A stretch of DNA of 64,000 nt from Porpolomopsis calyptriformis (lineage: Eukaryota > Basidiomycota > Agaricomycetes > Agaricales > Hygrophoraceae). Shown here piece by piece: positions 1-64,000 of the stretch (position 1 is the first letter of the stretch; each line of letters begins with the position of its first letter). The stretch covers positions 1,219,780 to 1,283,779 of the forward strand of contig OX621173.1 in NCBI GenBank assembly GCA_951640195.1, written 5' to 3'. The position numbers and the translations under genes are program-made. The notes under the pieces were generated by a model. The model saw only the letters and a list, made by a program, of their open reading frames with translations. It searched no databases and had not been told where the DNA came from.

Positions 1-1738
1 TCATTCAAAGATCGTAAATGGGGCACGAATTTCTCGCATTCAGGCCACGACTGCGGTAATGTATGGTCTTCGATATGTTGAAAGGCGCAACACACAAGCG
101 ACACGGATAACTGGATCCACTTCTGATAAGTTCCCTCTGTCCTCGCAGACTCCCGCATCATGAATTGGGCCAGATCATGCATCCGCAATGAAGAATCTCC
201 GATATTTGGTCGATGTTCAACCAGAGATAAGTTGGTGAATTTTTGTATGGCTTTCTGGAACTCGATGGGTGAGATGATTAGGGAAATGAGTGAAGAAGAT
301 TCCGGAGGTATCCGAGATGCCGGTATCATGTCATCAGTTCCAGTTTTCGTCCCGCCATGCATGGGCCAACGAAGCTTGCCCCATTTCTTCAGCCGTCGTA
401 ATGGGGTAAGCTTGGGCAACGATGGAGGTGACGAGGAAGAGGACGTCGAGAAAGCCGGTAACGGATCGGCAAATGACCCAGAGTTTTGTGCGTTCACCAA
501 TCGCTTGGCCCCTTCAACAACCATTTTCACAGGTATGTTTTCTGGGTCCAGGAATGCGAGAACTTTCAGAAGATTGCTGATATCGTGAGATTCATGATTC
601 AGTCGATTAAGCAATTTGGAAAATGTGGCCGCTACAGATCGCTCCTCGTAAGCATTTAGATCACTCTCCCATTGAATTACCTGTCAACGCATGTGAACAT
701 TTGCGTTTGACGAAAGCGGTAGAGGTAAACATACTTGCATCTTTTGCTCACTGTTATATAACTTGAACATATCGCCTAAAGTGGTACCCGTTTGCTTGAT
801 GAACGTTGCCGCTTGAACAACAGCAAGAGGCAGACGACCAACGCAATTAACTAATGCTTCAGCTTGGTTCAATAGTGATGGGGTTGTGATTTCAGAAGTG
901 AAACCGGCGTCTTCAACTAGAAGATTTGCTGCCTCTCTTACGTCTAACGTCTGAAGTGCGAGTGTTGGATACTCTACTCCTGCCGCCTTCGTTAAAGCCC
1001 CCGCAACTTCAGCCGTTCGAGTTGAGAAGAGAATGCTGCCTCGGGTACCGCTCCGAGGTAGATGCGAGCGAAGAAAGCTCAGTACATCGCGGTGAACGTT
1101 ATCAACGACCAGAAGCCAGTCGATGTCGCTATTACCATGCGACCCTTCCAACCAACGTCTCGCAGAAGTTAGCTTCGCGCTCTGCTCCTGAAGGGAGCGA
1201 CTGTGATCATCGACGAGGTCGAGAACATTGGCAAACCCTTGGTTTAGCTTTTCGACGGTGGTGGCCGATGTCCAAAATATATGAGTGTACCAGCGGTTCT
1301 CGAATGCCAGTTTTGCGTACTGCAATAGTAACTGAGTCTTCCCTAGTCCTGGCATCCCATGAACAGCGCAACGGCTTGGTAGATTGTTCGGGCGGTTGTT
1401 CAGCGCCTGTTTTAAAAATTCGAATTCTTTTCCTCTTCCAGTGAAATGTACTGAAAGAAGATCGATTGGAGCATCGTTGATACATTGTAGCAAACCTGGC
1501 TGACGATTGGCGTTCTCTGGACCTAGAATGCATAAGCAACGTCAGAAGGTGAGACGCAGGAAAGATTTGTATTGCGCATAAGTTCAACACGGGTCACCCC
1601 CCGAATCAAATGCTTGACATTATTGAAAGTCTTATTATTGAACTCACCTGAAGGATAGTAGTTGATGGTGACTTGGTCACGCCCGACCAAGTTCGCTGTA
1701 CCATGATCTACGCTGAGGGTACCTAGAGAACTTATCAT
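1..1738 (-). CDS. NB-ARC (NLR-like) receptor, 3' end outside window
   Basis: Putative STAND-class receptor ATPase of fungal innate recognition. Reading leftward from 1738, the first exon carries the motif NLVGRDQVTINYY. An intron of about 130 nt (near 1520-1650) follows. The second exon then has GRGKEFEFL, the Walker A loop GMPGLGKTQLLL, a Walker B-like LLVVDNV, an RNBS-B-like GSILFSTR and a GLPL-type GRLPLAVVQAA. This motif order is that of NB-ARC rather than NACHT. After a further intron near 680 the frame stays open (VIQWESDLNAYEERSV, then LLKVLAFLDPENIP) to about 160 and probably past the window edge, where a TPR or other repeat region would be expected but cannot be seen. The start could also be at 1768. 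Domain call is confident; the ligand is unknown. Confidence 0.85.
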
Positions 1739-1917
1739 GATGTGGTGGGAAGGGTAATCGATAGGCACCCAAACTGACCAAGCGGGTTTCCTTGATCATC
1801 AATAAGACCTTGAAGCGGTTAGGCTATGATGGTGTGGCATGGACGAGTCCTCTGTGTCAAATACAAAAAAATTTCCCTTCCATAATGCTTGAACCAGCCC
1901 GAACCCAGACGGCAGCC

Positions 1918-2426
1918 TCAAGGATGCCAGCAGCATTCAACGGGCATTTTCCAGTTCGGCTGGACGAAATTGAGGTGATGGGAGGCAAGCTTGATGGCAT
2001 GGTTGATGAGCCCGAGGAACTTTTTACTGAAAGATGCTAATCGTGCACTCTTACAGCCCGAGAGATTACAGCTTCGTACAAGCAGCAAGACCCTCGTTGA
2101 CTTTTTTTTCAAATTAATTTTTTTGGCAAAAGCATCACCTAAGCCATCCGTGAGTTCGATTCTACTACGAAATTGGTACATGGACTGACATTCAACGTTC
2201 GCGTCTACGCAAGGCAAGTCAGAGGATCTGCCAAGACCGTTGGAGTTCATCGGATCCAACGAAATATTCTCGAATGTCAGGACAGCCCCATTTTCTGCAA
2301 GTTCTAGCTCATCACAGCAACAAGCCAATTTACTCACGTCTACACCACCTGGCTGGCGATTCGGGTGCTTTGATCAACTGAATAACAAGAATTGGGGGTG
2401 AATTTACCTTTCGCAAAGAAGTTCAT
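1918..2426 (-). pseudogene. Possible truncated NLR N-terminal fragment
   Basis: This lies just upstream of the NB-ARC gene on the same strand. A short first exon (MNFFAK, ending at a GTAAAT donor near 2407) resembles the end of the VTINYY exon of the neighbour. After a plausible intron the text PNRQPG matches ANRQPG, which begins exon 2 of the neighbour. The following 130 residues (to 1918) match no family I know and contain no P-loop. I read it as a duplicated and broken 5' end of the NB-ARC gene that now runs into unrelated sequence. It could instead be a small orphan gene. Confidence 0.3.
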
Positions 2427-2671
2427 TGTGACGACATCTACGGGGACCTGTTCGGGATCGCGGTGATGACCAGGAGTCGCACAACTACGGGAATCTCGGG
2501 ACTCTGACCCGAGGGTAGGTGGGTGGTAACGTTACGCTAACTCTCGTCTCAGATCGCAACTTTTGTCCGCGCGAGATCCAGGGAGATAAAGAGTACTCGG
2601 GGAACCTTGTGCGAGAAGACCTTTAAGTACTCTCTTGCATCAAGTCGTTTGCAACGTTTTATCCTTCCACC

Positions 2672-4629
2672 ATGGACGCGCTGGTGAATGCGTTAGCCAA
2701 CGTCGGTACCCGAACATCAGTGGCCCTAATTCTTGTCGCTCTTGTTGCGCTATCGCCCCTCGTTTCTTATCTTTCCGATCCCCATCGCATTCGCTCATAC
2801 CCTGGGCCATTTCTTGCAAAGTTCTCTGACGTTTGGTTGTCCTGGGTGGCTTCCCTCGGCCATCGCTCTGAGGTTGTTCACGAGCTTCACTCCAAGTATG
2901 GTAGGTGACATGTCAGAAATATGGATCAACTCTCGATCTCAACGCGATGTACAAGGCTCTTTTGTGCGAATTGCCCCTAATCATATATCTATCGCGGATC
3001 CTCGCGCTCTACATGTCATATACGCGCATGGCAACGGAGCCCTCAAGTCCGATTTTTATGACGCTTTTTTATCGATTCGGCCAGGCGTATTCACAACTCG
3101 GGATCGTGTGGAGCACGCCCGCAAGCGAAAATTGATTTCTCACATTTTCTCACAGAAGAACGTTCTCGAGTTCGAACCACCCGTCCGCCTTCACGTGGGA
3201 ACCCTCATTGACCAATGGGACCGCCTGTGTTTAATGGCCCCAAAGGGTCTCTCTGGAACCGGTGGCGGAGACGGATGCACCGGTAGAGACGATCAGCATT
3301 GGGTTTGGTTGGATTGCCTGCCTTGTATGTGGCTACCTAAGTGTTTCCATTCTATGGCGGAATATTTATTCTCCTGTAATGAGGGCTCAACTATTTGGCG
3401 TTCGATATCATCGGTATGTAGGTTCAAGTGATATGATCCGACTCAAGCGCTAAGGTTTTTTTCATATCAGGTGATCTCGCATTCGGATCATCATTCGGGA
3501 TGTTGCAAACCGCGAGGGATTCCGTGGCAGTTGCAAAATCCGGTCAAGCCGCCATGGATGCTTATGGCAAGGAGACTGTACAGCAGTACACGGAGCTCCC
3601 CGCCGTCCAGATTCTTAATGCCCGCGGCGAATATTCTGCGACTATGGGCGTGCTTCCTCCATGGGTACGCCCTCTCGTTGGAACTCTTCCGTGGTTTAGT
3701 CAAGGCAGAAAAGCGCACAAGCATATTGTGGGCATGGCCGTTGTAATGGTGGCCAAAAGATTGTCGTCTATGACAGATCGGGCCGATTTTCTGAGCAAAT
3801 TGCAACAAGGCAAAGACAGCGAGGGCAAGCCTATAGGTAAGGAGGAGTTGACCGCGGAGGCACTGACACAACTTATTGCCGGGTCTGATACTACCTCGAA
3901 GTGCGGACCTTTCCAAATCATTCCCGTTTGCCATTGACAAATGCACGAGCCTAGTTCTTCTTGCGCGATAATCTACTACTTGGCGCGCTATCGCCGCGTG
4001 CAGAAAAGGCTACAGAAAGAACTGGACGACTACCTGGGCCCTGAGGGCGAACCTGTCTCAAATTCGGAGCAGGTAAAGCGGATACCATATCTAGAAGCTG
4101 TCATAAACGAAGCACTGCGGCTCCATTCAACTTCAGCTATAGGTCTTCCGCGGGTCGTGCCAGCGGGCGGATTAACCGTCCTGGATAGACATTTTCTTGA
4201 AGGCACGGTTGTAAGCGTGCCGAGCTATTCTATCCATCGGGACAGGAAGGTGTGGGGGGAAGATGCCGACGAGTTTCGACCGGAACGCTGGTTTGAGCAA
4301 GATCAGAATGATATTCAGAAGACCTTCAATCCGTTTTCCTTCGGCCCAAGGTAGTTAATAAGCTTGTTTTTTCTTTCTTTCTTGGTGCTCATTGGTTGAA
4401 AAGGGCTTGTATTGGCCGCAACCTTGCCATCATAGAGCTGCAAATTGTAGTTTCGACCATTATCCGCAGATATGACCTTGTGCTCCAGGAAGATAAACCG
4501 GTAGGTGTCCAATGATCGTCGTTTATGAAGTCAGTCCCAATGAACGCAAAATGGCAGCTCGAAACACGCGAAGGCTTTCTGAGGAAGCCGGTCTGCTGCC
4601 AAGTGGGCATTAAGCGGAGGAATTTGTGA
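2672..4629 (+). CDS. Cytochrome P450 monooxygenase
   Basis: Heme-thiolate monooxygenase, expected in the ER membrane through the N-terminal hydrophobic segment (VALILVALVALSPLVSYL). I place introns at 2901-2955, 3325-3383, 3414-3470, 3901-3954, 4351-4403 and 4501-4557; each keeps phase and joins conserved text. Visible P450 motifs are the I-helix AGSDTT, the ExxR as EALR, FRPERW, and the heme loop FSFGPRACIGRNLA, which is split by the intron at 4351. The C-terminus LETREGFLRKP is typical of fungal benzoate-hydroxylase-like and pisatin-demethylase-like P450s. All catalytic residues are present, so it should be functional. The substrate cannot be told. No biosynthetic cluster surrounds it. Confidence 0.93.
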
Positions 4630-4814
4630 TACCTCATGTTCCTGATAGATATCAAAGCGGGCAGTTTTCATACTTTTGAGTAATCCTGGCAAACGCAATC
4701 ATCAGATAACGCAAGCAAGATGTATTTTTAGTACCACCTTCTCACGAGGCTTTTTTGCTCTCCAGGATTCAGCCCGAATCCTGCACTCGCGTGCAAAGGC
4801 ATGCAGTGAGAGGT

Positions 4815-5587
4815 ATGACAACTATGGAATCTCTCACTAGTTCGGTCGCATCTACTTCCACAACCTCTTCGACCCCCGCCCCGACAAGCACCGACAATGT
4901 CGCCAACGCGAACCAAACTAATTCTTTTTTCACCCCGTCGGGATCACCCCCGCTCATCCTTGCGTTTCTCGCCATCGGGCTGTTCACCGCTGCGATGATT
5001 GCGGTGTTCGGATACAGGAGAATCCACTGGGGACGACCATGGGCGGCCGGCGAGGTAAACGTGACAACCCGGAGGGACGATATTGGGGAAAAGCCCAAGC
5101 TGTGGGATGTACGCGCGACGCGGAGGGTGACCGACGTCGAGGGAGGATGGGCCGATATTTTGGTGCTTATCCTCAAACTTCCCTGTTAACCCCGAATGGG
5201 CCTGACGTAACTCTTCCTTTCCTTCATACTGATTGCCTACGACCCCAATGGCCTATGTACCAGCCATTTTCGGCCAGCACGATCAGCGACGCAGACTTCT
5301 CCCGAATGAACCATATACGGAAGATGGAGAGAATGAATGGTTACATAGTCCATCATTTGCCTCGCTCCTTCAAACGCTTTTTACGCACAACGGAGTCTAA
5401 CGATACCACGGACAGACCGGAAACTCGTCTGCGGGTTGCCATACCCATTGCGATGCCCTCGCCGCGATGCGACGGCACCGTTGCTGGACCCTCCCAGGTT
5501 GCCGACGGTGTCTCGAGTATGGAAGAGAGAGTGGAGTATTCGATCGGATTGCTGGAGGTTCCCTGGCATAATATGGAAGAAGGGTGA
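4815..5587 (+). CDS. Single-pass membrane protein with PFSAS / IAMPSP motif
   Basis: I do not recognise a named family. The protein starts with a Ser/Thr-rich, probably extracellular segment of about 45 residues. One transmembrane helix follows (PPLILAFLAIGLFTAAMIAV), then a basic stretch (YRRIHWGR) and a cytosolic part. An intron at about 5163-5263 joins WADIL to PFSAS in frame. Downstream are LRVAIPIAMPSP and VEYSIGLLEVPW. The gene at 30476-31133 has the same layout (Ser/Thr N-terminus, one helix, basic patch, PLSAS after the intron, LQLAVMISMPSSP, YQIGVTCVPF), so the two form a small family. The next in-frame ATG upstream is absent in this reading, although a non-ATG extension to 4755 is open. 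Confidence 0.7.
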
Positions 5588-5826
5588 TATCTTTACGCAT
5601 TAATTTTCTTATTCTTGCAGGTGTACGATCTATGGACAGACCATCGAGGACTCTTTAATTCTTAGGCTTATCTTATGTCGTCACGTGAAATAAATGTGAC
5701 CAGAACCTTTAGACGCTTGGAATTGGAAACAGAAGATTGATGTGCAATAAAAATGTCTAAATGGATCATGAAGCTACACGTACACCATCGTCCCGGAGAA
5801 TGAACCATAGCTAGACGTACAGTATT

Positions 5827-6372
5827 TCAACATCGCGTACACCGAGAGAGGGTCAGGATGCAGGTGAACCCAAGTTCATAAGACATGGATAGACCCGCGA
5901 ATCCTGTGGACTGCAGCAGACAATCAGCTCGAGTGACACCGTTCGCGCGTGTTTCCAATGGATCGCGAGACGACCTCCATCGCTCGTCAAACACCACCCC
6001 AACACGGTCCCTATGCTTCTCCGACAAATAATTCCACTCCGATGGTCTTATGCGGGTTTGTGCGACATAATAGATCTCTTCGAGAAGGTCGAGTATCGTG
6101 ACCCCACGGCTGTTGCGCGCTTCTATACGCCATGGATGGGGAAACACGTCGCATTTGACGGAGAGGGAGGAGACGGGTGGCGTGGTCGCGAAGTCAGTGA
6201 GTTGGGTGGAGGCAAGTTTTTTCTTGTTTTTGGTGAGTCGAATGGAGGATGAAGGGTGGTCCCTCAAGTCCCAGAGGATTTGGGAACAGGGGGAGCCAAT
6301 CGTGTCGTGATGAGAGTATTTGAGAAGAGGGTTAAGATATACGGTGGGCATGTCTGTGGCTGGGGATGCCAT
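5827..6372 (-). CDS. DUF6699 domain protein
   Basis: Single-exon gene of 181 residues. It shows the pattern of the basidiomycete DUF6699 family: an N-terminal LNPLLKYS, then ILWDLRDHPSSSI, a central SVKCDVFPHPWRIEA with VTILDLLEEIYYVAQTRI, SEWNYLSE, and near the end GVTRADCLLQSTGFAGLS. Function is not known for this family. Length and motif order look complete. Family assignment is from recall of the pattern and would need a profile search. Confidence 0.7.
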   Translation of the reverse strand: MASPATDMPTVYLNPLLKYSHHDTIGSPCSQILWDLRDHPSSSIRLTKNKKKLASTQLTDFATTPPVSSLSVKCDVFPHPWRIEARNSRGVTILDLLEEIYYVAQTRIRPSEWNYLSEKHRDRVGVVFDERWRSSRDPLETRANGVTRADCLLQSTGFAGLSMSYELGFTCILTLSRCTRC

Positions 6373-7168
6373 GACGAATGGGCAGGCTTTTATAATCTCA
6401 AGTCGGAGAGCTCGGGACGTGAACAGAACGCGATCGGCGCTCCACCACTGGTGAGGGAACCGAAATTTTATGCTTTGATCGAATACCAGTGCTGAAGGGG
6501 GTTACGCGGAGTTCAGGCGCTAAGGCTTGGAAATTGGAGTGAGAAGCGGGTGCCGTATAGAGAAGGGGAAACCCAAGATGTATTAACAATGTGTGTGATG
6601 TCTGTGGGTGCAGTGACTGCTAAGTCAGACAGGGGTCAAGATAAGACGGTACAGCATTAAATAGCTCACTGTTGATGGCACGATACCTCGCGGAGACTAG
6701 ACTACAGGAGATTCGAGTTGATGAGATTGTAAGGGGGTTATGAGGAAAGGCGTCGTCGTGGAAAGGACGTGTTTGATAATTTCAGGAATTGAGGACCACG
6801 AAGCTGGCCCATACGTGTCCGTTCACATCCCATGATGGTTACCCACATATATGAAAAGCTTGCGACAGGGATTGATGGAGAAGAAGGCCGCAATCTTGCT
6901 GGATAGCAGAGATGATCTGTCGAATGACTTTCATCCTGGGTCGGGGCGACCGCCGTTCTAGGCTGCTTTCACCCCTTCGCCTTCCATCTGGGGGCAGAAT
7001 CTCGCACAGTCATCATCACCAGGCATGGATGGACTGTTCCAGATGGAATGATCCTTTTTGCGTTGATGGCAGGTGGTACAAAGTGATGCGCCACCGAGCG
7101 CTTGTTCGAAAGTTGCGGAAGAATTAGTCCGCAACGTGACTGGCGTGTCCTCGACGCGTTCACTCACC
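6373..7168. other. Intergenic, about 0.8 kb
   Basis: Shared upstream region of the DUF6699 gene (minus) and the primase gene (plus). I see no conserved reading frame, RNA gene or clear repeat here. Short open frames on both strands have no family motifs. Confidence 0.6.
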
Positions 7169-8674
7169 ATGTCAATATCTGAAGACCTCGATGTGTCTTC
7201 CCCAGAGGTCATGCTGACCTTCTATCGTCGTTTGTATCCATTCAAGTCAATTTACCATTGGTTAAACCACGAGCATACCCCCACACGACTCTTCACACAT
7301 CGCGAATTTTCATTTACACTCCCAGGTGATGTCTATCTTCGATACAACTCCTTCAATTCTGTCGAAGAATTCAAGAACCAGCTCTGTTCTCTCAATCCGA
7401 CCCGTTTCGAGATCGGCCCTGTCTACACTGTCAGGGTAAGTGTGACTCAACCCGTGTCCTCCCCCCAACCCAAACTTCCGACAGCCACGGGACAAGAAGA
7501 CAGCCAGACCGGGCGCCTTTACTCCACTGAAACGCGAGCTCGTCTTCGATATCGATATGACCGACTACGACTCCATTCGTACCTGTTGCTCTGGAGCTGG
7601 CATCTGTCGCCGATGCTGGGCGTTTATCACCGTTGCCGTTCGCACTTTGCACGCAGCTATTCGTGATCAATTCGGTTTCCGGAACCTCTTGTGGGTGTAC
7701 TCTGGCCGCCGAGGCATCCACTTGTGGATATCTGACAAGGAAGCAATGGAGTTGACTGATGAGGAGCGCAAGGCGCTCGTCGGTTGGTTGACAGTGGTGC
7801 AGGGAGGGAAGGACATGCACAAAAAAGTCAATGTCCGTGTTGGTTCGCGGTCTTTGCCTCCATCTTTAACGTGCGTCTACCTTTCGCTCGTATCTACCAT
7901 CATTCATTTCGAAAAATGTAGTGTGGCCTTGGGGCTTCTAGCAGAGGAGTTTGGCCAACTTATTCTGGAAGATCAGGACTGCTTTGCTTCCGAGCAAGGC
8001 TGGCAAGCATTGTTGCTGTTGATTCCCGATAAAACCGTCGTCGCCACCCTGCGAAAAAAATGGTCCGCAGAGCCTAATCGATCTTCTGTCCAAAAATGGA
8101 CGGACTTGAAGAACGAAATCAGAAAATACGAAAAGAACACCCCACCGCGAGTACGTTCTTTCTCTTCTAAAACTGTGTGTTGCTCACACATGTCTCGTAA
8201 GACGTTACTCTCGGCAGCAATGGAAGATATCATTCTGCAGTACACCTATCCTCGCCTTGATGCAGAAGTATCCAAGCACCGGAATCACTTGCTCAAAGCA
8301 CCGTTCTGCGTGCATCCAAAGACGGGCCGGGTCTGTGTCCCTGTTGACCCAGAACGAATGCACGAGTTCGATCCGGAACGTGTACCAACTGTTGGACAAC
8401 TTCTGCGAGAACTCGATTCCGCTGGTGTTGAATCACCCTCGCCCAACGGTGATGGTGGAGAACATCATTCTGGTATGCTGTCTTTATTTTCTGTTATTGT
8501 TTAGTGTGTTTTGAAATTTCTTCTCGAGATTGGGAGAAGACCTCGCTAAAACCATACGTCGACATGCTGGATAAACATACGATGGCAATCATGGACGAGG
8601 TCAGACAGAGTAAACGGGCGATGGGTGAGTTTGTTTATCTGTGTCTATACCTATAATTTATAGGTGTTTTCTAG
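7169..8674 (+). CDS. PRI1: DNA primase small (catalytic) subunit
   Basis: Catalytic subunit of the polymerase alpha-primase complex, which makes RNA primers in the nucleus. The start is the ATG in CTCACCATGTC at 7169. Exon 1 has the family N-terminus (MLTFYRRLYPFKSIYHWLN, then HREFSFTLPGD). After intron 7436-7484 come ELVFDIDMTDYD with catalytic aspartates, the CCSGAGICRRCW cysteine cluster that fits the zinc module, and WVYSGRRGIHLWISD. Further introns lie at 7871-7921, 8151-8201 and about 8473-8528. The last part reads DWEKTSLKPYVDMLDKH. The very end is uncertain: reading through stops at 8656, splicing a GTGAGT intron gives a stop at 8674. Two of the introns are 51 nt and stop-free, so retention would stay in frame. 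Confidence 0.93.
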
Positions 8675-9123
8675 ATGTGACATGGTAAAGTATTCGATCG
8701 ACCGTCGCCTCGTGTCTTGTTACTACCACTTGATCAGCGAGGGTGTGTCCAATCGGAAGGTTTTACCATTTAATACCCGTTTAATACGCTGTGACCGCGC
8801 GTATTTTTAGTCTTCCAGTACAGTACATTGTACGTTGGCGAATCTATCGAACCCATTCGTAAGCCCACAATAAGCCTACGAAATAAAAATCTGTCCTATG
8901 CTACTGACACCACAATCCGACATGACATCCCCTTTCAAATATCGCAATCCCATACTCAAACGTTGGAATACGACTCTCGAGCTGTTCAAGTGGCCAAATA
9001 CACAGAATAATAGTATTCCTATCACGTGATCAAAATCTTGGACAAGTACGCCCGTTTTCCGCGTAGCATCGACCTCTTCACGACTTTGAAAGTACTCCAA
9101 GTGCTTGCGAACGTGTCAGAGGC
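8675..9123. other. Intergenic with CACGTG box
   Basis: Upstream region of the ABC transporter. A palindromic CACGTG inside ATCACGTGAT lies at 9023-9028, about 95 nt before the start codon. No gene seen. Confidence 0.5.
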
Positions 9124-12100
9124 ATGCCTCGGTTCCAGCTTGAAGTGGCCATTGTTTTAGCCATCGGTGCCATCTTCAGCTCTCTCATTTTCTACCTTTC
9201 CCAACCGGAGGAAGGAAAGATAGCACTCCCAACAGAACTGGACTTGGAAGAAGAGACCGAGCCTGATCCATTTGATGTCATAACACCCGAAGATGTCATA
9301 GAGGGATATCCCATCGACGAAGATATCTTTTGGGATAACGTATTTCCGATCATCAGCGAGCTCGCACAAAATGCTTACATGTTATCGGACAGGTACGGTT
9401 CAGAAAGTTGGCCCTATCGTTTATCTTTGTGGTTACAGCTGCGATCGAAGCAGTTTGCATTGGATGGTCCGCCGCGAACGATGACACCAGGAATCTGATC
9501 ATTTTTACTCTCCGCCTCGCGTTCTCGCTCTACCTTCTCCTCTTAGCCGTCCGTTCCACCAGCCAGGTATCGACAGAACCCCATTCCAGATCGGTCGTGC
9601 ACCTGTCCGTGCTAACCATCTTGGCCGCGGCGCTCTTGGGAGAGACAGCCATCTTTCCGTCTACTCCCTCTCCCGTCGCGTCTACTCTCGAGTCGAGTCC
9701 ATTCCCCAGTGGCCTCTGGCATACTTCATTGGTTCTGTACGCTCTAGCCTGTATAATTGCAATCACGACACCGCGAGGACCTGCTTTCCACTATCCTCCT
9801 GGTCAAATTTATTCCAAGAAAACTGTCTCTTTAATCACGAATACCGATGAAGATAACGTGTGCGGGATGTCCAGTATGTTGTTTACATGTTGACGTGCCT
9901 GGTCTTGTTCAGACTGTTGTTGTTAGGTGCTTCTACATGGGGCTCATTGCTTTTCTCATATACTACCAAGGTTGTCTGGTTGGGAAATACATCCGCCAGC
10001 CTGGAGATCGGCGACCTGCCCATCACGCCTGCCTCTATGCGTGCCACTTTCAACTTTAGGAAAATTACGATGACTATGAAGACTGTCAAACTTCGAATCA
10101 GAGAATGGAGTCCTAAGTCAGGGTCCGGATGGGAACTGATTTACCATCTCGCACGTACGAATTGGGTTGTTCTTACAGCACAGATCACCCTTGCTGCCTT
10201 TAATGCTGTGATCTATTACGTACCAGCCTTGTTCTTACGGTGGATCATCCAGTACTTGGAGGTAGACCCGCAAAGGAAGGAGACAGGCTGGGGGTGGGTT
10301 TACGCTGCCGGGTTGTTTTCCTCGAATGCCATATTGTATCTCAGTATGGCTTGATCTGCCTCATCTAGATTCTCACTCACCCAATTTCAGGTACTGGACA
10401 ACTTTGGTCGCTAGCCGTTTCCACGCTGCAACCCCGTTTGAAAATGCAAATGAACTCTGTGCTCTTTGCGAAGACCCTCGTCAGAAAGGACGTGGCCTCC
10501 TCTTCCGGATCGTCTTCAGGTTCCGTGGACGAAGCAAATCAACCTAACGGGCTAAACGGAGAAGCGCCAGATAAGAAGGGCGACGAGGAAGAATTCTCAA
10601 GCAAAGCTCAAGTTATGACATTGATGACAACAGACGTAGATCGAGTTAGCGAAATTTCATGGCACCTGTTTTCTCTTATTGGTGAGTCATCTAATGCAAG
10701 ATTGTCGAGGAATCAGGCTAAATATACGGCGCAGATTCACCTATCGAAGTTATTATCGGCACTGTGTTCCTTTACAACCTACTAGGTAGCCTTTATGTCG
10801 CCACAACTCGTGATGGTGTGCTGAATATCTTTGTAAAGGAATTTCCTGTTTCTACGGCCTGGCGATCACATGTCTCTTCCTCCCGATGAATCATTACGCA
10901 GGTAAAGTTGTGATAGTTGCACAGGACAACCTTATGAAAGCGCGAGACGAGCGAGTGGGGCTCATGAACGAGGTTGGCTGTCTCCGAGGAATGTCTACTT
11001 CAGCCTACCACTGACATGTTCGAATTTACAGATTCTTGGTGGGATTCGCATGCTCAAGGTTAGTCCTGATCTGCTTATGTGCATGTCTCAATATTGACTG
11101 GATGACAGTTCATGGCTTGGGAGCGGAACTTTGAAGCCAAAGTTATGAAAGTTCGAGACAAAGAACTGAAATATCAGAGGCTCAATTATATGATCGCGGT
11201 ACCTTCTTCCAATTCCTTGACGAACCTTCTTTGCCCTGACTTCAATTTCTATAGATTGCCTTCAACACTATTTGGTAAATGATTCTTTATTCTGACACTG
11301 AAGCATAACCAAACTTCCCGTAGGAGCGCTACGCCCATTCTAGTCCAGCTCATCTCATTTTGGCATTATACGGTCATCCGACGTCAAATTTTAACTCCCT
11401 CTACCGCGTTTACTGCGGTATGTTGTTGGCTATTGTAATGGTACCTGACATCAATCTTATTATTTTTTTCATAGATCTCAGGTAGGTCTCCAGCTGCATT
11501 CTGCACACAAGATTAACGCCCGAACACCCCGTCCCAGTATTTGCTGAAATGAAATTTGCCCTCAACGCGCTTCCAGAGACATTCATCAATATGTTCCAGG
11601 TAAGCCGCCTGAGGTCTTCCTTACCTCATCTCACTTTTTTGGACTTCAATTAGAGTCTGGTTTCCTTACGTCGCATCGAAAAGTACCTGCATTCTGCTGA
11701 GGTGTCCGCTGTTCCCCCATTGGGCCTTCATCCTCAAACGATCGCGCTCCAGTCAGCGACTGTGACTTGGCCACAGGAGCGGCGACAAGCTAGTTCCACC
11801 CCTAGCAGGCCTTCATCCGCTATATCAACACCAAAGCATAAATTCATACTCATGGATCTCACACTCAATTTCCCAATGGGGAAGCTTTCATTAGTGTGTG
11901 GAAAATTGGGATCCGGAAAAACACTTCTCTTGTTAGGTGAATATACATCTTGAATGCCACCATTCGGCTCTTGATTAATCTGTCCGTGCAGCACTTTTGG
12001 GTGAAGCAGATTTGTTAACGGGCCAGGTCATCTGCCCTCGCTCACCACCGGACTCGCTTGCTTCATTCGCGGGTGTTCATGTTCCTGAGGAGAGATGGAT

Positions 12101-15100
12101 TGTTGATGGGATTTGTGCTTACGTGCCTCAGGTTCGTGTTCGTCTATCTAATCTTACGTCTTTGTTCATCATTCAATAGGCGGCTTGGCTTCGCAACGCA
12201 TCGATTAAAGGTGTGCAGGGTTGTCAGATGCGAGAAATAATCTGATCTAATTTTTTTTTTTCAAGAGAACATCCTATTCAGTTTGCCACTTGACGAGAAA
12301 CGTTACCAGCGAACATTGGAGGTAAACTTGACACTGTTCCCCGCTCGTGATGGTCCAGTGACCATGCTTACAGGTATGCGCGCTTGTCAGCGATTTGAAA
12401 ATTCTCGAGGATGGGGATGAATCGGAAATCGGAGAACGTGGCGTAAGGTTTAATTTGGTTCCTACTTACGAAGCTGTTCACAGTTTATTTTGTCCTAGGT
12501 CAATTTATCCGGAGGGCAAAAGGCCCGAGGTGATAACATATTCCCTTGACTTCTGCTCGCAACTTGACAAAAATTTCGTTCTAGTCTCACTTGCGCGTGC
12601 CGTGTACTCTCGAGCATCCCTTCTAATCTTAGATGATGTTCTATCCGCAGGCCAGTACTAAACTTGATAGATTTTCACTGATACTAAGACATCTGAATGT
12701 CTGCAGTCGACGCGCATACAGCCCATCATCTATATTATGAATGCCTCCAAGGAGACTTGATGCGTGGCCGGACTGTGATATTGGTCTCCCACCATGTCCA
12801 ATTGTGTGCACCGGGGGCCGAGTATATCGTGGCTCTTGATAATGGCCGAGTTCAATTCCAAGGTGACCGCGAAGATTTCCGGAGCTCAGGCCTTATGAGC
12901 AGGCTTGTTCAGTCATCTGGAGAGGGTGACCCTTCAGACGACAAGGAGGACGCTGCCCCAGCAGTAGTCTCTGAATTGTCTTCAGAAAAGAATTCGGACC
13001 CAGGTTCCCAGGCCAGTTCCTTTCCGGGGACTCCTCTCTCGGGGGTCAAGACCGAATACAAAGCGCCCCGAAAGCTCGTAGAAGAAGAAAAACGCGCCGT
13101 TGGCCGCATTGGACGTGAGATCTGGGAAACATATGTTGAAGCTTGTGGGAATGTTTGGTATTGGGCGATTTTCTCATCCCTCTTGTTTGTTGGAGCTTTT
13201 ATTCCTGTTCTGGAGTATGGATGGCTGAAGTGAGGCAAAGAATATCTTTTCGAGTCCCCAATCCGCTGACTCTAACTTTTAGACACTGGTCAGGATCCCT
13301 CCAAAGAGGTGATGATGAGAAGGGGCCCTTATACTACATCACTATTTACACCATCGTGAGGCTTCTTCCGTTGTTATCCATCTTTATCTTTGCTCACGAT
13401 CATGCTCGCGTCAAAGATCACTGGTATCGGTGAGCGAACAACCTCTTCGGCTTTGAATGTTGCGAGACGATAATACATAGGTCTATTGATCATGAGTATG
13501 AGGTGGTTGGCACTTTGTGAGTATACGAGGGCTTCTTCTGCATTACTCCCTGAAACATTCCTATTCCAAGATACCGGCTCCCTTCATGCATCAGAAGTGC
13601 TTTACAAAAGTATGCGTTACGATGCCCTTCTATGCACTCCCCTTCTAACGCTTTAGATTCAAGGACTTCTCGAAGGTGTTCTTTTCGCTAACATCCGATT
13701 TCATGATACCACATCTCGCGGACGGCTCCTCAACAGGTTTGGAAAAGACATCGAAGGTCATCCATATCCTACCTCCAACTGTCACCCACTTGACTCTTGC
13801 GTCCAGGCATTGACAGTAGCTTGTCGGATAACTTCGGTCGCAGCTTGATGTATGGTATCTCTGCTCTCACAACCTTTATTACGATTAGTATTGTTGGTGG
13901 CCTTCCCTTCGTTCTGGCAGCCTTTCTTGTTGGGATACTGTATTACAACGGTAAGCAGGCTATTTCTTCCGGTTGTGATGGCTAGTCCTACATACTGATC
14001 ATTCGATAGTTGCGAAGGTACGGATGAAGATGCGTTGGTTGACCTGAGACTTATCTATTTTACGAAAGATTTATGGCCAAACCTCGCGTGACATGCGACG
14101 CCTAGGTAAGTCAAATAACCGTTTTTGCTAGGCGCTCGCTGATGGCACTTAACCCAGACTCTGTTACGCGCTCTCCTCTGTACTCCATATATGGGGAAAC
14201 AATATCTGGGGTTGCTCTCCTCCGTGCCTTCGGAGCATCTTCCAAGTTCCTACGAGATATGCTTCGATGCGTTGACACCAATATATGCCCATACTTTTGG
14301 ATGTGGGGAGGTATGTTACTTGTATCTCTTTACGACACATATTTAGCTCTTCTCAGTCAACCGATGGCTCTCGATTCGCTTCAACCTTCTGTCTTGTGTG
14401 GTTATTGGAGTCACCGCTTCCATCATCGTCTTGTCATCCGGTATCGATGCGTCTCTCGCCGGATTTATGTTAGCTTTCGCGTCGACCGTCACTAGTGATG
14501 TATGTTAATTTCTTTTCATGTCGGATTGGTTGACTGATTTATGAATGGTTACGCAGCTCTTGTTCTTGGTAAAACTTTACCTGTTATCTTTGCATAGGTC
14601 CCCCCTTCTTAAATCTATCCGCAGGTGCGGCGTTTCGTCAGTCTCGAACAATCGATGGTAAGTTGCATACCTGAGCGTTGCCTCCTTGAAAATCTATATT
14701 TTCCGTAGGTTGCATTGGAACGCGTCAAAGAATATTCTGAGATAGCCCGAGAACCCCCTGAATTTATTGAACCACGCCCTCCCGCGTCCTGGCCTTCGTG
14801 CGGATCTATTTGTTGCGAAGGACTAGTGGTCCGTTACGCTGTGAGTTAGCACTCCTCTGGTTATATTATGAAAGTTCATCGAGCTCTCTCAGCCGGACCT
14901 ACCAGATGTGTTACACAGCCTAAATTTCACGATCCAACCTGGCGAAAAGGTAATGAAAAACATATTCAGTGCGATCGAATTGATCTTACGTGGCTGTCTG
15001 CAGGTGGGAATCCTCGGAAGAACGGGTTCTGGCAAGAGCACCCTTGCCCTTTCTCTCTTCCGGTTCGTGGAGCCAACAGAAGGGCGGATTCTCGTAGACG

Positions 15101-16141
15101 ATGTCGACATTGCCACTATTGGTCTCAGTGACTTGCGCAACAGATTAACGATTATCCCTCGTTCGTCCGTTGTTATTCGTTTCAAGATCAGGGCGTTGAC
15201 TTGAGCTTGCAGAGGATCCCACAATTTTGAGTGGATCGGTGCGATCTACTCTGGATGTATTCGACGAGTATCAAGACGTCGAAATTGTGCGCCGATTGCT
15301 TTGCATCCTTTCAGAGGCTAGTTACTAACTTGGTGTTAGTTCGAGGCCCTCCGCCGTGTCCACTTGATCCCTTCCGAGGAGCCCTCCGAAGAGGCAGTTG
15401 GGGAAATAAATGAAAACCCATTTCGCAATTTGGACTCGCCAGTATCTGAAGGCGGCGAAAACTTCTCCACTGGGTAAGTTGTTATCGATCTATGTTCGAC
15501 GCTCGTTTTGACGGTTTGGTAGTGAAAAACAGTTGTTGTGCATGGCTCGCGCCATCTTGAAAAGATCAAAAGTTTTGGTAATGGATGAGGTTCGTTTTCT
15601 ACGATTTTCCTACTGCTCGACTTCTATACCTAGTTTTGACTATGATAGGCTACGGCAAGGTGAGATCAAACTAAACGATTATCGGCATATTGCCCTTGAC
15701 ACTTCATCCCAGTGTCGACTACGCAACGGACGAACTGATTAGCAAGACAATTCGACAGTAAGTTATATTTGACCACGTTTTTTTGGCCCAGTCACTCAGC
15801 CATTCATTTGCAGAGAATTTGCGGAAAGCACAATCTTGACCATCGCCCATCGCTTACGAACTATCATTGACTATGATAGAGTACGTAATTTACAACTGTA
15901 TCGTCTGTTCTATTATGACGAGGAATCGTATTTAGGTCATGTTGCTCGAAGAAGGGCACATTGTCGAGCTTGATAGGTTCGTAGCTGCTCAAGCAAAAAA
16001 AAACATGCATCCACGAAAGACTGACTAAATGTTTTCAGACCTGGCGTGTTACTCAGCAACTCCAGGTCTAAATTTTACGCACTTTGCAAAGCAACGGGAA
16101 AGGCCGAGTTCTCGACGCTCAAAAAATTGGCTGGCGTTTAG
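9124..16141 (+). CDS. ABCC-type (MRP-like) full ABC transporter
   Basis: Full-size ATP-driven exporter or vacuolar transporter. The order is TMD0-TMD1-NBD1-TMD2-NBD2. The N-terminal helix is followed by an acidic loop; intron 9340-9392 then leads to ALSFIFVVTAAIEAV. NBD1 has Walker A GKLGSGKT (11900-11923), Q-loop YVPQ, signature LSGGQKARVSLARA (split by an intron near 12525) and LLILDDVLSAVD, with Asp in place of the catalytic Glu as is usual for ABCC NBD1. A linker of charged and Ser/Pro residues (about 12900-13100) follows. NBD2 has GRTGSGKS (15016-15039), signature FSTGEKQLLCMARAIL, VLVMDEATASVD and the H-loop TIAHRLRT. There are at least two dozen introns, including exons of 7, 8, 11 and 20 nt. 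Both ATP sites look intact. It resembles Ybt1/Ycf1-like basidiomycete transporters; the substrate is not predictable. Confidence 0.92.
11475..11481 (+). other. 7-nt microexon of the ABC transporter
   Basis: The exon ATCTCAG is flanked by CATAG before and GTAGGT after. It supplies Ile-Ser and the first base of Val, so that TAFTA + IS + VFAEMKFAL reads continuously, as is usual at the end of TMD1 in this family. Confidence 0.85.
14010..14017 (+). other. 8-nt microexon of the ABC transporter
   Basis: The exon TTGCGAAG sits between CGATAG and GTACGG. With the single base left by the previous exon it gives Val-Ala-Lys, joining ILYYN to IYGQTSRDMRRL in TMD2. Confidence 0.8.
15649..15659 (+). other. 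11-nt microexon of the ABC transporter (Walker B / D-loop)
   Basis: The exon GCTACGGCAAG lies between introns 15590-15648 and 15660-15712. It encodes Ala-Thr-Ala and part of Ser and is needed to join VLVMDE to SVDYATDE. Skipping it would shift the frame. Confidence 0.88.
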
Positions 16142-16428
16142 ATGACTATCCAGCTGTGTGTTAGACGGGATAGCAGAAGGATCATATCGTACACTCATTT
16201 TCTTGTAAATAAACGCTTGTCCTGACGTCTTGAGCTGGAACGGCACGAACATATATTTGACTGCATCCTTGATATGGTCAATCATTGAATCATATGTCAT
16301 TTTCCGGCATAATTTTACATATTTCTGGAGTTAATAATCATTCTACTTTCAGCAAACCATCCATTCTAATTGGGCGACAGCCTTTTTGGGGGGGGCCGAG
16401 CGAAGAGGCAAGATGAAGGAGAAATTTA

Positions 16429-18681
<2,253 letters not shown>

Positions 18682-20308
18682 GGTCGGTTGTGAATATTAG
18701 AAAAAAGCAAACGGAGAGTTATATCTATGGCAGAGGAGATGAGAAGATAAAGAAAGGAGGTCAAAGTGGTGTTTACCCCATGGGACGTCGTTTTATATGG
18801 CTGATCGGACGATTTCGGGTTGTGGTGAGCATGACACGAGCCAAACTGTAGGGCAACGTGTTCCTCAATTGGACAGGCCGATGAAACGCATCTGCTGTCC
18901 GCAACACTGCTGATCTTTTTCCGGATTGCGACGGCTCCGTCTCGTATCGCCCGTCCTCACTACGAGCGTACAGAAACGTTGTTTGTCTGTATTGATGCTG
19001 CATGGCGTTGGTCAACAAGGACAAATATAGCTGCCCTTTCGACCCAGGAGGACGAGGAGACGAGTGCGTTCGCCGAATTGGGAGCTATTTTAGCTCGCTC
19101 ACACGGTTACAGATTGGCTTGCGGAAAAAAGATCATGACATTCACTCGGCCTCTGTTGTCCGATGCGCCAACATGGATCGCAGAGTGGGAGCCGAAGGTG
19201 GCCAGAAAGATTTCCCCAAAGCCTTGCTGGTCGCGACAAGTTTGGTATGAATTTTTTCTCTGGAATGGCTCTCGTAGCTCTCCGTACGGATTTTCGTTTG
19301 ACATCTGTGTTGCCCAGATACCAATGCTGTGTTGAAAATCCTTTTGGCACCCGAGCCGAAAAGGCGCAAGGTCGATACATCTCAAGAGGACTCTTGATAT
19401 TCCGGAAGCTCACCACAAAAAAGACGGGCAGAGCCCATTATCATAATGGAGGCAGTACATCGATGGACAGCCTTGCCGAAATCACCGATCTTGGTTAGCA
19501 AGATGTGTCGAGATCGAGCTAGACAATCTCTCAATTCAGCTCAACGGTCTTTTCGACTTTTCCATTTAGCCAACCAAGTTCACGTCACAGTGCGGACAAC
19601 TCGGCTGGAGTATGGCTCGCTCCGAACACGCTACTCTCTTTCCTCCGTTCCGAACTAGTCTGCGCCGAGTCCATCCCGGGACGGAACCTGGCGAGGACGG
19701 CGGGCAAAATCTGAACAATACAGTAAATCTTGAGAAATACATCATCCATGACGTTAGACCGCGCAGAGACCTAGGCCAAGATGTGTTCGCTGCACAAGCG
19801 GTGAGTTAACGAAGATCGTCCGGACCGTATACCTGAGCGCCCTATCACCTCGTTCATAATATCTCACAAAACCTGCCCTCCCCCTAATACTGTGCTCCCT
19901 GGTGGCGAGGTAAACATGTACAATGCCCCCCGTTCTATGAGAATGCATATGACTTTAGGCGCCGTTTCATATTTCCCCGTCATTTCCGCTCGGGCCGGCA
20001 ATATACGGTCCCCCCCTCCGCGATTGGGTGCCTAATCCTTTTCCATTTCATTACGAGACGATTTTGTAATTGTATATTGGAGGGAGCCATTTCTTCGGAG
20101 GATCATGCATGGACGTTGTCTTGGAGAAAGAGTCGCTGTCATTGAAAAATGCTCGGCACAAGCATAACGATTACCTTTTCTAGAAAACTCATATGCTGGG
20201 ACCAGTTGCCGAGATTGAGGGCATCTAACCGTTCAATCCATTTTCAATGATCTGCGAGAGATTGAAGTGAAAACAGCATAACTCGTACTCTAAATGGAGA
20301 TCGCGACG
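18682..20308. other. Gene-poor intergenic stretch, 1.6 kb
   Basis: Several short open frames occur on both strands, but none shows a domain, a sensible intron pattern or similarity to another part of this window. I see no repeat, RNA gene or mobile-element signature. Confidence 0.5.
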
Positions 20309-21397
20309 CTAACGACCCATCCAGCCCTAAGAAAGAAAGATGAATCGGTCAATGGCATTGGGTGGAAATGACGTGAAGCGTACACCGTCAACGACGAGGA
20401 GCTCTCCGCAGACGTATTGGCTAGCCTGGCTGGCAAGAAAGACGACGGGGCCTGCCAAGTCCTTGGGTGTGCCCCAACGACCTGCCGGGATGCGTTCAGA
20501 GATTTGACGGAGACGGTCGGGGTCTGCAAGAAGCTTTTCGTTCCTGTGGAACAGCAAAGTTGAGTCGTGTGATAACAAAGAGTACAGCATGAAAATCTAG
20601 CCCCGGAATCTGTTTTGGTTTTATTTCGGTAATGACCGTTGAGGCTAAATGAAGATGAACGAAAGAAATTGAAAAAAGGCACGAACATTTCCGTTGCGAT
20701 ATAGCCTGGACAGATGCCGTTTACCTGGATGTTGTGCTGGCTCCACTCGTTGCTGAGGGCCTTGGTGAGCTGTCCGAGCGCGCCCTTGGCGGCGGCGTAG
20801 GCGGGAACGGTGAGTCCGCCCTGGAAGGTGAGGACCGAGCAAAAGTTGATTATCTTTCCACGACGGCGGGGGACCATATGCCGACCGGCTTCTTGAGAGA
20901 GCAGCCAGACAGATTTGAGATTGACGTCGATGACCTGGTAGGCGCCCGGCCGGATTGGGAAACATCCGATCATGAAGAGCATTCAGAAACATACCTCGTC
21001 CCAGTCGCTCTCTGAAAATTGGAGACACGGTGATCTCCGTTGAATACCAGCACAGTTGACTAAGATGGTGATGTCTCCGCCCATGGCGATCAACGCCCTC
21101 TGGAAGAGGCCCTTGACGGCAGGGAGGTCGCTGAGGTCGCAGTAGACGACTGCGGCGGTGGCCCCGGATGCACGGATGGCGTTCAACGTGTCCAGGTTGG
21201 GGGGTGTACCATTGCAGGGCTCGCGTTGGACGAGACAGACTTTGGCGCCGGCGTGTGCCAAGGCTATGGCACACTCCGCGCCGATACCTGCAAACATATT
21301 CAGTACGTTGACCAGCCCAAAAGTGAGCACACCCACCTCTCGACGCCCCAGTGACGAGCGCAGTCTGTCCAGTGAGCGAAAAAAGCTGAGAAGTCAT
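20309..21397 (-). CDS. Short-chain dehydrogenase/reductase (2-deoxy-gluconate/gluconate dehydrogenase-like)
   Basis: NAD(P)-dependent classical SDR. Starts [21 protein letters not shown] at 21397; an intron interrupts the TGxxxGxG motif and the next exon continues [16 protein letters not shown]. Then come NCAGIQRRS (NAG motif), [29 protein letters not shown] with catalytic Ser, YAAAK (catalytic Tyr and Lys) and PGYIATEMN. The final intron joins LLVVDG to GWMGR, stop at 20309. The layout fits 2-deoxy-D-gluconate 3-dehydrogenase or gluconate 5-dehydrogenase types (KduD/GNO-like). It is divergent to, and 160 nt from, a zinc-dependent dehydrogenase, which points to shared control and a joint role in sugar-alcohol or sugar-acid catabolism. 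Confidence 0.88.
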
Positions 21398-21557
21398 TAA
21401 TAATTATTAATTCGATTCGAACCGGTTCAATTTATATCGGATATCGGCCCGATTTAGATCTAACCTTTCCTCGACCAAATTCGTCTCCAAAACTGATCAT
21501 GTTTATTAAGTATAAAACCCTGAATTTAAATCTCAAGCCTTTCTCTTCTCTTCAATC
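21398..21557. promoter_or_regulatory. Bidirectional promoter between SDR and zinc dehydrogenase
   Basis: Only 160 nt separate the two start codons. A TATA-like TATAAAAC at 21511-21518 lies 47 nt before the plus-strand ATG. AT-rich sequence and repeated TTAATTATTAATT-like text flank the minus-strand start. Confidence 0.6.
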
Positions 21558-22926
21558 ATGTCCCCCATCGCTCTTCCATCTCATCACGCCGCCGTCCTTC
21601 ATGGTCCGAGAGACCTTCGTCTCGAGGATCGCACTCTTTGGCCTCCACTCCAAAACCATGCCCAGGTCGCCGTTCTCTCCACCGGTCTCTGTGGCAGCGA
21701 TCGTCAGTCCACCCCCTCTCTCCTGTCCGCCCACATACTCACCCTTCCCCATAGTCCACTATTATTTGGAAGGCAAGAACGGCGACTTTGCCCTTCAAGC
21801 CCCCATGGTCCTTGGCCACGAGTCAGCCGGCATCGTCACCGCCGTCGGTCCCGGTGTCAAGCATCTCGTCCCTGGTCAGCGCGTCGCCATCGAGGCCGGT
21901 ATCATGTGTGGTCATTGCAACTGGTGTCTAAAAGGCCGCTATAATCTCTGCAAGAAAATGCAGTTCTGCAGCAGCGCAAAGGTATTTCCCCATCTTGATG
22001 GCACCCTCCAGGACCGGGTCAACCACCCCGCTAACGTCCTGCACCCGTACGTTCACCGCCTGTTCCTCTTCATCAATGAAATCCTCATGTTTCACTCCGA
22101 TCGCCGGATCTTAGGCTTCCAGATAACTGCAGTTTTGAACAAGCCGCACTCGCGGAACCTCTCTCCGTCGTTCTTCACGCCTCCAAAAGGGCCGATCTCT
22201 CCGCCGGCCAAACCGTACTCGTCTTTGGCGTCGGCCCCATCGGCATCCTAGCTTGCGCACTCGCAAAAGCCCAAGGCGCCACTCGAGTCGCCGCTATCGA
22301 CATAAACCAGACCCGTCTGGACTTTGCAAAAGCCAACGGCTTCGCTTCACATATTTACTGTCTGCCCACGCCCGCAATAGCGAAAACATCGGAAGAGCAA
22401 CTCCGCCGCGCCAAAGAAGGCATCCAGATCGCTCTCCTCGAATTTTGCGAGCCAGACGGGTTCGATCTCGTCTTTGAGTGCACTGGAGCAGAACAGTGTA
22501 TTCAGATGTCCGTTCACGTAAGTTCCGCCCGCGTCAAGAGGGTGGAGAAGGGAGGGGCTACTCCATACTCCTCCCCCCCCTTTTTTTTCATTATCCCCTT
22601 TTTGACATTTATTTTTTTTGCCCCCCACAATTTAGGCCGCTCTCGCCGGCGGCAAGGTCATGCTCGTCGGGATGGGTTCTCCCAACGTGATGCTACCCCT
22701 GTCCGCCGCCGCACTTCGCGAGGTGGACATTCACGGCTCCTTCCGCTACGCGAACGCGTACCCGACTGCCATCGCCCTCCTTGCCTCCGGCAAACTCAAG
22801 AATGTCGAAAAGCTGATCACTCATCGGTTCCCCCTCGCCGACACCGCGCACGCGTTCGAGCTCCTCGCTCAGGGAAAAGACGAGGACGGCAACATGGTCC
22901 TCAAGGTTATGATCGAGGCACTGTAA
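21558..22926 (+). CDS. Zinc-dependent medium-chain dehydrogenase (sorbitol/xylitol dehydrogenase-like)
   Basis: NAD-dependent polyol dehydrogenase of the MDR superfamily. Exon 1 (MSPIALPSHHAAVLHG) ends in TGLCGSD, with the catalytic-zinc Cys. An intron ending at CCCATAG leads to LHYYLEGKNGDF. LGHESAG (zinc-ligand His and Glu) and the structural-zinc lobe CGHCNWCLKGRYNLC follow. Then come LPDNCSFEQAALAEPLS and the Rossmann motif VFGVGPIGILACALAKAQGA. The last intron joins CIQMSVH to AALAGGKVMLVGMG, ending MVLKVMIEAL. Three introns in all, each in phase. Complete and probably active. Sorbitol, xylitol or L-arabinitol are possible substrates; sequence alone does not decide. Confidence 0.9.
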
Positions 22927-25900
22927 AAAATATCCCCCCCCATCGCACTCCTCTCCTTTTTCAGCTATCGTAATAAGTATAGACTCAGGACTTCTCAAGC
23001 GTGCTGTACCGCTCTGGCATTGATCGTTCCAGGTCACTTTGTATACAAAAGCAACTGCATTTCTTTGTTTCTTTCTTTTCCCCTTACCTTACTATCCAAC
23101 CTATCCTCCCTATCATGCCATCGAGGATCAGGGGCAGAATTAGTTTACTCCTCCCACTTAGCACATACAAGGGCGTCAATAAAATCAATTTATTATACGC
23201 AGCTGGGGGGGCAGGGGGAGAAGGGGGGGGGAACATTTTATGCTCCACAACGTGCCCTAGCAAAGCCCGTGACCTCCAACGCCCTCCATTTGAATAAATC
23301 AAAATCAGCGAGCTGTGTGTCAGGGGACGATCGAGATTTTCCCCCAGACCCCATGCTACCCTCTCATCTCGGCAAGGCTGAATCGACAGATCTTCAAAAA
23401 AAAAAAAAAACAGAGCCCATGCGAATTGTCACCCGGTGTTTTCGAACACGGACCAACACGTGCATGCAATGCTGTTCATCCCCCTCCCCTGGTAAGCGCC
23501 GAATCTCGAGGCAGACATCTCGGCGGCGTGAGAGTGCTGCCAAGAGTGCTATATATAGCATTATCATCCTCGATAAGGTGGGGAGAAGACACTTTTGCTG
23601 CTCTATACACCCACACACCGCCGCTCCCGGTTATCAATTGGAGAAGAAGCGCATCTGCCACACGCACACGGCTCCGTAAAGTTTCACATGAGTGAAGAGA
23701 GAAGCACCAGTGTGAAAAAAAAAACAGGTCAGATGGATGGACAAGAATCCTCGAGCGTTTTGCTTCCCCGGTCATGAACCCCGGTAATATAGTAAAAAGA
23801 TCCGCGTACCTCGCTCCTCGTACGTCCCAGAGCATCATGACAGCGAGAATGGTCGTCCTCCGATACCAATACCCGTAAACAGTGGAGATAACGAGCGAAT
23901 CGACGCTGGGAGCTCAAATAACAAGATAAGCCGTTAGCAGTAGCGCTATTGCCATTGACGCTCGGAGGCCCTAAGCGAGAGAGGATTTCCAACAGCGTCC
24001 GTTATCATCGGAAGGACAAAACTCGTGATCGTCACCGGCAGATTCAAACGACGTGGGTATGTGTGGGCTTGCGAAAGAATGACGTCAGCTCAAATCACTA
24101 TTCCATGACGAAACGCTCAGAGGGATATGCCTTGGCACGTTGCCGTTATCGCTGTTATCCAACAAGGAAGTTGGGTGGGAAAAAGTGCCTGCCATGTCTT
24201 GGGAGTGCACTAAGACTTCTAGGTCAGGTGGTATCAAGGAGTTGATTTAGACTACCGCACCTGTCAAAAGTAAAAGGTCATTTTACATAAAAATGACACT
24301 TTCCCTCGCAACCTGTGGAGTAAGCGTGGATTGACTACCGGCAAGCTCATGGTCTTGCTCAACGACGTTCTCTCTTCGATTGACATCTTCCTATAGCTGA
24401 ACCTGGTTCATCCGCTCACTTACGAAATTGAAGTTACGGAAACTTACCAAGGATGAGCCATTGCCCTTGTTCTCTCGCTTTCAAATAGCCAAGAAACTTG
24501 CCTGGGAAATCGTTTGCCAAGGACTGAATTCACTACGTCGAACGCAAGATTTCCATAAGCCTTCAGGGACACAGATACGAGCCATTCCTTTTGCGTTCGT
24601 ATTTCAACACAAGAAACAGCGGTTTGACCCAATGGGTATGTTAGCTTCCAAGATACCTTATAGAATGAGAAGTACGAACCAACACGGAACTATTATTTTG
24701 GGACTTGGCAGTTGAACAAGCGGCCTTAGCATCCTACTTGATGGGCTTAACTCCACCGTCGACCCGGTACTAGATACGGGCTATTGAATGAGGCGGCCAG
24801 TCCTAGACGGAGTGGGGTAATTATATTATTCGAGTGTTGAATGGAGAAGACAGACGGTGTGATTTGGTCTCACACAAAGAGAATCTGTTCCTGTTGCAAA
24901 AACATCAGTCAGTCGAGTTATTGGTGATGCGTAAGCACATACGTCATTCCCATGAAGTTCATGCATTGCGAAAACGCGCACAGTGCACACCACAATGGCT
25001 GCGTATTGGAATTAAAAGATGCCTATCATTTTCTTTCGCGAGCGAGGTCGGTAAGGGGTGACTGAATGGAACTAAGACCCGATACATTGCGGAGGGGGGC
25101 ACGATTCCGCGTTCTTTCGTTACCACAAGGGCAGATGAGAGCTCAGTTTATTCGGGGAGAAACTCGGCAGATGTCCGTACCAGAGGTTCATGAGATTCTA
25201 GTGTTCATCTCTGCAGTTGAATCACGGCTGCTGTTGAGCGGATCGGATTGTTGACATGGTGCACGACGTGGTCATCCCAGCCGTGAGCACACGACACGTT
25301 AGCGAGATCAGGGAAAGCGGAAATGAAGGACGTTAAACTGACTGCCACGAGTCGGCCGTGATGGCCTTCCCACGTTTAATGTTTGAAACGTTGGAACCGT
25401 CGACGAGAAGGGATTGTTGAAGATTCCACGTGCTCGGTACCCTTTGTCCAATAGACGCGGGGCGATAAACCGAAAAAAATTTGGAGATATCAAGTCCAGG
25501 GGTAAAAGCTTAGCTATGCGAAATGAAAGGGCTGTACCCAGTGACACGGAGGTACACCTTTTGACGTGTTCGGAGCGTTGGGCGAGTACACCGCTGTTAC
25601 AGGACATTACCCAGTGATTTGGCCCATTCATTAATGGAACTTTGGGCTGCGGAGGGCTAGATGCAGGTCCGAGGAGCCGATCAACTGAATTGATCACGCG
25701 GATCCATGCAAACACAAAAAAGTTACTCACAGAGATGAAAGAACCACCGGAGGAAAACCTCAATTTGAACCGCGGAATCAAATGAGCCAGCCGTAGATCC
25801 GTCTGGGCAGTGTATGCGCCATGCTTTGTGGCTCATTTGCTTTGGTCAAAACCTATCAGATGTTGACTGATAAGTGGGGCGAATACAAATTCAAAAGGAC

Positions 25901-26366
25901 GGCACTTGAAGATTTCGTTTGTTCACCGAAACGAACGGGCCAACATTTATGGTTATGGTTGACCGAAACACCGTGACGGATTTTTTTTTTCGGTATGTAT
26001 TGATCAGCTAGCTCCGAGGGAGGGCTGCTTGCAAAGCCATAGTTCCCGAGTGTTACAACAAACGCCGTTCCGCCCCTTTATCGAGCCAAACTTGCGGAGA
26101 TGAGGGTGAAAAACAAAAAGCTAGGAACAGGGCAGTTTGCTCACGCTTAATGCTGATACATGTTTATAACGTCCGCCCGCTGAGGTGGGAACCGCGCGAT
26201 GGGGACGGTGTCGATTACTTGTGTGTGAAGAGAGCAGCCATTTCGTGAGAGCGCAGTGTGTACTTCATAGAGCAAGACGGCGACTGAACGACGAGAATCA
26301 ATTCGCGCGCGGATACTCGAAAGAGCTACGACGCGAAGTTCGGTTTTTGTCACGTGAGTTAGCAGG
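22927..26366. other. Gene-poor region, 3.4 kb
   Basis: No open frame here shows a domain or spliceable gene structure. It contains homopolymer and low-complexity text: a G-rich tract at about 23205-23233, an A-run near 23398 and another T-run near 25981. I looked for tRNA T-loop text, U6-like ACAGAGA and terminal repeats and saw none. It may hold decayed or unannotated non-coding sequence. Confidence 0.5.
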
Positions 26367-27586
26367 ATGGAATCCCTCTCGCTCATCGCTGCGCCGATGG
26401 TGAACCAAAGTGACCTCCCATTCCGCATCCTGGTCCGTAGATACGGTGCAACCATGGCCTACACGCAGATGCTCATCCCAGACAAACTTTTAAACGACCA
26501 AAATTATCTTGAAATGCACCAACGCGATCTCGGTACCCCCACCGCCGACGGACTCGAGCGACCTGTGGTAGTCCAGCTATGTGGGAACGACCCAGAAGTC
26601 ATCGTTCGTGCTGGGAAAAAACTGCAGACGTACTGCGATGGGATAGGTGCCGCAGCTTTGATAGCATCTTGACCACCACTAACGGGCCGCCCACACCAAG
26701 TGAACTAGATTTGAATCTCGGGTGCCCACAAGATTCAGCGCGAGAGGGACACTACGGAGGCTACCTTCTTGGTCAGAAAGACTGGCCATTGGTGGAAGAT
26801 ATCGGCAAGCCTATATTTCATACGCAAGGAGATAATAATAAAAATAAGATTGCAGTCTCTGCCATGTCTCATTCGTTCGCTGTCCCCGTATCGACCAAAC
26901 TCCGTCTCTGCCAACCCACACCAAAAACACTCGACCTGGCATCGCGACTTGAGGCCGCCGGCGCCTCTTGGATCACTCTCCACGCCAGAACGGTCTCGGC
27001 CCGTCGGAGAAGACGAGGCGCGGCTGATTTGGCTCAAGTCAAGCAGCTCAAGGAACATTTGCGCGTGCCGGTCGTGAGCAACGGGAACGTCCGTGTTTGG
27101 AGCGACCTGGAAAACAATCGGTCGTACACTGGCGCGGATGGCCTCATGGTCGGGGAGACGTTGCTAGGAAATCCCTGGTACGCTTTGGCACCCACCTTCA
27201 CCCTCTCAGATGTAGACTTTGATTATACAGCCTCTTTGCCAATATTGTTCCCGATCCGGTGAAGATCTCTCTAGAGTATCTGGACCTGTGTGATAAGTAC
27301 CCCGGGCTGGCCCCGATGGCCACCGTGCAAACGCATGTCAGACACTTTATTGAATATCAATGGTAAGACATTGTGTGCTCTGAGATGTTTTCTCAAATCT
27401 GCACTTAGCAATCGATCCACCTGGTTGCGCAAGTTCCGCACTGCCCTGAGTTCTTGCCGAACACTCGACGACATTGACGTCCTTCTACGATCAAAGGTGT
27501 CACGATGGCGGGGCAGGGTTGAAGATGATGAATCCAAGAGTGATGGCTTGGATGAACAAATGATAGAGTTGACTCTCCTCGGGTAG
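26367..27586 (+). CDS. DUS1: tRNA dihydrouridine synthase (Dus1-like)
   Basis: FMN enzyme that reduces uridine to dihydrouridine in tRNA. Exon 1: MESLSLIAAPMVNQSDLPFR and QLCGNDPEVI. A GTGCCG donor at 26646 and CTAG acceptor rebuild YCDGI-DLNLGCPQ, with the conserved active-site Cys. HYGGYLL, VPVSTKLRL, LHARTV and VVSNGNV follow. The segment 26805-26855 is either a GC-AG intron (giving EDIVSAMSHSF) or an in-frame 17-residue insert; the spliced form matches the family better. Later introns join GNPC-LFANIVPDPVKI and FIEYQC-NRSTWLRKF. The text after the HAR motif (SARRRRRGAADL) replaces the usual 'REQKG' stretch by an Arg run. DUS1 rather than DUS4 is judged from CGNDPE and APMVNQS. Confidence 0.85.
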
Positions 27587-27654
27587 TATGAGACGAACTT
27601 TGACGTTCAGGTTTATGCTCTATCCAAGGAATATGTCGTGTTCTACTATCTCGC

Positions 27655-28522
27655 TTAATCAATGAGATATTTTCGTTTGAAATAAGCTCGTAAGTGCAGT
27701 ATCTGCCACGCTCCGAGGGCCGTTAGCGCAATGATGGTAAACCAGGCAAATTTCTGGACACGCTGGTTTGTTGACACTGATGAGGGCATAAGTATGAGGA
27801 AGAGAGATCGAACGGAGCCTCTGGACTCACAATTTGTGTCTGAAAACCGCTGTTCTCGCGACTTGAGGTAACCCATCTCGTCGACAATCTCCTTAACGAG
27901 CCCTTCCAACTTGCGCATCTCGACTTCAAGCCCTGATAAAGATTCTTGATTTGCGATGGCGCTAGAGCCGGAATGGAGGTATTAGACAGACGTTGGCCGG
28001 TATTTAAAGACGCACTTATAGTCGACGGCATCTGCACCAATGTCGACGTCTAAATCGACGACTCGGGATAGTTTTTTTGCCACCTCATAAGAAATATCTG
28101 GTCCGACGGATGGAAAATGGATAGATACAACGTTGGGGCTTTCCCTCGGAAGAAAAGCACGCACCGCTCGCCATATAATTCCTAAAACAAACACCCACCT
28201 CTCCTTCGACGTGGGTGGTCACAGCCAACCTCGTCTCTCCATTAATATCTCGCTTGCTCAGATAAACGTTCTTCTGCGGACTCGAATCTAGTATCTCGAT
28301 GTCCACCCGCTGTGACTCTCCGGGACCGACGTTGGCGGTGACGACGACGAGCGTGTTGGGGTGTGCAGAGTTCCAAATACATTTTGGTGGAGGAAACCGG
28401 TAGGATTGTAGATTAAACTTGATCGCGAACGCGGGCAGAGGTTGGAGTAGCAAACAGGAGAGTACGGCGAGAATGAAGAGCCGCGATATTGAAGGTGTTG
28501 GTGGAGTAGATGAAGAGAGCAT
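27655..28522 (-). CDS. ERV25: p24 family cargo receptor (Erv25-like, TMED)
   Basis: Type I membrane protein of COPII/COPI vesicles between ER and Golgi. Begins MLSSSTPPTPSISR with a signal peptide ending at ALPAFA-like text (LPAFAIKFNL). The GOLD domain shows PPKCIWN, VVVTANVGPG, GETRLAVTTHVEGE and GVCFRNYM with two cysteines. The coiled-coil is SLSGLEVEMRKLEGLVKEI. The C-terminal helix FAWFTIIALTALGAWQIL is followed by the short cytosolic tail LRAYFKRKYLID with an aromatic and dibasic sorting signal. At least four exons. The start ATG lies 144 nt from the divergent SRRM1-type gene. An upstream in-frame ATG at 28651 would bury the signal peptide, so I reject it. Confidence 0.88.
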
Positions 28523-28666
28523 GGGTTCTCCAAGCGCTTGGATGGTGTGGTTGTCGAGGAGGGTATCGAGGTGAGGGTGGAACAACAGCCAGCGCAGACA
28601 CAGTGCTTGGTCGTGTTTTCCCACGGGTGACCTCCCTTCCTCAAGCTTCAACGAACGGACGAGAGC

Positions 28667-30372
28667 ATGGCAGACGCTGGTGAGAGCGGGCGAATGACCA
28701 TGGTATCATCTCGGTTTGACAACACGTCTTCTGCTTACCTCTATCAGGCTTCTTCAAAGGCACTTCAGCCGACCAGGACCGCAGATTTTCTGACAAAGAG
28801 CTCAAGCTGCTTAAAACAACCAAGTTCCCTCCCGAGTTTGACAAAAAAGTGGTTGATCATAGCTCTCATCTCGACCGATGTCTTATTGTATATCTAGGTC
28901 GACATGCGTAAGGTAAACTTGACTGTCATCCGGCCGTGGATCGCCAAAAAGGTCGTCGAACTCGCCGGACTCGAGGATGAGGTCGTAGTCGAGTACGCGA
29001 TGGGTCTGCTGGAAGACAAACAGCAACCGGTTCGTGCTTTTCCTCGTCTTCATTCAATCCAACCTGATTTTATGTATAGAACCCAGACCCGAAAAAAATG
29101 CAAATTAACTTGACAGGTTTTATGACAAAAGAGACTCCTTCCTTTATGAACTCTCTCTGGACTCTTTTACTCGAAGCACAGGATTCACCGGGCGGAATTC
29201 CCCGCACGTTTGTGGAAGAGAAGAAACAAGAGATGAGGCTGGCAAACAAGGTCGACAGCAAAGTTCTTGACGAGAAGGACCGGAGGGCTCGCCTGGATGA
29301 TAACAGGGAGAGTGATCGTGGCGGCAGAGGGGGTGGGAGGGGAAGGGGTCGCGGCAGAGGACGCGGTAGGGGGGGATATGATGATGACCGGAATGGTAGA
29401 GGTCGTGACAATGGCTGGGGTGCCCGAGGTCGCGGCGGCGTAAGTGGGCCGTCAAATCCCTCACAGCTGATCTCACCACCGTTTACAGGGCACACACCGC
29501 CGCACGCCGCCTCACCGTCGGCCCTCGTCTGTCTCTTCGTCTGTAGATGGAACCCCGAGACGCAGATACCGTTCCCCGCCTTCGCGTCAACGCTCGCCAT
29601 CGTGGGGGATCCGCAGCTCCGCGTCCCCTCCCCCTCCGAGGAGGCGGACACCTCCGCGATCACCTTCGCGCTCCATGTCGCGTTCCCCGCCTGTACGCCG
29701 TAGACCGCGTTCTCCTTCGCCCTCGCCTCCACCTCGTGACCGGCGCAGGCGCAGCCCCCCGTTGCGCCGACGCCGCATCTCTCCCATCCCACGCTCTCGC
29801 TCTCGCTCGTCCGGTCGGTCTCGGTCTCGTACTCGTGGTTATGTAAGGAGGAGAAGCTCGAGTCCTCCGCGAAGACGTAGGAGAAGCTCGAGTCCTCCAC
29901 GGAGACGTAGGAGCTATTCAAGGTCGAGATCGAGGACTAGGACCCCTTCCCCGCCGAGACGACGAGACCGCGGACCGAGAAGCGTGAGCGAGGAGCGACA
30001 TCGAGACAGGCTCGGAAAGCGGCCGAACCGCCCGAGCCATAGCCGCAGCCCTTCCCCGGAGAGACGACCGAAGCGGCATGTTCCGGACACGAAAGTCAAT
30101 GAGGATGTAAATACAGGCGGCGAGCTGAAGATCAAAGGACAGGCTGAGGTGGAGCGACGAAAAAGTAGGTGGGAGAACGAGGATCAAGAAGTATGCTGCA
30201 TTCACGCTTGAAACTACTTATAGCTGACGAATTTCAGGATCGGAGGGGTTCACAGAATGAAAGACTGGAACTGGAGAAGAGAGAGAACGAACTGAAAGAA
30301 AAAGCGTTGCGAAACAAGGTGGTAAGGACATTGAAGAGCAGCAACGGTGCTACGAGTCGAATTACTGGATAG
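28667..30372 (+). CDS. SRRM1: SRRM1-like PWI/RS splicing co-activator
   Basis: Nuclear splicing factor. The N-terminus MADAGFFKGTSADQDRRF is rebuilt across intron 28680-28747. The PWI domain follows: DMRKVNLTVIRPWIAKKV, then NPDPKKMQINLTGFM and LWTLLLEAQDSPGGIP, with two further introns. Next comes a glycine-arginine tract (RGGRGGGRGRGRGRG, about 29317-29440), then an intron (GTAAGT about 29440 to ACAG) and a long RS region (RRRYRSPPSRQRSPS to PERRPKRHVPD), with SR/SP pairs suited to SR-kinase phosphorylation. The last exon is charged and coiled (NERLELEKRENELKEK). Compared with animal SRRM1, the PWI is the same but an RGG box is placed between PWI and RS. The protein is much shorter than the animal form. 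Confidence 0.9.
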
Positions 30373-30475
30373 TAATAAATTACATAATATATGCTTTATG
30401 CCAAATAAAACCAAATAAAAATACACCACTTTCCTGATTAAGTAATTCACCTTTTTCGAAATTATCCTTTTTGTC

Positions 30476-31133
30476 ATGAACCACATCCGTGAACCGCCCT
30501 CGTCCTCCCTCCCATCGTTCCTATCCCCCCCCTCATCCACTCTCTCCACCCAAACTGTCCTCCCCACATCCCCCAGTGCCGTCTCGAGCACCCCCACATC
30601 ACAGGGGGCCAACTACTTCTTTGGCTTCCTCATCACATTCGTCGTCCTCTTGCTCATGTTCATCGCATGCGGAATCGGCTCTCGCCGCTGGCTTTCCCTC
30701 TCAAGACGCTCGTTGTTCTTGGGAGAATGGGACCACCATATGACGCAACCCACGTTTTGGGAGGCGTGGTTAGCGGAAGGAGGTCCGAAGTGGAGCACAA
30801 TGGCGGTAAGAACATCCCCCCCCCTTTTCGTTTTACTATACATTTCTAAATTCCCTTTGCCAGCCATTGTCGGCCTCGGTCATACGAGAGAAGGAGTGTT
30901 ACGAGGTCCCAAGCACTGACTACCTCGGTGGCCACTCGTTCTACCTGGCCTTACCCCGATTTTCACCACGTCGCCGCCCGCCGCCCGAGGCCCTCCAGTT
31001 AGCGGTGATGATCAGCATGCCGTCCTCTCCGCAGTCCAGCCCCGAGCAAAAGGACGGTCAGTCGAAGGAGTACCAGATCGGCGTCACCTGCGTCCCTTTT
31101 CGAGAACATGTAGAACCCAAGTCCACGAACTGA
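30476..31133 (+). CDS. Single-pass membrane protein with PLSAS / ISMPSS motif
   Basis: No named family recognised. About 45 Ser/Thr/Pro-rich residues come first, then the helix YFFGFLITFVVLLLMFIACGI, a basic patch SRRWLSLSRR, and WEAWLAEGGPKW. A GTAAGA intron of about 57 nt ends in CCAG and leads to PLSASVIREK; the end holds LQLAVMISMPSSP and YQIGVTCVPF. The same motif order occurs in the gene at 4815-5587. Fungus-specific and probably plasma- or endo-membrane located; role unknown. Confidence 0.7.
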
Positions 31134-31297
31134 ACATCGTAGCATAGTACCTTACTTGCATTGCATCCATACTCTACCATCAGAACTCGATTGTATCCGT
31201 TATTGTCTGTAACCGCGCGAATGTAACCGACGGCAGTTTTGATCGAAATAACAATAAAGAAAACACAATAAGCTTGATTTACATCATTCGACCCTGA

Positions 31298-32864
31298 CTA
31301 TTCCCAATCCTTCCCTACCTCTCTCCCCGCTCGCACACAGTCGCCCACGCTCACTCCGCCAACACCGGCGCCGATGACCGCCAGTCGCCCGCCCCACGGC
31401 GCACCTGCCAGCGCCGCCGACAACTCTTTCATCCGGGCGAGATGGCCAACTGTGGGCGTCGGGATGCACTCCTTGTGGTGGTGCACACGGCAGAAGACGG
31501 GTTCGGGCAACGAATTGGCGGACAGGTGGGAGGCGACATGTTTCAGGACGGAGGGTATGGCCGTGTGCGCGGCCATGGTGTCGTGCGGGCCTCCGAGCAT
31601 GACGGTGAGCTTGGCGAGTCTGTTGTGGGCGTGGGTGTCTTGGCCTGATGTGGTGCAGGAGTCGAACACGGCGCCCAATATCCCGGATGCCTGCGCGCTG
31701 CCGTAGCCGGCTGCGGGTCGTGGGATGAGGTACCCAAAGCCGGGGGGGTGGATTGGCTTGGAGGGCGGTGAGGGAAAGACGAGATTGAGGACTGTGACCG
31801 AGGACGTCGGGTTCGCGGTCAGATGGGGCAAGGACAGCGAGGGATGAAGAACGGAGTGGAGCTGAGGAAGGGGGAGGGCGGATACGACATGCGTGGGGTT
31901 GAAAATGTCTCCACGGGATGTTCTCACCTGGCCAAAGTGGAATTCAATATAATGCGGAGCGGCAGGATAAAGAATTGTACTTGAAAATTATCATCCATCC
32001 CAAGGGAATCAACACCAACGCCAGCAAGGAGACGGACGTTAGGCCTGGCTTTCAAGTCGAGTCTCAACTTTTCGGTGATCGTTTCCATCCCATCCTGGAA
32101 CGTATACACCGACACGTCTTTCATCCTCGAGACAAGCTCTTCGGGTGCGGAACATTCCTCCTCCGCCCCGGGCCGCGTCAAAAAGCCTCGCACGACACTC
32201 CCCTGCCCCCGCTCCTCCGCCTGCCATAGCATGGGAAATGCGGCCTGGACACTGAGTTTCCGTGCATCCGCAGCGTATATCCCGTGCACCAGCGCACTCC
32301 CGAACGTCCTCGCGACGGGCTCTCCAAATCGGCGAGTCAAAAACGCGTCGAGCGACTCGTCCACGACGTCCGGCGGTCTGTTTCCACGCCGAAATGGCTC
32401 GCGGAGGAGGGCTTTGAGCAGGAGGGGGCCAAGGGGGGACGAGAGACAGGATTTGATCGAGGCAGGAATGGGGGTCAGACCTGGGTAGTGGCCGTCTGGG
32501 ATGTGAAGAAACCGGTTTTTGGCTGCCGGGGAGGTTTTCGGGGTGGTGATCAGAGAATCTTCGAGACCGAGTAGGCTGATCTGGTCTTGTTACTCGTTAC
32601 TGAAATCTACGAATGATACCGACTCACCAGTTCCAACACAGACCTCGCGCTCGGTCTGAGCGTGCGAGGACCTGACTCGAGCAAAACGGTAGCAATGATC
32701 GCTTCATGCTCGATTTCTACCCGCTCACTGCGAACCCACCCGCCCAGCCTGGGCTCCCTTTCAAAGAGAGTGATCAACGAGTGAGGGAATCTGCGAGAGA
32801 GGTAGAACGATGAGGACAGTCCGCTCAGTCCGCCGCCGAGCACGACGATGTGCTTTGGAGCCAT
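31298..32864 (-). CDS. HEM14: Protoporphyrinogen oxidase
   Basis: Mitochondrial FAD enzyme that oxidises protoporphyrinogen IX in heme synthesis. The FAD fold starts right at the N-terminus (HIVVLGGGLSGLSSSFYLSR, then FEREPRLGGWVRS). Next are LLESGPRTLRP, NRFLHIPDGHYPGL, EPFRRG, FLTRRFGEPVARTFGSALVH with GIYAAD, FPMLWQAEERGQGSVVRG, VYTFQDGMETI, and the C-terminal FAD contact AVIGAGVGGVSVGDCVRAGR. Introns lie near 32580-32640 and 31925-31985. Family blocks are complete. The start ATG is 99 nt from the divergent SPC2 gene. Confidence 0.92.
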
Positions 32865-32963
32865 ATAAACCCAAAAAGGTAATTTACTCCCACGTTACAA
32901 ACCCGCCCTTTTTCAGTCACACACACTCTCCACACTCTGTTCAAAACAGCCATCAGAGCTGGC

Positions 32964-33851
32964 ATGGCGCGCAGCAGAAAGCAAGCAAACGGCGCCGTGA
33001 GATCAACACCGAGCCCCTCCAGAGACCGGGGCCGCCGCGAGTCCTCACACTCTTCCCCAGACCGACCGACGGGCCCTCTCAGCATCTCCATCGCGCCCGA
33101 GGACCGCGAGACGGTGAGGGTGAACAACGCCAACCTGACGGAGCTCAAGCATGCCTGCGACGATGCCGTCAAGCGCGTGCGTATCCTCGCCCGTATCCTC
33201 GCCCGTACAGCGGGGCCCTGCTCACCTCCTCTTTCGCAGTTCTTATCCCGCCCGGAATTGTTCAAGCAGATCCACCTCCACACCGATGTCCGACTCGGGC
33301 TGGGCTGGGCTAGCGTGTTCGTCGCGGCTGGGACGGCGTTGTACGGTTACAAGGTCGAATTCGAGCAGTCGAAGCAGGTCGTGTGGACAGGCTTGATCTT
33401 GTGAGTTCATCTCTCGCTCGTTCCGTCCCGCTCCCATTCACTACTGGCGACAACAGGTACATCGTCCTCTCCGTCCTCCAAGCGCTATACTCCTATTTCA
33501 TCGAAGGAAACATCGTCTTTGTCGGCAAGCGCAAGACATTTTCTAAACGGGTGCCGTATCTCGTTATCACCCATCAGCCCCTCCTGACTTCTTCTCCAGA
33601 TCGTCACCGAGCGAATCACGCTCTCGTCTACCACCGAGCCTGCCAACCGTCCAAAGGCCCCAGCATACTCGCTCTCATTGTCATACGTGCGCTCAACGAA
33701 CGGCGGCAAGTCCTTGCTGGCACGCGGCCGGACGGCAGACAAACGAGAGTACAATGCCTTTTTTGACAGATCCGGAACGATGCACCAAGAAAAGTTTGAG
33801 GCCTGGGTGGGAGAGTTGGTCGAGGAGGCGATGGAGGGGAAGTCGACATGA
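32964..33851 (+). CDS. SPC2: Signal peptidase complex subunit 2 (Spc2/SPCS2)
   Basis: Non-catalytic ER subunit of signal peptidase. Polar N-terminus (MARSRKQANGAVRSTPSPSR), then ELKHACDDAVKR, then FLSRPELFKQIHLHTDVRLG. Two membrane segments form a hairpin: WASVFVAAGTALYGY and YIVLSVLQALYSYF, followed by the family signature EGNIVFVGKRKTF. The C-terminal cytosolic domain ERITLSSTTEP and YSLSLSYVRS ends in EEAMEGKST. Introns: 33177-33239 (63 nt, in frame and stop-free), about 33402-33457 and about 33550-33599. Confidence 0.88.
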
Positions 33852-33971
33852 GGTTTTTCATTTCATTCTTGTTTCGCGGCTGGATATTTTCTTCAGTGTT
33901 AGTTTAGTGTACACAGTCGTCTGCTTAAAATCATCCAATTCACAGAATAAATAGGAGATACATTGAATAAA

Positions 33972-34575
<604 letters not shown>

Positions 34576-34991
34576 TGATGGTTGAGATAAGATGAGCGTG
34601 TGAGTTGGCTTGGAGTTGAGAGGCAGTAGAGGTGATGAGCAGAGGCAAAGAGTGGATTGGGGCAAACGCGATGGTTGTTGGATTATATACTGTCGCGTAG
34701 ATTTGTTGATGTTTGGTACATGTGAAAGATCACATGACTCGCGTCGCTTCCGCAACTCGTTGATCGGTGTGATTTAAAGGATACTTCAACCTACAGGCAG
34801 TCAGACTGCAACTGTCGAGTGCTCCTTATCCTCGTCGTCTAGCTAGCAAGTTACTAAATACATATATACCCTTTAGAGGTCCTCCATAGCTTCGGCTTCC
34901 CTGGACTGAAGTTAAGAGGTGGATGATGGGGAAGGATTATAGGGTACGGACCTGAGACAATCATAAAGGAGAAATTATGTCCGAGCATGCA
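34576..34991. other. Intergenic between H2B and F-box/ankyrin gene
   Basis: Carries the H2B promoter (TATA-like element near 34685) and the 3' flank of the F-box/ankyrin gene. Nothing else recognised. Confidence 0.5.
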
Positions 34992-36305
34992 TCATGATCT
35001 GCATAGTGTGTCCATTTGAGCATCATGCCGGATAAGCAGCAGCTTTACAATGGAATCATGCCCATTTTTAGCTGCATACCAAACAGGCGTTCGACCATGG
35101 AAGTCACGCGAGTTGACTTGAATGTCATCCCGAGTAAGCAGCAGTTGTATGATAGCATCATACCCATTCTCAGCTGCATATGAAAGGAGCGTTCGACCCC
35201 ACGAGTCCTTCCAGTCCGCTCGAACGTCATGCCGAGCAAGCAGCAGTGTTGCAATGGCATTACGCCCTTTCTTAACTGCATATGAAAGGGGGGTTTGACC
35301 ATACCAGTCCCTCGAATCCACCTGAACATCATCCCGAGCAAGCAGCTGTTTTACGATGGCGTGAAACCCATTCTCAGCTGCATAAGAAAGGGGTGTCCGA
35401 CTTCCCGAGTCCTTCGGGTCTACTTGAATGTCATCTCGACCAAGTAGCAGTTGTATGATGGCACCATGCCGATACTCAGCTGCATACGAAAGGGGCGTTC
35501 GGCCATCTGAGTCCTTCAAGTTCAGTTGAATATCCCGCCGAGCAAGCAACAGCTTTACAACGCCATTGCGTCCTCTCCTAGCTGCATAGCAGAGGGGTGT
35601 TCGACCATGGGAGTCACGCGAGTTGACTTGAATGTCATCCCGAGTAACCAGCAGTTCGACGATGGTACCATTCCCATTCCCAGCTGCATATGAAAGGAGA
35701 GTTCGACCATACGAGTCCTTCGAGTCCACTTGGACGTCATCTCGAGTAAGCAATAGTTGCACGATGGAATCACGCCGATACCCAATTGCATACGAAAGGG
35801 GCGTTTCACCATCCAAGTCCTTCGCGTCCGCTTGAACTTCCTGCTGAGCAAGCAACAGCTTCACAACGCCATCGCATCCTCTCATCGCTGCATACAAGAG
35901 GGGTGTTCGACCATATGAGTCTCTCGAATCTGCTTGAACATCATCCCGAGCAAGGAGCAGTTTTACCCTGACATCATTCCCATCCTCAGCTGCATACGAA
36001 AGGAGCGTTCGACCCCACGAATCCTTCCGGTCCGCTTGAACGTCATGCCGAGCAAGCAGCAGTGTTACAATGACATAGCGCCGTTTCCTAACTGCATATG
36101 AAAGGGGGGTTTGACCATATAAGTCCATTGAGTCTGCTTGAACGTCGTTCCGAGCAAGCAGCTGTTTTACGATGACATCATGCCCATCCTCAGCTGCATG
36201 TGAAAGGGGCGTTCGACCATCCGAGTCCTTCCAGTCTGCTTGAACGTCATTCCGAGTAAACAGCGTCTTTACGATAGCATTCACGTATGGTGAGCTGAGG
36301 CGAGA
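34992..36305 (-). repeat. Ankyrin array, 102-bp unit, about 12.5 copies
   Basis: Units of the form GRTPLSYAAxxGxxxIVKLL plus LARDDVQADSKDSY repeat every 102 bp without stops. Repeats 1-3 and 9-11 share unusual features (VKQLL, then GQTPLSYAV with TLLLARHDV, then KDSWGRTLLSYAAE). Repeats 6-7 and 11-12 share TRDDIQVNSRD. These point to duplication of multi-unit blocks. Confidence 0.88.
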
Positions 36306-37303
36306 CAATAATGGCGAAACCTGATTGGTGGAGATATATAGCATATCAACTGACGACTTATCCAGGCTGATTGAACGAAGATTGGGGTTGTACGCAAGAT
36401 TAATGTAATTTTCGTGAACAGCTATGAGACCAAGTCAGTCAGATAAACTGCAAGGATGACATACTAACCTTCTGCGTCGATGATGGAATACGGACCATAC
36501 AGTTCCAGATGCTCAAGATGCGTATCTAGTGTCTTGAGAAGTTCACCCACTGCTTGTGTATTTCCTGGATACAACCTTCGGAAGGAGAGGACGGATACAT
36601 GGGGATGTGACTCAAGACACAGAAGCCGATTGAAGAAATTTGATTGGGAGGAGGACAGAGCGATGGATTTTAAACTGCGGGGTAGAGGGATTACTGGTTC
36701 ATTGTAAAATCTACAATGCATCCCCCAGCATTGAAGGCTTGTCAAGGATGGGAATGATGCCATGAATTCGTTTGCCTGCTGCGCTGTCCCAAAGAAGGCG
36801 TCCACCCAGAGTTCCTGGACATTTTGGAAGCCCGATAATATTATTGCCCGAGCGGCATCATCGAGGACTCCCCAGTCTAAACCACCAAGATCAAGTGTGG
36901 TGACGTTTGGTAGGCATGTCGCAACGAGGGACCAAGTTTCGGTCGCAAATGCCCCGAACATGGACAGGTGGCGTACGTATGTGCGTGGGTTGGTTAGCGA
37001 ACTTGTGAGACCTATCATATCAAGGAAACGTCTGTCCTTCCATCCGCCTGCGAGGTGAATCCTATAAAAGATGTGATACCTGCTGGGATGTAGAAAGGCT
37101 TTGCAAGTCAAGCTGCAAGCACGTAGGGTAATCTGATCATTGTGGAGGTTATCAATGATAAGATAGTACAACTCCATGGGAAGACGGGAATGGGTTTTGG
37201 ATTGCGCTTCCCTCGACAAGGTGACGAGCATTGGATGATGTGAAGGCGGCAACACAGACTGGGGGTTTTTCCAAAAGGGTGAGTGTATATACTGAACGGG
37301 CAT
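34992..37303 (-). CDS. F-box protein fused to an ankyrin array (about 12 repeats)
   Basis: Candidate SCF ubiquitin-ligase adaptor with an ankyrin recognition array. The F-box is LPMELYYLIIDNLHNDQITL with CSLTCKAFLHPSRYHIFY. An LRR-like scaffold follows (LPNVTTLDLGGLDWGVLDD, LKSIALSSSQSNFFNRLL). An intron (about 36425-36473) joins SIIDAEG to AVHENYINLAYNPNLRSISL. At LSSPYVN the text switches in frame to AIVKTLFTRNDVQADWKDSD, and then to 12 full 34-residue ankyrin repeats. The unfused relative at 49095-50578 continues at this point with SPHVECVSLILAIP instead. I chose the ATG at 37303 as the first in frame. A true start nearer the F-box is possible. Confidence 0.8.
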
Positions 37304-38740
37304 TCTGACAACGCTGACCGACTTCCCTGTAAGTTGCCGTTGCAGCTTCAAGTCGGGAAAATGTTTCGAAGGGGTGCGGACGAGGTGGCGAAGCGCCAAT
37401 TGGCTAAGTTGCACTGTAAATGGCTTTTGCGAACTCTTACCTTCATCCCCCACTCCAATGGCGACCACCCTCTGAAGGACTTCCTCTTGCCTTCATTCCC
37501 TCTCCACCATAACCTTCAGTTTCAATACAACTCACCAGTGTCTTCCTCCGGTTGTCTCCCAGAGAAATAATCATTCCAAAAAACAGGATACCTTGTTGCA
37601 AGTGTTGTCATCTAGCCTTCACTATCCTGATCCTTTCCATATTGATAGAACGTGATCTTCATCCTCGATGACTGGTTTACGGATCTCTTCAAGTATACCT
37701 TTCATGACAATGTATTCGCGACATCCTCTCTGCGAATCCGTTCCACTGGTTAAGTGAGTCATCCTTACCGCTTTCTCGTCATCGTGACTCCGCCCCCATT
37801 GCCTCTCCGCCCTTGCCATTGTGCTAACTTTCATCTCCCCACCGTGCCTCTCGCCATAGACTAATCTCTTCCCAAACTACAAATGTTCGGAAGGAAGGAA
37901 GGTGGACTGAGATGGACCGAAACTCTCATTGGTTGGATCCTTTTCCTGACATCTTGGCTGGCTTCGCAGCTTGCGAAGGCAACCAAGATGTCAGGGGAAA
38001 GGTCTTCACCAAAATGGCCAGTCGAGACTCGCCGAAATGCTGTATTTTCCACCATATCCCTCGATCAACGAATTTCATTCCTCAATATTTAACGGTCATA
38101 GGACCGCCCTTACATTTCTTGAGTTCCAGCACTCCGTTTCATTCGATCAATTCTGAAAGCGACATTACCCCACCGTTTAACCTTCTGACACGCTAGCCAC
38201 CACAACCGGCATGCGTAACATGAATCGCTCGCATCATTCAATATATGGACTTGATCGTCCTCATTTCAAACAATCGTGATGTTCATTTGACCATAACGGT
38301 ACCGCAATGGTGATGCAGATTCACCCTCACCGATCAACTGAGAATCGGCTCGGCAGAGTATCCCCTTCTAAGCAAACATTATGGCATATTCCGGGTGATT
38401 ATGAGGTGAGGTGTAGGCTAGACAGTATATGAGCTATCATCAGGTATCGTGACCCGTTTCATGCGGAGATAGATGTCATTCCGTGGAGCATATTCCTCCA
38501 AGAAGCCATCCCGACTGCCGACTAGACGATGTCATCAGTGTATCATCTCTGGCTAGGAATCGCTGGGTACTCACAGTATTCATAGAAGCATGGCTAACGA
38601 GGTCCGAAAATAAGTGACCGATCCCTAAGCCTTCACACTCACTCCCGTCATGCCTACCAGAGGGGATCACGGGATCGCCGTCCCTCTTGAAATGGAAGCC
38701 GAGAGCCGCGGCGTCCTAGAAAAAACCCACACACCAGATT
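37304..38740. other. Intergenic, 1.4 kb, with a hairpin
   Basis: Lies between the starts of the F-box/ankyrin gene and the 3' end of the sphingomyelinase gene. No family-supported reading frame. It contains the inverted repeat listed separately. Confidence 0.5.
37939..38002. repeat. Near-perfect 64-nt palindrome (hairpin)
   Basis: The left arm contains CCTGACATCTTGG and CTTCGCA; the right arm contains TGCGAAG and CCAAGATGTCAGG. The two arms pair with only a few mismatches around a 3-nt loop (GCT) near 37970. Flanks keep weaker similarity. It could be a MITE relic, a cruciform or a structured transcript; no ORF explains it. Confidence 0.75.
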
Positions 38741-41254
38741 TCAGACACGAAAGGGAAAAGGTGCTGAGCCAAGAAGACGCACGCAGTTATTTTCTGCCCG
38801 CATCGACCGCATGTCACAAATACTGGCCGTCTGACAGCTGCCATCACAAGGGACAACATCCACACCTCTTGTTAAGAACGTGTTGTACAGCTGGAAGGCG
38901 ATATTGTTGCTTGCAAAGACTTCCGTCAGGTTGTGCCAGAATGCAGGCGTCAGTGCTTGTGATGAGTCATTGAGACCGACAAGGGGTCCGTAGGTTTGAC
39001 GAGCACTATAATAAAGCTCCCAAGGGGCTGGAAAGAAATGAAACGTTCGTCAGGTTGAAGTACTTTGAATTGGATGATTCTCACGGTTCGTTTGGAAGCT
39101 AGGATCGGCCATATTGCCTATGAGTCACGATGAGTGACTTATATAGATAATGTTTTTGGGCGCATACTAATATAAACCCTGGAATCCATGACTTCGTAGG
39201 TGTCCGGGTCGATATCGTAAACCTTGAATGCAGGATTCCCGCCTGCGGAGCATATAAATCCTGGGGAGAGAGAATAGCTGACGGATACACACTTCTTGGG
39301 GTAAGCGATGGTGCAATATAGGCAACGCTGACGGCATTAGCGGCAGTTTGTTCATTGTAATTCGAATACGCGATTTCAAATTGGTCCTGATCAAATTTGT
39401 CAGAGGAAAGCAAGGTGAGGTAGAGTAGGACATACGAAATGACTGTGTCCGAAGAACTGAGCAGCGATAGTGTTTCTGTAACGCTGAACGACTTGATCAT
39501 AGTAATTTGACTATCAGATCCTATGTTAATCGAAATCGCTATAAATAATGTCGAATTGTTGATTACCTGGTCGTGAAGGGTATCCCGTCCGCCTGGTGGC
39601 ATGTGACCAATGATCCATGCACGTTGGCCAGCATCTTCGGCCGCTTGCAGCTCTTGTATCAAGAACCCAAGAATACCATTAGGATCAGGTCTGTGCCGGT
39701 GAGCTGAGTTCTGTTTTCCGATGTTGCAATAAATAGACATACTGAAAAATATCACTGTCGTACAGCCAAAAACTTGTGTTGCGGGTAACTGGTGAGTGCC
39801 GAGTGAATGTGGAAAATTTATCACCCGACTCACTTGTCTTTGTACCAGTATACAGTATTCAGGGATATGATACTGGTCAGAGAACTTATTATCCAATCTT
39901 GCGTGTAGACATCAGAAAGGGTCGTACCGCAAATTGGTCCCAATAGCGATGGTAGAGTAACATCCTGATATATGATCGACTTGGGAGGCAGCCGCAGAAC
40001 CAATCCATTCCTTGAGGAAGATAATCAACAGAAACACAATGGGAGAGGGAAACGAGATAGATACAGTCCAACCCCCGCTTTGAACATCAAAGACCCATTG
40101 ACTAGTTGATGTGGTCGAGGTGGTGTTGCGAGGAAAGCTGTTGAGGGGAGCTGCATCACTGCATGCGTGGTATTAGCGTCTTGATATGGGCGGAAGGAAG
40201 AAAGCTTACTGATTGCCTGAGTTGTAAACGGTCGCGTTAGCAAGGGTTTCTCGGGCTGTCAGAGATCACTGACCAATCACAGGGTACACTGTTGAACCGA
40301 GCTGAGATAACAAATCATTATTGAAGTCCTGCAGGTCGGTAGTAGCCTCGCTACATCAAAAGTCATTCAGAAATGAGTTCATTGGGTGGAGGATTGGAAT
40401 CTCACGTCTGATCTATGAGCCATACAGCAGCTAATGCCGTGGTTAATGGTGTAGACAATAATGAATGGTGTTGTCTTACCCTCCACAACATCTCCCGTAA
40501 AAATGGAGAACGCGTTATTGGGGCTAAATTGTTTTATAGCGGACAGCATCGAATCGGACAATGAGACGGGGGTGTCGCAATGGCCGCTGCCGTTCGGGCC
40601 AGCAGGCACAGTAATAGGACTCGTTTGGTCTGCAAAGTCTCTGCAGCATATAGGCTTTGTGCAGTTTGCCTCTGAACCAGCCTGCAACGCTGAATCAATA
40701 GCAAGAGATGGGAGAGGGTGATGTATAATCACAGTGTAATCCCGATCAATGTGGACGTCGCTGATATGAGTTACCTGGATGGGAGGTCTTCGGGAAGATA
40801 TAAACGACTTGGGATTTGTGGGGGCGGGTTTGGGGAAGATAACAGTGTATGGATTGACAGGAGGTGGTTGGCAGAGGCCTAGAAGCGCGGTGCAAAGCTT
40901 TGTGGCTTGCTGACCGAGCGGGTTGATTAACCTCAGGTCGTGTGAGATTATCGGTCCTTGTTGACTGACTAAACCGGCGCAGACATCTGCATCTTGAACC
41001 TGCATTGAATAGTGAGGAGGCAAGTCGCGTGGAAAAGGGCGACGACTTACATGGAGGTCTTGGCAGACTGTCGTGAAGACGCTCACAAAGGCGGTGTCGC
41101 CGAGGTTGGCGAGACCAGCGAGGGCGGTTAGCAGAACATGGCAGGACGCACAGTCGACCGCATTTTGGAAAGCAGATGAGATGCTATCCACCAAACTAGC
41201 AGAAACAAACGAATGTAGGAGGAAAAGATAGAGGGCGGGACGTGCACTAAACAT
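38741..41254 (-). CDS. Acid sphingomyelinase-like phosphodiesterase (secreted)
   Basis: Hydrolyses sphingomyelin or related phospho-lipids; calcineurin-like metallophosphoesterase fold. The signal peptide MFSARPALYLFLLHSFVSAS is followed by a saposin-B-like Cys segment (DCASCHVLLTALAGL, VCQDLHV). Metal motifs in order: THISDVHIDRDY, IFTGDVVEG, GNHDAAPLNSFP (the GNH is encoded by a 7-nt microexon), AWIIGHMPPGG and a GHSHFDQF-like segment. The C-terminal domain reads PWELYYSARQTYGPLVGLND, TPAFWHNLTEVFASN, and CDGSCQTASICDMRSMRAEN, ending FPFRV at 38741. Many introns (about ten). Complete and probably active, acting outside the cell or in the vacuole. Confidence 0.88.
40210..40216 (-). other. 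7-nt microexon of the sphingomyelinase (GNH motif)
   Basis: On the minus strand the exon GCAATCA lies between a CAACTCAG acceptor and a GTAAGCTT donor. It joins YPVIG to HDAAPLN, supplying the metal-binding Asn-His pair. Introns on both sides are 51-58 nt. Confidence 0.85.
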
Positions 41255-41782
41255 GTCTAACAGAAACAGAGTTCCCTGGTTACTAGCGGGCAGCAGGCTA
41301 AAATAACACTGCGAGACCATCATCGATGATCATGCATGGTCCCAAGTGAGTCCCGCATGATGCCTTCCGGAGATAGCGTCAGTATGAAGACAACAAAGGG
41401 CGGAATGGAACGAGCACGCACCATGCGGCTCAGAATGTCGCCTTTGGGCCAATCAGTATGGGCGGCTGTTGTCCCGCATTTTGCAGTCGCCTTGGTTTCA
41501 GTGATATGAGATGACGTCAGTGCACTGCGCAGAAAGGCATCGGCACTTGGACGTTGGGGCGGACGATGAGGAAGGGTGTAGCCCCATTGGCCATCGTGTT
41601 GTCAACGGTGGTTGGAGACAATCGTCTACTGAGCTATCCTGGCAGTTGTGGAGTCAGTTGGTGTAAGGTTGACGTTACGGTAAATGCTCGTACACTCGAA
41701 CATCCACGCTATCAAGTCATCGCCTCCAGACTTTGTTCTTTCCCATTGAGAGTCAGAACGGTCGCATCCACCACCCCGGGAA
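41255..41782. other. Divergent intergenic region, 0.5 kb
   Basis: Separates the starts of the sphingomyelinase (minus) and RRM (plus) genes and presumably carries both promoters. No coding signal beyond unsupported short frames. Confidence 0.5.
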
Positions 41783-44185
41783 ATGGAATCCTTTCAACAG
41801 GTGGATGGAGTTCAAAGTTGCGTATTTCTTTCACCGGTGCTTAATACATCTCAATAGGATTTGTCCTTGGTGTCGGGATCGTCAAATGCTCCCACAAACG
41901 AGGACATCGAAGCCGTCATTCAGATGGCCACTTCCGCTCGTCCTTCACCAGACGGTAGGTCTGGCCTGGGCAGAGATACTAGGACGCAGCTGTTCGTTGG
42001 CAATGTGCATACTCTTCCTTACTTCACATTTGTCGCTACCCAACTGACCCTTGTTCCAGCTTCCGTATCGCGTCCGTTGGCAAGACCTCAAAGACTTCTT
42101 TCGCAAAGCTGGAACAGTCCTGCGTGCTGATGTCTCGTTGGGATCTGATAACCGGTCCCGCGGCTACGGCACCGTTCTACTCGCCACCGCTGAAGACGCT
42201 GCCCGAGCGGTGGAGATGTTCAACGGTCAACCGTGGCAAAATCGAATATTGGAAGTTCGCCTCGATCGTCTGCCCTCTGAATTCGACAGTCATCCACAAG
42301 CCAGCGGTTATATAAGCTCAGCCCTTTCATCCTCGCCGACGGCCGTAGGGTATGCGGGTGTTCCAATCATTGGAATGGGTCCTGCACCTGCGTTCCCGAA
42401 CACCGACTACAATTCTTTCATAGGCCTTGAGAGGGCAACGTCCACAAGCAATGCCGGCCGGATTCTTTTTGTCGGTAATGTGAGCCATCCAGCTCATTTG
42501 TCTCCATCGTCTTGAACGTGTCCATAGCTTCCGTTCCATTGTCAATGGCAAGACCTGAAGGATCTTTTTCGGCAAGCGGGGTCGATCGTTCGTGCTGATG
42601 TTGCCTTAGGCTTAGACGGTCGCTCTCGGGGATTCGGTACGGTGGTTCTTGCGAATGAAGTTGACGCTGAGCGTGCAGTCAAGATGTTCAACGGGTAGGT
42701 CGTTCCCTTCAAGCGTATCCACTTGACTCAATCAAGATTCGATTAATTAGCTACGAATACAACGGCCGTCTTCTCAAAGTTCACTACGACAAGTATTCTT
42801 CGTCCAATCAAACAAGCACGTCGGCCTCACTGTCCTCGCATTATAACGATGTGACCTCGTCTTTCTACTCCGACCCATCTTTGTTGATGACGTTCTCCCA
42901 TATCGACCCTTTCACAAACCACCCCGTGAGTGACTTCCGAGCAGTCTCGGGACCCAGCTTCCCATTTGAAATATACCAATCCCATCACAATCCGACCCAA
43001 GCATCCATCTCGCAAATACATTCATCGAGCGATAGTCTTGCTGCCGCCATGCTGGGCTCAAGTATGGACGTGACAAACCCGAACTCTGCCACACCTCCTC
43101 ATTCTCCCCATTCTCAGACGCGTTCTGCACAAAATAGGCCACGGCCATACAGTCAACACCACGCACATCCGGGCCCCATTTCTATCCCCCCACTTCCTCC
43201 CGTGACAGCGTTCCCCCCTGCCCACACGATTTCACCCCATGGGATGCCTCAGTCACCAATGCAGTCACCAATGCCTGCATCTCCTTTGCACCATCTCTCC
43301 AACCACATCCCCATGACACCACATGGACTTCCTCCGATCACACCCTCCATGCCGCCATTCAGTTTCCTTTCACAGCCCTCACATCCCCACGATCCCCACC
43401 ACGTCAATCACTCTACGGCCTCTCCAACAAGTGCATCAAGCCCGAATGGCTTACACTGCCTCCTTAGCCCGTTCTCGCCAGGAGCGACAATGAGCCCAGG
43501 TGCTCTCTACGGCCGCCCAGGAGCAGGCACGAATCCATTCATAAATCCCGCCGTGGGTGCCCCAGTGCATAGTGCGCCTCCCTCCTTCGAGGCAGACATG
43601 GGGGGGTCGAGCGTGAGTTCTGGAATGGGACGTGCAAGTCCAAGGGACGACCCAATAGGATATTTCCCACCGGTTCCGGTTGAAACGCCCTTCCAAGATA
43701 TGGGCTACTTTCCACCGATGTCTTCATCGTCTAGAGTTACAGATGAAAGTCTGATGGAGGGGAAGGAACGTGAGAGTCGGCTTGCGGACAGCTTGAAAGG
43801 CGATGTACTGGTGCCAAGCCCACTGGAGACAGAAGCCGGGGCACCAAGTGGACCCTGGAATACGGACGAAACGAGGGGTTGGGCTGTAGGTAAAAACGAG
43901 GAGCCAACTAATGGGACAGCGGGCAAAGCCAGTAAAAACGAGGAACTGCCGAGAAGAGATGTGAGGGGAAAGATTACGAATGATGCTCAAGGGCATTCAC
44001 GGACATATTCTCTCTCTTCCCCTTCCTCGAACGCTCTTGCATCGGTATCGGCTCAGCGTTCGGATTCGGACCCCGTCACTTTGCAAGCTCTGGGCATGGT
44101 CGACCCGGAGAAAAAAAGGGAAGAGCAGGTGGTTGACGGACAATCACTGAATGGATTTGGTCTCGGGCTTGGGCTTGGTATATAA
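41783..44185 (+). CDS. Two-RRM RNA-binding protein
   Basis: RNA-binding protein of the yeast Gbp2/Hrb1-like or Mrd-like hnRNP type. The first coding exon is only 18 nt (MESFQQ), then a GTGGAT-to-ATAG intron leads to DLSLVSGSSNAPTN. RRM1: TQLFVGN, intron, LPYRVRWQDLKDFFRKAG, SRGYGTVLLA. RRM2: RILFVGN, intron, LPFHCQWQDLKDLFRQAG, SRGFGTVVLA, then MFNG-YEYNGRLLKVHYDKY across the last intron. Both RRM1 and RRM2 are cut at the same place (after FVGN), evidence of ancient domain duplication. The long C-terminus is Pro/Ser/His-rich and disordered, ending GLGLGLGI. A 21-nt T-run follows the stop (about 44228-44248). Confidence 0.85.
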
Positions 44186-44319
44186 TGATTCGAGTTTGGG
44201 TTATGTCTTTTAAATCGCTTGTCCTGTTTTTTTTTTTTTTTTTTTTTCCAGCGGAATTTTTGAATCTCATTGATCAGTCACGTGTTCTTCACCCCTTTCT
44301 TTTTGACATTCAACTCGCT

Positions 44320-45060
44320 ATGCGATTCTCATTCTTCAACGTTGTCCTCCTCATGGCGGTGCCGGTCACTGTCTTGGCTTGCGAAGGAGAATGTATCACA
44401 GCAGTCACTGATGCATGGCTCCATAACTACACTGCCCCCATCAACGCCGTCTGGGGGAACATCGTAATTAGTATCTCAACCATCCAAACGTAACCTTGAT
44501 TTTTCGTGAATTACTAGGCTCAGCAAATCGCCGACAAGTATTCTCTGAAAAGCGCCCAAGCAATGGCCTGCCTCGAACCCATTTTCGACGCGTACCACAA
44601 TCAATCCTACAACAGACTGGAAGCCGCCATCTTTCCTGGCTACTTCCACGGAAAGTGTCTAGTCAACGGCACCGAGCCCGCTGGATGTCCCAACCCAGAC
44701 TGCCCCGTCGTTTGCGGTACCCCAGGATCGCTCGTCCACTTCTTCTCAAAGCTGGTGCAAATCGTGTTCGACGAAATCGAGAAGATCCTCGTATCTCTGA
44801 CAACCCCTGGCTCTGACACGTACGAGAAAGTGCAAAAGGCTGTGGATGCTCACACCGCTGGCTCGGGACACACTGTTCATTCTCGCGCTCTCTGGCTCGC
44901 TCGACGGAACACTTCTCCGGAGAAAAATCCGCAACCAGAAAACGGGCTGAAAAAAATCTTCATGGAACTTTCAGATCTACTCCAAACGGAGTGCGGGGCC
45001 AACCACACCAAATGCAGCTGGGAGGAGTCAATGAAGGCCCTGATCCTAAGTTTTCCGTGA
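44320..45060 (+). CDS. Cys-rich secreted protein
   Basis: Family not recognised. A signal peptide (MRFSFFNVVLLMAVPVTVLA) comes first, then CEGECITAVTDAW. One intron (GTAATT to TTACTAG, about 44466-44517) joins VWGNI to AQQIADKYSL. The mature part has about ten cysteines (for example CPNPDCPVVCGTPGSL, TECGANHTKCSW) and N-glycosylation sequons (NQSY, NGTE). Length about 220 residues. A CACGTG lies at 44279-44284, 36 nt before the ATG. It could be a small secreted effector-like or cell-wall protein; no enzyme motif is visible. Confidence 0.75.
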
Positions 45061-45119
45061 TACGATGTGACTTTTACATACCTACAATGTCATTCTTTTT
45101 TGACTGAGAGTTCGTCACA

Positions 45120-46377
45120 ATGCCAAAACTCAACGTCGCCATCGTTGGCGTCGGCCTTGTTGGTCGTGAATTCATCTCTCAATTGCTCGCAGTCTCCCAT
45201 CCGAGTCCTCAACTCGTCTCCATTTCCTCTTCGAGCAAAACACTCGTTCCTTCCGCCAGTTTCGACCCATTGGAGTGGAAATCCGAGTTAGCACAATCCA
45301 CACGCACAACTGACCTCAGGCTACTCATCAGTTTTCTCAAAACACGTCTGGCAGTGGATGGCGATAAAGCCGTGCTCGTGGACAATACCGCTTCGGACGA
45401 GGTGGCCAATTTGTATCCCGACTTTTTAAATGCCGGAATCGCCATCGTCACGCCGAACAAGAAGGCGTTTTCTGGTGATTTGGATCTATATGAACGCATT
45501 CTCGCTGCCAGTGCGGGGAGCGGTGCCAAGTTTTTGAACGAGGCTACGGTCGGAGCTGGTTTGCCGATCGTGTCGACGTTGAAAGACCTGGTCATTACTG
45601 GAGATAAGGTATTCTATTCCACCTTTCCTCAATCCCGTATTGAGAATATCTTGCTTGCCCGGCAGGTCCGCAAAATTGAAGGCGTCTTCTCCGGAACGAT
45701 GAGCTACATCTTCAACCAGTTTTCGAACGGGAAGTCTGCAGGGCCGAGTTTCTCCTCTGTGGTCAGAACAGCGCGCGAGAAAGGGTACACGGCAAGTTGC
45801 TCCTTCCACACACCCCCTTCTTCGATCCAAGCCATTTACTCAACAATACCAGGAGCCCCACCCTGCAGACGACTTAAACGGCGCAGACGTCGCCCGAAAA
45901 CTAACTATCCTCTCCCGCATCATCCCCTCTCTCCGGACGCACCTCCCAGCCGGCTACCGCTCCGTTCACACCACCTCCCTCGTCCCATCAGAGCTAAACG
46001 ACATCCCCACCGGCGACGCCTTCCTCGCGCGTCTGCCCGAGTTCGATGGGCACTTCGATCGCATGCGCAGCGAGGCAGCTAAAGAAGGCATGGTGCTGCG
46101 ATATGTCGGTGTCGTCGATGCCGAGCTTGGCGAGGTCAAAGCCTCACTCGAACGGTACGTCCAGTATCAGAACTAGGTGTGGTGTATGAGACTCATTTTG
46201 GTTGCTTATAGATATCCGACAACCCACCCATTCGCGACATCACTTGGGGGATCAGACAATATCATTATGTTTCACACTGAGCGATACGGCGCGCGACCGC
46301 TGATCGTGCAAGGTGCTGGAGCGGGCGCCGCCGTCACTGCGATGGGCGTCATGAGTGACCTGCTCAAACTCATCTAA
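45120..46377 (+). CDS. HOM6: Homoserine dehydrogenase
   Basis: Reduces aspartate semialdehyde to homoserine in threonine/methionine synthesis. N-terminal Rossmann motif [13 protein letters not shown], then [72 protein letters not shown] intron (45792-45852; donor GCAAGT) joins EKGYT to [16 protein letters not shown], the conserved substrate region. After the next intron (GTACGT to TATAG) comes [16 protein letters not shown], and the end is [20 protein letters not shown]. All key residues are present. Confidence 0.93.
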
Positions 46378-46855
46378 GAGGATATGTAAAATTCGTTTCA
46401 CAATACCGCGCTAATCGCTCTCTCCACACTCGCAAGGCTGCGGCGAATATGGAAAGATCGATAAGTGCATATTGTGTAGAATCACATCTTGCTTAACACC
46501 CAGACAATACAACAACAGCCTTGCAATCTGACTTCTGCTTCAACCCTGTTCTCCACGCCCCCGGTAAGATGATCTATCGCGTCCTCCAAGCTGAAACATG
46601 TCCCGATTTCGAACGCCAACGTCTCTGCGCCTGGGAATGTGGATGTCTAGACACCCCCTGAAGGCGAACCATCCCCTGCTAGTCCTACCTCGAATATTGG
46701 CCCTTTGTTCACAAAGAGTGTTGTGCACAAGCCATATGCGGGGGCGGCGACAGAGAAAAAAGAGCTGACGATATGCATACAACATCAACCCGAAAGAGCA
46801 TTGAATATGAAAGCCAAAACGAACCGGAAGACTGAACGGGCATCACTGCTTATTG
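46378..46855. other. Intergenic, 0.5 kb
   Basis: Region between homoserine dehydrogenase and the decayed ankyrin locus, where gene content changes from housekeeping to accessory. No features recognised. Confidence 0.5.
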
Positions 46856-48005
46856 TTATCCTAGACGCCATTTTTGCAGACTTTGCCCCAGTATACAAGT
46901 TGCAGTATTATTATCGATTCCCTTCGCATCCACCTTGATTCGATGTTGCAAAAGAACCTCCGTGCACTCCCAAATATTGGCTCGCATTGTTATTTGTAGC
47001 CGCCTTCGTCCTGCAGAGTTTCGAATATTGACGTTTGCGCCATGGGAGATTAAGATCTTGACATATTCTGTGGAAGGCCATTCGCCATCCAAAGAGCTGG
47101 CGATGTGCAGCGCGGTGTCCCCGTCCCCTGCCTGGTGTATAGCGTGCACATCATGATGACGGAGGTTTACATTTGCCCCGTGTTCGCAGAGTACTTTGAC
47201 CACATCCGGTAGATGTCCAAACTGGAGGTTTCCAATATCGCTTACAGTAAAAGCATAGGAAAGAAGACTCTGATTATCAGGAGTGAGATAGTTCACATCC
47301 GCGCCAGCCTTGAGAAGAACCGCCAGTGTCGCTATGTTTGCATCGTGAACAATGAATCCGCTTGGGTGAGTCCAGAGGGCGTAGAATAAATCTAGGCCAG
47401 GGAAAGTAGGACTCCATCGGCCAGCGCTTGGACCATATTAGGACACCTCCACCAAACTGCGGTAGCTAGTGGTGTCCTAGTATCAAATCGCTCGTCTGTC
47501 TGCGCCGGCGTTGAGAAGTGTGTTGACTGATGGTACATTTGCATTGTGCTCTGCGGCGCCTGACTGAGCGAGGATTCAACAACACCTCAACGATCCTAAA
47601 TCGTGCTTCGGGGGCGCAAGATATTCATGATCATAAGTGGCGTTCAAACGTTCACATCTGCGCCATGCGAGATCGGGCCTGATATCGCATGGTGCAAATA
47701 TAAAGGTTTGACGCACTTTGAGGACAATTTATCATCCAAAGGGCTGGCAATGTGCAACGGAGTGTCCCCGTTTAGTACCTCATATACCGCTTGTTCGCAG
47801 AGCATTTTGACCACATCGAACAGATGCTTCTTACAATGGCTGTTTCCAATACGGCATGCAGTAAGCGCATAGGAAAGAAGACTATGATTATCAGAAGCAA
47901 GCTGGCTCACATGTGCACCAGCTTCGAGGAGAACAGATAACATCACGACAGTTGAATCCCCAACGACCTATCCAGCTAAGTGAAGTTTGAGCACATACAA
48001 CAAAT
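46856..48005 (-). pseudogene. Decayed, tandemly duplicated ankyrin C-terminal segments
   Basis: Two diverged copies of the same ankyrin segment lie head to tail. Right copy: VLLEAGAHVSQLASDNHSLL, VVKMLCEQ, GDTPLHIAS, ISHGADVNV (about 47644-47946). Left copy: VLLKAGADVNYLTPDNQSLL, VVKVLCEHGANVNL, GDTALHIAS, ISHGANVNIRNSAG (46856-47340), preceded near 47590 by a degenerate version of SLSQALHGAAEHNANAP, which also occurs in the intact gene at 48006. Stops and frame changes interrupt both. The ankyrin gene at the right window edge shows what an intact version looks like (VLLKAGADVKRLNADNHSLL, VLCEHGADPNL, GDTPLHIAS, LHGANMNIQNSAG). Confidence 0.75.
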
Positions 48006-48960
48006 CTAGGCTAGTCCATTGGCACCTGCGTCAACTAGAGCTCGGACCACATCGAAACTTAGGTGATAAGCTGCTGCTTCGAGCGGCGTCTTGTCAAGAA
48101 ACTTCTCTTGTATGTCTGCGCCAGCCTCGAGAAGTATTTGAACAAATGGTGCATTCGCATTGTGCTCAGCGGCACCGTGCAACGCCTGACTGAGCGAGGC
48201 ACCATGTCTCAAAAACAGTTTAAGGACGCGAACTCGGTCTTCGACAGTAAAATCCATATGTGGGCACTTCGTGATCCACTGACGGAGAAAATGGACATCC
48301 CTACCAGCAAACGCGTAATTGAGGTCAGCCCCAAGTTCACAAAGAGTCTTTAGCACTAGGAGTTTTGGGTGCGTGGTAGGGACAAGGGTATAGTGACGCC
48401 GACGGTCCACGCGAACGGCAATATCGAAGAGTGCGGTATTTCCAAGAGTAGAGAGAGTATTGATATTGTATCCGAGATGAACAAGGCGGCGGATGAGTGG
48501 AAAGTCGCCTGCCATTGCTGCAACATGGAAGACAGTCCACCCTTGATATATTTGACCTTCATACGTGGAGTGCGTTTCGCCCGGGTCTGGGATACGTAAA
48601 CCAAAATCAAGCTAAATCGACCAGAAATTGGTAAAAATGGATTATTGAAACGACGATAGAACGTACCAGTGTCACTAACCAACAATGCATTTCAGGGATA
48701 CATGGCCTAGTGGCCGCAACAAAGCTGCAGACGCGTATGGCCATTTGTTCCATATCATGGGTATGAAAGGCGTCTCGCATTTGTAGAAGGAAGGCGAGTC
48801 TCATTATTTCACGCTTCAATTCAGCTGGCAAGTTATGCCATAACGGTGGGGAGAGGTCATAAATGATCGTTCTGCGGCGTCGAAACCGATTAGCGCTACC
48901 ATAGCCGTGCCAAGGATAAAGTTGATAGCGAATCAGTGGGGACTGGGAGCGGGAATAGAT
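48006..48960 (-). CDS. Ankyrin-repeat protein, probably 3'-truncated
   Basis: The first exon includes IYDLSPPLWHNLPAELKREI, a short F-box-like beginning, then FLLQMRDAFHTHDMEQM. A GTACGT intron (about 48600-48667) joins LVSDT to DPGETHSTYEGQIYQGWTVF. Ankyrin-like units follow: HVAAMAGDFPLIRRLVHLG, NTALFDIAVRVD, LKTLCELGADLNY, ALHGAAEHNANAP with ILLEAGADIQ, TPLEAAAYHLSFDVV. The frame ends at 48006 just where sister copies continue into more ankyrins, so a frameshift has probably removed the C-terminus. The upstream end is uncertain; the frame is open to about 48960. Confidence 0.6.
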
Positions 48961-49094
48961 GGTCAGTTGTCGTATAGTGAGAGTGGGATCAAAGAGAGCA
49001 TACCATCAATTGAGCTGAGGAGCTGAAACGTTGAAGACTCGTGGTGAACGAAGTAGCGCTGGATATAGAAGTCATCTTCCAACCACAACCCCTG

Positions 49095-50578
49095 ATGAGC
49101 GCAAACCTCGACATACTCTCCAGACGTATCTTTCAGAAATGGGGTCTAAAGCGTGCGAAGGAGGTTTCAATGGATACACCAGAACAGGAACACCCAATGA
49201 CTTCCCCTCCCCTTCCTGCCCAGTTGTACAATCCAAGCGTCAATGACTTCAACCACCCCTGGGCTTCACTACAAGTGGAATCCAAACCAGAAGACTGTCT
49301 AGCAACCACCACGATATCCCATTCTCCTCTGCCTGTTGAGTTATACCAGCTTATCATTGATAACCTCGGCGATGATCAGGTTGCTCTACGCGCTTGCAGC
49401 TTGACTTGCAAAGCTTTTCTACATGCCAGCAGGTATCACCTCTTTTACAGTGTTCACCTAGCTGGTGGACGGAAGGCTAGACGTTTCCTTGAAAAGATAT
49501 GTCTCTCGAGTTCCCCAACCAGTCCGCGCAAATATGTCCGCCATCTGTCCATGTTCGAGGGGGGAGGCTGCATCCGGTCATCACCCTTTGTGAATGAAAC
49601 ATTGCCTCTCATTGCGACAAACCTACGAAACGTCACCACACTTGATATCGGTGATTTGGATTGGGTGGTCCTTGATGATGCTGCACGGGCGATGATATTA
49701 TCAGGCTTCCAAAATGTCCAGCAACTCCGGATGCATGCCTTCTTCGGGACGTCGCAGCAGGCGAACGAATTCATGGCATCATTCCCATCCCTGACGACCC
49801 TTACATGCTGGGAGATGTGTTGGGGATCATACATCGAACCAGTAATCCCTCTACCCCGCCGATTAAAATCCATCGTTCTGTCCTCCTCCCAATCAAACTT
49901 CTTCAATCGGCTTCTGTGTCTTGAGTCACATCCCCATGTATCCACCGTTTCCTTCCGAAGTGTGTATCCAGGGGATACACGAGCAGTGGGTGAACTTCTG
50001 AAGACATTAGGTTCACACCTGGAGCATCTCGAACTCAATGGTCCGAATTCCATCATCAATGCAGAAGGTCAGCCTATCGCCCTTGCAATTTATCTGAGAC
50101 TGACTTGATTACTCTCGTAGCTGTGCGCGAAAGTCATATCAATCTTGCTCACAACACCAATCTTCATTCAATCAGCCTGGATAACTCGTCAGTGGATATG
50201 CAGCATATCTCTCCCACCGTGGATTCTGTCTCTACATTATTTTCTCACCTCACCTCACCGCACGTGGAGTGTGTATCACTCATACTTGCCATACCTTGTG
50301 TCTTCGCGTTATATGACATGGATTTGGCCGCGATAGAACGCGTTTTCACTCGGCCCCACTGGGCTAATCTTCGGCTGCTTGAAATAGTGACGATTGGTGC
50401 CATGGATGTCAAGCTGGCGGCTCCACCATCCATCAAGGCTCGCCTGCCCGTACTTAACAGTCGCGGAATTGTCCACGTTACAGATTCTCGGAACAGAAAC
50501 TTCAATGATTCCGACATTCTTTTGGACAAATTTCCTTTTGTTATTGGTGATATCGATTCCTCTCTTGGCCATACGTAA
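49095..50578 (+). CDS. F-box protein without ankyrin repeats
   Basis: Unfused member of the local F-box family. Start MSANLDILSRRIFQKWGLK at 49095, matched by MRANLITFPKRIYRKWGLP in the fused gene at 51239. The F-box is LPVELYQLIIDNLGDDQVAL with ACSLTCKAFLHASRYHLFY. The LRR-like part has LRNVTTLDIGDLDWVVLDD, FQNVQQLRMHAFFGTSQQ, LKSIVLSSSQSNFFNRLLCL. An intron (GTCAGC to CGTAG, about 50068-50120) leads to VRESHINLAHNTNLHSISL and then to a natural C-terminus (IERVFTRPHWANLRLLEI to GDIDSSLGHT). It gives the ancestral layout against which the two ankyrin fusions can be read. Confidence 0.8.
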
Positions 50579-51238
50579 TTTCATGGGACTTGCAATTGGC
50601 CTTCTCCATCCCACTGAATTTTACCCTCACTCCCCAACCCTCTGCCCTCCCCACCGGGACTAGAATACAGCAATGGGCGGCATTCTACTCCCTGGTACGC
50701 GTTTACTATCCTGTCTTCATTCTGTAATGCTGCAGACTCATTCATGCTCAGTTTTGATGACAGGAAATCGCTCGTTCACTTGCAGCAAATAAATTTATGG
50801 AACGGCGTACTGCACTCGGCAACGCATGTATATGTTTCATCGGAATAGAGTCTGTGGTGGGAGATGTGAGGGATCAACACAATGTTGTAAAAGTCCGGTC
50901 AAGGCAGAGTGCCAGCGATGATCTTTCTGAGGAAACTTTACGAGATTGCGTATTATTTCCCCAGACATGATTCAGCTAATCCTTCCGTTTGCACCGGTAA
51001 ACCTTGGTTGGAGAGTCGTCAGTCTCCCGATCTTTGGAATGATACCTACGACAGATCAGGCAAAGTTGTATCTCTGGAGACGACAGGAAGACACTGAAAT
51101 GAGAAATCCTTCGGTGTGAACGACGGAAACTTCCATGATCTCATGATCACCCGATGTTTCCACAAATCAAGAAACACAGCTTTGCTGTTCAATATATATG
51201 TCGAGCCCTTATCGTCTTCACACCATCCAAATCCTTCA
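50579..51238. other. Intergenic between F-box paralogs
   Basis: Promoter side of the F-box/ankyrin gene. No supported coding or RNA feature. Confidence 0.5.
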
Positions 51239-54200
51239 ATGCGTGCCAACCTCATCACTTTCCCCAAACGTATCTATCGGAAATGGGGTCTTCCAAAACC
51301 TGCGATGTATACCCAACGAGAGCAACCCGAATCGGAAGATACCACGATAACCCATTCCCGTCTTCCCATGGAGTTGTACTATCTTATCATCGATAACCTC
51401 CATGGTGATCAGATTACCCTACATGCCTGCAGCTTGACTTGCAAAGCCTTTCTACATGCTTGCAGGTATCACCTCTTCTACAGTATTCACCTCCCGGACA
51501 ATGGACGTTTCCTTGCGATGATAAGTCTCTCAAGTTCGCCGACCAGTCCATGCACATACGTACGCCGCCTGTCCATGTTCAATAGGGCATTTGCGGCCGA
51601 CACGTTGTCTCTCGTTATGACACACCTACCAAACCTCACCACACTTGACCTTGCTGGTTTCAACTGGGGAGTCCTCGATGACACCGCTCGGGCAATAATA
51701 TTATCCGGCTTCCAAAATGTCCAGCAACTCCGGATAGCCGCCTTCTTTGGCACGTCACAGCAGGCAAACGAATTCGTGGCATCATTCCCATCCCTGAGCG
51801 CCCTAACGTGCTGGGAGATGGTTTGGGAATCATACATCGAACCCGTAATTCCTCTACCCCGCCGATTAAAATCCATCGTTCTGTCCTCCTCCCAATCAAA
51901 CTTCTTCAATCGGCTTCTGTGTCTTGAGTCACATCCCCATGTATCCGCCCTCTCCTTCCAAAAGTTGTATTCCGCGGATACCCCAGCAGTGGGCGAACTG
52001 CTCAAGACATTAGATTCGCATCGTGGGCATCTCAAACTCGATGGTCCGAATTCCAAAGAAGGTTCGAAAGGTTCATACGATACATCGCTCCTTTCAGATG
52101 CAGTATCGAATGGGTATGATACCATTGTAAAACTGCTCCTTGCTCGAGACGACATTCAAACAAACTCGAAGGACTCAGAGGGTCGAACGCCCCTTTCGTA
52201 TGCGGCCGAGCGTGGATATGATGCCATCGTAAAACTACTGCTTGCTCGAGATGACATTCAAGCAAACTCGAAAGACTGGGAGGGTCGAACGCCCCTTTGG
52301 TATGCAGTTAATAATAGGCATGCTGCCATTGTAAAACTGTTGCTCGCTCGGGATGACGTTCAACCAGACTTGAAAGACTCGGATAGTCAACAGCCCCTTT
52401 GGTATGCGGTTAAGAATAGGCAGGATGCCATCGTAGAACTGCTGCTCGCTCGGGATGACCTTCAACCGAACTTGAAAGACTCGGATGGTCAAACCCCCCT
52501 TTCGTATGCAGCTGACCATGGATATGATCACATCGTAAAACTGCTGCTTTCTCGAGATGATATTCAAGCAAACTCGAAAGACTCAAAGGGTCGAACGCCC
52601 CTTTCGCATGCAGCTCATCATGGATATGACGACATCGTAAAACTGCTGCTCGCTCGGGATGACATTCAACCAGACTCGAAGGACTCGGATAGTCAAACAC
52701 CCCTTTGGTATGCAGTTAAGATTAACCATGATGCCATCGTAAAACTGCTGCTCGCTCGAGATGACGTTCAACCAAACTCGAAAGACTCGGATGGTCAAAC
52801 GCCCCTTTGGTATGCAGTTAAGAATAGGCACGATGCCATCGTAGAACTGCTGCTTGCTCGGGGTGACGTTCAACCAGACTTGAAGAACTTGGTTGGTCAA
52901 ACCCTCCTTTCGTATACGGCTGAGAAGGGGTATGATGCCATCGTACAGCTCCTGCTTGCTCGGGATATTGTTCAAGCAGACTCGAGGGATGTGTATGGTC
53001 GAACGGCCCTTTCGTATGCAGCTGAGAAAGGGTATGGTGTCATCGTACGGCTGCTGCTTGCTCGGGATGATGGTGAAGCGAACTCGAAGGACTTGGAGGG
53101 CCGAACGCCCCTTTCGTATGCCGTTAAGGGTTGGCATGAGACCATCATACAGCTGCTGATCACTCGGGATGACGTTCAAGCAGACTTGAAGGACCCAGAG
53201 GGTCGAACGGTCCTTTCGTATGCAGCTGAGACTGGGCATGATACCATCGTCCAACTACTGCTTTCTCGGGATGACGTTCAAGCAGACTCGAGGGACAATA
53301 ATTGTCGAACGCCCCTTTCATATTCGGCTCAGTATGGGCATGAAGCCATAGTAAAACTGCTGCTCGCTCTGGATGACGTCCAACCAGACTCAAAAGACTT
53401 GGATGGTCAGACGCCCCTTTGGTACGCAGTTAGTAATAGGCACGATGCCATCATAAAGCTGCTACTTGCTCGGGATGACGTTCAAGTGGACTCGATAGAC
53501 ATGCGTGGTCGAACGCTCTTTTTGTATGCAACTAAGATTGGGTATGATCGCGTCGTAAAGCTTCTCCTTGCTCGGGATGAGGTTCAAGCAGACTCAAGGG
53601 ACTCATATGGTCAAACACCCTTTTCGTATGCGGCTCAGAATGGGTACGGTGCCATCGTAAAGCTCCTGCTTGCTCGGGATGACGTTCAAGTGGACTTGAT
53701 AGACATGCGCGGTCGAACACCCCTTTCGTATGCAGCTGAGAATGGGTATGATGCCATCATTAAACTGCTGCTTGCTCGGGAAGATGTTCAAGCGGACTTG
53801 AAAGACTGGCGTGGTCGAACACCCCTTTCATATGCAGCTGAGAATGGGTATGATGCCGTCACAAAACTGCTGCTTGCTCGGGATGACGTTCGAGCAGACT
53901 CGAGGGACAGGCATGGTCGAACGCCCCTTTCCCGTGCAGCTCAGCATGGGTATGATACCATCGCAAAGCTCCTGCTTGCCCGGGATGACGTTCAACCAGA
54001 CTCGAGGGAGTCGTATGATCGAACGCCCCTTTCGTATGCAGCTGAGAATGGGCATTGTGCCACTGTGGAACTGTTTCTTGCTCGGGATGATGTTCGAGTG
54101 GACTTGATGGACCAGGATGGTCGAGCACCCCTTTCATATGCAGCTGAGAATGGGTATCATGCCATCGTGAAATTGTTTCTTGATCGGGTTGACGTTGATG

Positions 54201-54631
54201 TCGACTTGATGGACCGGAATGGTCAAACACCCCTTTCATATGCGGCTAAGTATGGGCATCATGCCATCGTAGAGCTCCTGCTCGATCAACATGGTGTTCG
54301 AAGGCACCCCCCGACTGCCGTTCGAGCAGACTCGAAGGACTTGTGTGGTCGAACGCCCCTCTCATACGCAGCTGAGAATGGGCATCATGCTGTTGTACGG
54401 CTGCTCCTGGCTCGGGATGACGTTCAAACAGACTCGAAGGACCCCGAGGGTCAAACGCCCTTTTCATATGCAGTTAAGAATAGGCATCTTGCCGTCATGC
54501 GACTGTTCCCTGATCATAGCATTCCACGTACTTGGAGGCAACGTGCTTGGAGGCAACGGCTTACTCCGTGTGTTACGAGATATTCTGGTATGTTCCCAAA
54601 TACCACCTGTTTAATCGCATCCAATCCTTGA
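51239..54631 (+). CDS. F-box protein fused to an ankyrin array (about 24 repeats), single exon
   Basis: Candidate SCF adaptor. Start MRANLITFPKRIYRKWGLP. F-box LPMELYYLIIDNLHGDQITL, ACSLTCKAFLHACRYHLFY; LRR-like part LPNLTTLDLAGFNWGVLDD and LKSIVLSSSQSNFFNRLLCL. At LDGPNS, the place where the paralogs have their exon-intron junction, the protein switches to KEGSKGSYDTSLLSDAVSN and then to GYDTIVKLLLARDDIQTNSK, the ankyrin array. The intron of the paralogs is gone. About 24 units of 34 residues follow; unit 21 carries an 8-residue insertion (RRHPPTAV). The array ends at NRHLAVMRLFPDHS and a short non-repeat tail. Over 1,100 residues stay open in one exon. Confidence 0.85.
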   Translation: MRANLITFPKRIYRKWGLPKPAMYTQREQPESEDTTITHSRLPMELYYLIIDNLHGDQITLHACSLTCKAFLHACRYHLFYSIHLPDNGRFLAMISLSSSPTSPCTYVRRLSMFNRAFAADTLSLVMTHLPNLTTLDLAGFNWGVLDDTARAIILSGFQNVQQLRIAAFFGTSQQANEFVASFPSLSALTCWEMVWESYIEPVIPLPRRLKSIVLSSSQSNFFNRLLCLESHPHVSALSFQKLYSADTPAVGELLKTLDSHRGHLKLDGPNSKEGSKGSYDTSLLSDAVSNGYDTIVKLLLARDDIQTNSKDSEGRTPLSYAAERGYDAIVKLLLARDDIQANSKDWEGRTPLWYAVNNRHAAIVKLLLARDDVQPDLKDSDSQQPLWYAVKNRQDAIVELLLARDDLQPNLKDSDGQTPLSYAADHGYDHIVKLLLSRDDIQANSKDSKGRTPLSHAAHHGYDDIVKLLLARDDIQPDSKDSDSQTPLWYAVKINHDAIVKLLLARDDVQPNSKDSDGQTPLWYAVKNRHDAIVELLLARGDVQPDLKNLVGQTLLSYTAEKGYDAIVQLLLARDIVQADSRDVYGRTALSYAAEKGYGVIVRLLLARDDGEANSKDLEGRTPLSYAVKGWHETIIQLLITRDDVQADLKDPEGRTVLSYAAETGHDTIVQLLLSRDDVQADSRDNNCRTPLSYSAQYGHEAIVKLLLALDDVQPDSKDLDGQTPLWYAVSNRHDAIIKLLLARDDVQVDSIDMRGRTLFLYATKIGYDRVVKLLLARDEVQADSRDSYGQTPFSYAAQNGYGAIVKLLLARDDVQVDLIDMRGRTPLSYAAENGYDAIIKLLLAREDVQADLKDWRGRTPLSYAAENGYDAVTKLLLARDDVRADSRDRHGRTPLSRAAQHGYDTIAKLLLARDDVQPDSRESYDRTPLSYAAENGHCATVELFLARDDVRVDLMDQDGRAPLSYAAENGYHAIVKLFLDRVDVDVDLMDRNGQTPLSYAAKYGHHAIVELLLDQHGVRRHPPTAVRADSKDLCGRTPLSYAAENGHHAVVRLLLARDDVQTDSKDPEGQTPFSYAVKNRHLAVMRLFPDHSIPRTWRQRAWRQRLTPCVTRYSGMFPNTTCLIASNP
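52070..54525 (+). repeat. Ankyrin array, 102-bp unit, about 24 copies
   Basis: Strict 34-residue period. Two sub-types alternate: a 'LWYAVKNRHDAIVELLLARD' type and a 'LSYAAENGYDAIVKLLLARD' type, with LWYAV units at 2, 3, 6, 7 and 13. One unit is lengthened by 24 nt near 54296-54320. Confidence 0.88.
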
Positions 54632-54639
54632 TGGTAGTT

Positions 54640-54915
54640 GTGTTCACGCCACACAAAACAGCGGCCCCGCGGCTTGGTCCTGCAATGTATTTGATATCGA
54701 CAGACTCTAACGACCACCATGGTCAAACGCCCCTTTGTATGTAGCTGAGAATAGGGATTGTTTTATCTTAAAGCTGATTTCTCGGTGTGATGTTGAAGCG
54801 GACTCAAAGGATTCGCTTGGTCGAACCCCGCTTTTGCAGCTGGGAATGGTGTATATGCTATTATAAAATTGGTTGCTTGCTCAGGACAATGTCCAAGGAC
54901 TCGAAGTAGATATAA
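54640..54915 (+). pseudogene. Ankyrin relic downstream of the F-box/ankyrin gene
   Basis: After the stop at 54631, text such as GGTCAAACGCCCCTTTGTAT (54720-54739) and GAAGCGGACTCAAAGGATTC (about 54795) keeps the repeat consensus, but frame breaks and stops fill it. It is the leftover of further repeats and ends just before the NACHT gene promoter. Confidence 0.75.
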
Positions 54916-54956
54916 GGGATTGATCACGTGTCTGTCTCCATCTCACCACCGAAAGA

Positions 54957-57381
54957 ATGTCCAACACTCGTCCGATGCTTAACGCACAAAATATTAGCTT
55001 TGACAACAATCAAGAAGTCAACGTCGTTGCCCGGGATCAAATTGTCAATAACTTCAACTCAAATTACAATATCGATGGTAAGTAATTATTAATAAGCTTT
55101 ATTTCACAAACCGATGAATTGAATGATAAGACTCAGAGCGCCGAGACATCACATTCTGGCTATCTCCTCTCAACTTCAAGGCCTCACAGAGCCAATTTTT
55201 ACAGATCCGTGAAAAGGGGACGGGAAACTGGCTGCTCGAATCCCCCACATTCATGAATTGGCGTGATGGAACGTCGCAAGTATTGTGGTGTCCCGGAGAT
55301 CGTAAGATTTATCTACCTCTGTGACTCCGATCTGATCAATTGTTTTTCGTCCAGCTGGGGCCGGAAAGACGATCCTTGCGTAATAGCATCGTCTACGTCG
55401 CTCATCGGTTCAAGGCTAATCGCTGCTGCCCTCTAGATCGGTCGTTGTAAACGATCTCCAAACATTCTTCAAAGACCGCAATGTTGGCATAGGATGCATA
55501 TACTGCAACTACAAAGAGCAGACCATTCAAACAGTCACCAACCTTATTGCGAGTCTACTCAAGCAGTTGATCCAAGATCGTCCTTGCTTATCCGACAATG
55601 TCAAGCCATTTTATGATCGTCACAAGGTCCAGGGTACCTTTCCCACGCTTGATGAACTTATCGAATTGTTGGAGCTGGAAATCAAGACATACACCAAAGT
55701 ATTCTTTGTCGTGGATGCCCTGGATGAATGTTCCGACAGCAACAGATCTCGGATTAAGCTGTTAAAGGCTCTTCGGTCATTATCCGGATCCATTAACCTG
55801 CTAGTGACGTCGCGCGATCTCCCTTCCATCAAACAGCACTTTCCCGATGCACAGCAGCTCCGTATTCGTGCGACTGACGAAGACGTAGCGAAATACGTCC
55901 AAAGCCAACTTACCGATTGCCCGGGTCTGGTTAATCTGCAAGACTTTGCTACAAAACGAATTGTTGGCAGTGCCAGAGGCATGTGAGCATCTCTAACACA
56001 TTTAATAACCTTTCGAATCTGACCATGTCGCAAGGTTTTTACTAGCACGTTTGCATATAAACGCACTTCTAGAACAGGATAGCGAAGAAGCTGTGCTTCA
56101 TACCCTGGACAGTCTTCCAGACGAAATAGATAAAATTTACGACGAAGCTATGAAACGAATTGAACGACAAGCGAACACAAGAGAGTTAGCGATGCAGGTT
56201 CTTTCGTGGGTTGTATACGCGTCTCGACCTTTGTCTATCGAGGAACTTCAACATGCTCTTGCTGTTTCACCCAAGATGATGGAGATGAACCGTCGTTCTC
56301 TCGTCTTCGAGTGGAAACTCACTTCTGTTTGCGCTGGACTGGTAGTGATCGATGAGGAACGTCGTATTGTTCGCCTTGCTCGTGAGTAGAACAACCTTCG
56401 ATACGATGATGTCTTCATTGTGGATTCAATACAGACTACACAACTCAACAATATTTTGAAAATCAACGGGAATCTCGATTTCCCGACGCTGAGGCTTCAA
56501 TTTCGGCGACATGTCTTACTTATCTTTCATTCGACGTATTTTCGCGCGGCTACTGCAATGACGATGCCGAGTTCGAATCCCTCTTGAAAGAGAACCCTCT
56601 TCTTGATTATGCGGCACGGAACTGGGGCCATCACGCACGCCGACGCCCAAAAAGTATCATAAACTTGGCGATCGATTTCCTTAGGGATGGATCTAAAGTT
56701 GCATGTGCAAGTCAAGTTATGTTGGTGTCTGTCAATCAGTGGCTTGGTCGCAGTCAATACTTTCCGAGAAATTTTTCTGGAGTCCATATTGCTGCGTACT
56801 GGGGCTTGGATGAGATTGTGGGCGCCGAGCTTGACGGCGAAGCATATCCAGATGGGGCTGACAGCGATGGCCGAACCCCGCTTTCATATGGAGCCGAAAG
56901 AGGGCATGATGCCGTCGTGAAGCTGCTGCTTGCTCGGAACGACGTTCAAGCTGACTCGAAAGACTGGAATGGTCGAACACCACTTTCATATGCAGCTTTG
57001 AATGGCCACGATTCCATCGTAAAGCTACTTCTTGCTCGGGATGACGTTCAAGCGGACTCGAAGAACTCGTCTGGTCAGACGCCCCTTTCGTATGCAGCCA
57101 GGAATGGGCATGATGCCATCGTAAAGCTGCTGCTTGATCGGAATGACGTCCAAGCGGACTCGAAGGACTCATATAGTCGAACGCCCCTTTCGTATGCAGC
57201 TCAAAATGGGCACGATGCTATCGTAAAGCTGCTACTCGCCCGGGACAACGTTCAAGCCGACTCGAACTCGGATGGTCGAACGCCCCTTTTCTACGCAGCT
57301 TGGAGTGGGCATGATGCGATCGTAAAGCTGTTGCTTGCTCGGGACGACGTTCAAGCGGACTTCAAGAACTCATATAATTGA
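54957..57381 (+). CDS. NACHT-ankyrin receptor 1 (5 repeats, array truncated)
   Basis: Fungal NLR-like STAND ATPase. N-terminal NISFDNNQEVNVVARDQIV, intron, then WLSPLNFKASQSQFLQI and NWLLESPTFMNWRDGTSQV. The P-loop GDPGAGKTILA is rebuilt across a GTAAGA intron (about 55302-55355). A further intron gives SVVVNDLQTFFKDRNVG. Walker B VFFVVDALDECSD, sensor LLVTSRDLPS, then (after an intron at about 55984-56033) FLLARLHINALLEQDSEEA and PDEIDKIYDEAMKRIER, a winged-helix-like VVYASRPLSIEELQHAL, and NPLLDYAARNWGHHARR. Five ankyrin units follow (56865-57381). The NACHT part is fully open. The array stops at a TGA where a GGTCGA codon pair would stand. Confidence 0.9.
56862..57381 (+). repeat. Ankyrin array, 5 copies
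   Basis: Units at 102 bp; the fourth is one codon shorter (DSNSD instead of DSKDSD). Very close to units of NACHT-ankyrin receptor 2. Confidence 0.88.
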
Positions 57382-57520
57382 AAGCCTCTTTGGTATGCAG
57401 CTGACAATGGGCATGGTGCCATCTTAACGCATCCTCTTAACGATGCTGCTTGCTGACGTTCAACCAGGCTCAAAAGACTGGTGCTGTCGAACGCCCATTT
57501 TGTATGCTTTGTAAGTCATC
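57382..57520 (+). pseudogene. Ankyrin relic after NACHT-ankyrin 1
   Basis: Beyond the stop, CTCTTTGGTATGCAGCTGAC, GGGCATGGTGCCATC and TGTCGAACGCCCATTTTGTA still match the repeat, but deletions and stops break it. The gene once had at least one or two more units. Confidence 0.8.
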
Positions 57521-57897
57521 GCGGATTACTTACTTCTTGGCGCTACTGTAGCATATCCCTGTACCCTCCTGTGTATATTTTTGTACGACTTTTGTATGAC
57601 CACAATCAGACTTCAGTGCAACTATTATTTGATTACCATCTGACTTTTGAACGACTTTTACACGACTAAACTGACATTTCTATCAAATCTAAACATGCAA
57701 TGAACATTCCAAAGCTCTAACCGGATCGCAGTTGGGTTGTCGCCAATCTTTTGCAACCCATCCCTCTGCAATCTCATTCTTTCTCCAATTTTGTGAGTCG
57801 TGAGTTATTCACGTACCTAACACTCATGGATATTTTCATTTTTCATTTGTCGGTATGACGAGGTGGATCACGTGTCTGCCTTACCGGAAACAACACC
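57521..57897. promoter_or_regulatory. Upstream region of NACHT-ankyrin 2 with CACGTG
   Basis: A GGATCACGTGTCTG block with CACGTG at 57869-57874, 24 nt before the ATG. The first NACHT gene has TGATCACGTGTCTG (CACGTG 54925-54930) at nearly the same distance, so this element was kept through the duplication. Confidence 0.6.
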
Positions 57898-60800
57898 ATG
57901 ATTAACGCGCAAAATCTTAGCTTTGACAATAGCCAAGGAGTCAACATTGTTGCCCGGGATCAGTTTATCAACAATTTCAACTCAAGTTACAATGATGGTA
58001 AGTTATCAGGCTTCAATTCACAAATCTATGAATCAAATCGTGACTCAGATCGTTGCAACGTTGCACTCTGGCTATCTCCTCTCAACTTCAAGGCCTCACA
58101 GAGCCAATTCCTACAGGTCCATGAAATGGGGACCGGAAACTGGCTGCTCGAATCCCCAACATTCGTGAATTGGCGTGACGGAATGTTGCAAACATTGTGG
58201 TGTCCTGGAGATCGTAAGGTTTATCTACCTCTGTGACACCGACTTGATTGATTGTTTTTGTACAGCTGGCGCTGGAAAAACAATCCTTGCGTAATAGCAT
58301 CGTCTACGTTGCTCGCCGATTCAAGGCTAACCGCGCTTACCCTCTAGGTCGGTCGTTGTAAACCATCTCCAAACTTTCTTCAAAGACAGTAATGTTGGGA
58401 TAGCATGCATATACTGCAACTACAAAGAACAGACCACACAAACAGTCTCCAACCTTATTGCAAGTCTACTCAAGCAGTTCGTCCAAGATCGCCCATTCCT
58501 ATCTGACAACATCAAGGCGTTTCATGACCGTCACAAAGTCCAAAGTACACTGCCCACGCTTGACGAACTTATTGAACTGTTGAAAATGGAAGTCAAGACA
58601 TACGCAAAAGTATTCATTGTGGTGGATGCCCTGGATGAATGCTCTGATAGCAACGGAACCAGGATAAAATTGTTAAAGGCTCTTCGGTCATTCTCTGGAT
58701 CCATTAGCCTGATGATAACATCGCGCGACCTTCCTTCGATCCAACAGTACCTTCGTGATGCACAGCGAATCCATATTCGCGCGACCGACGAAGATATAAC
58801 CAAATACGTCCAAACCCAGCTTTTTGATTTCCCAGATCTAGTTAATCTGCAAGCCATTGCAACGAAACGAATTGTTGACAGTGCAAGAGGCATGTGAGCA
58901 TCTCATATACATTTAATAATGTTGTGGATTTGACCTTCTGGCAAGGTTTTTACTAGCGCACTTGCATATAAACGCACTCCCAAAACAGAATAGCGAGGAG
59001 GCTGTGCTTCAGGCCCTGTATAATCTTCCAGACAAGATAGATCAAATTTACGACGAGGCTATGGAACGAATTGAACGGCAAACGGACACAAAAGATTTAG
59101 CGATGCAGGTTCTATCATGGTTGTATATGCGTCCCGACCATTGTCTGTTGAAGAGCTTCGACATGCACTCGCTGTTTCGCCCAAAACGACGAACATCAAC
59201 GATCGAGCTCTCGTCTTCAAAGCGAAGCTGACTTCTGTGTGTGCGGGACTCGTTGTGATTGACGAGCAACGGAACATTGTACGCCTCGCTCGTGAGTAAA
59301 AAACCATTGGTCTGAACATATATTCAATATACATTCTATCCAGACTACACAACTCAACAATATTTTGAGAAACAACGGGAATCGAGATTCCCGAACGCTG
59401 AGGTTTCAATTTCGGAAACCTGTCTGACCTACCTTTTGTTCAACGTATTCTCCCGTGGCTACTGCAATGACAATGCCGAGTTCGAATCCCTTCTAAAAGA
59501 CAACCCTCTTCTTGACTACGCGGCACGGAACTGGGGCCATCACGCACGTCGACACCAAAAGAGTATCATAAACTTGGCAATGGATTTCCTCGTGGATGGA
59601 TCTAAAGTTGCATGTGTTAGTCAAATCATGTTGGTGGCTGTCCAACGTTGGTATCCTTACAGTCAATGCTTTCCGAGGAATTTTTCAAGCGTCCATATTC
59701 CCGCTTATTGGGGCTTGGAGGAGATTGTCCAAGGCCAGCTTGATGATGAGGCATATCCAGACTACGCCGACGGCGACGGTCGAACCCCACTTTCATATGC
59801 AGTTGAAAGAGGGCATAATGCAGTTGTGAAGCTGCTGCTCATTCGGGATGATGTTCAAGCGGACTCAAAGGACTCGTGTGGTCGAACGCCCCTTTCGTAT
59901 GCGGCTGAGAATGGGCATGATGCCATCGTGAAGCTACTCCTTGCTCGAGATGACGTCCAAGCGGATTCGAAGCCCTCGGATGGTCGTACCCCTCTTTTGT
60001 ATGCAGCTCAGAACGGGCATGATGCAATCGTAAAGGTGCTACTTGCTCGGGATGATGTTCGAACAGACTCGAACGACTCCAATGGTCGAATGCCCCTTTC
60101 ATACGCAGCTTGGCATGGGCACGATGCCATCGTTAAACTTCTACTTGCTCGGGATGATGTTCAAGCTGACTCAAAAGGTTGGAATGGTCAAACGCCCCTT
60201 TCTTATGCAGCTGAGAATGGGCATGATGCCATCGTGAAGCTGCTTCTGGCTCGGGATGACATTCAAGCAGACTCGAGCGACTTGTACGGTCGAACGCCCC
60301 TTTCGTACACAACGGAGAATGGGCATGATGCCATCGTGAAGCTGCTGCTTGATCGAAATGATGTGCAAGTGGACTCGAAAAGCTGGAACGGTCGAACACC
60401 CCTTTCGTATGCAGCTGCGAGTGGGTATGATACGATTGTAAAGCTGCTGCTGGCTCGCGGTGACGTTCAACCCGCCTTCAAGGACTCATATGGTCAAACC
60501 CCCCTTTCACATGCCGCTGACAATGGGCATAATGTCGTCGTAAAGCTGCTGCTTGATCGGGTTGATGTTCAAGTGGACTCGAAAGGCTCGAATGGCCGAA
60601 CTCCCCTTTCGTATGCAGCTGAGCGTGGGCATGAGACCATCGTGAGTCTGCTGCTTGCCCGGGATGACGTTCAAGCGGACTCGAAAGACTCGTATGGTCA
60701 CAGCCCCCTTTCGTATGCAGCTGAGAATGGGCACGATCGCGTCGTAAAGCTGCTCCTTGCTCGGGATGACGTTCGAGCTAACTCGCAAAGCTGGAATGGT

Positions 60801-63227
60801 CGAACACCCCTTTCGTATGCAGCTGTGAGTGGCCATGATGCCATCGTGAGGCTGTTGCTTGCTCGAGACGACGTTCAAGCAGACCCGAAAGACCGGCATG
60901 GTCGAACGCCCCTTTGGTATGCAGCGCAGAAGGGGTATGATGCCATTGTGAACTTGCTGATTGCTCGGGATGACGTTCAAGCAGACTCGAAGGACTCGGA
61001 TGGCCGAACCCTTCTTTCGTATGCAGCTGAGAATGGGCATGGTGCCATCGTGAACCTGCTATTTGCCCAAGGTGACGTTCAAGCAGACTCGAAGGACTCG
61101 TATGGTCGAATGCCCCTTTGGTATGCAGCTCACAATGGGCATGATGTTGTCGTGCGCATACTACTTGCTCGGGATGACGTTCAAGCGGACTCGAGGGACC
61201 CGAATAGTCGAACGCCCCTTTCGTATGCAGCTGAGAATGGACATTATACCATCGTGAACCTGCTGCTTGCCCGGGATGATGTTCAAGTTGATTCGAAGGA
61301 CGCCAATGGTCGAACGCCCCTTTCATACGCCGCTGAGAGTGGACATAGTGCCATCGTGGACCTGCTGATTGCCCGCGATGGCGTTCAAGTGGACTCGAAG
61401 GACTCCAATCATCGCACGCCCCTTGGGTATTCGGCTTGGAATGGGCATGATGCCATCGTGAAACTGCTGCTAACTCGGGACGACGTTCAGGCGGATTCCA
61501 ACGACTCGTGTGGTCGAACGCCCCTTTCATATGCAGCTAAGAACGGGCACGACACCATCGTGAAGCTGCTGCTTGCCCGGGATGACGTTCACGCAGACTC
61601 GAAAGACTTGTACGGTCGAACACCCCTTTGGTGTGCGGCTCAGAGGGGGCATGATGCCATTGTAAAGCTACTTCTTAGTCGTGATGACGTTCACGCAGAC
61701 TCGATGCCCTCAGATGGTCCAACGCCCCTTTGGTATGCCGCTGAGAATGGGGATGATGCCATCGCGAAGCTGCTGCTTGCCCGAGATGACGTTCAAGCGG
61801 ATTTGAAGGACTTCAATGGTCGAACGCCCCTTTCGTATGCAGCTTGGATTGGGCATGATGCCATTGTGTACCTGTTGCTTGATCGTGATGACGTTCAAGC
61901 CGACTCAAAGGACTCGGATGGTCGAACACCACTTCTATACGCAGCGGAGAACGGGCATGATGTTATCGTAAGGCAGCTTCTTGCTCGGGACGACGTTCGA
62001 GCGGACTCGAAGGACTTGTACGGTCGAACGCCCCTTTTGTGCGCTACTGAGAAAGGGCATGATACCATTGTGAGCCTGCTACTTGCTCAAGACGAGGTTC
62101 AAGCCGACTCGAGGGATTCCAATGGTCGAACGCCCCTCTCATATGCAACTGAGAATGGGCATGATATCATCGTGGGCCTGCTGATTGCTCAGGATGACGT
62201 TCAAACTCACTCAAAGGACTCATGTGGTCGAACACCCCTTTCGTATGCAGCTGAGAATGGGTATGATGCCATTGTGAACATGCTGCTCGCCCAAGATGAG
62301 GTTCAAGCAGAATTGAAAGACTTGTACGGTCGAACGCCCCTTTCGTATGCAGCTCACAATGGGCATGATGTCATCCTTCGCCTGCTGCTTGCTCAGAATG
62401 ATGTTCAAGCGAACTCGAAGGACTCGCACGGTCGGCCACCGCTGTCGTATGCAGCTGAGAATGGGCATTATGCCATCGTGAACCTGCTGCTTGCTCGGGA
62501 TGACGTTCAAGTTGATTCGAAGGATGCCAATGGTCGAACGCCCCTTTCATATGCAGCTGGGAATGGGTATGATGCGGTCGTGAATCTGCTGCTAGATCGG
62601 GATGACGTTCAAGTCAACTCGAACGACTCGTATCGCCGAACCCCCCTTTCATATGCGGCTCAGAACGAGCATGATACCACCGTAGAGCTACTACTGGCTC
62701 GGGATGACGTTCAAGCGGACTCGATGGACTTATACGGTCGAACTCCCCTTTCATATGTGGCTCAGACGGGGAATGATGCCATCGCAGAGCTGCTTCTTTA
62801 TCGGGATAACGTTCAAGCGAACCCAAAAGACTCGTATGGTCGGACACCCCTTTCGTATACAGCTGAGAATGGGCATGATACCATCGTGAACCTGCTGCTC
62901 GCTTGGGACGAGGACATCCAAGCAGATTTGAAAGACTTCAATGGTCGTACGCCCCTTTCGTATGCGGCTGGGAATGGGCATGATGTTGTTGCGAAGTTGC
63001 TTCTTGCTCGGGATGATGTTCAAGCAGACGCAAAGGACTTGTATGGCCGAACGCCTCTTTCGTATGCAGCTGAGAATGGGCATGATGCCATCGTTAAGCT
63101 GCTGGTCGCTCGGAATGACGTTCAAGCAGACTTAAAAGACTTGGATGATCGAACACCCCTTTTGTATGCAGCCGATGGAGGGTATGATGCTGTCGTAAGG
63201 TTGCTGCTTGCTCAGGTTGACATTTAA
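57898..63227 (+). pseudogene. NACHT-ankyrin receptor 2 (34 repeats) with a 1-nt frameshift
   Basis: Tandem paralog of the previous gene with the same exon plan. MINAQNLSFDNSQGVNIVARDQ, WLSPLNFKASQSQFLQV, GDPGAGKTILA across an intron, VVVNHLQTFFKDSNVGI, VFIVVDALDECSD, LMITSRDLPS, FLLAHLHINALPKQNSEEA. At 59119-59120 the sequence reads TCATGGTTGTATATG where receptor 1 has TCGTGGGTTGTATACG, so one G is missing. Frame moves from QVLSW to the frame of VVYASRPLSVEELRHAL. Beyond this, everything to 63227 is open: NPLLDYAARNWGHHARR and 34 ankyrin units. Either a recent null allele, an assembly error in the G run, or a split product. No intron solves it. Confidence 0.85.
59756..63227 (+). repeat. Ankyrin array, 102-bp unit, 34 copies
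   Basis: 34 units with consensus GRTPLSYAAENGHDAIVKLL followed by LARDDVQADSKDS. All are open and keep period (one has a single extra codon, AWDEDIQ). Units 12-16 resemble units 24-28, a spacing of exactly 1224 bp (for example GTTGATTCGAAGGA at 61287 and 62511). Confidence 0.92.
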
Positions 63228-63491
63228 ACATGGTCAACGGACGATGATTGTCAAACGCCGTTCTTCTATGCAACCCTGAATACACATTTTGCCGCATTAA
63301 CTTTCTATCGCCTCCGCCCAGATCAACGGCTACGTTAAAATATAGACGCACTGCCCTGAAAGAAATCCTCACCATTACATGCAAACCTGTAACAAGTACA
63401 CTTATCAGATGGCAGAATAGATCTGTGCAACCCCGTCATCTTCCTAATGCTCCTGAACTTGTGAACATCGTGGATTCAACCAATTCATCCA
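63228..63491. other. Array edge and convergent intergenic
   Basis: The first 70 nt keep a last decayed unit (TGTCAAACGCCGTTCTTCTA near 63250). The remainder has no feature and separates two genes that converge. Confidence 0.55.
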
Positions 63492-64000
63492 TTATTCAAA
63501 TCTGACTGCATTACATTGGATGGAAACAGTGGTAATACAACTATTTGATATCTTAGATCCCACTCTTATGACTTTTGATGCAGCATACAAGCTGCAGTAC
63601 CGCTCAAAAACCTCTACACATTTGTAATTATTATTGGCCTTCGCTACATCTATCGGCATTTGCCCCGCGCTATTCTGAATGTTCATATTCGCGCCATGTA
63701 GCATCAGGATCTTGACACACTTCGAAGACGAGTCATCCAGATTAGAGCTGGCGATGTGCAATGGAGTGTCACCACTGGCTACCTTGTCTTTAGCCGGCAC
63801 ACAATAGTGAGTGAGGTTCGGATCGGCTCCATGTTCACATAACACGTTGATTACATCTGGCAAGTGGTTCGTTCCAATACTAGATCGGCATGCGGTAAGC
63901 GCGAAGGAAAGAAGGCTGTGATTATCGGCATTCAGTCGTTTGACATCCGCACCCGCCTTGAGGAGGACGGATAAGGTTGCCAGAGTTGCATCCCCAACGA
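63492..64000 (-). CDS. Ankyrin protein, C-terminal part (5' end outside window)
   Basis: Open on the minus strand from the window edge: VGDATLATLSVLLKAGADVK, LNADNHSLLSFALTACR, NHLPDVINVLCEHGADPNL, ASGDTPLHIASSNLDDSSSK, CVKILMLHGANMNIQNSAGQ, MPIDVAKANNNYKCVEV. These are degenerate, well-diverged ankyrins, unlike the 102-bp arrays. It is the closest relative of the ankyrin segments at 46.9-48.0 kb, and continues beyond the right edge. Confidence 0.75.
   Translation of the reverse strand, partial: VGDATLATLSVLLKAGADVKRLNADNHSLLSFALTACRSSIGTNHLPDVINVLCEHGADPNLTHYCVPAKDKVASGDTPLHIASSNLDDSSSKCVKILMLHGANMNIQNSAGQMPIDVAKANNNYKCVEVFERYCSLYAASKVIRVGSKISNSCITTVSIQCNAVRFE

What the first reader, a model, noticed from the sequence alone, without database searches (positions are those of the whole stretch)
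34992..63227. NLR-type high-identity ankyrin arrays shared between NACHT receptors and F-box proteins
Four arrays with the same 102-bp unit occur in one 28-kb stretch: two behind NACHT domains and two behind F-box/LRR-like scaffolds, on both strands. Units from different gene classes look as similar as units within one gene. High internal repeat conservation in fungal NLRs (WD40, TPR, ANK) is established and linked to non-self recognition (HET-E/HET-D type). Its transfer onto an SCF adaptor would link the same recognition surface to ubiquitination. I infer a recognition module moving between effector scaffolds; I do not know of a described example.
Basis: partly seen in the sequence, partly recalled or inferred. 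Interest (0 to 1): 0.9.

Follow-up and report, generated by a model that had tools for sequence, protein, structure and literature searches.

The report
F-box genes carrying NLR-type ankyrin arrays
In an unnamed fungus, two related genes whose predicted fold suggests that they tag proteins for destruction have lost their own tail and carry instead a long repeat array of the kind that sits mostly on immune-receptor-like genes in the same genome; one of the two looks like a working gene.

Summary
The four arrays are real and at the stated coordinates. Two F-box genes (A, minus strand; C, one uninterrupted frame) and two NACHT genes (D, E) carry the same 102-bp ankyrin unit. Units are as alike between the gene classes (72-74% nt) as within the F-box arrays (72-75%). 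They are not "high-identity": no window array reaches the published 85% criterion. The F-box part is predicted to fold as F-box plus LRR (nearest solved structures SKP2, TIR1, COI1, KDM2, FBXL17). A and C are sisters; tandem neighbour B keeps an LRR tail, which ankyrin replaces in A and C at two different junctions. Of 64 ankyrin clusters grouped from the listed hits, 59 sit behind NACHT; of 50 F-box loci examined only A and C have ankyrin. So one F-box lineage captured an NLR-type array, once most simply, possibly twice; it is not a generally mobile module. Unit trees lack power to name a donor. C's array scaffold shows purifying selection; A's is indistinguishable from neutral. Most likely C is an SCF adaptor using an NLR-type array as its substrate-binding surface (inferred; no transcript or binding data). 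F-box-ankyrin proteins are already known elsewhere; the unit pool shared with resident NLRs is the new part.

The parts
36469..37231 (-). gene A exon 1: F-box plus LRR part (start codon inferred)
   Evidence: open frame 37492-36464; 74% aa identity to B and to C; intron donor read
36422..36468 (-). gene A intron, 47 nt, GTTAGT...TAG, same position as the intron of B
   Evidence: sequence; splicing inferred
36282..36421 (-). gene A exon 2: remnant of the F-box LRR tail, up to SPYV
   Evidence: DNA match of B exon 2 to 36421-36282, 77.4% over 146 columns, the only other copy in the window
34992..36281 (-). gene A ankyrin array, 13 units counting a partial first one
49095..50067 (+). gene B exon 1: F-box plus LRR, no ankyrin
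50121..50578 (+). gene B exon 2: LRR tail, the presumed ancestral 3' half (splicing inferred)
   Evidence: a like second exon can be read by eye in some paralogues
51239..52054 (+). gene C, F-box plus LRR part, start codon at the place of B's
   Evidence: (B-C match at 49095/51239)
52055..54631 (+). gene C ankyrin array, 24 units in the same frame as the F-box
54738..54815 (+). degenerate ankyrin unit after the stop of C
   Evidence: 10.6 bits
54957..57381 (+). gene D: NACHT (55420-55983 and flanking exons) plus 5 ankyrin units; start and exon limits inferred
57385..57423 (+). degenerate ankyrin unit after the stop of D
   Evidence: 15.1 bits
57898..63227 (+). gene E: NACHT (58331-58894 and flanking exons) plus 34 ankyrin units; tandem duplicate of D (82% over 1.9 kb); start inferred
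53711..53757 (+). 47-bp exact match of the C array to the E array (62226-62272)

Best explanation
One F-box/LRR lineage beside a NACHT-ankyrin cluster captured an ankyrin array from the genome's NLR unit pool, in place of its own LRR tail, and then duplicated into A and C (shown: same unit pool, loss of the tail, sister relationship; inferred: one capture, later remodelling of the junction). In C the product is kept by selection. It most likely works as an SCF adaptor: the F-box docks on Skp1-Cul1 and the ankyrin array, varying at the same surface positions as in the NACHT receptors, chooses what is ubiquitinated (inferred). A is probably the same thing in decline.
Against: No transcript, protein or Skp1-binding data. 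A, B and C each score below the Pfam F-box-like cut-off of 24.3 bits (14.3, 16.2, 16.7). Other LRR proteins, plant and animal NLRs among them, score nearly as high on the LRR part. A's close unit pairs look neutral (pN/pS 1.03), and A and C have end branches about 3 times that of B (0.19, 0.22, 0.064), as expected of relaxed constraint too. The junctions of A and C differ, so two captures are possible. No donor array is identified. Surface dN/dS of 1.42 in the ten F-box pairs rests on 24 against 3 changes, and that those pairs arose after the capture is assumed.
Confidence: 0.5

Rival explanations
1. Recombination by-product: two repeat-rich families that lie side by side fused by accident; the chimeras keep open frames mostly because the capture is young, and neither does anything.
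For: A is indistinguishable from neutral; decayed ankyrin units lie after C and D; a decayed array beside a retroelement-like frame exists at C11:1315 kb (read by eye); the stops expected under neutrality in the unit pairs are only 2.5 in A and 3.5 in C, so seeing none has P 0.085 and 0.031.
Against: C's scaffold positions are constrained (p 0.0003) and so is the F-box/LRR part of A against C (p 0.005); both junctions are in frame (A's after inferred splicing).
Confidence: 0.25
2. Regulator of the NLRs rather than sensor: the ankyrin array pairs with, or competes for the ligand of, the NACHT-ANK proteins and lets SCF turn over receptors or ligand.
For: Same unit pool as neighbouring receptors; C ends about 0.3 kb before the inferred start of NACHT gene D on the same strand; a 47-bp exact match to E is the longest of 231 array pairs.
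Against: No binding data; no F-box array is collinear with a sampled array of another class above 0.83 over 3 units.
Confidence: 0.15
3. On origin only (compatible with any of the functions above): two independent captures, one in A (inside exon 2) and one in C (end of exon 1), because the locus is a recombination hot spot.
For: Different junctions: SPYV|NAIVK in A, GPNS|KEGSKGSYD in C, in different phases of the unit.
Against: Both fall on sister genes and on no other of 50 F-box loci examined; junctions in such arrays could be remodelled by deletion.
Confidence: 0.35

Closest known systems
Fungal NLRs of the NACHT-ANK type (Dyrka et al. 2014, PMC4986451, passages read)
   Same: Genes D and E: NPHP3_N/NACHT part followed by an ankyrin array; variation at the ankyrin surface; repeat exchange within and between members of one receptor family is described there
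   Different: A and C have an F-box/LRR head in place of NACHT; none of the four window arrays meets the high-internal-conservation criterion
HET-E/HET-D (HNWD) receptors of Podospora (PMC12222747, passages read)
   Same: Hypervariable positions in the repeats of a receptor array; occasional very similar units in different genes
   Different: WD40, not ankyrin; there repeats cluster essentially by gene of origin, here within-array identity is no higher than between arrays
F-box-ankyrin proteins: A. nidulans F-box proteins with ankyrin repeats (PMC9744329, figure legend), ankyrin repeats in F-box proteins mentioned in a Dictyostelium paper (PMC9485057, passage), Legionella AnkB (PMC2790608) and myxoma MNF (PMC2842262), the last two seen in the search listing only
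   Same: F-box and ankyrin repeats in one protein, thought to feed SCF
   Different: Here 13-24 units drawn from the unit pool of resident NLRs replace part of an LRR domain
FBXL-type F-box/LRR adaptors (SKP2, TIR1, COI1, KDM2, FBXL17)
   Same: Predicted F-box helices and LRR fold
   Different: LRR tail truncated and continued by ankyrin repeats

Membership tests
F-box/LRR SCF adaptor (genes A, C) | F-box plus LRR fold | tested here: met
   model of C with 42 relatives; 36 of 43 members match F-box-like at E <= 0.1
F-box/LRR SCF adaptor (genes A, C) | F-box match over the curated Pfam cut-off in A and C themselves | tested here: not met
   14.3 and 16.7 bits against 24.3; unfused B also fails (16.2), some paralogues pass
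F-box/LRR SCF adaptor (genes A, C) | binds Skp1 and enters an SCF ligase | not testable with these tools
   needs a binding assay
Fungal NLR | NACHT or NB-ARC domain with C-terminal repeats (genes D, E) | tested here: met
   NPHP3_N E 3.1e-20 and 1.4e-21, Ank_2 arrays; GAGKT read (motif name recalled)
Fungal NLR | NACHT or NB-ARC domain in A and C | tested here: not met
   no listed NACHT hit within 3 kb upstream; only D and E match the NACHT query in the window
High internal repeat conservation (HIC) arrays | over 85% aa identity over at least 100 aa | tested here: not met
   best three-unit runs 0.63, 0.72, 0.77, 0.76 for A, C, D, E; 3 of 23 sampled arrays reach 0.85
Concertedly evolving NLR repeats | units more alike within than between genes, or exchanged tracts | tested here: inconclusive
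   within equals between at the DNA level; 47-bp C-E match, P 0.007 for that pair but best of 231 pairs
Positively selected recognition repeats | dN/dS above 1 at surface positions | tested here: inconclusive
   ten F-box pairs 1.42 on 24 N and 3 S; 54 pairs in other arrays 0.58; all pairs A 1.55, C 2.23

The most novel reading that the evidence does not exclude
NLRs and an SCF adaptor draw on one ankyrin unit pool and still exchange unit sequence (the 47-bp C-E tract), so that new recognition specificities can reach either cell-death signalling or targeted protein degradation: a second effector arm for the same diversifying sensor.
Probability: 0.13. Interest if true: 0.78.

Novelty: new variant of a known kind. 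Interest (0 to 1): 0.45.

Why it matters
If C is a working SCF adaptor, an NLR recognition array has been put on a degradation scaffold inside one genome, beside its possible source. That would make testable whether the array alone carries specificity and whether fungal self/non-self sensing can be coupled to ubiquitination. It also gives a natural head-swap experiment (A and C against D and E, with B as unfused control).

Tried and rejected
Chance adjacency of two genes: rejected for C, whose frame is open through F-box and array and whose F-box lacks its own stop and exon 2. Insertion of an array into an intact F-box gene: not supported, since B's exon 2 has one other copy in the window, the remnant before A's array, and none behind either array (a first try used a query read out of frame). 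Old separate F-box unit clade: not supported by residues (4 enriched residues in A+C; pairs of other arrays give 0 to 6) but not rejected by trees. Donor search by collinear blocks: nothing above 0.83 over 3 units. Relatives elsewhere: the F-box part searched among proteins of about 650-2060 aa, none of 2726 candidates at E <= 0.001; stand-alone B gave 13 proteins, at most 52% identical, longest contigs 1.2-3.8 kb. The source genome seems absent from that database, so absence of fusions in close relatives is not shown. The first protein search was swamped by ankyrin repeats. An F-box-like hit at C3:2305753, 3.3 kb upstream of ankyrin, has NACHT pieces in between. A PDB sequence search with the F-box profile found nothing. 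Literature searched: no listed title or start of abstract describes this fusion; the word F-box does not occur in the main text of two fungal NLR surveys (PMC9815663; PMC12258605). Papers outside the held library and full texts that I did not open were not checked; those opened were seen in passages only. Rows dropped: the tree used 384 of 402 units (units with stops, the kinase array and five degenerate terminal F-box units left out); searches used 182 units of nine arrays; one search used 327 units, leaving out four diverged arrays and the kinase array; of 86 F-box hits 50 were examined for ankyrin, within about 1.5-2 kb downstream; the 64 ANK clusters are my grouping of the rows shown, whose lists were cut; the 150 F-box-like hits do not include A, B or C, so that list misses members.
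Full report
Setting. The window is part of contig C11 of a 33.5-Mb genome in 17 contigs, from a fungus that I could not name; that it is a basidiomycete is a guess from gene style only. No relatives are held for it.

Observation. Four arrays of a 102-bp ankyrin unit lie at 34992-36281 (A, minus), 52055-54631 (C), about 56866-57381 (D) and 59775-63227 (E), with 13, 24, 5 and 34 units. D and E follow NPHP3_N/NACHT exons and are tandem duplicates, 82% over 1.9 kb. A and C follow F-box/LRR exons. A third F-box gene, B (49095-50578), has the same head, an intron at the same place as A, an LRR tail and no ankyrin.

Is it an F-box? Alone, A, B and C score under the Pfam cut-off (14.3, 16.2 and 16.7 against 24.3 bits), but 36 of 43 family members match F-box-like at E <= 0.1, best 1.9e-5, and paralogues such as C11:1453574 and C11:1664031 pass the cut-off. 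The predicted structure (mean pLDDT 83) has three starting helices, less surely predicted than the rest, and an LRR fold. The best solved structures are SKP2, TIR1, KDM2-type and FBXL17 entries by Foldseek (TM by query length 0.42-0.53) and COI1, KDM2A-type and TIR1 chains on the second look; other LRR proteins score nearly as high on the LRR part. A second model of C with its first units gives a regular ankyrin stack after a poorly predicted joint (residues 240-249 under pLDDT 50, pTM 0.61).

How the fusion was made. B's second exon shows what was lost. A keeps the intron and the first part of exon 2: the DNA match to B's exon 2 runs to 36282 and stops there (77.4%), at SPYV, after which ankyrin begins in the middle of a unit. 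C breaks at the end of exon 1 (GPNS) and enters ankyrin at another phase. No other copy of the lost tail lies in the window. On the tree A and C are sisters (100/98) with B outside, and they share a 7-8 codon gap. Over part of the LRR C is closer to B, 100% in one 60-column stretch, which looks like conversion between neighbours. One capture before the A/C split with later remodelling of one junction is the shortest account; two captures are not excluded.

Where else? Of 50 F-box loci examined (30 given, 20 more, out of 86 hits) only A and C have ankyrin. Of 64 ankyrin clusters that I grouped from the rows shown have NACHT within 3 kb upstream. The five others are A, C, an array on C3 with no recognised head (L050; no NACHT match, and no Pfam domain in five upstream frames), a decayed array at C11:1315 kb beside a retroelement-like frame, and a different repeat family behind a protein kinase on C12 (L049). 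Among 150 listed F-box-like hits none stands directly at the head of one of these clusters; one at C3:2305753 has NACHT pieces in between.

Unit comparison. Mean nt identity across the four arrays is about the same within and between classes. In a tree of 384 units the F-box label changes 15 times, 31 on average when shuffled; the F-box arrays are about as scattered (0.55 and 0.62 changes per unit) as 15 of the 20 other arrays (0.50-1.00), five being tighter (0.15-0.45). Single units of 102 bp do not carry enough signal: F-box units as one clade gives a better likelihood than the quick free search (p-AU 0.75), and ten of ten other groupings tested are likewise not rejected (p 0.16-0.64). Of the six unions of two arrays tried, A+C had the highest likelihood, which would fit a common origin of the two F-box arrays, but the test does not establish it. 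Residue enrichment in A+C (4 residues) is within the range of pairs of other arrays (0-6). So F-box units belong to the NLR pool as far as these data tell; donor unknown.

Surface and selection. Entropy is highest at positions 1, 11, 12 and 34 in both classes, with 14-16 raised further in F-box units. In the model positions 11-12 end the inner helix and 34-1 are the loop between units, the kind of place where Dyrka et al. put selected ankyrin sites (PMC4986451, passages). Close unit pairs of C (six) are constrained at scaffold positions (pN/pS 0.46, p 0.0003); those of A (four) are not (1.03). The 54 pairs from other arrays give dN/dS 0.36 there. At the four surface positions the ten F-box pairs give 1.42, on 24 against 3 changes, the other 54 pairs 0.58. 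The F-box/LRR parts of A and C diverge with dN/dS 0.56, against 0.36 for each towards B. C therefore looks kept; A looks relaxed although its frame is open.

Exchange after capture. The longest exact run between any two of 22 arrays is 47 bp between C (53711) and E (62226), P 0.007 against codon-shuffled arrays for that pair, but it is the best of 231 pairs and identity is 0.63 and 0.73 in the stretches next to it. This is a hint only.

Reading. Shown: the fusion, its head and its unit pool. Inferred: SCF function and ankyrin as substrate surface. Known precedents exist for each half, and for F-box with ankyrin in other organisms; I found no description of an NLR unit pool shared with an F-box gene in the searches, which cover an open-access library only.

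Noticed in passing
L050 (G000:C3:359000-366000), array at 1611-2954: Array of 13 units of the same family, among the most alike in the sample (best three units 0.90 aa), with no NACHT match and no Pfam domain in five upstream frames: a headless or differently headed array.
   Followed up: partly
L049 (G000:C12:1012545-1019000): Protein kinase-like exon (PF07714, E 2.2e-09) followed by an ankyrin array of a different repeat family.
   Followed up: partly
L079 (G000:C11:1315000-1319500): Decayed ankyrin array next to an opposite-strand frame that reads by eye like a retroelement gag/protease; its head is not visible.
   Followed up: partly
window 54738-54815 and 57385-57423: Degenerate ankyrin units after the stop codons of C and D, as if arrays lose units at the 3' end.
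   Followed up: partly
window about 51858-51917 against about 49857-49916: B and C are identical over a 60-column stretch of the LRR part although C is closer to A in most other stretches: conversion-like tract between tandem neighbours.
   Followed up: partly
window about 54970-55080 and 57900-58000: Short N-terminal leaders of D and E are rich in N (for example NVVARDQIVNNFNSNYN); whether they are amyloid-like signalling motifs, as described for basidiomycete NLRs in PMC9815663 (passages), was not tested.
   Followed up: no
G000:C1:3944073 and G000:C9:164327: Two NACHT hits with the same score, identity and one stop on different contigs: perhaps a recently duplicated segment.
   Followed up: no
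window 39099-41329, minus strand: Two frames that read by eye like pieces of a secreted sphingomyelinase/metallophosphatase-type gene between A and B; Pfam found nothing at E <= 0.01.
   Followed up: no
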